Shown here in pieces: positions 1-64,000 of a stretch of DNA of 64,000 nucleotides. The DNA lies in assembly GCA_033182465.1 (NCBI GenBank), contig CP137318.1, positions 3,472,001 to 3,536,000 on the forward strand, written 5' to 3'. Position numbers and translations under genes: made by a program. The notes below the pieces were generated by a model, which was not told where the DNA came from, did no database searches, and saw only the letters and a list, made by a program, of their open reading frames with translations. Positions within the stretch are counted from its first letter, which is position 1. Each line of letters opens with the position of its first letter. Source of the DNA: Sanghuangporus weigelae (taxonomy: Eukaryota; Basidiomycota; Agaricomycetes; Hymenochaetales; Hymenochaetaceae).

Positions 1-190
1 ATCTTTGTCCTGAAATACATACTTTCGACACGGACACAATATCGTTATACTCCAGTTGACCAATTCGAGCCAGAAATCACAGAAGCCGTGATTCCGGATG
101 ATTATGCAGACCAGAGCGAGATATGTATCACCAAATTGTGACGGGCATTGAGCAGTGACGAAGTTTCGACCATGCACGATGAAAAGCATA

Positions 191-224
191 CATCATCATC
201 ATCATCATCGTCATCATCATCATC
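191..224. repeat. CAT trinucleotide microsatellite
   Basis: An almost perfect run of CAT triplets with one CGT interruption. The homologous site near 4040 has only four triplets, so the tract has expanded or contracted between units. It lies outside any supported gene. Confidence 0.9.
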
Positions 225-578
225 CTGAGCAGCTGATAGAATTTCTTTCGTGGGGTACCTAGATTTAGCAGGGAGTTCCGATGCGAATTGATATTTATGA
301 CTTTCTGCACTATGGTTAAGAATGCGTGCAAGCTCACGACTTACAGGTACAGTGATATTGATAATCGCTAACAAATATATCACATTGAAATTTGAAGCAG
401 AAATTATATCAAATTATGTAATATTGCTCTATACCCTACGTACTACAACATGCGCTACTGTGACTCAATCCCGGTCGGTCCATCAGCATCAGCATGAAAC
501 GACTAACATTCTTCTCTCGTTCAGTGATCAATCCATTCGTACTCAAGTAGATCCGTACTCGTATCATAGGTGCTTACA

Positions 579-780
579 GTGGGACGCAAGGCCGCAGCGA
601 AAGCCACTAAGAAGAACGCCACCACCTCCATCCTCAGCAACGACGACAACACCAACTCCAGCGTCGACATGGACTCCGCCGCCGTCGAGGTCCTACCCTA
701 CCTCTTCCTCGACCCGCGCAGCATAGCGGCATCTCAAACCTGGATACGTGGAGTGAGTATAAGTAGCGATCACAGACTTT
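579..780 (+). pseudogene. Broken DUSP fragment (start codon lost)
   Basis: The translation from 579 keeps the N-terminal signature of the full-length DUSP genes (GRK followed by a Lys/Ala-rich stretch) and the first phosphatase block with the motif VEVLPYLFLDPRS. It ends at a stop around 780 without the HCX5R active site. The ATG of the intact paralogues is GTG here. The Asn/Thr/Ser-rich linker is only about 20 residues, against about 80 in the full gene. It is read as a truncated, non-functional paralogue. Its counterpart at 10891 has a different lesion. Confidence 0.7.
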
Positions 781-781
781 A

Positions 782-2115
782 ACACCGTGGATAACTTCCG
801 GGAGACCCCAAAATCGCGTGGAATAAACCGCGTTGGTATGCTGAAGCTTGCTTAGGAAGCAAGAAGTCGGTATAATGGCCGGATGAAAAGTATCTGTATT
901 TTTCGTCGACTATGGCCCCATGTCATAATTTGAGCTCTTTCATTGCAGTTTCATCTGGTCATGGAACATCATGAAATCAAAATTCCGATAGGTTGCGAAA
1001 CGGATCCGATCAATTCAGTTTGTCCGTGAAGATCACGTGGTTTATAGCATTAGCGAACATGTATCACACAGAAGACAGACTCATTCCCTTTTTATCTCAT
1101 CAGCAAGGGCCTATATCAACCGATCAGATGCTAAGGTATCATCATATATCTCAACTCTTCGATCTGGTCTAACCGTTGGTCATTAGAGCACTGAACTCAT
1201 AAACTCTCGCGTTTCAATGTTAAACCCAGTACAAATCGTCAATACTTGAGTTCAAAATTTTAATGCTTTCCGAACCGAACACTTGGAGATCAATGAAATT
1301 TCTAGCGGGTTGCTGAGAGGAAGATGCTGTCTTCAAAGACCCATGACCAATACCCTGAGCGTAGAACGAAATGAGCTCGTCTGATACCCAAAATGGTCAT
1401 TAGATTCGAAGTCTTGCGCAGTCGGGAGCTTCGCAGGTATCTTCGTCGAATGAGGTCCAGAGTCTCAACCGGCGGGGGGAGCACAGAGCACCGACTTCGA
1501 CCCCGATGCCCACTTCCCGTCTGCCCGAGCCCTTAGGCCTCTCCGCCGTTGCTACACACGAAAGCATGGTGTTTAGATTCGGACAAATTGCTCGTTCGCT
1601 CATGCATGAGCACATCCTAATCGTTTCCATAAAAGTTCGCGAACCGATTACGAGCTCCTCGAGATTCGACGTCTCGGAAAGGAAGGACACGAGGACCCAT
1701 TCACTCATCAGGGCAAACTGAATCTGAACTTTCACTAGTTCTCCCCCTCATCAGCTTGGAAGATGGATGAACGGACAAATGATCTTGCCTGTCTGGCTCT
1801 TTTGCTTTGCTCTATGTTATGGAACCATAGGTACTTCCATCGTGTGCCGCAGAAATCCGGAGATCCGACGCGTTCGGCGACTTCACTTACCGGAATACAG
1901 AGGAGGGGAATGGCCCTCTCGTTCGATGGGTCCATTTCGTCCTCTTACTTTGTGCGGTACGCGAATATTGAAACGGACCACTTGGGCTCATCTCCGCATC
2001 CTTTTCTGACTCAATATTAATACCTCCATCAGCATCAGACGAGCTAGGTGTCTTCTCCCCCCCAATAAACAATCCACCCATACTCAAGTAAATCCATACT
2101 CACATCTTGCCTGCC
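782..2115. other. Unit spacer and promoter region of DUSP gene
   Basis: No intact gene is seen. The stretch is homologous to 11100-12354. It includes the decayed minus-strand ORFs described separately and, at the right end, an upstream segment conserved before every DUSP copy (two similar motifs around ACTCAAGTA and ATCCATACTC just before the ATG). The motif is repeated before the short fragments too, so it probably belongs to the ancestral DUSP promoter or 5' UTR. No clear TATA box is seen. Confidence 0.5.
1302..1735 (-). pseudogene. Decayed LRR/F-box-like remnant
   Basis: Two overlapping minus-strand frames together read like the C-terminal part of a fungal F-box/LRR protein (leucine-spaced text such as NLEELVIGS, then ETLDLIRRRYLRSSRLRKTSN). 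They are joined only by a frame change. No F-box or start is present. The same broken structure occurs at 11538-11955 and 25350-25767. The assignment rests on pattern only and is weak. It may instead be non-coding sequence that stayed open by chance. Confidence 0.3.
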
Positions 2116-3205
2116 ATGGGACGCAAGGTTGCAATAAAGGCATCCAAGATGAACTCCACGGCAGACCTCAACGACGACACCGACCCCAGCTACAACATTA
2201 GCACCAATACCAACGTCAACACCAACACCAGCTCCAACAACGGCACCAACACCAACACCAGCACCAACACCAATACTAACAGCAACGCCGACGCCAACAC
2301 CACCACCAGCGTCAGCACTAACACCAGCACCAGCACCAGCACCAACACCGACACCAGCACCAGCACTGACACCGACACCAGCACTGGCACTGAGGCCGGC
2401 ACCAACGCAGACACCAACGCCGACGCTAATGCCGATGCGGACTCCGGCGCCGTCGAGATCCTGCCCTACCTCTTCCTCGGCCCGCGCAGCACAGCGGCGT
2501 CCAAGCCGTTCATCCGTGCTCACGGGATAACGCATGTGCTGAGTATCGGCGCGTCGCCGCCGGGTCCTGCGCTGCCCGGCCTGGTGTACACGCGCGTACC
2601 GATGCTCGACAGCCCGAGTGTAAGGATTGAAAATGTTTATCAGCGCGCGAGGGAGGCGATCGAGACTGTTCGGCCTCCTGATGAAGTTTCGAATCGTGTC
2701 GACTCTCAATCGTCTCCTTCTTCCCCCGTACTTGTACAAGCAAAGGAAAAGCAGAAAATCAAGCAGAACCAAAAACAAAAGGAAAAGGAGAAGAAGATCC
2801 TGGTGCACTGCTCGACAGCCGTCTCGCGCTCGCCCAGCATAGTCGCCGCGTACCTGATGTCGGAGCACAACATGTCGCTCAGGGAGAGTCTGGGGCGCAT
2901 CGTCCGCGCGCGGCCCGCTGTGAACCCGAACCCGGGGCTGTTCGCGCAGCTGAAGGAGATGGAGGTGAGGATTAGGGGGTATTCTTCGATGGAGGGCGTG
3001 GAGAGCTTGCCCAGAAGAAAGGAGGAGAGGGTGAGGTTGTTTGAGGAGTGCGAGCGAGCCCACGACGAGGATGAGGAGGATGAGGAGGAGTGGGGGTTGA
3101 AGAAGATTGAAGAGGAAGGTGAGATTGATAGTTTCTTTCCTGTCATTCGTGCTAATTATTGCGGTCACTCCAGTCGGATCTCCAGCAATCTACTCAGAAG
3201 GCTGA
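2116..3205 (+). CDS. Dual-specificity phosphatase-like protein with Asn/Thr/Ser-rich N-terminus
   Basis: The catalytic signature HCSTAVSRS (Cys232, Arg238) fits the HCX5R P-loop of dual-specificity protein phosphatases, which remove phosphate from Tyr and Ser/Thr. A candidate general-acid Asp165 lies in PMLDSPS, and the domain opens with VEILPYLFLGPRS near residue 113. Start chosen at 2116 because CCATGG gives a good context and MGRK is conserved in all paralogues. Residues ~25-110 are a low-complexity Asn/Thr/Ser/Ala/Asp tract. A Lys/Gln-rich insert precedes the P-loop, and an acidic tail follows the domain. A 55-nt intron (3119-3173, GTGAG...CTAAT...CAG) is likely, which gives a 344-residue product; read-through stays open to 3345. 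The usual P-loop Gly (CX2GX2R) is Ala, so activity is not assured. The substrate is unknown. Confidence 0.8.
2190..2443 (+). repeat. Coding minisatellite (AAC/ACC/AGC triplets)
   Basis: Imperfect 6-nt and 12-nt repeats built from Asn, Thr, Ser, Ala and Asp codons inside the DUSP gene. Length differs among paralogues: the tract is longer here than in the gene starting at 12355. This points to replication slippage. The opposite strand gives a long Val/Leu-rich open frame that is only a shadow. Confidence 0.9.
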
Positions 3206-4230
3206 ATCCGAGATCACAGACGGACAACTTTGAAATGGATATTTCATACTCCTTTAGACTTTGTAATCGAAGTCAGTCATACCAGTCAAAGCAAGGATCA
3301 GGAGATTCTGGACAGTACGCCACTACCCTTAGAACGTGTGCATAAATGAATTTATCTAGCTTCCTGATGTCTTCGAACTTCCGGTTGCTTCGCACAGAGG
3401 CTCATCATGAACAGCAAAGTCGTTGATCATATTTTGATTCCCACTGGCGGCTTGAAATGCTCGGACTAAAATATCTCATACTTTTATAGTCGTCCAGAGC
3501 CAGATCTTGGGAAGGGCATCAATAGCCCACGTGAGGGACCTTGACATCTTAAAAGATTCCGCTGGTTTGAAAAGACGACTGGAATGCTTTCGGTTGTGCC
3601 AAGATCACCAAAGCTAGACAGAACAACGAAACGTCTCTCCGTCCAAAGAGATTGGAAGGAAGTAGAACTCTGTTCCGATAGTTGACGTAGAGACTTCAAC
3701 TGTTTCTCGCATTCGCCAGGCTGTCGTGAAAACTAGGAACGTCGTGATCACTTGCAGGAGATATTTGTGTGGGCTTCTGATTGTCTTGTGTCGCAAATAA
3801 GTCGTCCTTCAACTTGATATTGTGCTTCGAATCATTTGTAGTCTATATCCACATCTTTGTCCTGAAATGCTTTCGGACATGGACACAATACCGTTATGCT
3901 CCAGTTGACCAATTCGAGCCAGAAATCACAGAAGCCGTGATTCCGGATGATTATGCAGACCAGAACGAGATATGTATCACCAAATTGTGACGGGCATTGA
4001 GCAGTGACGAAGTTTCGACTATGCACGATGAAAAACATTCATCATCATCATCCTGAGCAAGTGATAGAATTTATTTCGTGGGGTATCTAGGTTTAGCAGG
4101 GAGTTCCGATGCTAATTGATATTTACATAGGATATTGACTTCCTGCACTATGGTTCAAGAATGCGTGCAAGCTCACGACTTACAGGTACAGTGATTTTGA
4201 TAATTGCTAACATATATCACACTATCTTAA
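3206..4230. other. Spacer with decayed minus-strand ORFs
   Basis: No intact gene is seen. On the minus strand, open fragments at 3484-3796 and 3832-4038 correspond to better preserved fragments at 13798-14242. Shared text includes FQDK..D.DYK and NQRNLLRCQGPSRGLLMPFP (or close variants). They look like one decayed gene broken by frameshifts, whose family is not recognised. The segment 3854-4220 is also the repeat of 1-380. Confidence 0.4.
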
Positions 4231-4502
4231 TCTTAATATTAAAAACAGACCGTACTTTTCTTCACAGCCACCGCTGACTAAATTCGGACCTTGAATTTGA
4301 GCGCTTCTTTTCTCATTTCCCGCGTGATGCCAAGGTCGGTCCGCTAAACTGGGGAGTTTGATCAGCTGCGATCTGCGGATCGATCGGCACATCATGTGAC
4401 CTTCACACACTCATCCTCCTCCCTCCTGTCCCACTGCACCTGTTCATCAGTGCATATTAATTCAATTCTTGCCGAAAAAAATTGGAAAAAAATCAGGAGG
4501 GT
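4231..4502 (+). mobile_element. Truncated Helitron-like element, 5' end
   Basis: Begins A|TCTTAATATT and follows the element at 8852 for about 270 bp, including the shared internal block CTGACTAAATTCGGACCTT. Homology stops at about 4502, only a few bases before the left border of the 13.8 kb duplicated block. The 3' hairpin and CTGG end are missing. It sits in the same flanking sequence as the copy at 8852, so the insertion predates duplication of that flank. Confidence 0.6.
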
Positions 4503-4710
4503 TTCTGGCACATATATGTATGTATATTGCATCTTTTATGCATGAAAAAGTGTCTTGGACATATTATTTGCTTCACTTTGCTGTAATTTCTTTGCTGATT
4601 TTACTTTGCTCTCATTCCAGTTTGCACTGCAGGTCCTATAATGCTTTATTATATGCTCTGACTGCTATTTCATTTCGTCCTCTGTCCCTATACATTGCTC
4701 TTTGCCTACT

Positions 4711-5076
4711 ATGAGCTCCAGCAACTCACCTCCTCAATCTGTATCTGAGAATGATGACTCACCTATTGATCTGTGCTCTATTCTACAAGGCTTCACTCAA
4801 GAATGGACCACCTGGGATGCTATAGGAGCATTGACACACAGAATTAATTGCTACAGATGCTGGAAGACTTGGCTGCACTATTATGACCCACTGCAGAATG
4901 AGCTATCTGTTGGGTCAGAATTTTATGGCTTTATACGTTTTGCTGAAGATAGAGAAACAATTCGTCAAATACACCTATATAGGTGCAGAATGCACAAAAC
5001 ATATCGGTATATGAGGTATCTCCTCAGACATGGGGGCATCAGAAGTCTTAACTCTTATCTTATGATTCTTGGATGA
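4711..5076 (+). CDS. Hypothetical protein, 121 residues
   Basis: An ATG-started frame in AT-rich sequence, Ser/Pro/Asp-rich for the first 25 residues and then Trp/Tyr/Arg/His-rich (WDAIGALTHRINCYRCWKTW). No domain is recognised. Base composition differs from the host genes around it and the sequence lies in the 4.2 kb unclassified segment, so it may be part of a transposable element or an exon of a longer element gene. An identical copy is at 18523-18888. The upstream region carries several copies of a CTTTGCT-like word. Confidence 0.35.
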   Translation: MSSSNSPPQSVSENDDSPIDLCSILQGFTQEWTTWDAIGALTHRINCYRCWKTWLHYYDPLQNELSVGSEFYGFIRFAEDRETIRQIHLYRCRMHKTYRYMRYLLRHGGIRSLNSYLMILG

Positions 5077-5331
5077 CCACTATCTGATTTTATTTCTCAT
5101 GATGATTACTTATTTGATGAAAATTTGTAAAATATATTATTTTGCAATATTTTTTAAATAGTAAAATGTGTTGAGATATTATGTAAAGGACTTTGCACAA
5201 CTTTGCCTACTTTGCTGGATCAGAGAATTCTCTTGGCAAGGATATTTAAACCCACAAGTTTTTACATATATCTCCCTCATTTTTACTCTTCACTTTTCAC
5301 ACATTAGATAATCCTCTTTATACTATACTCT

Positions 5332-5631
5332 ATGACCTCTAATAACTCAACTCATCTCAACGCCGGCAAGTGGCTGTTAGGGAGTAGGCCCGAGGTTACA
5401 CCAGTTCGATCTTTTTGCCTAAGCAGCGGTGTGTTGTGCAGAGGTGATCTTATCTACTCACGTCTGGCTGTACCACGCGATCCCTTACTAGCCTTTCTAG
5501 TCGCGGTCCAAGTTATGGATGCTTTCAGATACGAGGTGATAGTAAAGCAGATTGGGATTTCCAAGAGGCGTGATAGTACAAAGCACACAGTAATAGCTCG
5601 CTGTAGGGCAAGCTTTACACCAGTGTGTTAA
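5332..5631 (+). CDS. Hypothetical protein, 99 residues
   Basis: An ATG-started frame of unknown family. A TATTTAAA box-like sequence lies about 90 bases upstream. The first ten residues (MTSNNSTHLN) resemble those of the frame at 4711 (MSSSNSPPQS), and the DNA around both starts is similar, so the two may be related pieces of one element. No motif is recognised. The coding status is uncertain. An identical copy lies at 19144-19443. Confidence 0.25.
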   Translation: MTSNNSTHLNAGKWLLGSRPEVTPVRSFCLSSGVLCRGDLIYSRLAVPRDPLLAFLVAVQVMDAFRYEVIVKQIGISKRRDSTKHTVIARCRASFTPVC

Positions 5632-8600
5632 GAGGATCGAAAGATGGGGAAATGAGGGACTAATCCTACAACTATTTATGCTCCCAGATATTCCATTTTC
5701 CGTCCTATTTCTTACTCATCCTGTCTCCACTTTACTCCACTTTTCTCCACCATTACATCTGTTCCTTTGTCATCCTGCTGCGCTTCGCTCCACTTTGCTC
5801 CAATCTTTGTCAGATTGTCTCCACTATGACAGTATTCTTGTGGAGTTGCTGACTGAGACAATAGAGGTGGTGTTCCGATGTGGAATACTCCACTGTCAGT
5901 ACTCCATAACGATGTCATTGCCGTCATTGAGTGGCATCTTTGCTCTTGGAGCGATGTAGGCTGCTCGGTATGTGATTCTTCGGAATTCATCTTGAGGTCC
6001 AGCGAGGGTAAGCATAACTCGCACGTCCGTGTTAAGGTGTCGGGTCGGTGTAGAGTATGGTCCAAGGCATATCATGAACTGCATAAGCTCTGCTGGTGGG
6101 TTGTGCTGGGTTCTGGTGACTAGCCATGCTTTGCCTTCATATCGTATGTCTCGAATGTAATGCCATATCCTTCATTGTATAAGGAGTTGTAACTGCTTGG
6201 TCTCCAGGTTCGCATCTCTCGGTAAATAAAGGTTTGCCTGTATCGTAGATGCTGGACATGGTGTGTGCAACTCCGGTCTATACCATCCAATCATTCTCCA
6301 AGTTATCGGGTTCGTAGTTCGAGGGGTCCGAGTTGTGATCGTGAGTTCCTCTCGTTTCTTGGGTACTATTGGGTTTGGTGGATTGGAATGCATTGTATCT
6401 TGAAGGTGTCGCTCGGTTTCGATGTGACAGTCACGCGTTGTCGATCGGCGGTGTCGTATCTGAAGGTGCTACAGATGTCCGTCCTACTAAGGGTGCTGAA
6501 TGTATGAAGGGACCTCCAAAAATGGGATGCCGACGCTATCAGACTCTCAAAGACCTACTACCCGGCAGGTGCCAGGAACCGTCGGAGACGTAATGGATGG
6601 GTCTAGGGATGCCGCTGGATAAAGGGAATAGGATAACAGGACCGCCGCTTGAGAGGGGGGATCACAGGGGGCTGCCGACGTAGCGTAAACACAATAGATG
6701 GAGAGAAAGGACCGTATAAGATGAATATATGGACTAAGCTGGAGTGAAAGGCTGGAAAGGGCGCTGCAGGGGTGTATGATAGGAAGGCTGGGTCGCCAGG
6801 TGGCCGCCGACGTTGAATAGAGGGGTGCCGGATTGAGGGGGAGGCTGCACAAATCTGCCGAAGTAGTGTAAACGCGATAGATGAAAGGAAAAGACCGTAT
6901 AAGATTAATAGATGGGATAAACTGGAGTGAAAGGCTGGAAAGGACGCCGAAGGGGAGTCTGATAAGAAGCCTGGGTCGCCGAAGGGTCGCCGAAGTCAAA
7001 TAGAGGGGCGCCGGACAGGTATAAAGTGTGGGGAGGAGGCTCAGGGTTAAATCCCAAGCCCTACTCACTCACTGAACGTCAGAGCGGCAGAGGCGTACCG
7101 GAGGCGGCGAAGGCAAGTAGAATGTGGAGTCAAACAAGAGGAGATGTCAAGGATAGTATATAGTCAAGGGGGAGGCTCAGTACATGAGGGGAGGCTCAGA
7201 GTGAGGGATATCTCGAACTCTGGCACTCGGTCTGGTACATGCTCTTGGAATCCTTGCTAGGCTTGGAATCCCTGTCGTCTACAAGCTAGTATAAGCTCTA
7301 TATATACTCTACTGCTGTCGCCGACACATCCTACTGTCTGACAACATCTCCTGAGTCATCTGGGTCACCAAGGGCCGCTGCCGGAGCGCCCAGGTGAAAT
7401 CTGAGAGTGGCAACGTGAGGGGGGCATCCAATCACATGAAATATTGAGTATCTGCAATAACACGGGCGCCGGTGGAGTTGGGCTTGGCGGCGCGAGTCGG
7501 TGGCTTGGCACGCCGATGTACCACATGCCTACCTTCCATACATGGTCTAATGGGGGCCGCCGCGTCGGGGGGAAGTCGGGAAACATCGGAACCGATGATT
7601 GGAGGCTGATATCGCGTATATGAGACAAAGGGCGCATCAGCCGATGTCCCTGAGGTGTCCGATGCATCGGCGGCACTCAATACAGAGTGTGGGCGATCCC
7701 TAGTGACTAATATGAGTGGCCGGAGCGGCAGTGCTGTGGGGGACTGCCGGACTGGTGGCAGATACATCGTAATGAGGCATGTAAGCACATATGACAATAT
7801 ATAGCTCCCTAGACAATGGGGGACTGCTTGGTAAGCTGTAGGAGGCGTCGGCGAGGGTACCTGAGGATGTCTGAGTGTCCGCCGCATTGATCGGCGCCAA
7901 GGGGGGCCGACTCGGAGGCATCCAGAGTCGCCGCACGGCTGTACGTATGGTAAATCATAAGATCGGCGGCACGTAGTCACTGAGGGATGTGTCCTATAGT
8001 GCCTGGTGCTGGGTAGGAGCTGTCGGCGGACCTGTCTGAGTGTCGGGGAGCCATCGGCGGATCGATTTGGGTCATAGGAGGGCGCCGCAGTACAGTACGT
8101 GTGCTGGAATCAATGGATACGTGCTCAAATGATGTCCCGAGTGCAATAGGAGTGTGCCCTCACACTCTCAGGTGTCGGCAGTGCTGGGATATGGTATCTG
8201 CAGTAAGAGGGAGCCATAGTATGAGTGTACTGGCACAGGAGGAGCCAGTGCGCTACAGCGTACCAACTGTTGCCGTGCATACTATGTAGTATACTTCATA
8301 AAGGACCATATAAACTCGTGCACAGACTTGACAGTGCTGAAATGCCAGTGAGGTCTCCATAAACCTTATTAGCCTTTAGCCTTTTAGTGTTTAGGCTTTA
8401 GTAGTTGTGCTTCTGGACTTCTAAGAAGTTTGATCGCTTCTTTTGGTCGAGGTCACTTGGGTTACTTGGTCAGCGGCATTAGAGTGGTAGTCCGCGGTAA
8501 TAGGCGGTCGGCGGTGTTAGCTGTTAGCGGGATTACGTATCCGCTTCAGTGCTTCTAGCGCTCGGGTGGTAACGGGTTACTGTTGCCTAGGCCGCTCGAT

Positions 8601-8716
8601 CGCTTGGGCCCGTGATAGCTGGCTTGGTTACCGGTCGCGTTTGGAAAGCTGATCGTGTAGATCTGTTGATCGCGTCGATCCTGATGCGAGTTTTTGAGCG
8701 GATCCTTTCAGATTTA
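5632..8716. other. Unclassified TE-like segment without recognised gene
   Basis: No gene is recognised on either strand. The segment includes repeated CTTTGCTCCA-like words near 5790, a pair of 183-bp direct repeats (6672-7045), and a pyrimidine-rich minus strand with TATATATA-like sequence near 7295-7305. The composition is unlike the host genes. Together with 4505-5631 it forms a 4.2 kb block flanked on both sides by related DUSP-unit sequence (about 4090-4500 and 8717-9080). It could be a degenerate retroelement read on the minus strand. No reverse transcriptase, integrase or transposase motif was found. Confidence 0.4.
6672..7045. repeat. Two 183-bp direct repeats
   Basis: 6672-6854 and 6855-7045 are similar along their whole length. 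Each begins CTGCCGA, then carries GTAAAC, GACCGTATAAGAT and AGTGAAAGGCTGGAAAGG, and ends near a TAGAGGGG block. They show scattered substitutions. Function is unknown; they could be sub-terminal repeats of a mobile element. The same pair is present at 20484-20857. Confidence 0.75.
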
Positions 8717-8851
8717 GTAGGGAGCTCCGATGCTAATTGATATTTACATAGGATATTGACTTTCTGCACTATGGTTCAAGAACGCGTACAAGCTCACGAC
8801 TTACAGGTACAGTGATTTTGATAATTGCTAATATATATCACACTATCTTAA

Positions 8852-9495
8852 TCTTAATATTAAAAACAGGACCATACTTTTCTTCACAGCCACCGCTGAC
8901 TAAATTCGGACCTTGAATTTGAGCGCTTCTTTTCTCATTTCCCATGTGATGCCAAGGTGATTCTACTACATTAAGGAGTTTGATCGCCGGTGATCTGCAG
9001 ATCGATCTGCTCCCACACTTCATCTACACATTACTTCATTCCTTGAGAGAAAAAAACCAGAAAAAAGGCAGGGGGACTCAAAGCATGTATGCATTACATG
9101 GATGTGCTCATCAGCCAAAGCACTATTCAAGCCTTGCTGGAAAAAAGGAAAAAACTAGGAAAATTTTGGACCTGTATGTAATGAACCATCCAAAAATTCT
9201 GTTCCTCCTTGCACAATCCAATTCAGTGTGTCCCATTGAACTGATTAATTTGGGTAAAGCTGCAAACTTTTTGCCACATATGAACAGACCAGATAAGCTC
9301 AATGGAGTTCCTTTTATTTTCTTATTTCTGTACATGTACAAATTAGTGCACCTGACTTCAAGTGTACAACTGATATGTTGAATTTATGTGTTGAATTTAT
9401 ATCAAGATGGATAGACAGAATAACCAGTAACGTAACAAAGACTGGGATTTATGGCCAGCAGGGTTTTCAGCGAAGCCGAAAACGCGAGTTGCTGG
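8852..9495 (+). mobile_element. Helitron-like non-autonomous element A
   Basis: Begins with TC preceded by A and ends in CTGG followed by T. This is the A|TC...CTRR|T border expected of Helitrons, without terminal inverted repeats or visible target-site duplication. Eight bases before CTGG lies a hairpin (TTTTCAGC-GAA-GCCGAAAA, one mismatch). No Rep/helicase ORF is present in 644 bp, so it would depend on an autonomous partner. Internal poly-purine stretches are shared with elements B and C. Confidence 0.6.
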
Positions 9496-9765
9496 TATTT
9501 AAAACAATACACTGATTCTACACGCTGACTAAATTCGGACCTTAAATTTGAGTGCTTCTTTTCTCATTTCCTGCGTGATTCTACTACATTAAGGAACTTG
9601 ATCGCCGGTGATCTGCAGATCAATCTGCCTCCACACCACTTCATCTACACATTAATTCATTCCTTAAAGGAGAAAATCAGAAAAAAGCAGGGAAACTTAA
9701 AGCATGTATGCATTACATGGATGTGCTCATCAGCCAAAGCACTATTCAAGTCTTGCCGGAAAAAA

Positions 9766-9799
<34 letters not shown>

Positions 9800-10133
9800 A
9801 GGAAAACTTCGGACATATATGCAATGAACAAAGTGATCAGCATCCAAAAACTCTGTTCCTCCTTGCACAATAATCCAATTCAGTGTGTCCCATTGAACTG
9901 ATTAATTTGAGTAAAGCTGTGAAAGTTCTGCCACATATGAACAGATCGGATAAGCTCAATAGAGTTCCTTTTATTTTATTTTTTCTGTACATGCACAAAT
10001 CAGCGCACCTGACTTCAAGTGTACAACTGATGTGTTGGATTATATCAAGTTGGATAAATAGAATAACTGGTAATAAAGACTAGGATTTATGGCCAGCAGG
10101 ATTTTCGGCGAGGCCGAAAACGCGAGTTGCTGG
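9496..10133 (+). mobile_element. Helitron-like non-autonomous element B
   Basis: Directly abuts element A in the same orientation. It keeps the internal blocks and the 3' structure: hairpin TTTTCGGC-GAG-GCCGAAAA, then CTGG and T. Its first 40 bases are diverged and do not show a clean TC start, so it may be a tandem copy formed by end-to-start joining. It contains a 30-base A-run (9768-9797), which differs in composition from the copy at 23580-23610. Confidence 0.55.
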
Positions 10134-10205
10134 TATGTATTGAAATTTGAATCAGATATAGACCGTATATCAAATTATATAATATTGCTCTTGTTTGCAT
10201 CTGTA

Positions 10206-10778
10206 CCAGCAACTCGCGTTTTCGGCTTCGCCGAAAACCCTGCTGGCCATAAATCATAGTCCTTGTCACTGGTTATTCTGTCTATCCAACTTGATATAAA
10301 TAAGAAAATAAAAGGAACTCCATTGAGCTTATCTGGTCAGTTTATATGTAGCAGAAACTTTCACAGCTTTACCCAAATTAATCAGTCTAAAGGGACACAC
10401 TGAATTGGATTGTGCAAGGAGGAACAGAGTTTTTGGATGCTAATCACACTTGTTCATTGCATACATGTCTGAAATTTTCCTAGTTTTTTTTTTTTCCTTT
10501 TTTCCAGCAAGGCTTGAATAGTGCTTTGGCTGATGAGCACATCCATGTAATGCATACATGCGTTGAGTCCCCCTGCTTTTTTTCCCTCAAGGAATGAAGT
10601 AATGTGTAGATAAAGTGGTGTGGGGGCAGATCGATCGGCAGATCAGATCACCGGCGATCAAACTCCTTAATGTAGTAGAATCACGCGGGAAATGAGAAAA
10701 GAAGCGCTCAAATTCAAGGTCCGAATTTAGTCAGCAGTGGCTGTGTAGAAAAGTACGGTCCTGTTTTTAATATTAAGA
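10206..10778 (-). mobile_element. Helitron-like non-autonomous element C (inverted)
   Basis: Reverse-oriented relative of A and B. On the minus strand it starts A|TCTTAATATT and ends CTGG|T with a perfect 9-bp stem (GTTTTCGGC/GCCGAAAAC, three-base loop). Removal of the element leaves flanks of the same length as the related unoccupied site near 420-471, although part of that site has diverged. It is 573 bp long and has no coding capacity. With A and B it forms a large inverted arrangement. Confidence 0.6.
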
Positions 10779-10890
10779 TGTTCAGACGCTGCTCTGACTC
10801 AATCCCGGTCCATTAGCACAGCACATCAGCCAGAGTTCTCTCTTCTACCCGTACTCAAGTAGATCCGTACTCGTATCCTAAGTGCTTACA

Positions 10891-11085
10891 ATGAGACGCA
10901 AGGCTGCAGTGAAAGCCACCAAGAAAACGCTGCCACATCCATCCTCAACGACAACATCAACATCGACTCGGGCTCCACCGCCGTCGAGATCCTGCCCTAC
11001 CTATTCCTCGGTCTGCGCAGCGCAGCGGCATCTGAGTCGACAAATTCGATCTTCAAGCCTGGATACGTGGAGCGAATATAAGTAC
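10891..11085 (+). pseudogene. Broken DUSP fragment (frameshifted)
   Basis: It keeps the ATG and the Lys/Ala-rich start (MRRKAAVKATKK). An extra base in the following A-run shifts the frame, so the conserved VEILPYLFLG block is read only in the next frame. No active-site Cys follows. It is the counterpart of the fragment at 579, which has lost the start codon but keeps the frame. Both stop before the P-loop. Confidence 0.7.
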
Positions 11086-11537
11086 TAGTGGCAATCGCAG
11101 CTCCTGTTTTGAATACCTTGGAAACACCCGAAAATCGTGTGGATAAACCGCCGTAAAGTCGGTATAATTACCGGATAAAAAGTATTTTTCGTCGACTCTG
11201 GCCTCATGCCATAATTGAGCTCTTTCATTGCAGTTTCATCTGGTCATGGAACATCATGAAATTAAAAATCTTCCGATAGGTTGCGAAACGGATTCGATCA
11301 ATTCACTGTCCGTGAAGATCACGTGGTATATAGCATTAGCGAGGCCTCCATAAACCGATCAGATTTCAGATGCTAAGGTATCGTACATATCTCAACTCTT
11401 TGATCTGGTCTAACCCTTGGTTATCAGGGCACTGAACTCACAAACTCTCGCGTTTCAATGTTAAACCCAGTACAAATCGTCAGTACTTGAGTTCAAAATT
11501 CAAATGCTTTCCGAACACTTGGAAATCAATGAAATTT

Positions 11538-11955
11538 CTAGCGATATGGCTGAGAGGAAGATACCGTCTTCAAAGACCCCCATGACCAACCCCCTGAGCG
11601 TAGAACGAAATGAGCTCGTCTGATACCCAAAATGGTTATTAGATTCGAAGTCTTGCGCAGTCGGGAGCTTCGCAGGTATCTTCGTCGAATGAGATCCAGA
11701 GTCTCAACCTGCGGGGGGAGCACCGACTTCGACCCCGATGCCCACTTCCCGTCTGCCCGAGCCCTTAGACCTCTCCGCCGTTACTACACACGAAAGCATG
11801 GTGTTTAGATTCGGACAAATTGCTCGTTCGCTCATGCATGAGCACATCCTAATCGTTTCCATAAAAGTTCGCGAACCGATTACGAGCTCCTCGAGATTCG
11901 ACGTCTCGGAAAGGAAGGACACGAGGACCCATTCACTCATCCCGCACCAGGGCAA
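11538..11955 (-). pseudogene. Decayed LRR/F-box-like remnant
   Basis: Counterpart of the minus-strand fragment at 1302-1735, with the same frame break and very similar text. No F-box is present. It is kept here only because it is conserved between units. Confidence 0.3.
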
Positions 11956-12354
11956 ACTGAATCTAAACTTTCACTAGTTCTCCCCCTCATCAGCTTGGAA
12001 GATGGGTGAACGGACAAATGATCTTGCCTGTCTGGCTCTTTTGCTTTGCTCTGTGTTATGGAACCATAGGTACTTCCATCGTGTGCCGCAGAAATCCGGA
12101 GATCCGACGCGTTCGGCGACTTCACTTACCGGAATACAGAGGAGGGGAATGGCCCTCTCGTTCGGTGGGCCCATTTCGGCCTCTTACTTTGCGCGGGACG
12201 CGAATATTGAAACGGACCACTTGTGCTCATCTCCGCATCCTTTTCTGACTCAATATTAATACCTCCATCAGCATCAGACGAGCCAGGCGTCTTCTCTCCC
12301 CCAATAAACAATCCACCCATACTCAAGTAAATCCATACTCACATCTTGCCTACC

Positions 12355-13420
12355 ATGGGACGCAAGGTTGCAATAAAGGCATCCAAGATGAACTCCACGG
12401 CAGACCTCAACGACGACACCGACCCCAGCCGCAACATTAGCACCAATACCAACGTCAACACCAACACCAGCTGCAACAGCGGCACCAATACCAACACCAG
12501 CACCAACACCAACACTAACAACAACGCCGACGCCAACACCAACACCAGCGTCAGCACCAACACCAGCACCAACACCAGCACCAACACCCGCACCAGCACT
12601 GACACCGAGGCTGGCACCAACGCAGACACCAACGCCGACGCTAATGTCGATGCAGACTCCGACGCCGTCGAGATCCTGCCCTACCTCTTCCTCGGCCCGC
12701 GCAGCACAGCGGCGTCCAAGCCGTTCATCCGTGCGCACGGGATAACGCACGTGCTGAGTATCGGCGCGTCGCCGCCGGGTCCTGCGCTGCCCGGCCTGGT
12801 GTACACGCGCGTGCCGATGCTCGACAGCCCGAGTGTGAGGATTGAAAATGTTTATCAGCGCGCGAGGGAGGCGATCGAGACTGTTCGGCCTCCTGATGAA
12901 GTTTCGAATCGTGTCGACTCTCAATCGTCTCCTTCTCACCCCGTACTTATACAAGCAAAGGAAAAGCAGAAGCTCAAACAGAACCAAAAACAAAAGGAAA
13001 AGGAGAAGAAGATCCTGGTGCATTGCTCGACAGCCGTCTCGCGCTCGCCCAGCATAGTCGCCGCGTACCTGATGTCGGAGCACAACATGTCGCTCAGGGA
13101 GAGTCTGGGGAGCATCGTCCGCGCGCGGCCTGCTGTGAACCCGAACCCGGGGCTGTTCGCGCAGCTGAAGGAGATGGAGGTGAGGATTAGGGGGTATTCT
13201 TCGATGGAGGGCGTGGAGAGCTTGCCAGGAAGAAAGGAGGAGAGGGTGAGGTTGTTTGAGGAGTGCGAGCGAGCCCACGACGAGGAAGAGGAGGATGAGG
13301 AGGAGTGGGGGTTGAAGAAGATTGAAGAGGAAGGTGAGATTGATAGTTTCTTTACTGTCATTCGTGCTAATTATTGCGGTCACTCTAGTTGGATCTCCAG
13401 CAATCTACTCAGAAGGCTGA
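12355..13420 (+). CDS. Dual-specificity phosphatase-like protein (paralogue)
   Basis: Closely related to the gene at 2116, with the same layout: MGRK start in CCATGG context, Asn/Thr/Ser-rich tract (shorter here), VEILPYLFLGPRS, Asp in PMLDSPS, Lys-rich insert, P-loop HCSTAVSRS with Cys224 and Arg230, and acidic tail. A conserved 55-nt intron (13334-13388) removes the 3' read-through. The tail then ends in the same ten residues as the gene at 2116, and the product is 336 residues. That the intron is kept in a diverged paralogue supports it. The glycine normal in CX2GX2R is Ala here too. Identical copy at 26167. Confidence 0.8.
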
Positions 13421-14458
13421 ATCCGAGATCACAGACGGACAACTTTGAAATGGATATTTTATACTCCTTTAGACTTTGTAATCGACTCAGTCATACCAGT
13501 CAAAGCAATGCTTATTTGCGAGTTTATCTTCGCCGGATTATCATTGGATGTATGCGGTGAATGAGCGAGCAGTTGCACCATCACGCCCTTATGTATTCCA
13601 GATCAGGAGATTCTGGACAGTACGCCACTACCCTTAGAACGTGTGCATAAATGAATTTATCTAGCTTCCTGATGTCTTCGAACTTCCGGTTGCTTCGCAC
13701 AGAGGCTCATCATGAACAGCAAAGTCGTTGATCATATTTTGATTACCACTGGCAGCTTGAAATGCTCGGACTAAAAGCTTTCATACTGTTATAGTCGTTA
13801 AGAGTCGCATCTTGGGAAGGGCATCAATAGCCCTCGCGAGGGACCTTGACATCTGAAAAGATTCCGCTGGCTTGAACAGACGACCGGAATACTTTCTGTT
13901 GCGCCAAGAATGCCAGAGCTAGTGAGAGCAACGAAAGGTCTCTCCCGTCCGGAGGGGTTGAGATCTGTTCCGATAGTTGAAGTATAGACTTCAATCATTT
14001 CTTGCGTGCTCATCAGGTTTTCGAACTAGCTTAGGAACGTCGGTCGGAATCACCTGCTCCAGATATTCATGTGGGTTTCTGATTGTCTTGTATCGCAAAT
14101 AAAGTCGTCCTTCAACTTGATAGTATGCTTCGAATCCTTTATAGTCTAGATCCACACCTTTATCCTGAAAGGCTCTCGGACAGTGACACAAAACCATTAT
14201 ACTCCAGTTCGAGATAGGCACCACAGAAGCCGTGATTCCCAATGGTAATGCAGAACCAGGACCAGAGTCAGATATGTATCACCTCAAAACTGTGACGAGT
14301 ATTGAGCAGTGACGAGGTTTCAGCCATGCACGACGATAAGCACACAGTATCTTGACGAGCAACTGATGGAATTTCTTTCGTACCTAGATGCTCTTACATT
14401 TCGAAATCATAAAGTAAATAGAAGCCACCGGAACGGAGACCGCAGAGAGGCCACTGGA
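13421..14458. other. Spacer with decayed minus-strand ORF
   Basis: No complete gene is seen. Minus-strand frames at 13798-14013 and 13991-14242 overlap and read as one broken product containing FQDKGVDLDYKGFEAYYQVE. The family is not recognised. This is the best preserved version of the fragment at 3484-4038. The last 100 bases before 14459 are unique to this unit and form the 3' flank of the dihydroorotate dehydrogenase gene. Confidence 0.35.
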
Positions 14459-15526
14459 TCACCTCGGCGCGTCCGATAGTATCTGAAACGCGCGTACTCC
14501 CTCTCGCCCGATTAAAGTCGCACACGCGACCACATTAGCTCCCGCATTCCGCATTCGCGCAACGGCAGCTGGGGTCGTGACACCTCCAATTCCTACAAGC
14601 GCTATTCGACGAACAGCAGGATCGGTAGAGCCCGATATGAGTTTGGAAAAAGAGTAGACATTCCCGAGCGAGACTGAATGAATGGCCTCGCCTGCGAGGC
14701 CCCCTAGGACGGTCGGTAAAGCGTATGGAGAATCCCCCTCGTCCCCAAACTTTGACTGCGACTCTTTCGCTGTGAGCATCTGTTCCGCAAAGAGCAGGCT
14801 CGAGCCCAGTGTATTCGTGCATGAGAGGAATGCGATTGGGTTATATCGCTCGCCGTCTATGTCTCTTGAAAGACTTGCGATAAGGGTATGAATGTCGTTA
14901 AACTGCGTCGAATAGGTATAGGGAGGAAGCTTCAGCCCGATGGTAAGTGTCCGGTCCGACCAATACGCCATCGCAAGCACAGCAAGGAGAGGACTCAGCG
15001 CAGAAGGGGTGTAGGACGGCGGAGGGGCGTGCGCAATATTTGGACAGCTCGTGTTGAGCTCGATCCCAATCCGACTGGTCTCGCCGTCCGTATCTCCAAG
15101 TTTTTGACGAAGCTGCTGAATAGCTTCAACCATGTTCTTGAGTTCCGAAGGCGATGATGAAGTTATGCTAATGATGATCGGCTTCGTCGTGCCCTTACTT
15201 TGAAGAAGAGACTCGACCCATGACAAATATCGAGAGAGGGGATAAGGAGAGTACCCGTACGAGTTAACCGAAGATATGGACTCTGCCGAGAAGGCTACCT
15301 AGAACGTATCAATCAATATTTAATTTTTTTTTCAAATTGTAAAATAACTCACAGTGTGCACCGCAGGGTGATTCTCTGCGAATCCGTTCAAAGTTGCTGT
15401 CCGTGTAGTTACTGCACCTGCATATTCGCATGCGTACAGTTCGCGAAGCTGCTTCTCCTCCGAAGCCCACGGGCACGAAGAGTTCATGAGCGCAGGAGAA
15501 ATACTCAAACGATTGATAGTAGCCAT
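14459..15526 (-). CDS. Class 1 dihydroorotate dehydrogenase
   Basis: An FMN enzyme of the dihydroorotate dehydrogenase class 1 family, which oxidises dihydroorotate to orotate in pyrimidine synthesis. Seen here: NSSCPW near the start, GAVTTRT, SVNSYGYSPYP after the intron, the catalytic loop LNTSCPN with the class 1A cysteine, LKLPPY, and the phosphate-binding end VGIGGV...GANVV..ATLI. Two exons (15526-15353 and 15298-14459) with a 54-nt intron give 355 or fewer residues, 337 from this start. The start at 15526 fits the family length. ATGs at 15583 and 15595 are also in frame and would add an N-terminal extension. There is no membrane anchor, so it is probably cytosolic. In fungi with a mitochondrial class 2 enzyme this class may act on another substrate. 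An identical copy lies at 28271. Confidence 0.88.
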
Positions 15527-15717
15527 ATCAGCCAGCCTTGATGCCGAACGTCGCGGTTGGATAGCAAGCGCGTCAAATCTCATCACGCTACTCATTTCTC
15601 CCCCCTTGATAAGAAACAAAATTGATTACATAATCAGCTCCCGCAAGAGAAAGAAAAGACTCTAAATCTGCAAAATAAAATAAAATACCACGAGGACAGG
15701 ACAGAGAACGAAGAATA

Positions 15718-16639
15718 TCATTTTAGCGATTCTTCTCGTTCCACAACAAATCGTTCCAGCTTAATAAGTATGGTTGTCCGTGAAGGATATTGATCAGTTG
15801 GCGTGTTGTGTGCTGTGACACGTCCGGGCTGGAGCAAGACAATCAAGGTTACGAACGATCACCATCTTTAGAATGAACTCACAAATCCAAGTCCATCTAG
15901 AACTGCTTCCACTATTCCTGCGGATAGAGACGAGCAGCTCAGTTGGCTCATCTCTCGAGGGACTGAGATATATCGCGTTATTGGGGGATCGTTGTCAATG
16001 ATCATATCTAATGTACAGAATAATCAATCCACGCCCCCCCCCCCCCCATGAATCACTCTCTTCGAATAAAGATACTTACATTCGTCATCATGTTCCACAC
16101 TTTTCTCGATCGCATCCGCCGGTTTACCAAAGACGGTCCGCCAGACTTGGGTGTGTATAGACATCAAGGCAGGTAAAAACCGAATTTCGCGTTTTGGTGC
16201 TTTGGATTGAGATTCCGTCCTCCAAATCATTAGCTCTAGAACACGGGTGCCGATGCGATATCCCAGCACGTTCAACCTGCGTGATTTGAAGTAAGGACCA
16301 GCTCGAACTCGCGCCGTAACCTTCAATTTTCAGCACCTACCTTCGCTCAAGATCTGCAATCCCATTGACGCGCTTCTGCGTATACTGCACAATCTCGGAA
16401 AAGAGGAACGCAAACGCCGAGAGGGAGACCTCCGCTGTGCGCGTTTTGTTGAGGTTCCGTTCGTAAATATTAGGTCGTGGTCTTGCCATAGCCGCGATAG
16501 CTGCAAGATTCGTCGTTGCAGGTGCCGGAGTTGGAAACGAGAAGCGCGTCGAGCTTGAGGCCGGAGAGAAGTGGTCTGACGACACTGAGGCGCCAGAAAG
16601 GACGGACATTCGTGGGTTGACCGGTTGCGGGTACGCCAT
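15718..16639 (-). CDS. TRS31: TRAPP complex subunit TRS31/TRAPPC5
   Basis: A core subunit of the TRAPP tethering complexes, which act as Rab GTPase exchange factors in ER-Golgi traffic. Four exons (16639-16341, 16276-16080, 16007-15883, 15828-15718) join to 243 residues. Family text is clear: RPNIYERNLNKTRTAEVS, FLFSEIVQY, LNVLGYRIGTRVLEL, KREIRFLPALMSIH, VFGKPADAIEKS, MIIDNDPPITRYISVP, and a C-terminal GFPGRVTAH followed by TTILIKLERFVVERE. A Ser/Pro-rich N-terminal 60 residues precede the conserved bet3-like fold. The C-run (16034-16047) lies in the second intron. It lies between the HMG-box and DHODH genes on the same strand. A protein-identical copy is at 29530. Confidence 0.93.
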
Positions 16640-17241
16640 CGCGTCAGTGATTTACGACAGACTCCGGCAATTCACCTATTAGATATCGGATAGAGGGATG
16701 TAGGAACGAAAGCAGTCCAATGCACTGTAGATGTACATGTAGAAGATGAGAATTCGCGTGCACGTTCAGTCTGAACGAGGAAATGAAAACACGTGATGAT
16801 GACGCGTCGGAACTTGATCAAATTGAATGTCCGACGACTACAATCCGTCAAGCTTCCACTTCGAGTTAGTGTTCCTTGTCCGATGATAGGAATCGTCTAT
16901 GAATTTGACGATACCAACATAAGGAGGGGGGGGGGGGAAGCATTGAGCCTGTCATTGAACTTGAAATACAGAAACTTTGTTATGGATCGGTATCTTCTAC
17001 ATGTATGTCTATATGGAATGATTGAAGATAAATAACTACACTACCAGCGCCAGCTATTTATGGTATACAGGATACATCCACCGGTATATGATACAGGTTA
17101 CGATTTGTTTAGAATTCCGCCACGGAAAGTATGAGATGCTTATGGATAACAGATTCTGCGAAAAGAAGCGAAATGAAACGTACATATCCGAATAAAAGGA
17201 ATAATGATGATGACGATAAGAACGTGAGGCGAAATAACTGG
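16640..17241. other. Intergenic region with G-run
   Basis: No gene is seen between TRS31 and the HMG-box gene. It contains a 12-base G-run (16926-16937, nine bases in copy 2) and a CACGTG palindrome near 16790. It should hold the TRS31 promoter and the 3' flank of the HMG-box gene. Confidence 0.6.
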
Positions 17242-18344
17242 CTATCGTCTGTATTGCGAGCTGCTATCATTGAAGAACGAGGTGAAGCTCGGGTCAAAGT
17301 TGCTCGTGGATGCATCGCACTGATCAACCTGGATGGGCAACCCGAAGATATTGAAAAATGGCATAGTCTCAACTTCGGAGGCGGAAGACTGAGGATCCAT
17401 TTTGTTCCTATTCGTAGTCTCAGAGCCAAACTGCTGACCGAAGAGAGTATAGGTGGTGCTGTTCGTTGGGAACCGGCTGCCGAAGTCAAAGTGTGGTGCG
17501 GGCACCTTCGGAAAAAAAATTCTATGTTAGAGATCAAAAAAGTTGAAAGAACCTCTCACCTGTTCTGGGTCATTCGTTAATTGAGATAGGCATAGATGAG
17601 ATGAACCGCCTTCTGGTGAGTCCACTGGTCGCTGAGAGGTTCCAGAGTATTGCCCAGCAACAGATGTACTTTCGAAAAGGGACTTGCGAAGAGATTCGAT
17701 AAAATCCTGATGAAAGTTCAGACCGTGTGTACCAAGAAAGTGAAAATTTGAAGCGCACGCACGTCACCATAATCATCCTCATATGCATTGATGGTTCCCA
17801 CCGGCTCAGAGGCATGCCGCTGGGTTTCGTGCTCGAATTGCTGAGGAAGAGGGGACCGGTCGATGGACGATTTCGTAGAATGGTTGGCATTCACAGCTGT
17901 TTTCTTCCGCAGAGACCGCCTGGAGCCAATAGAAGACTTCTGCGATGGTGGAGACGTTGGATGAAAGAAGAAGGCGCTAGAATCATCCTGGGGTACATCA
18001 GAGCAAGAAGGAAGCCGAACCACCTCTCGACGCCGAGGTTGGTATCGGTACTCCGGATATTGCTCTGCATGTTTCTCCTTCACTTCATTGGCGCGCCCTA
18101 TCCACTCGTTCTTTTGCGGCTCAGGCATGAGTCTCCAAAGCACGCCCGCCTCCCTGCTCAGCTCTCTGTTGTCCCGGTTCCGGTTCTCCTCCTTTTTTCG
18201 ATAATCGGATGCAAAAAGGATGAAAGGATTGGCAGGTCGTCTTATGTGTTTGTCATCCCGCTTTCTTCTTCGTGAAGGTCCAGCTGAGCCGGGTTCTTGT
18301 TGATAATCGAACTGTGCTGGCACATATATGTATGTATATTGCAT
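17242..18344 (-). CDS. HMG-box protein, 5'-truncated chimera at duplication junction
   Basis: Same gene as the intact copy at 31052-32223, but the duplication junction at 18316/18317 removed its first 32 codons and its promoter. Sequence from the start of the 4.2 kb segment supplies an in-frame ATG (18344) and nine new residues (MQYTYIYVP) before the shared AQFDYQQE. Predicted exons are 18344-17763, 17706-17560 and 17505-17242, giving 330 residues. The HMG box (HIRRPANPFILF, then EAGVLWRLMP and NEWIGRANEVKEKH) is complete, so the product could still bind DNA if expressed. Two substitutions separate it from copy 2: Asp for Tyr just before the box and Gly for Ser in the linker. Whether the new upstream sequence is a promoter is unknown; it may be a pseudogene. 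Confidence 0.65.
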
Positions 18345-18522
18345 CTTTTATGCATGAAAAAGTGTCTTGGACATATTATTTGCTTCACTTTGCTGTAATT
18401 TCTTTGCTGATTTTACTTTGCTCTCATTCCAGTTTGCACTGCAGGTCCTATAATGCTTTATTATATGCTCTGACTGCTATTTCATTTCGTCCTCTGTCCC
18501 TATACATTGCTCTTTGCCTACT

Positions 18523-18888
18523 ATGAGCTCCAGCAACTCACCTCCTCAATCTGTATCTGAGAATGATGACTCACCTATTGATCTGTGCTCTATTCTACAA
18601 GGCTTCACTCAAGAATGGACCACCTGGGATGCTATAGGAGCATTGACACACAGAATTAATTGCTACAGATGCTGGAAGACTTGGCTGCACTATTATGACC
18701 CACTGCAGAATGAGCTATCTGTTGGGTCAGAATTTTATGGCTTTATACGTTTTGCTGAAGATAGAGAAACAATTCGTCAAATACACCTATATAGGTGCAG
18801 AATGCACAAAACATATCGGTATATGAGGTATCTCCTCAGACATGGGGGCATCAGAAGTCTTAACTCTTATCTTATGATTCTTGGATGA
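18523..18888 (+). CDS. Hypothetical protein, 121 residues (copy 2)
   Basis: Identical to the frame at 4711-5076. No family is recognised. Confidence 0.35.
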   Translation: MSSSNSPPQSVSENDDSPIDLCSILQGFTQEWTTWDAIGALTHRINCYRCWKTWLHYYDPLQNELSVGSEFYGFIRFAEDRETIRQIHLYRCRMHKTYRYMRYLLRHGGIRSLNSYLMILG

Positions 18889-19143
18889 CCACTATCTGAT
18901 TTTATTTCTCATGATGATTACTTATTTGATGAAAATTTGTAAAATATATTATTTTGCAATATTTTTTAAATAGTAAAATGTGTTGAGATATTATGTAAAG
19001 GACTTTGCACAACTTTGCCTACTTTGCTGGATCAGAGAATTCTCTTGGCAAGGATATTTAAACCCACAAGTTTTTACATATATCTCCCTCATTTTTACTC
19101 TTCACTTTTCACACATTAGATAATCCTCTTTATACTATACTCT

Positions 19144-19443
19144 ATGACCTCTAATAACTCAACTCATCTCAACGCCGGCAAGTGGCTGTTAGGGAGTAGG
19201 CCCGAGGTTACACCAGTTCGATCTTTTTGCCTAAGCAGCGGTGTGTTGTGCAGAGGTGATCTTATCTACTCACGTCTGGCTGTACCACGCGATCCCTTAC
19301 TAGCCTTTCTAGTCGCGGTCCAAGTTATGGATGCTTTCAGATACGAGGTGATAGTAAAGCAGATTGGGATTTCCAAGAGGCGTGATAGTACAAAGCACAC
19401 AGTAATAGCTCGCTGTAGGGCAAGCTTTACACCAGTGTGTTAA
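19144..19443 (+). CDS. Hypothetical protein, 99 residues (copy 2)
   Basis: Identical to the frame at 5332-5631. Coding status is uncertain. Confidence 0.25.
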   Translation: MTSNNSTHLNAGKWLLGSRPEVTPVRSFCLSSGVLCRGDLIYSRLAVPRDPLLAFLVAVQVMDAFRYEVIVKQIGISKRRDSTKHTVIARCRASFTPVC

Positions 19444-20483
19444 GAGGATCGAAAGATGGGGAAATGAGGGACTAATCCTACAACTATTTATGCTCCCAGA
19501 TATTCCATTTTCCGTCCTATTTCTTACTCATCCTGTCTCCACTTTACTCCACTTTTCTCCACCATTACATCTGTTCCTTTGTCATCCTGCTGCGCTTCGC
19601 TCCACTTTGCTCCAATCTTTGTCAGATTGTCTCCACTATGACAGTATTCTTGTGGAGTTGCTGACTGAGACAATAGAGGTGGTGTTCCGATGTGGAATAC
19701 TCCACTGTCAGTACTCCATAACGATGTCATTGCCGTCATTGAGTGGCATCTTTGCTCTTGGAGCGATGTAGGCTGCTCGGTATGTGATTCTTCGGAATTC
19801 ATCTTGAGGTCCAGCGAGGGTAAGCATAACTCGCACGTCCGTGTTAAGGTGTCGGGTCGGTGTAGAGTATGGTCCAAGGCATATCATGAACTGCATAAGC
19901 TCTGCTGGTGGGTTGTGCTGGGTTCTGGTGACTAGCCATGCTTTGCCTTCATATCGTATGTCTCGAATGTAATGCCATATCCTTCATTGTATAAGGAGTT
20001 GTAACTGCTTGGTCTCCAGGTTCGCATCTCTCGGTAAATAAAGGTTTGCCTGTATCGTAGATGCTGGACATGGTGTGTGCAACTCCGGTCTATACCATCC
20101 AATCATTCTCCAAGTTATCGGGTTCGTAGTTCGAGGGGTCCGAGTTGTGATCGTGAGTTCCTCTCGTTTCTTGGGTACTATTGGGTTTGGTGGATTGGAA
20201 TGCATTGTATCTTGAAGGTGTCGCTCGGTTTCGATGTGACAGTCACGCGTTGTCGATCGGCGGTGTCGTATCTGAAGGTGCTACAGATGTCCGTCCTACT
20301 AAGGGTGCTGAATGTATGAAGGGACCTCCAAAAATGGGATGCCGACGCTATCAGACTCTCAAAGACCTACTACCCGGCAGGTGCCAGGAACCGTCGGAGA
20401 CGTAATGGATGGGTCTAGGGATGCCGCTGGATAAAGGGAATAGGATAACAGGACCGCCGCTTGAGAGGGGGGATCACAGGGGG

Positions 20484-20857
20484 CTGCCGACGTAGCGTAA
20501 ACACAATAGATGGAGAGAAAGGACCGTATAAGATGAATATATGGACTAAGCTGGAGTGAAAGGCTGGAAAGGGCGCTGCAGGGGTGTATGATAGGAAGGC
20601 TGGGTCGCCAGGTGGCCGCCGACGTTGAATAGAGGGGTGCCGGATTGAGGGGGAGGCTGCACAAATCTGCCGAAGTAGTGTAAACGCGATAGATGAAAGG
20701 AAAAGACCGTATAAGATTAATAGATGGGATAAACTGGAGTGAAAGGCTGGAAAGGACGCCGAAGGGGAGTCTGATAAGAAGCCTGGGTCGCCGAAGGGTC
20801 GCCGAAGTCAAATAGAGGGGCGCCGGACAGGTATAAAGTGTGGGGAGGAGGCTCAGG
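20484..20857. repeat. Two 183-bp direct repeats (copy 2)
   Basis: Same repeat pair as 6672-7045. Confidence 0.75.
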
Positions 20858-22663
20858 GTTAAATCCCAAGCCCTACTCACTCACTGAACGTCAGAGCGGC
20901 AGAGGCGTACCGGAGGCGGCGAAGGCAAGTAGAATGTGGAGTCAAACAAGAGGAGATGTCAAGGATAGTATATAGTCAAGGGGGAGGCTCAGTACATGAG
21001 GGGAGGCTCAGAGTGAGGGATATCTCGAACTCTGGCACTCGGTCTGGTACATGCTCTTGGAATCCTTGCTAGGCTTGGAATCCCTGTCGTCTACAAGCTA
21101 GTATAAGCTCTATATATACTCTACTGCTGTCGCCGACACATCCTACTGTCTGACAACATCTCCTGAGTCATCTGGGTCACCAAGGGCCGCTGCCGGAGCG
21201 CCCAGGTGAAATCTGAGAGTGGCAACGTGAGGGGGGCATCCAATCACATGAAATATTGAGTATCTGCAATAACACGGGCGCCGGTGGAGTTGGGCTTGGC
21301 GGCGCGAGTCGGTGGCTTGGCACGCCGATGTACCACATGCCTACCTTCCATACATGGTCTAATGGGGGCCGCCGCGTCGGGGGGAAGTCGGGAAACATCG
21401 GAACCGATGATTGGAGGCTGATATCGCGTATATGAGACAAAGGGCGCATCAGCCGATGTCCCTGAGGTGTCCGATGCATCGGCGGCACTCAATACAGAGT
21501 GTGGGCGATCCCTAGTGACTAATATGAGTGGCCGGAGCGGCAGTGCTGTGGGGGACTGCCGGACTGGTGGCAGATACATCGTAATGAGGCATGTAAGCAC
21601 ATATGACAATATATAGCTCCCTAGACAATGGGGGACTGCTTGGTAAGCTGTAGGAGGCGTCGGCGAGGGTACCTGAGGATGTCTGAGTGTCCGCCGCATT
21701 GATCGGCGCCAAGGGGGGCCGACTCGGAGGCATCCAGAGTCGCCGCACGGCTGTACGTATGGTAAATCATAAGATCGGCGGCACGTAGTCACTGAGGGAT
21801 GTGTCCTATAGTGCCTGGTGCTGGGTAGGAGCTGTCGGCGGACCTGTCTGAGTGTCGGGGAGCCATCGGCGGATCGATTTGGGTCATAGGAGGGCGCCGC
21901 AGTACAGTACGTGTGCTGGAATCAATGGATACGTGCTCAAATGATGTCCCGAGTGCAATAGGAGTGTGCCCTCACACTCTCAGGTGTCGGCAGTGCTGGG
22001 ATATGGTATCTGCAGTAAGAGGGAGCCATAGTATGAGTGTACTGGCACAGGAGGAGCCAGTGCGCTACAGCGTACCAACTGTTGCCGTGCATACTATGTA
22101 GTATACTTCATAAAGGACCATATAAACTCGTGCACAGACTTGACAGTGCTGAAATGCCAGTGAGGTCTCCATAAACCTTATTAGCCTTTAGCCTTTTAGT
22201 GTTTAGGCTTTAGTAGTTGTGCTTCTGGACTTCTAAGAAGTTTGATCGCTTCTTTTGGTCGAGGTCACTTGGGTTACTTGGTCAGCGGCATTAGAGTGGT
22301 AGTCCGCGGTAATAGGCGGTCGGCGGTGTTAGCTGTTAGCGGGATTACGTATCCGCTTCAGTGCTTCTAGCGCTCGGGTGGTAACGGGTTACTGTTGCCT
22401 AGGCCGCTCGATCGCTTGGGCCCGTGATAGCTGGCTTGGTTACCGGTCGCGTTTGGAAAGCTGATCGTGTAGATCTGTTGATCGCGTCGATCCTGATGCG
22501 AGTTTTTGAGCGGATCCTTTCAGATTTAGTAGGGAGCTCCGATGCTAATTGATATTTACATAGGATATTGACTTTCTGCACTATGGTTCAAGAACGCGTA
22601 CAAGCTCACGACTTACAGGTACAGTGATTTTGATAATTGCTAATATATATCACACTATCTTAA

Positions 22664-23307
22664 TCTTAATATTAAAAACAGGACCATACTTTTCTTCACA
22701 GCCACCGCTGACTAAATTCGGACCTTGAATTTGAGCGCTTCTTTTCTCATTTCCCATGTGATGCCAAGGTGATTCTACTACATTAAGGAGTTTGATCGCC
22801 GGTGATCTGCAGATCGATCTGCTCCCACACTTCATCTACACATTACTTCATTCCTTGAGAGAAAAAAACCAGAAAAAAGGCAGGGGGACTCAAAGCATGT
22901 ATGCATTACATGGATGTGCTCATCAGCCAAAGCACTATTCAAGCCTTGCTGGAAAAAAGGAAAAAACTAGGAAAATTTTGGACCTGTATGTAATGAACCA
23001 TCCAAAAATTCTGTTCCTCCTTGCACAATCCAATTCAGTGTGTCCCATTGAACTGATTAATTTGGGTAAAGCTGCAAACTTTTTGCCACATATGAACAGA
23101 CCAGATAAGCTCAATGGAGTTCCTTTTATTTTCTTATTTCTGTACATGTACAAATTAGTGCACCTGACTTCAAGTGTACAACTGATATGTTGAATTTATG
23201 TGTTGAATTTATATCAAGATGGATAGACAGAATAACCAGTAACGTAACAAAGACTGGGATTTATGGCCAGCAGGGTTTTCAGCGAAGCCGAAAACGCGAG
23301 TTGCTGG
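22664..23307 (+). mobile_element. Helitron-like element A (copy 2)
   Basis: Second copy of 8852-9495, with the same A|TC start, 3' hairpin and CTGG|T end. Confidence 0.6.
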
Positions 23308-23579
23308 TATTTAAAACAATACACTGATTCTACACGCTGACTAAATTCGGACCTTGAATTTGAGTGCTTCTTTTCTCATTTCCTGCGTGATTCTACTACA
23401 TTAAGGAACTTGATCGCCGGTGATCTGCAGATCAATCTGCCTCCACACCACTTCATCTACACATTAATTCATTCCTTAAAGGAGAAAATCAGAAAAAAGC
23501 AGGGAAACTTAAAGCATGTATGCATTACATGGATGTGCTCATCAGCCAAAGCACTATTCAAGTCTTGCCGGAAAAAAGG

Positions 23580-23612
<33 letters not shown>

Positions 23613-23945
23613 GGAAAACTTCGGACATATATGCAATGAACAAAGTGATCAGCATCCAAAAACTCTGTTCCTCCTTGCACAATAATCCAATTCAGTGTGT
23701 CCCATTGAACTGATTAATTTGAGTAAAGCTGTGAAAGTTCTGCCACATATGAACAGATCGGATAAGCTCAATAGAGTTCCTTTTATTTTATTTTTTCTGT
23801 ACATGCACAAATCAGCGCACCTGACTTCAAGTGTACAACTGATGTGTTGGATTATATCAAGTTGGATAAATAGAATAACTGGTAATAAAGACTAGGATTT
23901 ATGGCCAGCAGGATTTTCGGCGAGGCCGAAAACGCGAGTTGCTGG
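23308..23945 (+). mobile_element. Helitron-like element B (copy 2)
   Basis: Second copy of 9496-10133. It differs at 23356 (G for A) and in the A-run at 23580-23610, which is preceded by GG instead of CT and followed by T instead of C. Confidence 0.55.
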
Positions 23946-24017
23946 TATGTATTGAAATTTGAATCAGATATAGACCGTATATCAAATTATATAATATTGC
24001 TCTTGTTTGCATCTGTA

Positions 24018-24590
24018 CCAGCAACTCGCGTTTTCGGCTTCGCCGAAAACCCTGCTGGCCATAAATCATAGTCCTTGTCACTGGTTATTCTGTCTATCCA
24101 ACTTGATATAAATAAGAAAATAAAAGGAACTCCATTGAGCTTATCTGGTCAGTTTATATGTAGCAGAAACTTTCACAGCTTTACCCAAATTAATCAGTCT
24201 AAAGGGACACACTGAATTGGATTGTGCAAGGAGGAACAGAGTTTTTGGATGCTAATCACACTTGTTCATTGCATACATGTCTGAAATTTTCCTAGTTTTT
24301 TTTTTTTCCTTTTTTCCAGCAAGGCTTGAATAGTGCTTTGGCTGATGAGCACATCCATGTAATGCATACATGCGTTGAGTCCCCCTGCTTTTTTTCCCTC
24401 AAGGAATGAAGTAATGTGTAGATAAAGTGGTGTGGGGGCAGATCGATCGGCAGATCAGATCACCGGCGATCAAACTCCTTAATGTAGTAGAATCACGCGG
24501 GAAATGAGAAAAGAAGCGCTCAAATTCAAGGTCCGAATTTAGTCAGCAGTGGCTGTGTAGAAAAGTACGGTCCTGTTTTTAATATTAAGA
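24018..24590 (-). mobile_element. Helitron-like element C (copy 2, inverted)
   Basis: Second copy of 10206-10778, with the perfect 9-bp 3' hairpin. Confidence 0.6.
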
Positions 24591-24702
24591 TGTTCAGACG
24601 CTGCTCTGACTCAATCCCGGTCCATTAGCACAGCACATCAGCCAGAGTTCTCTCTTCTACCCGTACTCAAGTAGATCCGTACTCGTATCCTAAGTGCTTA
24701 CA

Positions 24703-24897
24703 ATGAGACGCAAGGCTGCAGTGAAAGCCACCAAGAAAACGCTGCCACATCCATCCTCAACGACAACATCAACATCGACTCGGGCTCCACCGCCGTCGAG
24801 ATCCTGCCCTACCTATTCCTCGGTCTGCGCAGCGCAGCGGCATCTGAGTCGACAAATTCGATCTTCAAGCCTGGATACGTGGAGCGAATATAAGTAC
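24703..24897 (+). pseudogene. Broken DUSP fragment (frameshifted, copy 2)
   Basis: Identical to 10891-11085, with the same single-base frameshift after the Lys/Ala-rich start and no active site. Confidence 0.7.
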
Positions 24898-25349
24898 TAG
24901 TGGCAATCGCAGCTCCTGTTTTGAATACCTTGGAAACACCCGAAAATCGTGTGGATAAACCGCCGTAAAGTCGGTATAATTACCGGATAAAAAGTATTTT
25001 TCGTCGACTCTGGCCTCATGCCATAATTGAGCTCTTTCATTGCAGTTTCATCTGGTCATGGAACATCATGAAATTAAAAATCTTCCGATAGGTTGCGAAA
25101 CGGATTCGATCAATTCACTGTCCGTGAAGATCACGTGGTATATAGCATTAGCGAGGCCTCCATAAACCGATCAGATTTCAGATGCTAAGGTATCGTACAT
25201 ATCTCAACTCTTTGATCTGGTCTAACCCTTGGTTATCAGGGCACTGAACTCACAAACTCTCGCGTTTCAATGTTAAACCCAGTACAAATCGTCAGTACTT
25301 GAGTTCAAAATTCAAATGCTTTCCGAACACTTGGAAATCAATGAAATTT

Positions 25350-25767
25350 CTAGCGATATGGCTGAGAGGAAGATACCGTCTTCAAAGACCCCCATGACCA
25401 ACCCCCTGAGCGTAGAACGAAATGAGCTCGTCTGATACCCAAAATGGTTATTAGATTCGAAGTCTTGCGCAGTCGGGAGCTTCGCAGGTATCTTCGTCGA
25501 ATGAGATCCAGAGTCTCAACCTGCGGGGGGAGCACCGACTTCGACCCCGATGCCCACTTCCCGTCTGCCCGAGCCCTTAGACCTCTCCGCCGTTACTACA
25601 CACGAAAGCATGGTGTTTAGATTCGGACAAATTGCTCGTTCGCTCATGCATGAGCACATCCTAATCGTTTCCATAAAAGTTCGCGAACCGATTACGAGCT
25701 CCTCGAGATTCGACGTCTCGGAAAGGAAGGACACGAGGACCCATTCACTCATCCCGCACCAGGGCAA
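25350..25767 (-). pseudogene. Decayed LRR/F-box-like remnant (copy 2)
   Basis: Identical to 11538-11955. Confidence 0.3.
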
Positions 25768-26166
25768 ACTGAATCTAAACTTTCACTAGTTCTCCCCCTC
25801 ATCAGCTTGGAAGATGGGTGAACGGACAAATGATCTTGCCTGTCTGGCTCTTTTGCTTTGCTCTGTGTTATGGAACCATAGGTACTTCCATCGTGTGCCG
25901 CAGAAATCCGGAGATCCGACGCGTTCGGCGACTTCACTTACCGGAATACAGAGGAGGGGAATGGCCCTCTCGTTCGGTGGGCCCATTTCGGCCTCTTACT
26001 TTGCGCGGGACGCGAATATTGAAACGGACCACTTGTGCTCATCTCCGCATCCTTTTCTGACTCAATATTAATACCTCCATCAGCATCAGACGAGCCAGGC
26101 GTCTTCTCTCCCCCAATAAACAATCCACCCATACTCAAGTAAATCCATACTCACATCTTGCCTACC

Positions 26167-27232
26167 ATGGGACGCAAGGTTGCAATAAAGGCATCCAAGA
26201 TGAACTCCACGGCAGACCTCAACGACGACACCGACCCCAGCCGCAACATTAGCACCAATACCAACGTCAACACCAACACCAGCTGCAACAGCGGCACCAA
26301 TACCAACACCAGCACCAACACCAACACTAACAACAACGCCGACGCCAACACCAACACCAGCGTCAGCACCAACACCAGCACCAACACCAGCACCAACACC
26401 CGCACCAGCACTGACACCGAGGCTGGCACCAACGCAGACACCAACGCCGACGCTAATGTCGATGCAGACTCCGACGCCGTCGAGATCCTGCCCTACCTCT
26501 TCCTCGGCCCGCGCAGCACAGCGGCGTCCAAGCCGTTCATCCGTGCGCACGGGATAACGCACGTGCTGAGTATCGGCGCGTCGCCGCCGGGTCCTGCGCT
26601 GCCCGGCCTGGTGTACACGCGCGTGCCGATGCTCGACAGCCCGAGTGTGAGGATTGAAAATGTTTATCAGCGCGCGAGGGAGGCGATCGAGACTGTTCGG
26701 CCTCCTGATGAAGTTTCGAATCGTGTCGACTCTCAATCGTCTCCTTCTCACCCCGTACTTATACAAGCAAAGGAAAAGCAGAAGCTCAAACAGAACCAAA
26801 AACAAAAGGAAAAGGAGAAGAAGATCCTGGTGCATTGCTCGACAGCCGTCTCGCGCTCGCCCAGCATAGTCGCCGCGTACCTGATGTCGGAGCACAACAT
26901 GTCGCTCAGGGAGAGTCTGGGGAGCATCGTCCGCGCGCGGCCTGCTGTGAACCCGAACCCGGGGCTGTTCGCGCAGCTGAAGGAGATGGAGGTGAGGATT
27001 AGGGGGTATTCTTCGATGGAGGGCGTGGAGAGCTTGCCAGGAAGAAAGGAGGAGAGGGTGAGGTTGTTTGAGGAGTGCGAGCGAGCCCACGACGAGGAAG
27101 AGGAGGATGAGGAGGAGTGGGGGTTGAAGAAGATTGAAGAGGAAGGTGAGATTGATAGTTTCTTTACTGTCATTCGTGCTAATTATTGCGGTCACTCTAG
27201 TTGGATCTCCAGCAATCTACTCAGAAGGCTGA
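26167..27232 (+). CDS. Dual-specificity phosphatase-like protein (copy 2)
   Basis: Protein-identical to the gene at 12355-13420: 336 residues with the 55-nt intron at 27146-27200 and P-loop HCSTAVSRS (Cys224). With the gene at 2116 this makes three full DUSP genes in the window. The surrounding unit, including the broken fragment at 24703, is duplicated with it. Confidence 0.8.
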
Positions 27233-28270
27233 ATCCGAGATCACAGACGGACAACTTTGAAATGGATATTTTATACTCCTTTAGACTTTGTAATCGACTC
27301 AGTCATACCAGTCAAAGCAATGCTTATTTGCGAGTTTATCTTCGCCGGATTATCATTGGATGTATGCGGTGAATGAGCGAGCAGTTGCACCATCACGCCC
27401 TTATGTATTCCAGATCAGGAGATTCTGGACAGTACGCCACTACCCTTAGAACGTGTGCATAAATGAATTTATCTAGCTTCCTGATGTCTTCGAACTTCCG
27501 GTTGCTTCGCACAGAGGCTCATCATGAACAGCAAAGTCGTTGATCATATTTTGATTACCACTGGCAGCTTGAAATGCTCGGACTAAAAGCTTTCATACTG
27601 TTATAGTCGTTAAGAGTCGCATCTTGGGAAGGGCATCAATAGCCCTCGCGAGGGACCTTGACATCTGAAAAGATTCCGCTGGCTTGAACAGACGACCGGA
27701 ATACTTTCTGTTGCGCCAAGAATGCCAGAGCTAGTGAGAGCAACGAAAGGTCTCTCCCGTCCGGAGGGGTTGAGATCTGTTCCGATAGTTGAAGTATAGA
27801 CTTCAATCATTTCTTGCGTGCTCATCAGGTTTTCGAACTAGCTTAGGAACGTCGGTCGGAATCACCTGCTCCAGATATTCATGTGGGTTTCTGATTGTCT
27901 TGTATCGCAAATAAAGTCGTCCTTCAACTTGATAGTATGCTTCGAATCCTTTATAGTCTAGATCCACACCTTTATCCTGAAAGGCTCTCGGACAGTGACA
28001 CAAAACCATTATACTCCAGTTCGAGATAGGCACCACAGAAGCCGTGATTCCCAATGGTAATGCAGAACCAGGACCAGAGTCAGATATGTATCACCTCAAA
28101 ACTGTGACGAGTATTGAGCAGTGACGAGGTTTCAGCCATGCACGACGATAAGCACACAGTATCTTGACGAGCAACTGATGGAATTTCTTTCGTACCTAGA
28201 TGCTCTTACATTTCGAAATCATAAAGTAAATAGAAGCCACCGGAACGGAGACCGCAGAGAGGCCACTGGA
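27233..28270. other. Spacer with decayed minus-strand ORF (copy 2)
   Basis: Same content as 13421-14458. The broken minus-strand frames are at 27610-27825 and 27803-28054, of unrecognised family. Confidence 0.35.
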
Positions 28271-29338
28271 TCACCTCGGCGCGTCCGATAGTATCTGAAA
28301 CGCGCGTACTCCCTCTCGCCCGATTAAAGTCGCACACGCGACCACATTAGCTCCCGCATTCCGCATTCGCGCAACGGCAGCTGGGGTCGTGACACCTCCA
28401 ATTCCTACAAGCGCTATTCGACGAACAGCAGGATCGGTAGAGCCCGATATGAGTTTGGAAAAAGAGTAGACATTCCCGAGCGAGACTGAATGAATGGCCT
28501 CGCCTGCGAGGCCCCCTAGGACGGTCGGTAAAGCGTATGGAGAATCCCCCTCGTCCCCAAACTTTGACTGCGACTCTTTCGCTGTGAGCATCTGTTCCGC
28601 AAAGAGCAGGCTCGAGCCCAGTGTATTCGTGCATGAGAGGAATGCGATTGGGTTATATCGCTCGCCGTCTATGTCTCTTGAAAGACTTGCGATAAGGGTA
28701 TGAATGTCGTTAAACTGCGTCGAATAGGTATAGGGAGGAAGCTTCAGCCCGATGGTAAGTGTCCGGTCCGACCAATACGCCATCGCAAGCACAGCAAGGA
28801 GAGGACTCAGCGCAGAAGGGGTGTAGGACGGCGGAGGGGCGTGCGCAATATTTGGACAGCTCGTGTTGAGCTCGATCCCAATCCGACTGGTCTCGCCGTC
28901 CGTATCTCCAAGTTTTTGACGAAGCTGCTGAATAGCTTCAACCATGTTCTTGAGTTCCGAAGGCGATGATGAAGTTATGCTAATGATGATCGGCTTCGTC
29001 GTGCCCTTACTTTGAAGAAGAGACTCGACCCATGACAAATATCGAGAGAGGGGATAAGGAGAGTACCCGTACGAGTTAACCGAAGATATGGACTCTGCCG
29101 AGAAGGCTACCTAGAACGTATCAATCAATATTTAATTTTTTTTTCAAATTGTAAAATAACTCACAGTGTGCACCGCAGGGTGATTCTCTGCGAATCCGTT
29201 CAAAGTTGCTGTCCGTGTAGTTACTGCACCTGCATATTCGCATGCGTACAGTTCGCGAAGCTGCTTCTCCTCCGAAGCCCACGGGCACGAAGAGTTCATG
29301 AGCGCAGGAGAAATACTCAAACGATTGATAGTAGCCAT
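28271..29338 (-). CDS. Class 1 dihydroorotate dehydrogenase (copy 2)
   Basis: Protein-identical to the gene at 14459-15526. Exons are 29338-29165 and 29110-28271. The catalytic loop LNTSCPN and the FMN-binding C-terminal glycines are intact. Alternative in-frame starts are at 29395 and 29407. If both copies are real, the gene dose of this FMN enzyme is doubled. Confidence 0.88.
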
Positions 29339-29529
29339 ATCAGCCAGCCTTGATGCCGAACGTCGCGGTTGGATAGCAAGCGCGTCAAATCTCATCACGC
29401 TACTCATTTCTCCCCCCTTGATAAGAAACAAAATTGATTACATAATCAGCTCCCGCAAGAGAAAGAAAAGACTCTAAATCTGCAAAATAAAATAAAATAC
29501 CACGAGGACAGGACAGAGAACGAAGAATA

Positions 29530-30452
29530 TCATTTTAGCGATTCTTCTCGTTCCACAACAAATCGTTCCAGCTTAATAAGTATGGTTGTCCGTGAAGGAT
29601 ATTGATCAGTTGGCGTGTTGTGTGCTGTGACACGTCCGGGCTGGAGCAAGACAATCAAGGTTACGAACGATCACCATCTTTAGAATGAACTCACAAATCC
29701 AAGTCCATCTAGAACTGCTTCCACTATTCCTGCGGATAGAGACGAGCAGCTCAGTTGGCTCATCTCTCGAGGGACTGAGATATATCGCGTTATTGGGGGA
29801 TCGTTGTCAATGATCATATCTAATGTACAGAATAATCAATCCACGCCCCCCCCCCCCCCCATGAATCACTCTCTTCGAATAAAGATACTTACATTCGTCA
29901 TCATGTTCCACACTTTTCTCGATCGCATCCGCCGGTTTACCAAAGACGGTCCGCCAGACTTGGGTGTGTATAGACATCAAGGCAGGTAAAAACCGAATTT
30001 CGCGTTTTGGTGCTTTGGATTGAGATTCCGTCCTCCAAATCATTAGCTCTAGAACACGGGTGCCGATGCGATATCCCAGCACGTTCAACCTGCGTGATTT
30101 GAAGTAAGGACCAGCTCGAACTCGCGCCGTAACCTTCAATTTTCAGCACCTACCTTCGCTCAAGATCTGCAATCCCATTGACGCGCTTCTGCGTATACTG
30201 CACAATCTCGGAAAAGAGGAACGCAAACGCCGAGAGGGAGACCTCCGCTGTGCGCGTTTTGTTGAGGTTCCGTTCGTAAATATTAGGTCGTGGTCTTGCC
30301 ATAGCCGCGATAGCTGCAAGATTCGTCGTTGCAGGTGCCGGAGTTGGAAACGAGAAGCGCGTCGAGCTTGAGGCCGGAGAGAAGTGGTCTGACGACACTG
30401 AGGCGCCAGAAAGGACGGACATTCGTGGGTTGACCGGTTGCGGGTACGCCAT
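29530..30452 (-). CDS. TRS31: TRAPP complex subunit TRS31/TRAPPC5 (copy 2)
   Basis: Protein-identical to the gene at 15718-16639. Exons are 30452-30154, 30089-29893, 29819-29695 and 29640-29530. The only difference inside the gene is one more C in the intronic C-run (29846-29860). A duplicated gene for a stoichiometric complex subunit is usually neutral or slightly harmful, which fits a very young duplication. Confidence 0.93.
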
Positions 30453-31051
30453 CGCGTCAGTGATTTACGACAGACTCCGGCAATTCACCTATTAGATATC
30501 GGATAGAGGGATGTAGGAACGAAAGCAGTCCAATGCACTGTAGATGTACATGTAGAAGATGAGAATTCGCGTGCACGTTCAGTCTGAACGAGGAAATGAA
30601 AACACGTGATGATGACGCGTCGGAACTTGATCAAATTGAATGTCCGACGACTACAATCCGTCAAGCTTCCACTTCGAGTTAGTGTTCCTTGTCCGATGAT
30701 AGGAATCGTCTATGAATTTGACGATACCAACATAAGGAGGGGGGGGGAAGCATTGAGCCTGTCATTGAACTTGAAATACAGAAACTTTGTTATGGATCGG
30801 TATCTTCTACATGTATGTCTATATGGAATGATTGAAGATAAATAACTACACTACCAGCGCCAGCTATTTATGGTATACAGGATACATCCACCGGTATATG
30901 ATACAGGTTACGATTTGTTTAGAATTCCGCCACGGAAAGTATGAGATGCTTATGGATAACAGATTCTGCGAAAAGAAGCGAAATGAAACGTACATATCCG
31001 AATAAAAGGAATAATGATGATGACGATAAGAACGTGAGGCGAAATAACTGG

Positions 31052-32223
31052 CTATCGTCTGTATTGCGAGCTGCTATCATTGAAGAACGAGGTGAAGCTC
31101 GGGTCAAAGTTGCTCGTGGATGCATCGCACTGATCAACCTGGATGGGCAACCCGAAGATATTGAAAAATGGCATAGTCTCAACTTCGGAGGCGGAAGACT
31201 GAGGATCCATTTTGTTCCTATTCGTAGTCTCAGAGCCAAACTGCTGACCGAAGAGAGTATAGGTGGTGCTGTTCGTTGGGAACCGGCTGCCGAAGTCAAA
31301 GTGTGGTGCGGGCACCTTCGGAAAAAAAATTCTATGTTAGAGATCAAAAAAGTTGAAAGAACCTCTCACCTGTTCTGGGTCATTCGTTAATTGAGATAGG
31401 CATAGATGAGATGAACCGCCTTCTGGTGAGTCCACTGGTCGCTGAGAGGTTCCAGAGTATTGCCCAGCAACAGATGTACTTTCGAAAAGGGACTTGCGAA
31501 GAGATTCGATAAAATCCTGATGAAAGTTCAGACCGTGTGTACCAAGAAAGTGAAAATTTGAAGCGCACGCACGTCACCATAATCATCCTCATATGCATTG
31601 ATGGTTCCCACCGGCTCAGAGGCATGCCGCTGGGTTTCGTGCTCGAATTGCTGAGGAAGAGGGGACCGGTCGATGGACGATTTCGTAGAATGGTTGGCAT
31701 TCACAGCTGTTTTCTTCCGCAGAGACCGCCTGGAGCCAATAGAAGACTTCTGCGATGGTGGAGACGTTGGATGAAAGAAGAAGGCGCTAGAATCATCCTG
31801 GGGTACATCAGAGCAAGAAGGAAGCCGAACCACCTCTCGACGCCGAGGTTGGTATCGGTACTCCGGATATTGCTCTGCATGTTTCTCCTTCACTTCATTG
31901 GCGCGCCCTATCCACTCGTTCTTTTGCGGCTCAGGCATGAGTCTCCAAAGCACGCCCGCCTCCCTGCTCAGCTCTCTGTTGTCCCGGTTCCGGTTCTCCT
32001 CCTTTTTTCGATAATCGGATGCAAAAAGGATGAAAGGATTGGCAGGTCGTCTTATGTGTTTGTAATCCCGCTTTCTTCTTCGTGAAGGTCCAGCTGAGCT
32101 GGGTTCTTGTTGATAATCGAACTGTGCATCTAGGAAGAAAGTGCTAGCGGTGTCGATAGATGGACTCTGTGAAGCGGTGTAGGAAAGAAGATAGTGCGGG
32201 GCGAGCGAAGCGGAACTCGGCAT
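31052..32223 (-). CDS. HMG-box transcription factor (intact copy)
   Basis: A single HMG-box DNA-binding protein of the fungal MATA_HMG-box type. The start ATG at 32223 is in unique sequence. Three exons (32223-31573, 31516-31370, 31315-31052) with 56- and 54-nt introns give 353 residues. A basic stretch SRRRKRD precedes the box at about residues 56-126 (HIRRPANPFILFASDYRK, EAGVLWRLMP, NEWIGRANEVKEKH). A second basic patch QPRRRE follows, then a Ser/Pro/Gln-rich region. Such proteins bend DNA at AT-rich sites and in Agaricomycetes include fruiting and mating-related regulators; which role applies here cannot be told. No homeodomain or pheromone-receptor gene is near, so a mating-type locus is not supported. 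Confidence 0.85.
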
Positions 32224-32493
32224 CAGGTTCAGGATTGCGGAAGGGGAGTAAGGAATGGAGGATAGGTGAAATGTACGTGTCCAGGAACTGAGTATGAGTG
32301 GGTCATCGAAATGGAACCAAGGTGCGGAAGAAAAAGACGCGTACGGAGGGAAAGCCCTGGCACATAGCCAGTCAAAGGCGCGAACGGAGTCAATTAATAT
32401 TTACTTTTCGTCTGCCTCCCAACAGAAAAGAAACGCGATGAATGTAGTACGCGTGAAAAAGAGAAAAAGAAATCTTGACCCATTTCTCTTTAT

Positions 32494-32736
32494 ATGACAC
32501 GCCCGGGGGACCTGCAAATCGATCTACACATTCCGGATCGAATTGCTTATGCAACTCTTTGGGCATGTATGAAATGGGATTATACAAAGGACAGGACAGA
32601 AGCCTCGAGGCATCTGATCGGTATGCGACCTCATGCCCTTCCTATTGATCACCCCGATCATCTTCCGCCGATGTTAGACTTACTCGCGATTTTATGGAGT
32701 GTATTTCGAGGCAGCCCACCAAAAGAAGACGGCTAG
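32494..32736 (+). CDS. Hypothetical 80-residue ORF
   Basis: An ATG-started frame between two regulatory regions, containing GDLQIDLHIPDRIAYATLW and a His/Pro/Asp-rich middle. No domain, signal peptide or membrane segment is evident. It may be chance or a small exon. Confidence 0.2.
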   Translation: MTRPGDLQIDLHIPDRIAYATLWACMKWDYTKDRTEASRHLIGMRPHALPIDHPDHLPPMLDLLAILWSVFRGSPPKEDG

Positions 32737-33484
32737 ACTCTGGAACCCATTTGTAAAATCACTTCCAGCGGAAGTGACGCAAAGAATCACAACTGTAACC
32801 CTCCCTCCCCTTCCCCGCGGCGGCGCGACAAGCTTACGATGTTGCTTCCCCAGTTCTGAGATAAGGCGAAATTGAGAAATAAGGTGCCATATTGAACACG
32901 AGGCAGATTTGGGAGGCTCAGTTCAGCTCTGGGCAAAACATCATGTTTCCAACGTGTTTGTAGATGAGCAATGGAAAACTATGAAATCAGGGAGCCAGTC
33001 ACCCACGCTAAGGCCCAAGGTATTTACAAAAATGGTTCTTCAGAAAAGGGTCAAACTCGGTCGGCTGCCTGCAGCCTAACCATAATATCAGATGACAGAT
33101 TTGAGCAAGCATAGAAAGGAGTTACCACGCAGTTCTTGATGACTATCTGTATTCGACGATGAGAGAGGAAGCCGTTGTGTCAGACCAAGAATCTGAACTT
33201 GTGGCTGCTCGCTCGTAGAAGGTGGTGCGTCACGTGATTTTTCAATGCTGATCGAAAGAAGCGAAGACTCAGTGTAGGCGCAAATGTTGACCAAAGTGTT
33301 TGGTCGTCGTTTCATTCAATCGTGGAAAAGTACGAGAAGCGCGGGAAATCCGAGTCAAGTCTTGGCGCACATTCACTTCGACTCATTTCCACCGCGTGTT
33401 CAAAGTCGTTCGAGTCACCATCCATCAGCAGCCGACCGACGCGAAAGCGGGTCCGACGGCACCGCTCCCGACGCATCCCCGCCC

Positions 33485-33492
33485 TATAAATA
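33485..33492 (+). promoter_or_regulatory. TATA box of PARP gene
   Basis: TATAAATA lies about 90 bases before the PARP ATG in a GC-rich context, a suitable place for a core promoter with a short 5' UTR. Confidence 0.6.
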
Positions 33493-33576
33493 GGCCCGCA
33501 GTTCGACGCGTTCCCGCAGCCACGTCCCTCTCAAGCAATCACAAATTTGTGAACTCTTCTCTATTTATAACTCAGA

Positions 33577-36500
33577 ATGCCGCCCAGACGCTCAGCACGC
33601 AAAGCCACAACGACCGCAACAACTGATTCAACGCCTGTCAATCCAACTGATGCAAACAATGCTAGTGCTATCGTAGATGGTGCTGTAGATCAAGCCACGA
33701 CTGCAACAAGGAAGTCTACTCGAGCACGCAAGAAAACTACGACTGCTGCACCTATTCAAGATTCTCAAGATGTCTCAGTTGCTGATGTGAAAGAAACCTC
33801 TGCAAAAGCCGGAACGAAGAGACTACGCTCTGAGGATGAAGATGAGAAACCTAGCAAGCCAGCGTCGAAGAAAGCCAAGAAGGCGTCCAAGGCAGTCAGC
33901 GATGAAGATGATGCTCAGCCTAAAGATACGTCGAAGATGGTACGATAGAACAGGGATATTTCGGCAGCTCAACTTCTCATTGTTCTTGCTCAGGTCACCG
34001 TACTGAAGCGTGGAGCTGTGCCAGTTGATCCGACTTCATCATTTGTTAGTGAGTGAACAGCAATCGAATTGCATGTCTCACATTTGGACTGTCCTAATCC
34101 GCAGACACGCATCAAGTCTATGTGTCCTCAGATGGTGAGGTTTGGGATGCGATGCTCAACCAAACGAACATCGGAAAGAACGCGAATAAGTATGTTCTTC
34201 TGGCTGCCTTTGTTAATTCTAGTCTCAGAGGGCCTCAGGTTCTATGTTATACAATTACTTCATCCGCTCGGTAATACTTCCCAGTGCACGCTCTTCGTAC
34301 GCTGGGGACGTACTGGGGAAACCGGTGCCAGCCAGACGAAGGTAAATGCCTCTAATGAAGGCAATCTTCGTTACGGACCTGATCGCAATGAACAAATTCC
34401 AGGGACCTTGGGCACCGACTACAGCTATTAGTGAGTTCAAGAAACAATTTAGATCTAAGACGTCTACGGCGTGGGAGCAGCGCAAGGGGATGGTCGCAAA
34501 GTCAGGTTTGCATCCGCGATTGTACATTTCTTTGTCTGTTTTCATAACGAATATCCTCTCCCTATTTCTTTCAGGCAAGTATACGTGGCTTGGTGAGTAT
34601 TCTTCCGGTCTTGGCATGTGCGCATGATCTGATAAATATGAAGAACGCGACTACAACGATGAGGATGAAGAGGAGAAAGAGGTTGCGAGCAGCAAGAATA
34701 AAGGCGCGGAAAAGCCCGTATCCGTCAAAGTGCCAGAATCAACCTTGCCCGATGAGATTCAGGTAATCTTTGTCTTCAATTCGCGTCGATCACCAGATCA
34801 TTTACTCATTCTGGTCCGAAAATTGTTAGAGTCTCTGCAGACTCATCTTCAATGTCGGGTATGTGATGCCATCTTCGTCCCATGCATCCTTTGTTGCTCA
34901 ATTCATTATCCAGATATATTAACGCTGCTTTGTCGGCTATGAACTATGACGCGAATAAGCTTCCTTTGGGTTTGTCACCCCCTATCAGCAATACCATAAT
35001 CTAGTATCTGATCTGCTTCCATAGGCAAATTGTCAAAGGCGGCTATTCTCAGGGGCTTTGCAGCACTCAAGGTATGGAATATTGATCGTTCAAATTAGAC
35101 AAGGCCTTATGGACCCTCGTACAGGCTCTTGCGGATGTCATTGAGAATACTGGAAGTACTAACAATGCGGCTGTACAATACGGCGGATTTGATGCCGCTT
35201 GTGCCGAACTGAGTAACCAATACTACTCGTAAGTGAGCTTGCAAAGTGATCTCGAAACCTGCGTGACTAAGTGTCTTTCTAGTATCATACCGCATGTCTT
35301 CGGACGCAGACAACCGATCGTAATTAACACGATGCCTCAGCTGAAGAAGGTATGTCACTCTGACCTTCATGACTTCGCTTAGCCTCACGATGGACACGAC
35401 TATCAGGAATTAGAACTTGTGGACGCTCTAGGAGACATGGAGATCGCGCAAAAGCTCATCAACGAAAAATCCACCGCAAACTGGGACGGAGAGCCAATCA
35501 ACCCCATTGATGCGCGCTTCAGATCTTTAGATCTTGAATCTATGCAACCGGTCGCTTCTAGTAGCAAGGAATTTGCTGCAATTGCGACTTATGCGCTAAA
35601 CACGCACGGTGCGACGCATAGCTATTATAAAGTTGCGGTTCAGAATGTTTTCAGAGTTAGAAGGTTAGCTGCTCCGGATTACTGAGGGTTAGTAGATGCA
35701 GGATGACTGACACGAATGATTCGCTCTCAGAAAGTACGAAGATGAGAACTGGGCAAAGGCCGGGTTTAATGGTCTTGGAGAGGGTCAACGCCTCCTTCTC
35801 TGGCACGGTTCGCGTTCTACTAATTTCGCAGGCAAGTCGGTCAATCTTCTAAACAATGAATGGTCTTGAACTTGTTTCCTCAAACAGGTATTTTAAGTCA
35901 AGGCTTGCGCATCGCGCCTCCTGAGGCTCCCGTAAACGGTAAGCCAAGTGGATCGAACTCCAAGATTATGTTGACTTAGTAGCCGCCTCCTTAGGCTATA
36001 TGTTTGGAAAGGGTGTCTACTTTGCCGATGTAAGTCTAATCTGCTATGAAGACGAAGTACGTTCGCTGACCGACTGTGATACATAGATGATGTCCAAGGT
36101 AATTTAAATTTCCTTTGCGAATCTTAGTCGCACTCACTGGTTCTCATCGAAATGCAGTCATACAACTACTGCTATCCCGAGTAAGCAATCCGGATCTCTT
36201 GAGAATTCTATTTGATTGAGTCGAATTTCTACAGCACAAGTGGAAACATAGGAATACTGCTTCTGTGCGATGTTGCAGCAAAACCATGCAACGAGTTGCT
36301 CGATGCACGTTACAACGCGGATGAGGAATGCAAGAAGGCCGGAAAACTGTAGGCTCTCGAACCTAGATCAGAAACCACTGATAGGAAGCTGATGCTTACT
36401 CCTTATAGCTCCACTAGAGGTATTGGACGTACACAGCCCGTTGATTGGCAAGATGCCGGAGAAACACTGGATAACGATGAATTGAAGGGATGCCTCATGC

Positions 36501-36687
36501 CCAAAGGTCCGGCTAAGGATGTGAATCCGCCTGGAGCGTACTTGCAATACAATGAGGTTCGTCTTTCTTCCATCTGTGTTCTGTATTTACTGACGCTGAT
36601 CCTGCAACTGTCTTGATGTAGTATATTGTCTATAACACGGCGCAGATTCGCGTCAAGTATCTCTTGATGGTCAGGATGCAACATTGA
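33577..36687 (+). CDS. Poly(ADP-ribose) polymerase, WGR type
   Basis: Attaches ADP-ribose chains from NAD+ to proteins at DNA breaks, in the nucleus. The gene has many short introns. Domains in order: a basic Lys/Ala/Thr-rich N-terminal tail (MPPRRSARK, then KPASKKAKKASK), a WGR domain (MLNQTNIGKNANK, then LFVRWGRTGETG), the alpha-helical regulatory domain (LPLGKLSKAAILRG), and the catalytic domain. The catalytic triad H-Y-E is kept: His in LLLWHGSRSTNF (codon 35804), Tyr in FGKGVYFAD (36018) and Glu in YNEYIVYN (36554). It is therefore predicted to make polymer, not only mono-ADP-ribose. Zinc fingers and BRCT are absent, so it resembles the PARP2/3 layout. The end RVKYLLMVRMQH precedes the stop at 36685. 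Its 3' end converges on MFAP1. Confidence 0.92.
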
Positions 36688-36914
36688 TTTTTTTATTTTT
36701 TCTCCAATTACGGATAGGAATGCAAGGACTCTGTCGCATTGGATTCGGTGCCAGGAGTATCGGATATCCAACAGTAAAGCCCAATTTAGTTGTACTTGTA
36801 CATCGTATATAGCCGATAATGCACAATATGACTCTCTTCCGCTTGAGTGTGAGTGTGAGTGATCCGGTAGGAGGTGTAGAGAAAGCAGATAATAATCGGT
36901 ATGTATGAAAAAAA

Positions 36915-37093
36915 TCAGTTGGAGTGTTCTGTCCGTAAGCGCTTCTCGCGATGTCCATTTTCCAATGAACGTTCTCGTTCTCTGAAGCGATGTCTAGGTC
37001 GGTCACGATAATCATCTCGTCCGTTAGGCGATCGTGACCTCGAACGGCGTGAATACCTCTTATCGTTCGCGTCGCGATCGCGATCCCGATATG

Positions 37094-37124
<31 letters not shown>

Positions 37125-38839
37125 TTGCGTATAGTCGGGATGATACCTGTCGTCTCGTCGATTGTATTTGTATCTGTCATCTCGGCGGTCTGAGTATCGC
37201 TCACGATCCCGGCCGTCGTGTTCACGGCGTCGAGGGGGACTTCGATCTCTGTCTCCGTCTCTCCATGAGCGATCGTCACGATCACGTCCGTTATCCTGAC
37301 CCCAGTTTCGCGTCGGCTGGGTGCCGTTGGCATTATTGGCTCCCGTGCCCGGAGGGCCGCGGTTATTTGGACAGTCTACAGAAGAAAGAGGATCTCAGAC
37401 CTTTTGACCATTGCAAAAGAAGATTCGTACATACCTTTCTTGAGATGAGGACCACCGCAAAGGAAGCAACCTGCTCCCGGATTACCAGGTTTATTCGCAC
37501 CCGGTTTGAGACTCACACCGCCAAATCCACCAGTCCCAGCAGTAGTATCCTCATTAACCAAATGCGTCCACTTCGTCCTGCTACGCTTCCCAAAGTCCCG
37601 CACTTGCATCACTTTGGGAAGTAACGAAACATCCATGGCGCTCTCCGTGGCCTCCGTGTAATCATGTTTCTTCAGAACTTCATCATCCTGGTGGAAAGCA
37701 CCCTTGTGCCAATACTTCTGAAGGAACTTTTGCTTGCCCTTCGATTTGGACTCGCGAGTTTCTTTGGCATGTTCCATATCCTCTTTGAGGCGCTGCTCCT
37801 CGGGCAGAGCGCGACGACGCTCGATCTCTTCGCGCTCTCGCTCCCGTGCGGCTTCCGCCTCTTTGTCTCGCTTGATGCGGCTGAGCTCGCGCAGTCGCCA
37901 TGCCTCGAATTCACCCTCGGGATCGTGTCCGTCCGTATCATCGACGTCAGGTGTTTCCTTCTCCTTTTCCTCTTTCGTAGAAATGTTAGAGCATAATCAT
38001 ATTGAATACGAATAGGACTCGCTTTCAGCTAGTTCTCGCCGAATACTCTCCGCTACCAAATCATGGCTCTGTTTCTTGCGTTCTTCCTCCTGAAGTTTTC
38101 TGCGTTCGAGAACCTCTTCGCTATCTTCAGCCTCTTTCTCCTTTTCTAATACAGTTACGCGCCCTCGTCTGTTGAAATGATGTTAAGCGGAAACTCCGGT
38201 TTTCCGATGATCGAAGTGCACTCACTTTGGGACAAATACAGGTCTAAACATTGGTTTTGGTGGTTTTTCCTCCTCTTCAGAAGAAGATTCGTATTCACTT
38301 GACTAGACAAGAGTTGTCAGTATGACATAGAATCATAACTTGAGAGCACTTACCTCTTCCTCTTCTTCAGCTTCTGGTTTAGCAACAGACGGTTTTACGT
38401 CTTCTTCCTCCTCTTCGGATTCCTCTTCAGATTCTATACCACAGGACTTCAGAAAGAGTATATCAGCAAAGGTTTTCGATAACTTACCCTCCATTGCAGT
38501 CTTCCCAGATTCCTCCCTCCCAGCAACTATGACTTTCCCGTCCTTAATATCCACATCTCTAAGCGCAATATTCATTTTTGCTTCTACAGTCTTCGTTTTC
38601 GTGCGCATCGCAGTTTCTTGCCCACCCTCATCCTCTTCTTCATCCTCAGCTCCTTCGACAGCTCCAAGAGGCATGTCGACGACCTCATCCTCGCCTTCGT
38701 CTTGCGCCTCGCCGAATTCGTCTTCCTCCTCGGATTCGCTGAGCTCCGCAACGCCCTTTGGTGCTTTTCCGCGCCAGTATCGGGCGGCGGGTCTTGCTGG
38801 CCTCGGTGCCGCGGCCGGCTTTCGTACTACGGTCGACAT
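36915..38839 (-). CDS. MFAP1 family spliceosomal protein with zinc knuckle and RD-rich tail
   Basis: Homologue of microfibrillar-associated protein 1, in fact a nuclear component of the spliceosomal B complex. The start ATG at 38839 gives RYWRGKAP, followed by long acidic Glu/Ser tracts, LERRKLQEEERKK, EGEFEAWRLREL, the hallmark KFLQKYWHKGAFHQDDE, LPKVMQVRDFGKRSRTKWTHLV and DTT. An intron (37376-37434) then joins a CCHC zinc knuckle (CFLCGGPHLKKDCP) to an Arg/Asp-rich tail with short RD repeats and SRRSRSRS, ending at 36915. The RD tail comes from a CTCGGT-type hexamer repeat near 37096-37121. One intron (37972-38022) fits only with a GC donor. The promoter is shared with UMP1. Confidence 0.88.
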
Positions 38840-39007
38840 TTTGACCAGTTCAGTTCAGTACAGGTCAAGTAAGAGGTACAGTACTTCAAATCGGTATCTT
38901 CCGACTCAAGAAGAGTGATCTCGTCACGTGCGAGAACCAAAAACACGGTGACGCGTCGACTCGCACTTGCACATTCCCTCCATCTCCTGTTTTCCACTTC
39001 GCAAGCC
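38840..39007. promoter_or_regulatory. Divergent promoter MFAP1/UMP1
   Basis: 168 bases separate the MFAP1 ATG (minus) from the UMP1 ATG (plus). It contains a CACGTG palindrome (38925-38930) and an ACGCGT near 38951. No TATA box is seen on either strand. Shared control of the two genes is an inference from spacing alone. Confidence 0.5.
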
Positions 39008-39644
39008 ATGGTGTGAACACCTGCTTCATGCGCTTGAGCAGAACAGCTAACGAAGCTTGATTTAGGACTCTTTCCGCCTCGTTCCCAGCGCCGCAGACAA
39101 TGTCGCGTCGGTCCAGGATACTTCTAATACCTTAGGTCTTCATGATAGTCTTCGGTACGGGCCGCGTAACTTAGCGTCTGAAGCAAAAGCACGGAGTGAT
39201 ATCCAACATCGGCTCGAAAAGGTCCTTTCTTCCTTCATTAAATGTCAAATATTATTCTAATGCATTAACGAAACAGTGGGAGGAGACTCAGGACAACCTC
39301 AAACTTCAGTTACAGCGCGATCTGTATGGCATGGGTGCTCCTATACGTTTGATGATGGAGCGCAAGATTGCGTCGACTGTAAGCGAAGCAATTTCTGAAG
39401 ATGTGAAATCGCGCATTGATCTATATCTATTCGCTAAGAACATGAATATGCCTGCGCTTCCACGTTCGAATATCCATCTTGATATTCTCATGGGAAGAGA
39501 CGAGATTCTCGACGTGCACGACGTATTCCAAAGTGCGGAATCTTATATATCATCTATATAAAATTACTCACAAAATGCATAGGCAGAGAAGAGGCGCCCC
39601 CTTTGGATATTCATGCCGACATGGAGCGCAAGTTGCGCATGTAA
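39008..39644 (+). CDS. UMP1: Proteasome maturation factor UMP1
   Basis: A short-lived chaperone of 20S proteasome assembly, degraded when the core particle is complete. Best model has four coding exons: 39008-39010 (the ATG alone), 39066-39221, 39277-39532 and 39583-39644, giving 158 residues. The one-codon first exon is inferred because the frame of exon 2 has an upstream in-frame TAG at the splice acceptor and GTGTGA...CTAAC...TTTAG forms a proper 55-nt intron. Family text: LGLHDSLRYGPRNLASEAKA, GMGAPIRLMMERKI, LPRSNIHLDILMGRDEILD, then PPLDIHADMERKLRM at the end. The intron at 39222 has the unusual donor GTCCTT. Confidence 0.88.
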
Positions 39645-39883
39645 TCATTTATACGCCTATTCGTCTTTTTTTTGTACACCGCATTTCCGCATCACATATT
39701 ATTAGAATTCTCAAACACTGTGCCTCTGAACGTACACGTCTCGATGCCTTACTACCTAGTGATAAACAACGTCTATTGTGCTGTAAGAATTCTGACATGA
39801 GAACCCGTCTAGGAACGTTTCTTGTATATCAAACTTCGAACCAAAGCACCTACAGGTTTTCTTAGGGTGGAGTTATGCTGCGG
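39645..39883. other. Convergent intergenic region UMP1/malic enzyme
   Basis: 239 bases between the two convergent stops; no gene is seen. Probably two overlapping or adjacent 3' UTRs. Confidence 0.5.
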
Positions 39884-42219
39884 TCACTCCTCCCCGTTCT
39901 CATCATACACATACTCCACATACACAGGCCTCCACGCTCGTTCACCAACCTTTGCGCGCACTTCCTCTGGACTCCACGCGCATACCTCGTCTGCGGCGAG
40001 TCCTTCGTCAATACCTCGTTGCACGACTGCAGCCGCGACTTCGAAATTCACTTTCGGGGCGTCAGAGAAATCTGGCAGGAGCGCGTCGTCTGGATCTTTA
40101 AGTGCTGGGGAGAGTGCTGCTAGGCGTTGGGCGCCTGCGATGATCATCCCATCTGATAACGTGCGTGTACGCGAGACGATTGCGCCGAGTCCGAGGCCCG
40201 GATAAATCAGTGCATCTGTCGACAACGTGAATCAGATACTTCTCGGTCGCGGCATTCAGAATTCCACCTACTGTTGCATTCTGCTATTCTGGAGGTGAAC
40301 AAGGTTAATGCGGCATTCAAGATCATCGACCTATAATGATACGTACATATAGTCCTTCCCATTTGGCATCTTCGCAGGTGGAAATGGACTGCCGGTAGCA
40401 ATAAGTGCACGGCCTCCGGTCCACTCATTGGCCTTGTGCGGGTGAACTTCGTGAAGTCTGCTCGGATTGCTGAGCGGGAAGATAATCGGACGTTCCACTG
40501 CATCTGCCATGGTGCGCACGACCTCTTCTGTGAATGCTCCGGCAACTGTCGACGTTCCAATGAGTACCGTCGGATGCACTGCACTCACGACATCGAGCAG
40601 CTCGTATGATCCGAACTCATTCGTTTTCAGTTCCTGCACGTTGACATTGGAGGAACCAACCCAATTGTCGTCCTCCCTTGCGAATGATTCTGTGCCCTCT
40701 CGGATACGTTCACTTCCGAGACTCTTCTTTACGAGTCCGAAACGGTCGATAAGCCAGAACCTAGAGTTGGCTTCTTTCTCTGAGATACTGTCTGCAGTGA
40801 CCATCGCATCCCGCAGTTGACGCGCAATGCCCAATCCCGCCGAACCAGCGCCGAAGATAATAATGCGCTGATCGGCGAGTTTTGACTTTGTCACCCCAAT
40901 AGCGGACATTAGAGCTGCAAGTGTGACCGCGCCTGTGCCTTGGCTAATTAAAGGGATGGTGTTACTCATACAGTACTAGAAGTATTAGAATGGACCTACA
41001 CATCATCATTGAATACGGCATGCTTGTCTCTATAGAGGGCCAACAGTCTCTGCGCGTTAGATACTCCGAAGTCTTCGAAATGAAGAAGGCTGTGTGGGAG
41101 ATATTTACGGACGAGCTGCACAAACCTATAGAGATGTTAAACACGAGGACAGGCGGAAATGAACTCCTATACTGACTTATCGATGAACTCGTCGTATTCC
41201 TTTCCGCGGACTCTCTTGTTTTGCCAACCCTTGAGGTTCCTTCAGTTGGAGTAAAGTGAATGGGAGGTTATTTATACGCACAACATAAAGCGGATCCTTG
41301 AGGAGATCCTCATTGTTTGTTCCGACATCAAGAGTGACAGGTAGTGATTTACCCGGGTCAACTCCTCCAATGAGTCTACGGAGGGGTAATTCGCATCATC
41401 AAAAGTTTTTAAGGAAGAAGGAGGGCATACGTATAGACCACCGCCTTCGCCGTCGATATCTTGGAAACATTAGCTTTGTGTTGCTTATTTGCCATTCTAA
41501 TCTGAAGAACTCACTCCGATTCCCTATAATATTATTGTGAGCAGGAGTCGTTCATATGTAGGAGCGTGTACCTACCCCAACGCCTTGATCACCAATTCCT
41601 AGAATAGCTTCCGCATCTGAGCAGACGACGAGATCGATATCGCGTCCTCGCACTTGTTCGAGGAAATCTTCCTCCATTGTATCTGCATTCGGGAATGTCA
41701 GGTATAGACCCTCACTACGTCGGAAGAGATGTGAATATTGAGAAATTGCGTCTGCCTAGCGTGTCAAAAGTTAATAAGAAAGTACATGTATACTCAACAT
41801 GGAAGTACCTCAGTCGGCGTGTAGATAATAGGCATGAGATCCTTCAAGTTTCTCTCAAGCATGGAATAGTAAAGAACAATATTCTGTTCCTTGAGACTTT
41901 GTAGAAAAGCATTCTTCTGGAGGTCGTTGTCAAGACTCGCGAGCTGGTCGTTCGCACGGGCGCATTGCTGATCTAGCGTGTTTATAGTGTAAGGCAGACG
42001 TCCTGTAAGCCCGAACTGCTTGCGCTCCGGGACGTCGAATGCGGTGCCCTTGTTCCAGCGGGCCGAGTCAAGGAGAGCTTGTCCGCGCAGCCGTAGCTTT
42101 ACGACTTGTGAGCCATCTGACTTGGACATTAGTCTCGATCTCGATCTTGACCGAGAGCGGCGGTGAACCTTGAACAGAGAGCTCAGACGACGAGAAGAGG
42201 AGAGTAAGGAGGGAGCCAT
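39884..42219 (-). CDS. Malic enzyme (NAD(P)-dependent), probably mitochondrial
   Basis: Oxidatively decarboxylates malate to pyruvate and gives NAD(P)H. The start at 42219 is followed by a Ser/Arg-rich, acid-free N-terminus (MAPSLLSSSRRLSSLFKVHR), suited to a mitochondrial presequence. Exons then carry GLTGRLPYTINTLDQQCARA, YYSMLERNLKDLMPIIYTPTE, SEGLYLTF, ILGIGDQGVG, LDVGTNNEDLLKDPLYV, RVRGKEYDEFID, HFEDFG, VFNDD joined by splicing to QGTGAVTLAA, the Rossmann motif IIFGAGSAGLGIA, and IFPLSNPSRLHEVHP. The last exon ends near 39884 with YEYVYDENGEE-like text. At least six introns. The NAD or NADP preference cannot be read with confidence. Confidence 0.93.
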
Positions 42220-42580
42220 GGGGCTTTACTTACACGTTGAATGAACTGCGCGCTTTATAGTCCCTGAGGAGACAGTCAGGCAGACGGGAGGTACGGGTCA
42301 CCGAGTAGGAGTAATGATTGTTTTGATATGAAGATAACTGATCTTATATGACGCCGTTCTAATATTAGCTCATGCGGCCCGCGGAGCCAGAAAAAGACGC
42401 GTCGCGTCGCGAATTCCCGAGTTCTCTGGACGCGTTCATTACAAAGCAGGCTTGGCTTTCTTCGCCAGTCATAGTAGAATAATGTTACCGATCCAAAGGT
42501 TCGGTGATTTTACCAGTTATGGGAATAAAATAGGCCCCTTTCACATTCACAGCCCAGAATACGATATATTCAGAACAAGT
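42220..42580. other. Malic enzyme promoter region
   Basis: 361 bases between the malic enzyme ATG and the POLA2 stop. Two ACGCGT sites (42397 and 42430) lie in a GC-rich patch. No gene is seen. Confidence 0.5.
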
Positions 42581-44773
42581 CTACAGCTTCACTATCTCGC
42601 ATCTTATTGCACGTCGCAGCTCCGACCGAGGCGTATCTGGTACTGAAATAGATGCATACGTTCCCTTCGTGAGGAATGATGGATTCACGGCCCATGTCCC
42701 ATCAACCAGCTGCAGAAACGCAATTTATAAGATGTCTTCATGGGATAAGACAGACGCACCTTTGTGAATTGTTTGAGTTTGCTCGGGAGAAGGAGTACAT
42801 CTGGTGCATGTTGGTGAGCCCTTTGATCGAGTCGCAGGCCATCGGAGTGCGAGACGTCGAGGTTGACTTCTGCAGACAAGTCTGTTGGGACAGGGAACAG
42901 TGGGTAAAAACTATAGCCATTATCAGCATGCGTGATTCATGCAATAAAGCAGTGATAAGGAAAAGTACTTGCCTACGCTGGCACAATAGCTGTCTACACG
43001 AGTTGGTTAGAGGATCCGTTCCAGATGACTCGGGGGTCACAGGAGGAATAGGATCAACCACCGTCCCCCGTTGCGCATATTCCTGATTTCGTAAATGGAA
43101 GAGAACGTCGACCGAAGTGCTCCCAAATGACACATCGTTGATTGTAAATCGGCTGGGATTTGGTATCAGCTTTATTCTCTAAAGCGAGAATTTGAATCAG
43201 TGCCGGAGCAATTATGCGCAATCATACAAGGAAACATGAACATACGGGATCGTTGAAAGGTAGGTTATCAAGCTCACACTGAGGATAAACAGGATGGTCG
43301 CTTAAGATGTCACGGATACTGGGTCCTAGGAGTATCAAACTTTGAGGCGAAGCTTTCAGGAAACCCTCGAGTGGTTCCACAAAGCGGCGCTTGAAAATGT
43401 TTGCCGGTATCTCTTCGACTTCGCCAGATTTTATGAGCGGATGAGCTGCATCTATAAAGGGGCCCAGCTTCGCTTGACAGGTCAATATGATGGACTTTGT
43501 TGGGTTTTAAGGAAGCACATACCAGAAGCAGAACAGAAGGCGGGGAAGAGCGCAGCTTTTCCATCAAAGCATTGAAGTACTTATATTCTAGATCAGAGTC
43601 AACGGTGTATGGCCCGCATGCCATGGCCATCGTGAATGCTTTGTGGTTGGGCGGCTCCTTTGAAAGACTCGGCAGAGGCAGCTGGAATTGAGATGAGTTT
43701 GGGCGGTAAACAGTGAACACAACTACAAAAGCTCACAGAAAGGATCTCTTCAACAACAAAGAATCTTCCACTTCCGTTTCTGCCTCGAAGTGCCACGATT
43801 GATCCTGGGAAAAGGCCAATGCTGTTCGCGCCCTGCGGAGCACCTCGCAATGTCAAGCCAGAGCTGAAGCGCAAAGGCACGCGAGAGCCGGAACCCATCA
43901 TACGCGAGGACTCAAGGAAGATAGTTCCTTCTGTGAGTTTTGTGGACGCGTTGGCGGAATCAGGATCGTTGCAGATACGTCCAACCACTACGACATCCTC
44001 CTACAGCAGAATTGAGCATTGTTTAGCAAGGAATTTCGTGCAGGACAATGGTACCTCAGAAGTCGCAGATGGGTCTCCAAGATCATCAATGTTATAATGC
44101 TCTCGAATCAGTTCGCCGAATTCGTCTATTCGTTCATCCAGGACTATACGGAAAGAATTGAGTTGGTGTATGCTATTTCATGCTTCTGGACGAACTTTCG
44201 CTTCTTTCTGAAATCTTCTCATACATGTATCTATCTTAAAGAAATGGACCAGCATTAGTTCCGTAGGCTGGAACTTACAACGATGCTCACATTTTCGTGT
44301 TCTCCTGTCTTCCATGGGAATCCTGAACGAAACACTAGGAGCAGTCGTCGCAGCCAGCTTTGCGTCCGATCCTGACCCTCGAGGGACCTTTCGCACGAGA
44401 TTAGCCAACGCCATTTGTCGACGTTGAGCATTCATCTGCTCTTTCTGTTCTTTCAATCTCTTTGCCTTCACTTCATCGACGAGCTTGATTTTGACCGACT
44501 CGGCATGAGCCGCTGTAAATGTAGGACGCTCGGCACCCAGTGCCGCATTGGAGGATCCGTAGCGCAATGACTCCCATATCCAAAAGAAGTTGTCCCCAGG
44601 TACGTTATAATCCTTGCAGATGCTAATACCTGGATGTCCGCGACGCGACGCGTCAATCGCTATAAAGGTTATAACGGATTGAAAGAACGCGTACATTCTG
44701 AAAGTAGTTTTTCGTTATTCTCCAACTCTGGAAGATTTTTCAGAAGCTCAGTGCGTAAACGTGCTTCCGCCAT
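42581..44773 (-). CDS. POL12: DNA polymerase alpha subunit B (POLA2/POL12)
   Basis: Regulatory B subunit of the DNA polymerase alpha-primase complex, needed to start replication. ATG at 44773 (MAEARLRTELLKNLPEL); a 65-nt intron (44630-44694) leads to YNVPGDNFFWIWESLRYG, the fungal N-terminal helical region with a Lys/Glu-rich follow-up. Then come the OB-fold block (VVVGRICNDPDS, SRVPLRFSSGLTL, FPGSIVALRGRNGSGR) and the inactive calpain-like phosphoesterase domain (ACGPYTVDSDLEYKY, LGPFIDAAHPLI, VYPQ). The C-terminal part has PDVLLLPSKLKQFTK and VDGTWAVNPSFLTKGTYASI, ending REIVKL-like at 42581. Several short introns. It is divergent from NIC96, with three ACGCGT cell-cycle-box-like sites in the 5' region. 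Confidence 0.9.
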
Positions 44774-44936
44774 GCTTGAATGAGAGCTGCAATGATGTAG
44801 TGGGTGAAAGTATCCAGAGCCGCGACAGACGCGTCGTGATCTGGACGCGACACCCATGTCACGTGTGCATAATATCCTTTCAACTTGAACGCAACGACTT
44901 TTTGTTGAATAGCCTTGTTTTCTTCTTCTGACCACC
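44774..44936. promoter_or_regulatory. Divergent promoter POLA2/NIC96 with MCB-like site
   Basis: 163 bases between the two ATGs. GACGCGTC at 44828-44835 contains ACGCGT, the box bound by MBF-type G1/S regulators in other fungi. Two more ACGCGT copies (44687 and 44648) lie in the first intron of POLA2. G1/S control of POLA2 is plausible by analogy; it is not shown by the sequence alone. Confidence 0.5.
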
Positions 44937-47900
44937 ATGACCGACTTGTCTGCGTTGTTAGAGTCATCGAAGGCTCTGACGGCTCATTTGGCCCGTCCAG
45001 ATCTACCTTCTGTCAACCTTTCTTTGGATCAAATTGAGGCTCAGTCAAGACGCCTCGTTTCTCGACAGCCTGGTGTTTCTGCAGATAATGACAGGGCGTA
45101 AGTGGTCCATAATGCTGCACGGTCTGGTCACTTATATTTGAGCAGGAACTATATACTCGCTCAAGCACACGTCGATGCACCAGCATTAGCAAATTCTATT
45201 GCGCATCTCAACGCCTCAACCACATTCTCCCCTCTGCAGCCGCTTCATGACACAGACGTTGCAGGGTTCCTTCGTCACTCACATGAACAAAACCTCATTG
45301 CAACTATTGAGGAAGGTCGTCGCGAGACACAGGAGGACTTCTATCGCGTCCTTGAAGACCGCAGTAGACGTGATTGGGAGGCACGGAAGAAACGCATTTT
45401 CGAAGAGCTTGGAACGCGAGCAGGCTCACAAGGGAAGACAAGCACCGAACTGCGGAAGTCTTTGAGAGCGAGTATGGCTCTTGGGGTAAGTCATGCTTAA
45501 TAACTTCAACTTGGTCTTTCTAACAGTCCATACAGCAATCAATTTCTGCTCCTCCGGCAAATAATCTGCAGTTCCAAAGCAAGATGCTTGCATACGATGC
45601 CGCTGTTGCTGAACTCAACAAGGCAAGATTACGCGGGATATCCTTTCCTGTTGTACACGCGCTACATAGAATTGCCAGAGATATTTCCACGGACGTTCGT
45701 TTCCTGTCTGCTTTCTTTTGAAGATTCAGGTTCTTATTGTGTTTCTAGCGCTTTTCACAAATACCACAACTCTTCCATACGTTGACTAAAATTGCCGACG
45801 AGCCACCGGTTCTTCCGCCTATCGAGCACGCCGGAGCACATATCCTTAACGCGCCACGCTTTGAGAGGAAATATGCTCGTGTGTACCTCGGCGACCCTGA
45901 GTCAAGAGAAGCTGTAGCGCTCCGAGTTCAGATCGCCACGGGGGCACGTACGGCTCTCGAGGAACAGTATTGGGATGTTCTTGAAAAGACCGTGCAGGCT
46001 CGTCCTGCAGATGCGCGTTTAGGTGGTGATCCAAGCATCGCAAACCATGTGCGAGCTTTCTTACTGCTACGATATTATCGTGGTGGTGAATGGGAAGAAC
46101 GTATCGAAGTGCGTAAAATTGAATCATACTATAGCCATAACTTCTTATCTACTACATATACTTGTAGCTTGTCGGAACTCAGCCAGTCTGGGCAAAGTTG
46201 TTCTACCTCATCCGTACAGGACATCGAGAGGAGGCTTTGGAGGAAGCACTAACTCATTCGAAGGGTCTAGAGCACCGTGAACCAGGTTTCGTAGATTATT
46301 TCAAGGCTTGGATAGGATCTCCAACTGGCAGGTGAGCCTCTTCTCTAAATTTCTCCCTTTACTTGGAGTACTGATCGTTACTAAACAGACTCTCGAAGTC
46401 CGCGCGCGACCACCTGCAAACAATGTACAACACACATATGTTGAACTCAGCAACGGCGGATACGTTCAAACTCGCGCTTTTCCGGTTAATGGGCAAACTT
46501 GATCCTGCACGGCGGAGTATTCCATTGGTTACTGCAACCGCGGAAGATTGGCTTTGGTTCCAACTTGCAATGGTTGATGAAGAGGAGACTGGTGGCTTGC
46601 GTGCACTGGCTGAAGTCCTCATGAGCTATGGAGAGCGCCACTTTGAAGGTACTCCAAGCCAGCGTCGTATTGGGATGTGGGCAAATGTCCTGCTGATGTG
46701 TGGGCAATTTGAGAGGGTATGAATCCATGCAGTTTCTTCAGCACTTTAACTACGACTGATGATTAACGCGCAGGCCGTTGCTGCTTTAGATGAGAATTCA
46801 GAGACCAAGGTTGAAGCTATTCACCTGGCAGTCGCTCTTGCATATCACGGCCTTCTCCGTGTTCCATCGAAGAAAGAGGCTTCTGACTACGATATTTGTA
46901 TGTGCTCTTGATTCTTCTTTCGTGTCCATCTTACTGACTGAGCGTCCACACACAAGTATGGGTATCGCAAGATTCTCCTCCAGCCCTCAACTTCGCAGCT
47001 CTCATCCACAAATATGTCCGCCCATTCACCAAGCTCGATTCACAGCATGCCTTGCAGTACGTTGCATGTATATGCCTATCGGCTGACCAAGGGGACGGCG
47101 TTGGGAAGGAGCAGATCGAATACGCGTGGTCGGAGGTCCGCAAGATCATCGTTCTTGCTGAAGGCGCGGGCTGGGACGAGCTTGTTGGCGGCTTGCGAGC
47201 GGATGGATCACGATACGTGAGTTTGTTTTATCGACGTACTCTGCGAAAACTAAGAACGCGTCACATATAGCCGGGCATAATTGAGCAAATGTCTCAGCTC
47301 CTTCTGCTCAAGGACAGTGACGAGTACTGCGAGAAGATCATCCGTGGGGCGGCATCACTATGCGAACGGGAGCGACGCCTTCTCGAAGCAATCAAACTGT
47401 ACAACATTGCTGGCGCGCACGACACAGTAATCTCATGTCTCGCGCAAGCGTTGGGCGAGATCGTCTCGCAACCGGACGGCGGAGGAGAAGAAGGTCGTCG
47501 CATCGAAGCGACCGCCCGAGAGATTTATTACCACTATTCCCGACTCAACCGCGCTGCTGGACGGGCGAGAGATGCTGTCAACGTGTTACTCCGCCTTCGT
47601 GATGCAATGGCAGCGAAGGAAGGCGGAAGACTCGAGTCGGCTTTGGAGGCCATTGAGTCGACGGAGCTGGTGCCATTTGAGGGCGACGCGGCGAAGTTGA
47701 ACCGCCGTGCTGCTGAGTTCGAGTCGACGTATGACGATGCAGTGAAACGAAACTTGCCAGTATATCTTCCGCTTACGATGGAGATCCTTGCGGAGCTTCA
47801 TAAGAAAATCAAGAATTCTTCTATGGCCGAGGCCAGTAAAAAGATGGTGCGTATGAAGAGATTTCGCTATACTGCTCACACTAATCAGTTTACTTTTCTG

Positions 47901-48027
47901 TTAGTCTCTGGACAAACTGCATGTAAGATCACGTTCGCTTGTTATGTTTGCGGGTATGTTACGCTTTAGGATGATGCCGGAGGTGTATTCATACTTGGCT
48001 CGATTGGATGTCGAGATCGCACTTTAG
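44937..48027 (+). CDS. NIC96: Nucleoporin NIC96/NUP93
   Basis: A linker nucleoporin of the inner ring of the nuclear pore. ATG at 44937 (MTDLSALLESSKALTAHLAR). The first intron (45098-45145) joins to NYILAQAHVDAPALANSIAHL, then the coiled N-terminal part (GRRETQEDFYRVLEDRSRRD, RIFEELGTR) and the alpha-solenoid: LNAPRFERKYARVYLGDP, the block around 46420 with LALFRLMGKLDPARRSIP, TAEDWLWFQLAMVDE, HFEGTPSQRRIGMWANVLL, and the C-terminal RRLLEAIKLYNIAG. The last exon ends SLVMFAGMLRFRMMPEVYSY, stop at 48025. Many short introns. No transmembrane segment, as expected. Its 3' end converges on YJU2. Confidence 0.9.
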
Positions 48028-48207
48028 ACATTAACGATGATGATGCTATCCTCCTTTGTTATTTTCGTGTATCAGTATCAAATGCGAACGCCATGATATG
48101 ACAAGTAGATCGAAGGTTAGAGCGTCCCAGATACATTAAGAGTCTACAGCTACATAGGAAGTAAAATAGGTATACAATGCAACTACCCATCCTCGACACT
48201 GACCACA

Positions 48208-49197
48208 TCAACTCGCCGCTTTCACAGGCGCTTTCCCCTTCTTTACTAATTTGATACCGAAAGGATTCGATGCAGTCTTCTGCTTCTTCACCACCGGAGC
48301 TACATTTTTCGAGGCCAGTAAGGACTTAGCATTGTCTGAGAGCAACTTATGCAACTCTGGTTCGTCGCCGTCTGCCTTCCGCTTGACCACAACAGAAGAT
48401 GTTGATGGCTTCGGCGATTCTTCGTCGGGTTCTGTTTTGAGTGCTGGCCCCGATGGACCAACTCTCGAGAAGACTTCTCGAACGAGCTTCTCGTCCTCTT
48501 CGTCTTCCAATCGTTTAGCTGCCGCTTCTTCTTGTTCCACCTCATCCAGTGCGAGCTTGTCCAGAAGGTCTGAAGAAGCAGCTACTCGTTCATTACGAGC
48601 ATTTCTTGCACGAATGTCTTGCAAGGCATCCAGTACATCCATCTCGCGCTTCGAGTCCAATGTCCTGTTCTCCAACGCCTTCATCGGATTGTTCTCCTCT
48701 GCCTCTAAGCGTGCGAGCTTGTCTTCCTCTTCCGCAGCGGCTTCGTCTCGCCACGGTTCAAAGTTCCGCGACGCACCATGTTCGGCAGTGTAGTCTGTGT
48801 TTTTCGGATCCGTCTTGAACGTAATCTCGGCGGAACAGAGGGTACATTTGATGTAAAAACGGAAGATCTTGATCCCATAGTAGGTCTCCTCTTCGACCGT
48901 CTCCTTTCGTGCGTTGAACTTCTTGCCCTTGTAGATGTACTCGCCGCAAGTGTTACACCGCCTGCATATGACATGTTAGGATACAGACAGACATTGAAAG
49001 TACTGAAAGTTACTTACATTGAAAAGGGCGCCATGAGACGCACAACCTGCTGAGAGTTCCTGGGGAGTTTCCGTCGAGGGATCAACGACGGATCGAAGTC
49101 CGGAGGAATGTACTTGTTAAGAACTATCATATAAACGTGACTTAGCACAGAATTCAGCACTCGAGGTGTCGAAAAACTTACCTTTACGTTCCGACAT
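48208..49197 (-). CDS. YJU2: Splicing factor YJU2/CCDC94
   Basis: A step-1 splicing factor of the CWC16 family that acts in the spliceosome with the Prp19 complex. Exons 49197-49182, 49123-49018 and 48961-48208 give 291 residues. Seen: [37 protein letters not shown], the zinc-binding pairs CNTC and CTLC around [12 protein letters not shown] and [34 protein letters not shown], a long Glu-rich coiled-coil region, and a basic tail ([14 protein letters not shown]). The length and layout fit the family. Both introns are ordinary GT-AG. Confidence 0.93.
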
Positions 49198-49597
49198 GTT
49201 GCGATAGGTTCAGGGAAGGATGCAGAGATGCAATAAGCAAGTTCCAGTTGTAGTGCGGTGGGTGGATGAAGTCAAAGTAGTAAAGTAAGTCCCGTGACCA
49301 ATGCGTTGGCTGTTGGCTAATTACGTAAACAGTAGCGCCAAAAAAGGCACAGGTTTACAAAGCACCTACAGTCCCTGACAATTAAATAGCGATACGAGAA
49401 AGAGCTAGACGCAACCACATCTTGGAAGAGTGCTTTACGAGCTTCTCAAAAAACATTCAGACATAGCCGCACAAGCTTTGATCTATATTGTGTATAAAAA
49501 TACAGTTCAGTGCAGACATGAATAGCTACAAGACAAAGCTTTGTCCACAAAATAGATAGAGCAAGAAGAACAACGATGTCAGGGAGTCTATGGTCCA
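49198..49597. other. Intergenic region upstream of YJU2
   Basis: 400 bases holding the YJU2 promoter (minus) and the 3' flank of the F-box gene. No gene or repeat is seen. Confidence 0.5.
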
Positions 49598-51759
49598 TCA
49601 ACAGTCAGTATGCTCCAAGCCAGGCATCTCATAATCTATCGGGATATCTTTTCGTTCCATCCAATCTGCATCATCCCCTCCAAGGTCTACACCAGTTCCA
49701 CAGTCCAGCCTCCGTCGCGTTGGGAGTTCTTTTATGTCGATCCCTTTAGTCCCTCTCACGACGACGAAATGCTCGCCGTGCCAGCCGATGAAGTCAAGCG
49801 ATGGCACTTCATGTGCGATGAATCGGACACTACTGTACCATTGATCGGTTTGGACATGGAATTCTTTTTCTGACATTGCTGAGATTTGCGGTCTTCGGCG
49901 TCGTGAATTGTGCAGGTGGAGCATCCCAAGGGAAGGAAAGTGTGAAAAGAGAGATGAGTATCCTTCCTGTAGGAGAGCAGAAATATGTTAGAAACAGACA
50001 CGTAGAATCCAGGTGGAATACTGACGATCGCTCTGTCTGAGACGACGGTGGATAGATGCAGAGCAACCATGTGTTTGGGGATGGAATTGACGAGTTTCAC
50101 AATCGCCACGTCATTCAAGTTGGGAATTCTGACTCGTAGGGCTGTCAAGTTTTCAAGGCAAGGCAGAACGCTCTGTACGAGATCCCACGGACAATTCCCC
50201 AAGTCCAAGCGCCTTAACTTTGGTCTGCACCTGATGAATTTTGTCACGTTCGCAAAGAGTTCTCGGTCATCGTCATGCCCGACCAGAATGAATCGGAAGG
50301 ACTCGAGGTGAGGTAAGAACGAATGCTCGCCTGCGATAACATGGTCACTCCCAAATACCACGCTCGCTGCTCCAGGCTCTTCGAAAGTTCCATGTAGAGT
50401 AAGGCTCTGCAAACTATGGGCGTGCGCAATCCGGGAAAGGACAATGTGAGAGATTCGCGTATCGACAAGATCCAGGTGCGTAAGGTTCCGGATGGAGTCG
50501 GACTCAAAAGCGCGATCCCAACTGTGATCCCGCTTCAGGTAGGCCCCAAGGCAGAGATGACGTATCGTGGATTCATTGTTGTCAAGAACTTTGCGAACTT
50601 CACCCATGTCCGCCCAACCGTCGTCATCCTCGGCCCGGAGTGTGAATTTTCGGAGGTTACAGAAGGCAGATACGCCCCGAGCATCGAAGTGCCATCCACT
50701 TTGAAACGCGATTGAATTGAATCAGAGACAGGGCAATTTCTGGTTGAGGAGGTCACTTACATGAGTCCGAGGCTCTCGAGTTTCGGGTGACTGTCCAGGA
50801 TGGCCGCTACATCTTGGTCCACGAGTTCTGGGTAACCAATCCACTCGAAGTCTTTTAAGCCAGTGAAGAAAGGTAAGGCCTCTCTAAATAATCCTGAACA
50901 TTTTGTCAATTGAGTGGGCAGTGAACTAAGAAGAATCGGTACTTACTCAACATCAGGTCCAACATATCACCCTCCTCATATGCCCAATGTATTCTGAGCG
51001 TCTTAATCTTTTTAGCGAAGACAGGATCTTTCTTCACCCGTGAAAATAGATCCAACCCTTTGTTGACATTATCCATTTGATCATCTCCGAAGAATAGGTC
51101 GAGAGAGCGGAATATATGTCTTTGGGCAATTTCGCGGTGAGAGGAAGAGACAAGCAGGCATTCACGGAGGTGATAACGAGGAATATATCGTGTGATGCGG
51201 TCCCAGATCTCGAGAGGTGCTCTTTGCCATGCCGGTTCATTTATGAAATGAATCTGACGGAATCTAGATCAAACACTGTCATGTGTTGATTGATATGATA
51301 TCGAAAGCCTACGAGTTTATTTTTGCGAAGTTGAGCTCGTGCTTCTCGATTTGAAGGATCAATGACTGTTACGGCTTGGTAATCTTCGCGGCACATTAGC
51401 AATAGCTCAGATAGATCAAAAGTCGAAAACCTTGATGTGCCTGTACGAGAAGGTGTTCCGCGGCCGTGCGCCTTGCATTCGCTCTGACAAGCTGAGCTCT
51501 ACCAATATCTTCGTTTGAAATACCTGGTGTTTGCAAATACACCTCAAGGTATCGCTCAACCTTCTCACCATATCTAACGCGTATCATCAGTCCGTTTGAT
51601 CATTCTCATGAACAAAAGTGAATCATTTGCGCACTGTCCAGCCTGAATCATCGCAAGAGAGGTATTGAGCAGCAAAGCTGCCTTTTGTTCCGTGGTCATC
51701 GCTTCGACTGCATCGAAGACTGTGGACGTGAGGTTGTCCAATGGTACTGGTGAAGCCAT
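49598..51759 (-). CDS. F-box/LRR protein with TPR-like N-terminus
   Basis: The start is set at 51759 (MASPVPLDNLTSTVFDAVEA); an in-frame ATG at 51786 is possible. After short exons with helical, TPR-like text (KVERYLEVYLQTPG, ARRTAAEHLLVQAHQ, IDPSNREARAQLRKN) comes an F-box (PLEIWDRITRYIPRYHLREC, ending RHIFRSLDLFF). A leucine-rich-repeat-like region follows (FCNLRKFTLRAEDD, LTHLDLVDTRISHIVL, LPHLESFRFILV, LRRLDLGNCPWDLV, LENLTALRVRIPNL). F-box proteins recruit substrates to SCF ubiquitin ligases. The substrate here is unknown. This type is expanded and fast-evolving in mushrooms. Confidence 0.78.
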
Positions 51760-52199
51760 GGTTCTGTCTGATGGTGGGCGTGGCATGGCAAGGAGTGGGA
51801 GCTAAAATGTTCAATGTTGGACCATCTTATCCCACCAAGACCATGGTAATGGCTGCACACCAAGGTTCTGGACTTCTCACGAGACCCAATAGGAACCAAT
51901 GTTCACAAGGATAGTGTGCAAACCGGTGAGAATCTTCTTTTCGGACGCTGAATGACATGACTTTCAAGAGTTATTTTGTTTTACTTTATTTTATTTTATC
52001 GAGGAATTTCTTTCCAATGTTTTTTTTGTGCTTTGTTGATCCGAATGCCGTGGCTGTCCACCAACGTCTAAATTCGGATGTACTTCTGTTGTGTCATTGA
52101 CCACGTTCTTCCTTTGTCCTTCGTCACGACTGGTCACGACTGTTATGATCTAGTTCTCGTGTTTGTTTTCTTCTTGATAGACTCTGATATCTACTTCAG
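51760..52199. other. Divergent region F-box/ABC genes
   Basis: 440 bases with a T-rich stretch near 51970-52030, the likely promoter area for both genes. No gene is seen. Confidence 0.5.
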
Positions 52200-54921
52200 A
52201 TGCGGAGAAGGCGGCAGTGGACGTCTTCAAAGGGCACTTTCAACCCGGACGACGAGCAGCGCGTCAAACACACCAAGATTGGCGTATGGGACCTCTATGA
52301 GGAAATCACTCCAGAGCTCAAAAATGTCCCGGGAGGCGCAAAGCTAGAGCAACTCAATGAAATGAAACTGAGTATCCCGTACATATGGCGCATGCTACAA
52401 GACCTTGGTAGCCTCAAGAATTGTTGGCTTGCGTTGACATTGTATGTCGCGTGCACCATGGTTCTTTCTCTGCTTCCAGCCGTTACTTTATGGTACTCGG
52501 GCCAAATGCTCCGGATTGTAAGTCAAATCCACTATATATTCTGCTGTTTCTGATAAACTGCTAGGTAGAGTCCGCCGTGGAGACTCGAACGGTTGATACA
52601 ACCGTCTTGACACGAGTCGCTGTTGGTCGGATGACTGTCGCGGTAGTGAAGCGGCTCCTGAATCACGTCAAAAGTCGGACAATGACACTTCTTGACCAGC
52701 GCATCAAAGCACACTATTCGGGGCATATCTTTGAAGCCTACGCACGTCTTGATCTTCCGGCATTTGAGGACCCTATTGTTCGACGTCAGCTCGAGGCAGC
52801 TGAGGGTGGACGTAGCTCCGTTGCTTGGGACACTGTGCAGATGCTTGCGAATACATTCTCTCACGTCATTCAGCTGGTTTCACAAGTGTCCGTTTTGCTA
52901 AGCGTTCTACGCGGTCAGCGAGATGGTACTCTAATAGCCCTATTGAGCTTCATTTCGCCTGTGTTCCAATGGATGCGTTTTCAGCAGTTCGTTTCGCATG
53001 GAGGTATTCTTCTGTCCCTATAGACATTCTGCAGCTAGCTAATTCGGATCCCAGTCTGGGCTGCTACCTGCCGAAACAACAATTACATGAGGCTTCAAGG
53101 ACTGAAGCGTATGGTCACTAGTCCTATTCACCGCAAAGAAATTGTCGCGGGAAACTTATTTCAGCGACTATTAAATGGTGTGTAATTGGTTCTGAAAGAC
53201 ACTTAATACTGACGTTGTTGTAGAATTTTATGTAGCTCAAGAGGCAGTCGGGGATGATGGTGGAGAGTTCCACGAGCTACGCCGAAAGTATTATTTACGT
53301 GATCGCCTCATGTCACTTTCTCTTCTCTCAGATCCACTCAAAGAGATACCTCAAGTGAGTCCTTGTAGTCCCGTCTTTTTTCTCCTAACCAAAGTTATTC
53401 GCAGATTGTTTTTGCCTTACGTGCTGTACAATACCCCGCATCAATACCCATCACACTAGCATCGCTAAATCTCATCCAGTCGACCGTCTCATCCTTCTCT
53501 CACTCATTGCTCCTATTCTTCGATCAATTTGGCTCCGTAGCAGTTCACCTCGACTCAATTCGTAAGTTGTACGAAATTAAGAATATTCGATTGAAGGTCC
53601 GGGACGGCACGGAACCGTATCCGGAAAACGAGCAAGACTTGAGATCGGGGATTTCTGTTGAATTTAGGTAAGCGAACGTTGCAAAGAATTGGCCGTTATG
53701 TCCGTTCTTACTTAATTTCTTGTGATAGACGCGTGTCCTTTAAATATCCTGGAAGCGATGCGTATGCATTGAATGACGTTTCCTTCAGAATCGAGCGCGG
53801 ACAGCTTTGTGTAGGGATCACTTATCCAACTTGTCACTTTTCGTTTCTGACGTATTGGTAGGTCATAGTCGGAGTCAACGGCAGCGGAAAGAGTACGATT
53901 TTAAAGCTACTTACTCGATTGTACGATCCGACCGAGGGCAAGATCCTGATTGATGGTCTGGATATCAAAACCTTGAAGCTAAAAGACCTCAGACGCGCTG
54001 TTGCAGTGCTGTTCCAGGACTATTCGCATTTCCCACTATCAGTGAGACCTTCCTCTACTTTCCAGCCTTAACATATTTTTTGACTCGCGGGAAGATAAAA
54101 GAAAACATCGGCCTGGGAGACCCTTATGCTCCTTATGACGACGAACGAATCGAACGTGCAGCCGAAGCAGGCGGTGCATACGAATTTGTCAAGAAACTAA
54201 CAGACGGCTTTGACGAGTATCTTGATAGACCAGTGTCCGATTATTACTCTTCATTGCCAGAAGGCACAACTTCGTTGTTTGGCCGTTCCGTAGATCATAG
54301 CAGAGTCCGAAGGATGGGGAACATGAGTGTAGCAGAGTCGAGTCAGCTGAGTGGTGGGCAGATGCAGAGGCTCGCCGTGTAAGTCTTTTGTATTAGTAGT
54401 GGCTTTGATACTGCGAGTGTTGTCCATTAATGTTTTTTTTAGATCAAGAACGTTCATGCGCTCCGTAGCAGACGATTCTGGTGTCGGATTGCTTTTGTTT
54501 GACGAGCCGAGGTGGGTGCATTGATTTGATCTGATTGGACTGGCAACTAAACTAATACGTTGATCCACTATGAAGTGCGTCTCTCGATCCCCAAGCTGAA
54601 CACGGTAGGTGAAAAAAAAAACGGTGATAAGGCAATACTGATGTATTAATACAGATCTATTTGAGCGTTTACGAGCCCTTCGAGTAAATAAAACGATGAT
54701 CTTCTCGTCTCATAGATTTGGCAGCTTGACGCGATACGCGGATGTAATTCTGTGCGTTGCTTGCTTGTTTACCTCTACCCCTTCCACTTATGACTGTTTC
54801 CCTTTGTAGATACATGCGAGATTCAGTAGTGGATGAGATCGGAACACATGAGTCTCTCTTGAAGAAGGGTGGAGGATACGCAAATGTGTACAACCTCCAG
54901 GCCAGAGCATTTCTATCATGA
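52200..54921 (+). CDS. ABC transporter, half-size type
   Basis: A membrane ATPase with one hydrophobic region and one nucleotide-binding domain. ATG at 52200. A soluble lead is followed by membrane segments around CWLALTLYVACTMVLSLLP and later ASIPITLASLNLI. The nucleotide-binding domain has Walker A GVNGSGKST (53871-53897), FQDYSHFPLS (Q-loop), signature LSGGQMQR (54347), Walker B LLLFDEPSASLDP and the H-loop IFSSHRF. All ATPase motifs are intact. A long insert rich in Ser/Arg lies between Q-loop and signature. The substrate is not predictable. It resembles fungal ABCB-like half transporters, but the membrane part matches poorly. Many short introns. Confidence 0.85.
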
Positions 54922-55038
54922 CTTTATACGGGTGACGATTTTCCCCGTGCTTACACACGTCTCAGGATACATGCAATACTAGTCGAACAGGACACGAGCA
55001 TAGACACATAAGTAGACATGAGCATATCAATTGCATAT
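54922..55038. other. Convergent intergenic region
   Basis: 117 bases between the stop of the ABC gene and the stop of the large helicase gene. Nothing recognised. Confidence 0.5.
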
Positions 55039-58000
55039 CTAGTACTCATCATCTACATTGAGCGACGGTTTCGCCCTTTTCGCTGGCTGAGATGGCACTT
55101 TCTTCAGAATAACTTCTTCCACTTCTCGACCTATATCCTGTTCGGCTTGCCCGGCCTTAGCTGAGACTAGGAAGGAGGCGATGTCGCGCACTACGTTTTG
55201 CAAGTCCTCCAAAGTGCGATTTATATGCCATTCCGATCTTGCCTTGACCCTCGCTTTAAGCTGTTCGAGATGCTTTCGATCCGCACTGACAACACATTAA
55301 GGATGGCTCTTTCGTTTCCTTGGAAGTAGCTGTTGCTACGTACCTAACTTGACTGAGCAGTTCGTGAAGCTTCTCGTAGTCGATTTGTGCATCCTTCGAT
55401 TTTGATGTAAGTTGCTTTTTGGCTTTGCTCTTGTTTGACTGGAGCTGTACTTGGAGCGCGTCCAAACAAATGAGGAGATCCGGGGTGATGGCAAGATAAA
55501 CGAGGCGATGATGGTGGCTCGGCCATTGCTTGTCTCTGTCGAAGTCTACAGTCAAACAATCTTTATAGTACCTGGCCTGTTTTCCACGTAACCCAGTATG
55601 ATCCAGTTCGTTCAGGCGAGCGCGGATAGCTCTGTACCACCGTTGGATTCTGAGAGCAGCTCGTTCCTTCGTTCGCCGCAGCCGCCACAAGAATCTCAGA
55701 ATGATATGACCTGCAGCTTCTTCATCGCTCGTAAGCTTGCTTGCAAATACTTGCGTAGACTCTTCGGCTAAGACCTCGGCCTCCTCTGAATTTACCAGCA
55801 GGGTATCGTGATCGTCCTCCCCATAGTCTTCTTGTGTCAATCCGGCAACTTCATACATCGAAGGATTTTGTTCATCTCCATGTATGGGCTGGCTAAGAAT
55901 ACTATGCGCATGTGGGTTGAGCGAGGACTCAGGATCTGGTATAGAAATGGCTGTAGTTTCCACACGAGTGGAAGAACCTCTGTCTCTATTGAAAGTCGAT
56001 AGAGACAGTAAGTGGTCTCTGTCTGTGAAGGTTACTTGATGAATGTTTGCTTCTGGTGGAAGTGTCATGGGATTATGTTCATTCTGGACGAGCTGGATCA
56101 TCCAATCAAGACTGGAAGAGGGAACCGAACATGCTGCTGCACGACGAATGCCCGACCAATTCCTACTCAAGAGATATCTATTGGAAAGTTTAGTCTACGA
56201 CTCGCCCGAATATCATTACACTTGGACTCACGGTTTGAGCATAACTGGCACCGGACCGACACAGGCTGCTCGGAGACTGGCGACGGTTTGAAGAATGGAA
56301 TCTCGAATTTCTCGAGTAGAATTGAAACCAACTTTTTATTTTCAAGTATAAGTTCGAGTTGGCAAGATGCATTTGAACACTTACTTAGGCACACAGCTCG
56401 ACAGCTGTTCATGCTTTCAGTAAGACTCCAAGAAGAAACTATTTCAACTTACATCCTTTGGATGGCAAGGCACCTGACGATGTACGCCGAAGCACCACGC
56501 AGATGCGCAATATCTGAAACTCGTTGGAGACTATGGTTGATCACAATGAGTCCGGAACCTACCTTTGTCCGATCTAGATAGCAAGTGAAAAGCTAGATCC
56601 GCTAGCTGTTTAATCAACCACCATATCGGTGCCCGAATATTGTACTCCAGATTAAAATTCAGCCTCGGCAAGACGTATACAAGCCAGGACCTTGGAAGAA
56701 GACAATTGTGGAATTTGCCTTGCAGGTTTTTAAACAAAAGGACACTCGTGGCGGACAATAGTTCAACGAGTCGACAAAGGTGTCCTACATCAATAATGAG
56801 ACCGAACTGGATAACGTGCCTGATTTTTAAACATGAGAGACCATGCATAAAGCGGAATGTTATGACTTACCCTATAAAAGTGCATCCCGATTTGATTATG
56901 TCCGGGTACGATACGTCAAGGGCTTTAAGAAGATCCGGAATTCGCGATTGCTCTAGTATCTGGCCAAGCGCTGGTAAGATCTTTTGCCCCGTAAAAAAAG
57001 GTGCTCGAGTGAGGAATGTTCGAGCCCTATCCCTGTCCTGCCATAGACCGATAGTCGCAACTTCCATAATTGCATTCCGGAACCACCAAGAAGAGACGTG
57101 ATTTGGGCCAATCTGATATGTGCGATTCTGAAGCCAAATTGCGACAGCAGCCATTCCCTTACTAAGTTCAGGAATATAATCGCTCGAGACATTGGCTATC
57201 CCTCCAAGTGCTAAGAGAGATGGATGTAGAATATTGTAAAGATTTGAAATCCAGTCCCTAGAGAAAAATTGCACTTAGGTACTTTACAGTCCATAAAGTA
57301 ATCGGGTTGCTCACTGATGATGTCTCGTCCGATCGCTCTGAGTCAAGGCAAAGTCGACTGTTTGAAGAATGAGGATTTGGAGCAAATGCACCCTTACGCG
57401 GCAATTAAACCACGTCATATCCACAGACTTCATGTCTATATGCTCGCGACGACAATCGCTCCGATAACACTGTCCTTGTAGCGCGTACGCGAGACACGGA
57501 TCGCCAAACAACTTGTTTCGTATCCAGCCGACTTTGATGATCTGATTTTCCACCATTCTGCTAAGTCGCTCCCTGACAGAGGCCTTGATGATTGACACAA
57601 GTACGCCACGACTGACAACAACTCCAGTTTCAGTCGTTTGAAAGGACCCGTGTCGGTCCTTCCTCGTCATAGCATGATCTGCCAAGATCGAGCCGTATGT
57701 CAGTAGAAACAAGTCTTCCGACTCATTTTGAAATCCAAATAAATCCTGTGTTCTGCGTCTGTCGGCATTTATATCACGACTCCAAATTTCCCGCAGGATT
57801 TCGCCGTAAGCTATCCATGCTTTCAGGTATCGAACAACGTCGTGCATGTTATCAATACGAATACGATCACTTGATGTTAGTAGGTAGTCGAGAATGAGAA
57901 CGGCAGCCTGAGGGTTGTTCAGGTTATGAAACCTCCCATAAGCGTTTAGTAGGAACTCGTTGTCCTTCCTGTCAAACGCCTCAAACATGTCTATCTACCG

Positions 58001-61000
58001 TCTTCATGAGAATATTAGCACAAATCTCACAGACCGGCACTCACTTCGCGTATAGTCTCTTCAGGAAATTCCGTCTTGTCAACGTCCCGCATGAGAGGCA
58101 GAAGATTTTGACAACCATCGCCTTGCTGTCTAGTGTCAACGACAAATGAGTATCGCTTCCACGAGCTTCTCAGGATGTATTCCACAGCTCGTCGCAAGGA
58201 GTCCCGATTTTTGGCGTCTTTGAGAAGAAGCTGAACAGCTTGCTTCGACTGTCCTTCCGCGAAAAGTAAATCCGCGGCTTCATGTATTCTTCCGAACTTT
58301 TCCAAGACCATGGCTCGAGCGACATCTAGGCCAGTATCTTCCAAAAACTCCAGTGCATCTTCATGAGAATCAAATGACTCTACAGCTTTTCTGTTTGCCG
58401 GAGTCAACGAAATATCAATCCAAAGAACGAGTAAACTCACTCAAGCCTTTCGACGTGGATATAATGGAGTCGTGAAGATCCGATTATCGTCTCTGTGGTA
58501 CCAGGATCAACCGAATTCGTCGTTTTGATGATTCTAATAGCGTCATCAAACTTGAGGACTTTCGCATAGCACTTCGCAGCAATCGTATACTCTCCAGCTT
58601 TTTCATACAGCGAAGCTGCTTGATAGATGTCGTTAGCGTCCGCGAAACATTCTGCTGCATTAAGAAAGTATGCTCTCTGGATACGTTGTTTGGGAGAATT
58701 TTCCCCGCAACTTCGGAACGCGCAAGCTGCCTTATTGAATGCATCGATACGCGCTTCTTGAGTTCTACTTCGCGGGATATTTCTCGCTTCATGCCTTAAA
58801 TCATAGGCCTCGGCGACCTTGCTCTCAAAAACGAGCTTAGCTCGTTTGAAGCAGCGGATTGCCTCGCGATATTGCATCTTCTTGAAAAATTCTCTGCCTT
58901 GTTCGGCCCACTCCGCTTCTGTGGAAGCCGCTGTAATAATATCCCGTCAGAATAGCCACGAAGAATGACATTGTTATCTTACCTGCAAGTTTAGGAGCTT
59001 TTTCCGAATCCCACAATTCGACCTTATCCTTTTGATGAAGTAGGAACTACGCCGTACGTAAGTTTCAATGCTCATTAAGAGAACAAGCCTTCGCTTACCT
59101 TCATGGGTTCTCCTTTATCAGAGCGGTCGATGATCCATAAATTCTTTCGAGCTCTTGTGACGGCGACATAGAGAAACTTCAACTGGGGTAGAGGCTCTCT
59201 GGTAAGAATAGTACAAAGCGGAAGAATCGCCAAAATACCTCGGTGCATATTCCAGCATGTCGAAGATCGTCAAATCGTGGCACTGCTATGCTGCTTTCTT
59301 CATCTATCGCCAAGAAATTCAAAACGACCCTCCATTGTGACGCGATACAAGACGAATCTTCAAAAAAGTTGTAGAGTAGCACCTGGATTGACGAATTAGA
59401 TAGTCACTGAGAATCTTCGGAACTGTCCCCTTACGTCATCAAACTCAAGGCCCTTGCTCTCGTAAAGAGTCCTATCGACCCATTGAGATCAAGTAATCGC
59501 ATTCAGCATCTTACTCACAAGACATTTCCTATTTCTCCGACCTGAACACGAAGTTCATCCTTTACACGATTGTTTCGAACCAAAATACCTGAGAAATGGA
59601 GGAGATGAGAATCATCTTCCAGCGAAACCAATATACTCAAATGGAAGCGTCTTACATTGTCTGGCTCCGAACTCGATCGAACTCCCGCTGAAGAAACATT
59701 CTTAGAAACATTTCATCCCCCTGAATGGAGATTGACGACTCACTCTTCTCCTGACAGGAACTGTCTGTAGAGGTCTTTCCGACCCGTGAAAAACACGGGT
59801 TTTAATCCATCGACAACGCCTCTCTCCCTTTGAAGAGCATCAATGGAATGAGGCCAGAAATGAGTTATGAGCTCGATAATTAGAGACGCGCAATTGACAA
59901 TGCCGCCGTGGCTGCGATAGTTTGTCGTCAATTGAAAAAAAGCTGGTTGCACAATGACCTTCTCGGAAGCCATTGGATACAATTGCCGCTGTACACGCTG
60001 TCAGTGATTGTCATCCGACACCTCCGCAGTTCCGGAACCAACCTCGTAATCATACAACGATGCTTTCAGATCATTGAATCTGAAGGAACTTCCGATCGAT
60101 ATGGTCTGAGCTGTATCTCCAGCCCAAAACAATCCATGAGGATTCCGGCACAGACTGCGCAAGACTGGAACCAAAATCAGTGAGACATAAATATGTAATA
60201 AAATGGACCCTTACAGAACGCATCAATAATCAAATTGTCTTGCGCTTCGTCCACATAACTGAAAGAGCAGGTCAGTGATGAGAGTGAAATACAAAGTTCT
60301 ACGCACAGGTAATCGACAGACAAGTCGTAGCGTCCCTTGATTTTTTGGATAATTGCATGTGAACTAGAGAATTCATTTGGATTGGTTGAAAGGCACTCAG
60401 TTGAAATGCAACATACCGGTCTGCAATATCATAGTCCCAATATTGCCTTTTGAGTACCAAATACTTTTCAAACAGGCGATAGATTCTATCACGGTCGTTG
60501 GCAAATGTTGACCGCGTCCGTTTGCTAAGATCGAGATATGTCTCTCGGTTTAAGTAACCGTCCGGCGCTTCAAGGGATTCCTGCGAGCCCTTTATGATTC
60601 CTAAAACGCAGAGTCAGAGGCAATCAACTGGCAACATCGGATTCTTCAGGTGCCCACCGATGAATTCGCTAAAGACAAGCGCTGGGTCTATTGAAATGAA
60701 TGGTTTGTTAGTGTTTCCATTGGCGTGGTCGAGCAACACACCCAAACGTCTGGCGAGATCTTCCGGAAAATGAGGCCAATACTCATTGCAAAAGCGCTCG
60801 AAATCTACAAAGGAGCCTTGCATCTCGTCATCATCCTGCGTCTCTCCGTCCACACCCGCGTTCCCGATGCCGTAACGTCTAAATACGCGCCTTTCCGTTG
60901 CAACGTTCGGCCGGTTAAAGGAGATGCCTAAATCTGCCTCCACGAGTTTGCATAACTTTACCATTCCATGTCAGCCACCTTAATTCGCTCCCAAAACTAT

Positions 61001-63533
61001 TTGAAGTACTTAAACTTGCCTTATCATAGGTCAGAAACAACGGGAAATGCTGGTCCTGAAGTTCGCTGAATCGCTTCGGCAGATTGTCTCTCCAGTCATC
61101 GTCATCATCCGTGGCGACTAGTCCCTCGGGCTCGGCTTGTGATTGGGCATTTTGGAGTGAGCTGGATTCACCCGATGCCGCCGAAAGGAAATCGGCAAAT
61201 TTTGCATAAAATTCTTTCACTTTGTCTGCCAAGACACGAGATTGGGTCACAAAGAGTTGACGCGGCTTCGCATCCAATTCGCTAGAATGCGCATGCGCAG
61301 TCCTCTCGATACCAAAAATTTTGAATGTCATCGTGGTCGTTTTTCTGATAAATGTATGAGCTCGTGAAATAACAGAGGAGAATTGCGTAATACCCTGTGC
61401 CGCTTCGCCCAAGGACGTAACAAGACGAAGGATGCTCAATGACTTCCCGTTCATATGGCCTAAATGAAAATATCAGCTATAGTCGAGCAGACATTCCGAG
61501 TTACTCACGATACAGAGAAGACTGCTGATGAATCCTTGTCATGCAGGATGCCTATACAGATTGAGAAGTATAGCAACAGAAGGAGAGCAAAAGCTTACAG
61601 TTCAGCAATTCCTTTTGAGGTAAGATCAGATGGGAATTCAAAGAAGGAGGCGCGTCAGACGGACCTTTGAAAACGCCGAATACTTTTCTAGTCTATATAG
61701 AAAAAGTCGGTCATAACACCATCGAAAGACGCATGACAGACTTACACCAGCCATTGATGAACCTGTCACGAATTCAGGGAACAGAAATTTCAAGAATAAC
61801 AAACACCCTCGTACCAGTTCCTGATCGTTGGCATCAACGAAGCTATTCGTGGAGTCTGCAAGGGAATCCTCCGTTGAGACATCCGGCCAAGACTGAGGGA
61901 GATAAACATCATCTCCAATAGTCTGAGGTTTCTTTCGATACTCTATTCTGTAATCATGGTAAGGGCTGATTGGAGCGCGTTGCATGACTATGTATGAAGC
62001 AAACCTTCTGCGATACCCGGGTCCTTTCCTTTCCAGTTGAGCACTCAGCGACGCCCACATACGATTGTCCATCTGCGCGTGCGTGAAAATCCCATACATA
62101 CGAATACCTTGGGATTCACACTTGCGATTGTCATCAGTCGAGGCAGAAAAGGCGTTGTGAAAATCTGAAATCATACATTACGCTCGAAGTCTGAGACAAT
62201 GTCGATCTGATACTAGAAAGCTCATCTCAGCCTCATGTGCTCCGGGAATTCAAATATCGGCTTACAATGAGACGCAGGTCACCCGTCAGCTTCGCCTCGA
62301 AAATCGGAACGCCTTTATCTTGTCCTTTCAGCCTCTTCTGGTTATCATCAGAGAAAAAGCCGGTCGAAAGCTCCCTATACAGTGCATCAGAACAGAGTAA
62401 GACCGGGTATATCTGCGACGTTTACGAACTTTATTTTCTTTAGTATCACTTTGAATATTTTCTTATCGCGACGGTAGTTTCGCATGTCCTTAATGGCTGT
62501 TGTCGACATAAAAATTCGCCACTCTCCTAAACCTTCGGCACTTTCGAAGAATAGAGAGGCTTTAACTGGTTGCACGCGAGGATATGCGGACGACGTCCTA
62601 GGGACAGACTGTTCCTCTGTCATGGTCCCGCCTTCAGTTGTGGCAGTCTTGGTAGGATCCGGTGAGGATACAGTGTCTTCCGACGGGATACACTGCTCCT
62701 GAATGGCCTCAGAAAGTACCGGATTTCTCAGAAGATCGATGAAGCGCTAAACAATTGAACGCAGTCAGAGCTATTATTGCTTTATCACAAATCGGCTTAC
62801 ATTGAGGAGCTCTTTCTCTTTCTCGAAAAGCCTCAGAGATAGCTCTTGCGCTTCTTCCTGTGAAGATGGGACGGATTCGTTTAAAGCACGGAACGGTTTT
62901 TCATCGATATTCAAAGTATCTTTGCGCCGTCTCGCTTGCTGCTTGGCATGCTTCTGAGAAACTGACATTTTCCTCTTCGTAATCTTTGGAGAGGTTTCGC
63001 CATCCTGATGTACGGCTACATTTTCTTGACGAAGAAGACCTGAATCACCAAGACTATTGATGACTTGTTGAGCCGATTGAACGAACTGGAAGTCTTCAGC
63101 CAAAGAAGGAGGAGCTGGGTAGTCCGACGAATAAGGAAGGAAGATAGCGAATCCTGCTAGCCTGTTGAGAGCGACAAGACTTGATGAAGACGTGTCGCAG
63201 GCCGCGAGATCAAATCCAGCCAATAGATCTTCGCGTAGAAGAAAGGCCGTTCCTTCGTCGGCGACTGCGAGCCCGGAATGAGCGGAAAGAAAGGTGACGG
63301 TTCAGAAGACAGGACTCACCGAATAAGGTATACTCGAATAGCTTGCTTCTGCTTTCTGTTGTAAGCAATGCGGAGAGTACGTCGGACGCGCCTCCGGAGA
63401 AGACAGTCGTTCTGAGGTATTCCAGAGCGCGGGAAAGACCCTCTTCGCCGTCGACGAGATCTCGTTCAAACGCATCAGAGTCGAATTTCAGAAAAGGTTT
63501 TTTGGACTTTCTGGTAACAGGGGAACGAGACAT
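55039..63533 (-). CDS. TRANK1-like UvrD/SF1 helicase-domain protein
   Basis: One minus-strand gene of about 8.5 kb with many short introns, from ATG 63533 (MSRSPVTRKSKKP) to TAG at 55039 (SLNVDDEY end). SF1 motifs of the UvrD/TRANK1 kind are present: Walker A GRSGTGKTTTM, interrupted by a 49-nt intron (61345-61393); motif II DEAQD (60234-60251); TTNYRSH (motif IV region); and motif VI YVAVTRARKNLW (59135-59170). Upstream lies the block MYGIFTHAQMDNRMW typical of fungal TRANK1-like proteins. Downstream of motif VI come TPR-like helices (REAIRCFKRAKLVFESKVAEA, ECFADANDIYQAASLYEKAG) and an IQ-like stretch (ALRIQRWYRAIRARL). Helicase activity and biological role are not established. Single-gene status is inferred from the continuous strand, motif order and lack of another start. 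Confidence 0.8.
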
Positions 63534-64000
63534 GATGGGGGTTTCGAGTTGGGGGTATAGCTCCTTTGCTGGATGCTGAGTACCTTTTATCTATCATCTT
63601 ATGGCTTCGTGTTACCATGTCAGGTGTCAATTTCGAGGCCCAGAAGCATGAAAACGCGGAGTTGGACATGTAAGATGGGCGCTTATTGTGCACTTCTGGA
63701 GGGGTCATAGGAAAGAGACGCCAAAGTTAGGTATTTAAGCGCCCGTGGCGTGAACACCAAACGTCACGTTCCGTTTTAGTTATATCCACGTAAGAAGCAG
63801 GAAAATTCGATTAGGAGATCAGACGAGGTCAGAATTCATTCAAAGGCCAAAAGAGACATCTAGATAGATTCTGTAATAAGAGAGCAGACGGAGAGAGTCT
63901 GTATTTTCCGTCGAAATGGAACAAAGTAGACACAGACATAGCAGAAGGCTGGTGGCGCACCACGAGGTACCTTTCATGATGCAAAACCTTAGATCTTGAG
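63534..64000. other. Upstream region of helicase gene
   Basis: 467 bases holding the promoter of the large minus-strand gene. No further gene is recognised before the window ends. Confidence 0.5.

Follow-up and report, generated by a model that had tools for sequence, protein, structure and literature searches.

A near-identical 13.8 kb head-to-tail gene block in Sanghuangporus weigelae, most likely a very recent tandem duplication

Spontaneous segmental tandem duplications have been described in budding yeast, where, according to the accessible sections of PMC2518615, about half of the events lack long homology and the repeat-free ones carry 5–10 bp of microhomology or low-complexity DNA; a section heading of the same paper states that NHEJ plays no part in these yeast duplications. 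Duplications may also be introduced by assembly, and the excerpts of PMC9516828 describe these false duplications as most often gap-separated and mostly derived from divergent haplotypes, with read depth as the deciding test. We analyzed a stretch of 64,000 nucleotides (hereafter the window; contig CP137318.1, positions 3,472,001 to 3,536,000) of the medicinal bracket fungus Sanghuangporus weigelae (Hymenochaetales), which harbors two adjacent copies of a 13.8 kb block. The locus resembles the yeast events of PMC2518615, as far as these sections describe them, in that a segment with several genes is present as direct tandem copies, but its junction has 1 bp of homology instead of the 5–10 bp of the repeat-free yeast junctions, and it was found in an assembly, whereas the yeast events come from laboratory assays. 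It also resembles the false duplications outlined in the excerpts of PMC9516828 in that near-identical adjacent copies inflate gene counts; however, those are usually gapped and divergent, while the 13.8 kb pair is gapless with almost no divergence.

The two copies and their boundaries

The pairwise alignment placed copy A at 4505–18316 (13,812 bp) and copy B at 18317–32127 (13,811 bp), head-to-tail and in the same direction, and self-BLAST returned a single match between them, with 13,814 columns and 99.93% identity. Two adjacent same-direction copies of >99% identity were thus observed, and both methods confirmed the original prediction of two copies of about 13.81 kb that differ at three substitutions and three homopolymer tracts. 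The three isolated substitutions lie at 9544/23356 (A in copy A, G in copy B), 18254/32064 (C in copy A, A in copy B) and 18290/32100 (C in copy A, T in copy B), and all other differences are at homopolymer tracts, namely a poly-A tract (9766–9798), a C14 versus C15 tract (16033/29846) and a tract in which copy B is shorter by three G (16926/30738). In the poly-A tract, each copy deviates from the Helitron pattern at a single end, which resembles noise in the consensus. The base at 9544 is derived in copy A, as G is present in copy B and in all 10 paralogous Helitron rows compared (two from within the block and eight from seven sites taken from many matches), a point in favor of a real duplication. 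The other two single-nucleotide variants (SNVs) both fall in the final 63 bp of copy A, adjoining the new junction; the chance of two SNVs at that end is ~6e-5 when calculated post hoc, and that of any two of the three lying within 36 bp anywhere is ~0.016. Unlike the right edge, the first 5 kb of the copies contain no SNV in the pairwise alignment. Repeat-induced point mutation was rejected, with three SNVs in total and no signature of many C-to-T or G-to-A changes between the copies; two of the three are transitions, one being G to A in copy A, in agreement with the earlier remark that no spread of C-to-T changes is seen.

The breakpoint comparison located the new junction at 18316|18317, with a homology of 1 bp (C) forwards and 0 backwards, and this single matching base hardly exceeds the chance expectation. 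Non-allelic homologous recombination was rejected, since the breakpoints have neither the long homology expected of it nor a flanking repeat, and the original statement that they share one base and did not recombine between repeats holds. At the left outer boundary (4504|4505), a decayed Helitron-like remnant (4230..4758, plus strand) aligns across the breakpoint, so that this boundary is probably ancestral and situated inside a decayed Helitron. The stretch 4441–4758 gave a local alignment score of 45.5, compared with at most 30 for 300 mononucleotide shuffles, but the alignment past 4504|4505 is weak and gappy, with an ill-defined far end. To the left of 4505, an A-rich stretch occurs within ~50 bp. 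The sequences flanking the right breakpoint on either side scored below the shuffle maximum against the tested Helitron. The right outer breakpoint (32127|32128) lies inside an unbroken HMG-box reading frame and looks ancestral, more clearly than the left one. The comparison therefore yields a single new junction with two ancestral-looking outer boundaries, of which the left is weaker because it was judged against mononucleotide shuffles only; if both are indeed ancestral, it follows that 18316|18317 would be the sole new junction and that the ancestor was single-copy.

Origin of the duplicated block

We consider that the block is probably a genuine direct tandem duplication, 13.8 kb long and very young, formed without repeats by end-joining or template switching, which is an ordinary kind of event. 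Two breaks, or one break followed by a template switch, would have joined 18316, in the HMG-box gene, to 4505, probably inside the old Helitron remnant, with a single base in common. Sister chromatids that broke at different positions may have been end-joined, or the template may have been switched during replication. Since hardly any microhomology is present, we lean slightly to end-joining; the choice is close to even, as one junction cannot distinguish the two, and the NHEJ heading of PMC2518615, applied to yeast, counts against the end-joining route. In the living strain, the second copy would roughly double the dose of the DUSP, DHODH and TRS31 genes, and the left copy of the HMG-box gene would be truncated, maybe with a new chimeric frame. 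If real, the block is a very young copy-number change in a mushroom with a junction known to the base, which doubled the genes for a trafficking subunit, a second DHODH and a phosphatase at a repeatedly duplicating locus, and it would illustrate a repeat-free way to extend gene arrays. Were it an artefact, several genes would be counted twice in the gene set of this assembly.

The published S. weigelae assembly was produced from a strain described as monokaryotic with HiFi reads and hifiasm, with no scaffolding or gap-filling mentioned, and comprises 13 contigs with a maximum of 4.49 Mb, an N50 of 2.77 Mb and a GC content of 47.93%. The assembly analyzed here also has 13 contigs, the first being 4,491,666 bp long. 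The totals are 33.96 Mb in the paper and 33.87 Mb in the assembly analyzed, so the correspondence is strong, not exact.

An assembly artefact, in which one true copy was laid out twice through a chimeric read, a graph tangle or a bad join of overlapping contig ends, is unlikely. The near-zero divergence, the share of homopolymer tracts among the differing sites (half) and the arbitrary blunt breakpoints would all fit it, as would the length of the unit, given that long reads span the 13.8 kb range. Low-quality tips of reads or contigs would also produce the observed bunching, with two of three SNVs at the end of copy A; however, such a tip should bring indels besides two clean substitutions. 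Repair at such junctions is error-prone, and a mutagenic junction would give the same clustering as tip errors. Contigs of the hifiasm type are built from overlapping reads, which speaks against one copy having been laid out twice. No gap or N, as an unmerged overlap would leave, separates the copies, and the 184-kb region surveyed around the block is free of N; wrong gap filling can erase such a gap and yields gapless false duplications, as noted in the excerpts of PMC9516828, but no scaffolding or gap-filling step is described for these HiFi reads and hifiasm.

It is improbable that the junction is real but not fixed, with a 13.8 kb extrachromosomal circle, or a duplication present in some nuclei, having been assembled into the chromosome. 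A circle of precisely this unit would produce an identical junction at 18316|18317 and would leave both outer boundaries intact, as observed, but copy-specific bases occur both in mid-unit and at its end, which should better fit two chromosomal copies. Quite improbable is an older tandem duplication in which gene conversion or unequal exchange homogenised the interior and left differences mainly at the edge of homology. Such a history would account for the two SNVs located no more than 63 bp from the right edge of the block; however, there are only three SNVs, the left edge has no counterpart in the first 5 kb, and the older DUSP copies at this locus have diverged (dS 0.10–0.51 among copies d1–d4). 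Two dikaryon haplotypes assembled in succession are hardly credible and were rejected, because the strain is described as monokaryotic and its k-mer heterozygosity of 0.58% in the S. weigelae paper, though odd for such a strain, would predict ~80 SNVs in 13.8 kb where three were observed. The original prediction had set a very young gene-dose change beside a dikaryon artefact, and the former is the better supported.

Genes, mobile elements and an older array

The original prediction proposed seven or more loci, of which four (DUSP, DHODH, TRAPP/TRS31 and HMG box) have recognised domains; 20 ORFs were scanned, and 13 of them lacked a Pfam match at E 0.05. The DUSP frame of copy A (12331..13557, plus strand; PF00782) contains the HCxxxxxR motif of DSPc and is identical to that of copy B (26143..27369, plus strand) over 409 codons. 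The main exon of a class 1-like dihydroorotate dehydrogenase (14462..15298, minus strand; PF01180) encodes a protein 100% identical to that of copy B (28274..29110, minus strand), and among its 26 PDB matches several bear names of fumarate-type or DHOD A enzymes. The TRS31/TRAPPC5-like gene (16027..16651, minus strand, and about 29840–30464 in copy B) has two exon-bearing frames, of which 16027–16329 reached 53.3 bits with PF04051, over the cut-off of 27, whereas 16340–16651 reached 15.9 bits, under that cut-off, with a PDB match to TRAPPC5.

The HMG-box gene was predicted to be present in each copy, but only that of copy B is whole, with a 290-codon open frame (31531..32400, minus strand; PF00505) that runs across 32127|32128. 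The frame of copy A (17721..18347, minus strand) lost its 5′ part at 18316|18317 and keeps the box intact; it is joined in frame to about nine codons that the left end of copy B contributes together with a new ATG, near which a divergently oriented ORF lies. It is rather improbable that the junction gave birth to a chimeric transcription-factor gene, with the HMG box of copy A read from the ATG supplied by copy B; if this frame is transcribed, the event would have given rise to a chimeric regulator and at the same time doubled the doses of TRS31, DHODH and DUSP. The two HMG proteins have two non-synonymous differences (G/S and D/Y), both beside the box. Among the HMG paralogues of the same genome, compared in order to polarise 18254 and 18290, the best one has E at the D/Y site, which leans towards the D of copy A as the possible ancestral residue and decides nothing.

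Helitrons typically start with TC after an A and end with a 3′ hairpin and CTRR before a T. Such ends (TC after A, a 3′ hairpin and CTGG before T) were observed in a non-autonomous Helitron-like cluster of copy A (8851..10779; 22663–24591 in copy B), whose elements are partly in tandem with one inverted. By eye, seven of the eight rows fit the pattern at the 5′ end and seven of the eight at the 3′ end, with L046 and L048 as the exceptions. The Helitron-like cluster of the original prediction thus stands on its element ends, but the 20 scanned ORFs yielded no Helitron protein domain. Copy A also harbors a dispersed 1.82-kb repeat (6439..8260) with constant ends, whose copies across the genome are up to 99% identical, and a 1,064-bp stretch (5375..6438, plus strand) that matches the LTR-like ends of a dispersed element, which elsewhere occur as same-strand pairs ~10.7–10.8 kb apart.

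Tandem gene arrays arise by repeated local duplication, and an array of this general kind, made up of diverged DUSP copies (d1–d4) with a period of ~3.83 kb, lies directly to the left of the block and includes a paralogue at 2092..3342 (plus strand); it was absent from the original prediction. The array was covered by a self-comparison of the 184 kb around the block (E 1e-20, matches ≥250 bp). The main matches among the diverged DUSP copies are ~78–93% identical, and the strong DUSP matches in the genome are in tandem at this locus and nowhere else. The presence of this older array indicates that genuine tandem duplication occurred here before. The 13.8-kb event exceeds the 3.83-kb array units in size, is far more recent than they are and spans unrelated genes.

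Content and divergence of the two copies

Pairwise alignment and a BLAST comparison of the window with itself revealed two nearly identical adjacent copies, copy A (4505–18316, 13,812 bases) and copy B (18317–32127, 13,811 bases), with 99.93% identity over a single match of 13,814 columns. The copies differ at three isolated substitutions (9544/23356, 18254/32064 and 18290/32100 in copy A/copy B) and three homopolymer tracts (poly-A near 9766–9798, poly-C at 16033/29846 and poly-G at 16926/30738), which agrees almost to the letter with the original prediction. Each copy carries a dual-specificity phosphatase (DUSP; PF00782 with the HCxxxxxR motif), a DHODH exon (PF01180, with several of the 26 PDB matches named as fumarate-type or DHOD A enzymes), TRS31/TRAPPC5 (PF04051 in one of two frames above the cut-off, with a PDB match to TRAPPC5) and an HMG box (PF00505). 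Pfam recognised a domain in seven of the 20 ORFs scanned and, at E 0.05, in none of the other 13, and searches of the window for Rfam families and tRNAs found none. Searched against the genome, the DHODH protein matches only its two copies in the block, and a separate, stronger DHODH-family gene at C2:64618–65542, on another contig, indicates that the block does not hold the sole DHODH of the genome.

The HMG-box gene had been predicted as present in each copy, and this stands for copy B, where the gene is whole, while in copy A its 5′ end is lost at the junction and the box is kept intact; there the frame opens with a new ATG followed by about nine foreign codons, in frame. Two of the three substitutions (18254 and 18290) are amino-acid differences in the HMG frame, G/S and D/Y, the third lies inside a Helitron-like element, and the DUSP, DHODH and TRS31 frames are thus free of substitutions. 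Of the homopolymer differences, the one in the poly-C tract does affect the open frame for TRS31 (16027–16329), at its 3′ end, and is probably intronic. At the 9544 site, copy B and all ten other Helitron copies aligned (two within the block, the other eight drawn from seven places among the many genome matches) carry G, which indicates that the A of copy A is derived. At the D/Y site the nearest HMG paralogue carries E, which does not polarise 18254 or 18290. Inside the Helitron, both copies have 30 or 31 consecutive A (9768–9797 and 23580–23610), as against 6 to 12 in the ten other elements, which indicates that this expansion is older than the duplication. Compared with the Helitron pattern, the tract deviates on its left side in copy A and on its right side in copy B, and these edge differences resemble consensus noise.

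The junction and its possible mechanism

In copy B the open frame with the HMG box (31531–32400, minus strand, 290 codons) runs continuously across 32127|32128, so that the right outer boundary clearly looks old. A decayed Helitron-like remnant starting at 4230 is alignable across 4504|4505, scoring 45.5 from 4441 on where the best of 300 mononucleotide shuffles reached 30, and the alignment becomes gappy further right; the left outer boundary is probably old as well. Since both outer boundaries look old, 18316|18317 looks like the new join and the ancestor like a single-copy locus.

As predicted, the breakpoints share one base: one base at the unit's start recurs directly after copy B, no base is common to the left flank and the terminus of copy A, and such homology is little more than chance. 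No repeat was found at the breakpoints, and with this one-base homology recombination between repeats is excluded as the direct cause, as had been proposed from the sequence. End-joining is heavily used by filamentous fungi. We slightly favour end-joining of sister chromatids broken at unequal positions over template switching, which comes a close second, a choice that one junction is unable to settle. Repeat-free duplications in yeast are described with 5–10 bp of microhomology or low-complexity DNA (PMC2518615); the single base seen here fits the former poorly, whereas an A-rich stretch does lie directly left of 4505. A section heading of the same paper, stating that NHEJ makes no contribution to such duplications, counts against end-joining, at least in yeast.

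Origin of the second copy

Near-identity, a single new junction and a diverged older array at the locus make a real, very recent tandem duplication of the ordinary kind the probable reading, and, of the two origins originally proposed, the young gene-dose change is the one favoured. Three further tandem DUSP copies lie left of the block (C1:3,466,762, 3,470,259 and 3,474,092), the last of them in its left flank (2092–3342 in the window), and these diverged genes make up an array confined to this locus (C1:3466762–3475276). The main matches between array units are about 78–93% identical in DNA, some shorter segments falling to 71%, and the repeat period of two units is 3,834 bases. Among the copies labelled d1, d2, d3 and d4, dS is 0.10–0.51 and dN/dS 0.38–0.55. 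These copies are too diverged for assembly errors, which argues that real tandem duplication happened earlier at this locus. The part of d1 taken has a stop at codon 247 of 283, downstream of the catalytic motif, which may be its natural end, and lacks the Asn/Thr-rich N-terminal stretches of d2–d5. Outside this locus, the DUSP-like hits in the genome were weak, the best having an E of 6.9e-6.

An assembly or mosaic origin of the second copy is a minor but serious possibility. Two of the three substitutions sit no more than 63 bases from the new junction, at the tip of copy A, as low-quality read tips would yield; the chance of two at one given end, computed after the fact, is ~6e-5, and that of any two of the three lying no more than 36 bases apart, wherever in the unit, is ~0.016. 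Error-prone synthesis at a repair junction would likewise cluster substitutions beside it. False duplications in other assemblies are described as mostly gap-separated, with some joined by wrong gap filling (PMC9516828), whereas the 184 kb around the block contain no N. That the copies come from two nuclei of a dikaryon, the other origin originally proposed, is unlikely, as ~80 substitutions would be expected in 13.8 kb at the reported k-mer heterozygosity of 0.58% against three seen, and the sequenced strain is described as monokaryotic (PMC10803629). Such heterozygosity is itself unexpected for a strain so described.

The published assembly comprises 13 contigs and 33.96 Mb (longest 4.49 Mb, N50 2.77 Mb, GC 47.93%), and is described as built from HiFi reads with hifiasm and polished by four NextPolish rounds, the description mentioning no scaffolding (PMC10803629). 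The analysed sequence has 33,870,148 bases in 13 contigs, about 0.09 Mb off the published total, a strong but not exact match under which these strain and pipeline details would apply.

Repeats and the wider genome

The non-autonomous Helitron-like family (about 645 bp; 8851–9496 in the window) has dispersed copies, some in head-to-tail pairs. The published annotation lists one rolling-circle element (74 bp) and 1,215 MITEs (PMC10803629), so Helitrons may have been mislabelled there. A 1.82-kb repeat with constant ends (6439–8260) occurs at at least 40 places (40 of 628 candidates scored), up to 99% identical, and sometimes adjoins other repeats; Pfam gave no match in its three scanned ORFs. 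The 1,064-bp stretch at 5375–6438 is found elsewhere as same-strand pairs about 10.7–10.8 kb apart, spaced as would be the LTRs of a large element. A genome-wide search for 5.8S rRNA by family model (39 of 1,362 candidates scored) and by an exact conserved pattern found none, so rDNA may be missing from the analysed sequence. Telomere repeats were detected at seven of eight sampled contig ends, the right end of contig C5 having none, and both TTAGGG and TTAGGC hexamers occur in these arrays.
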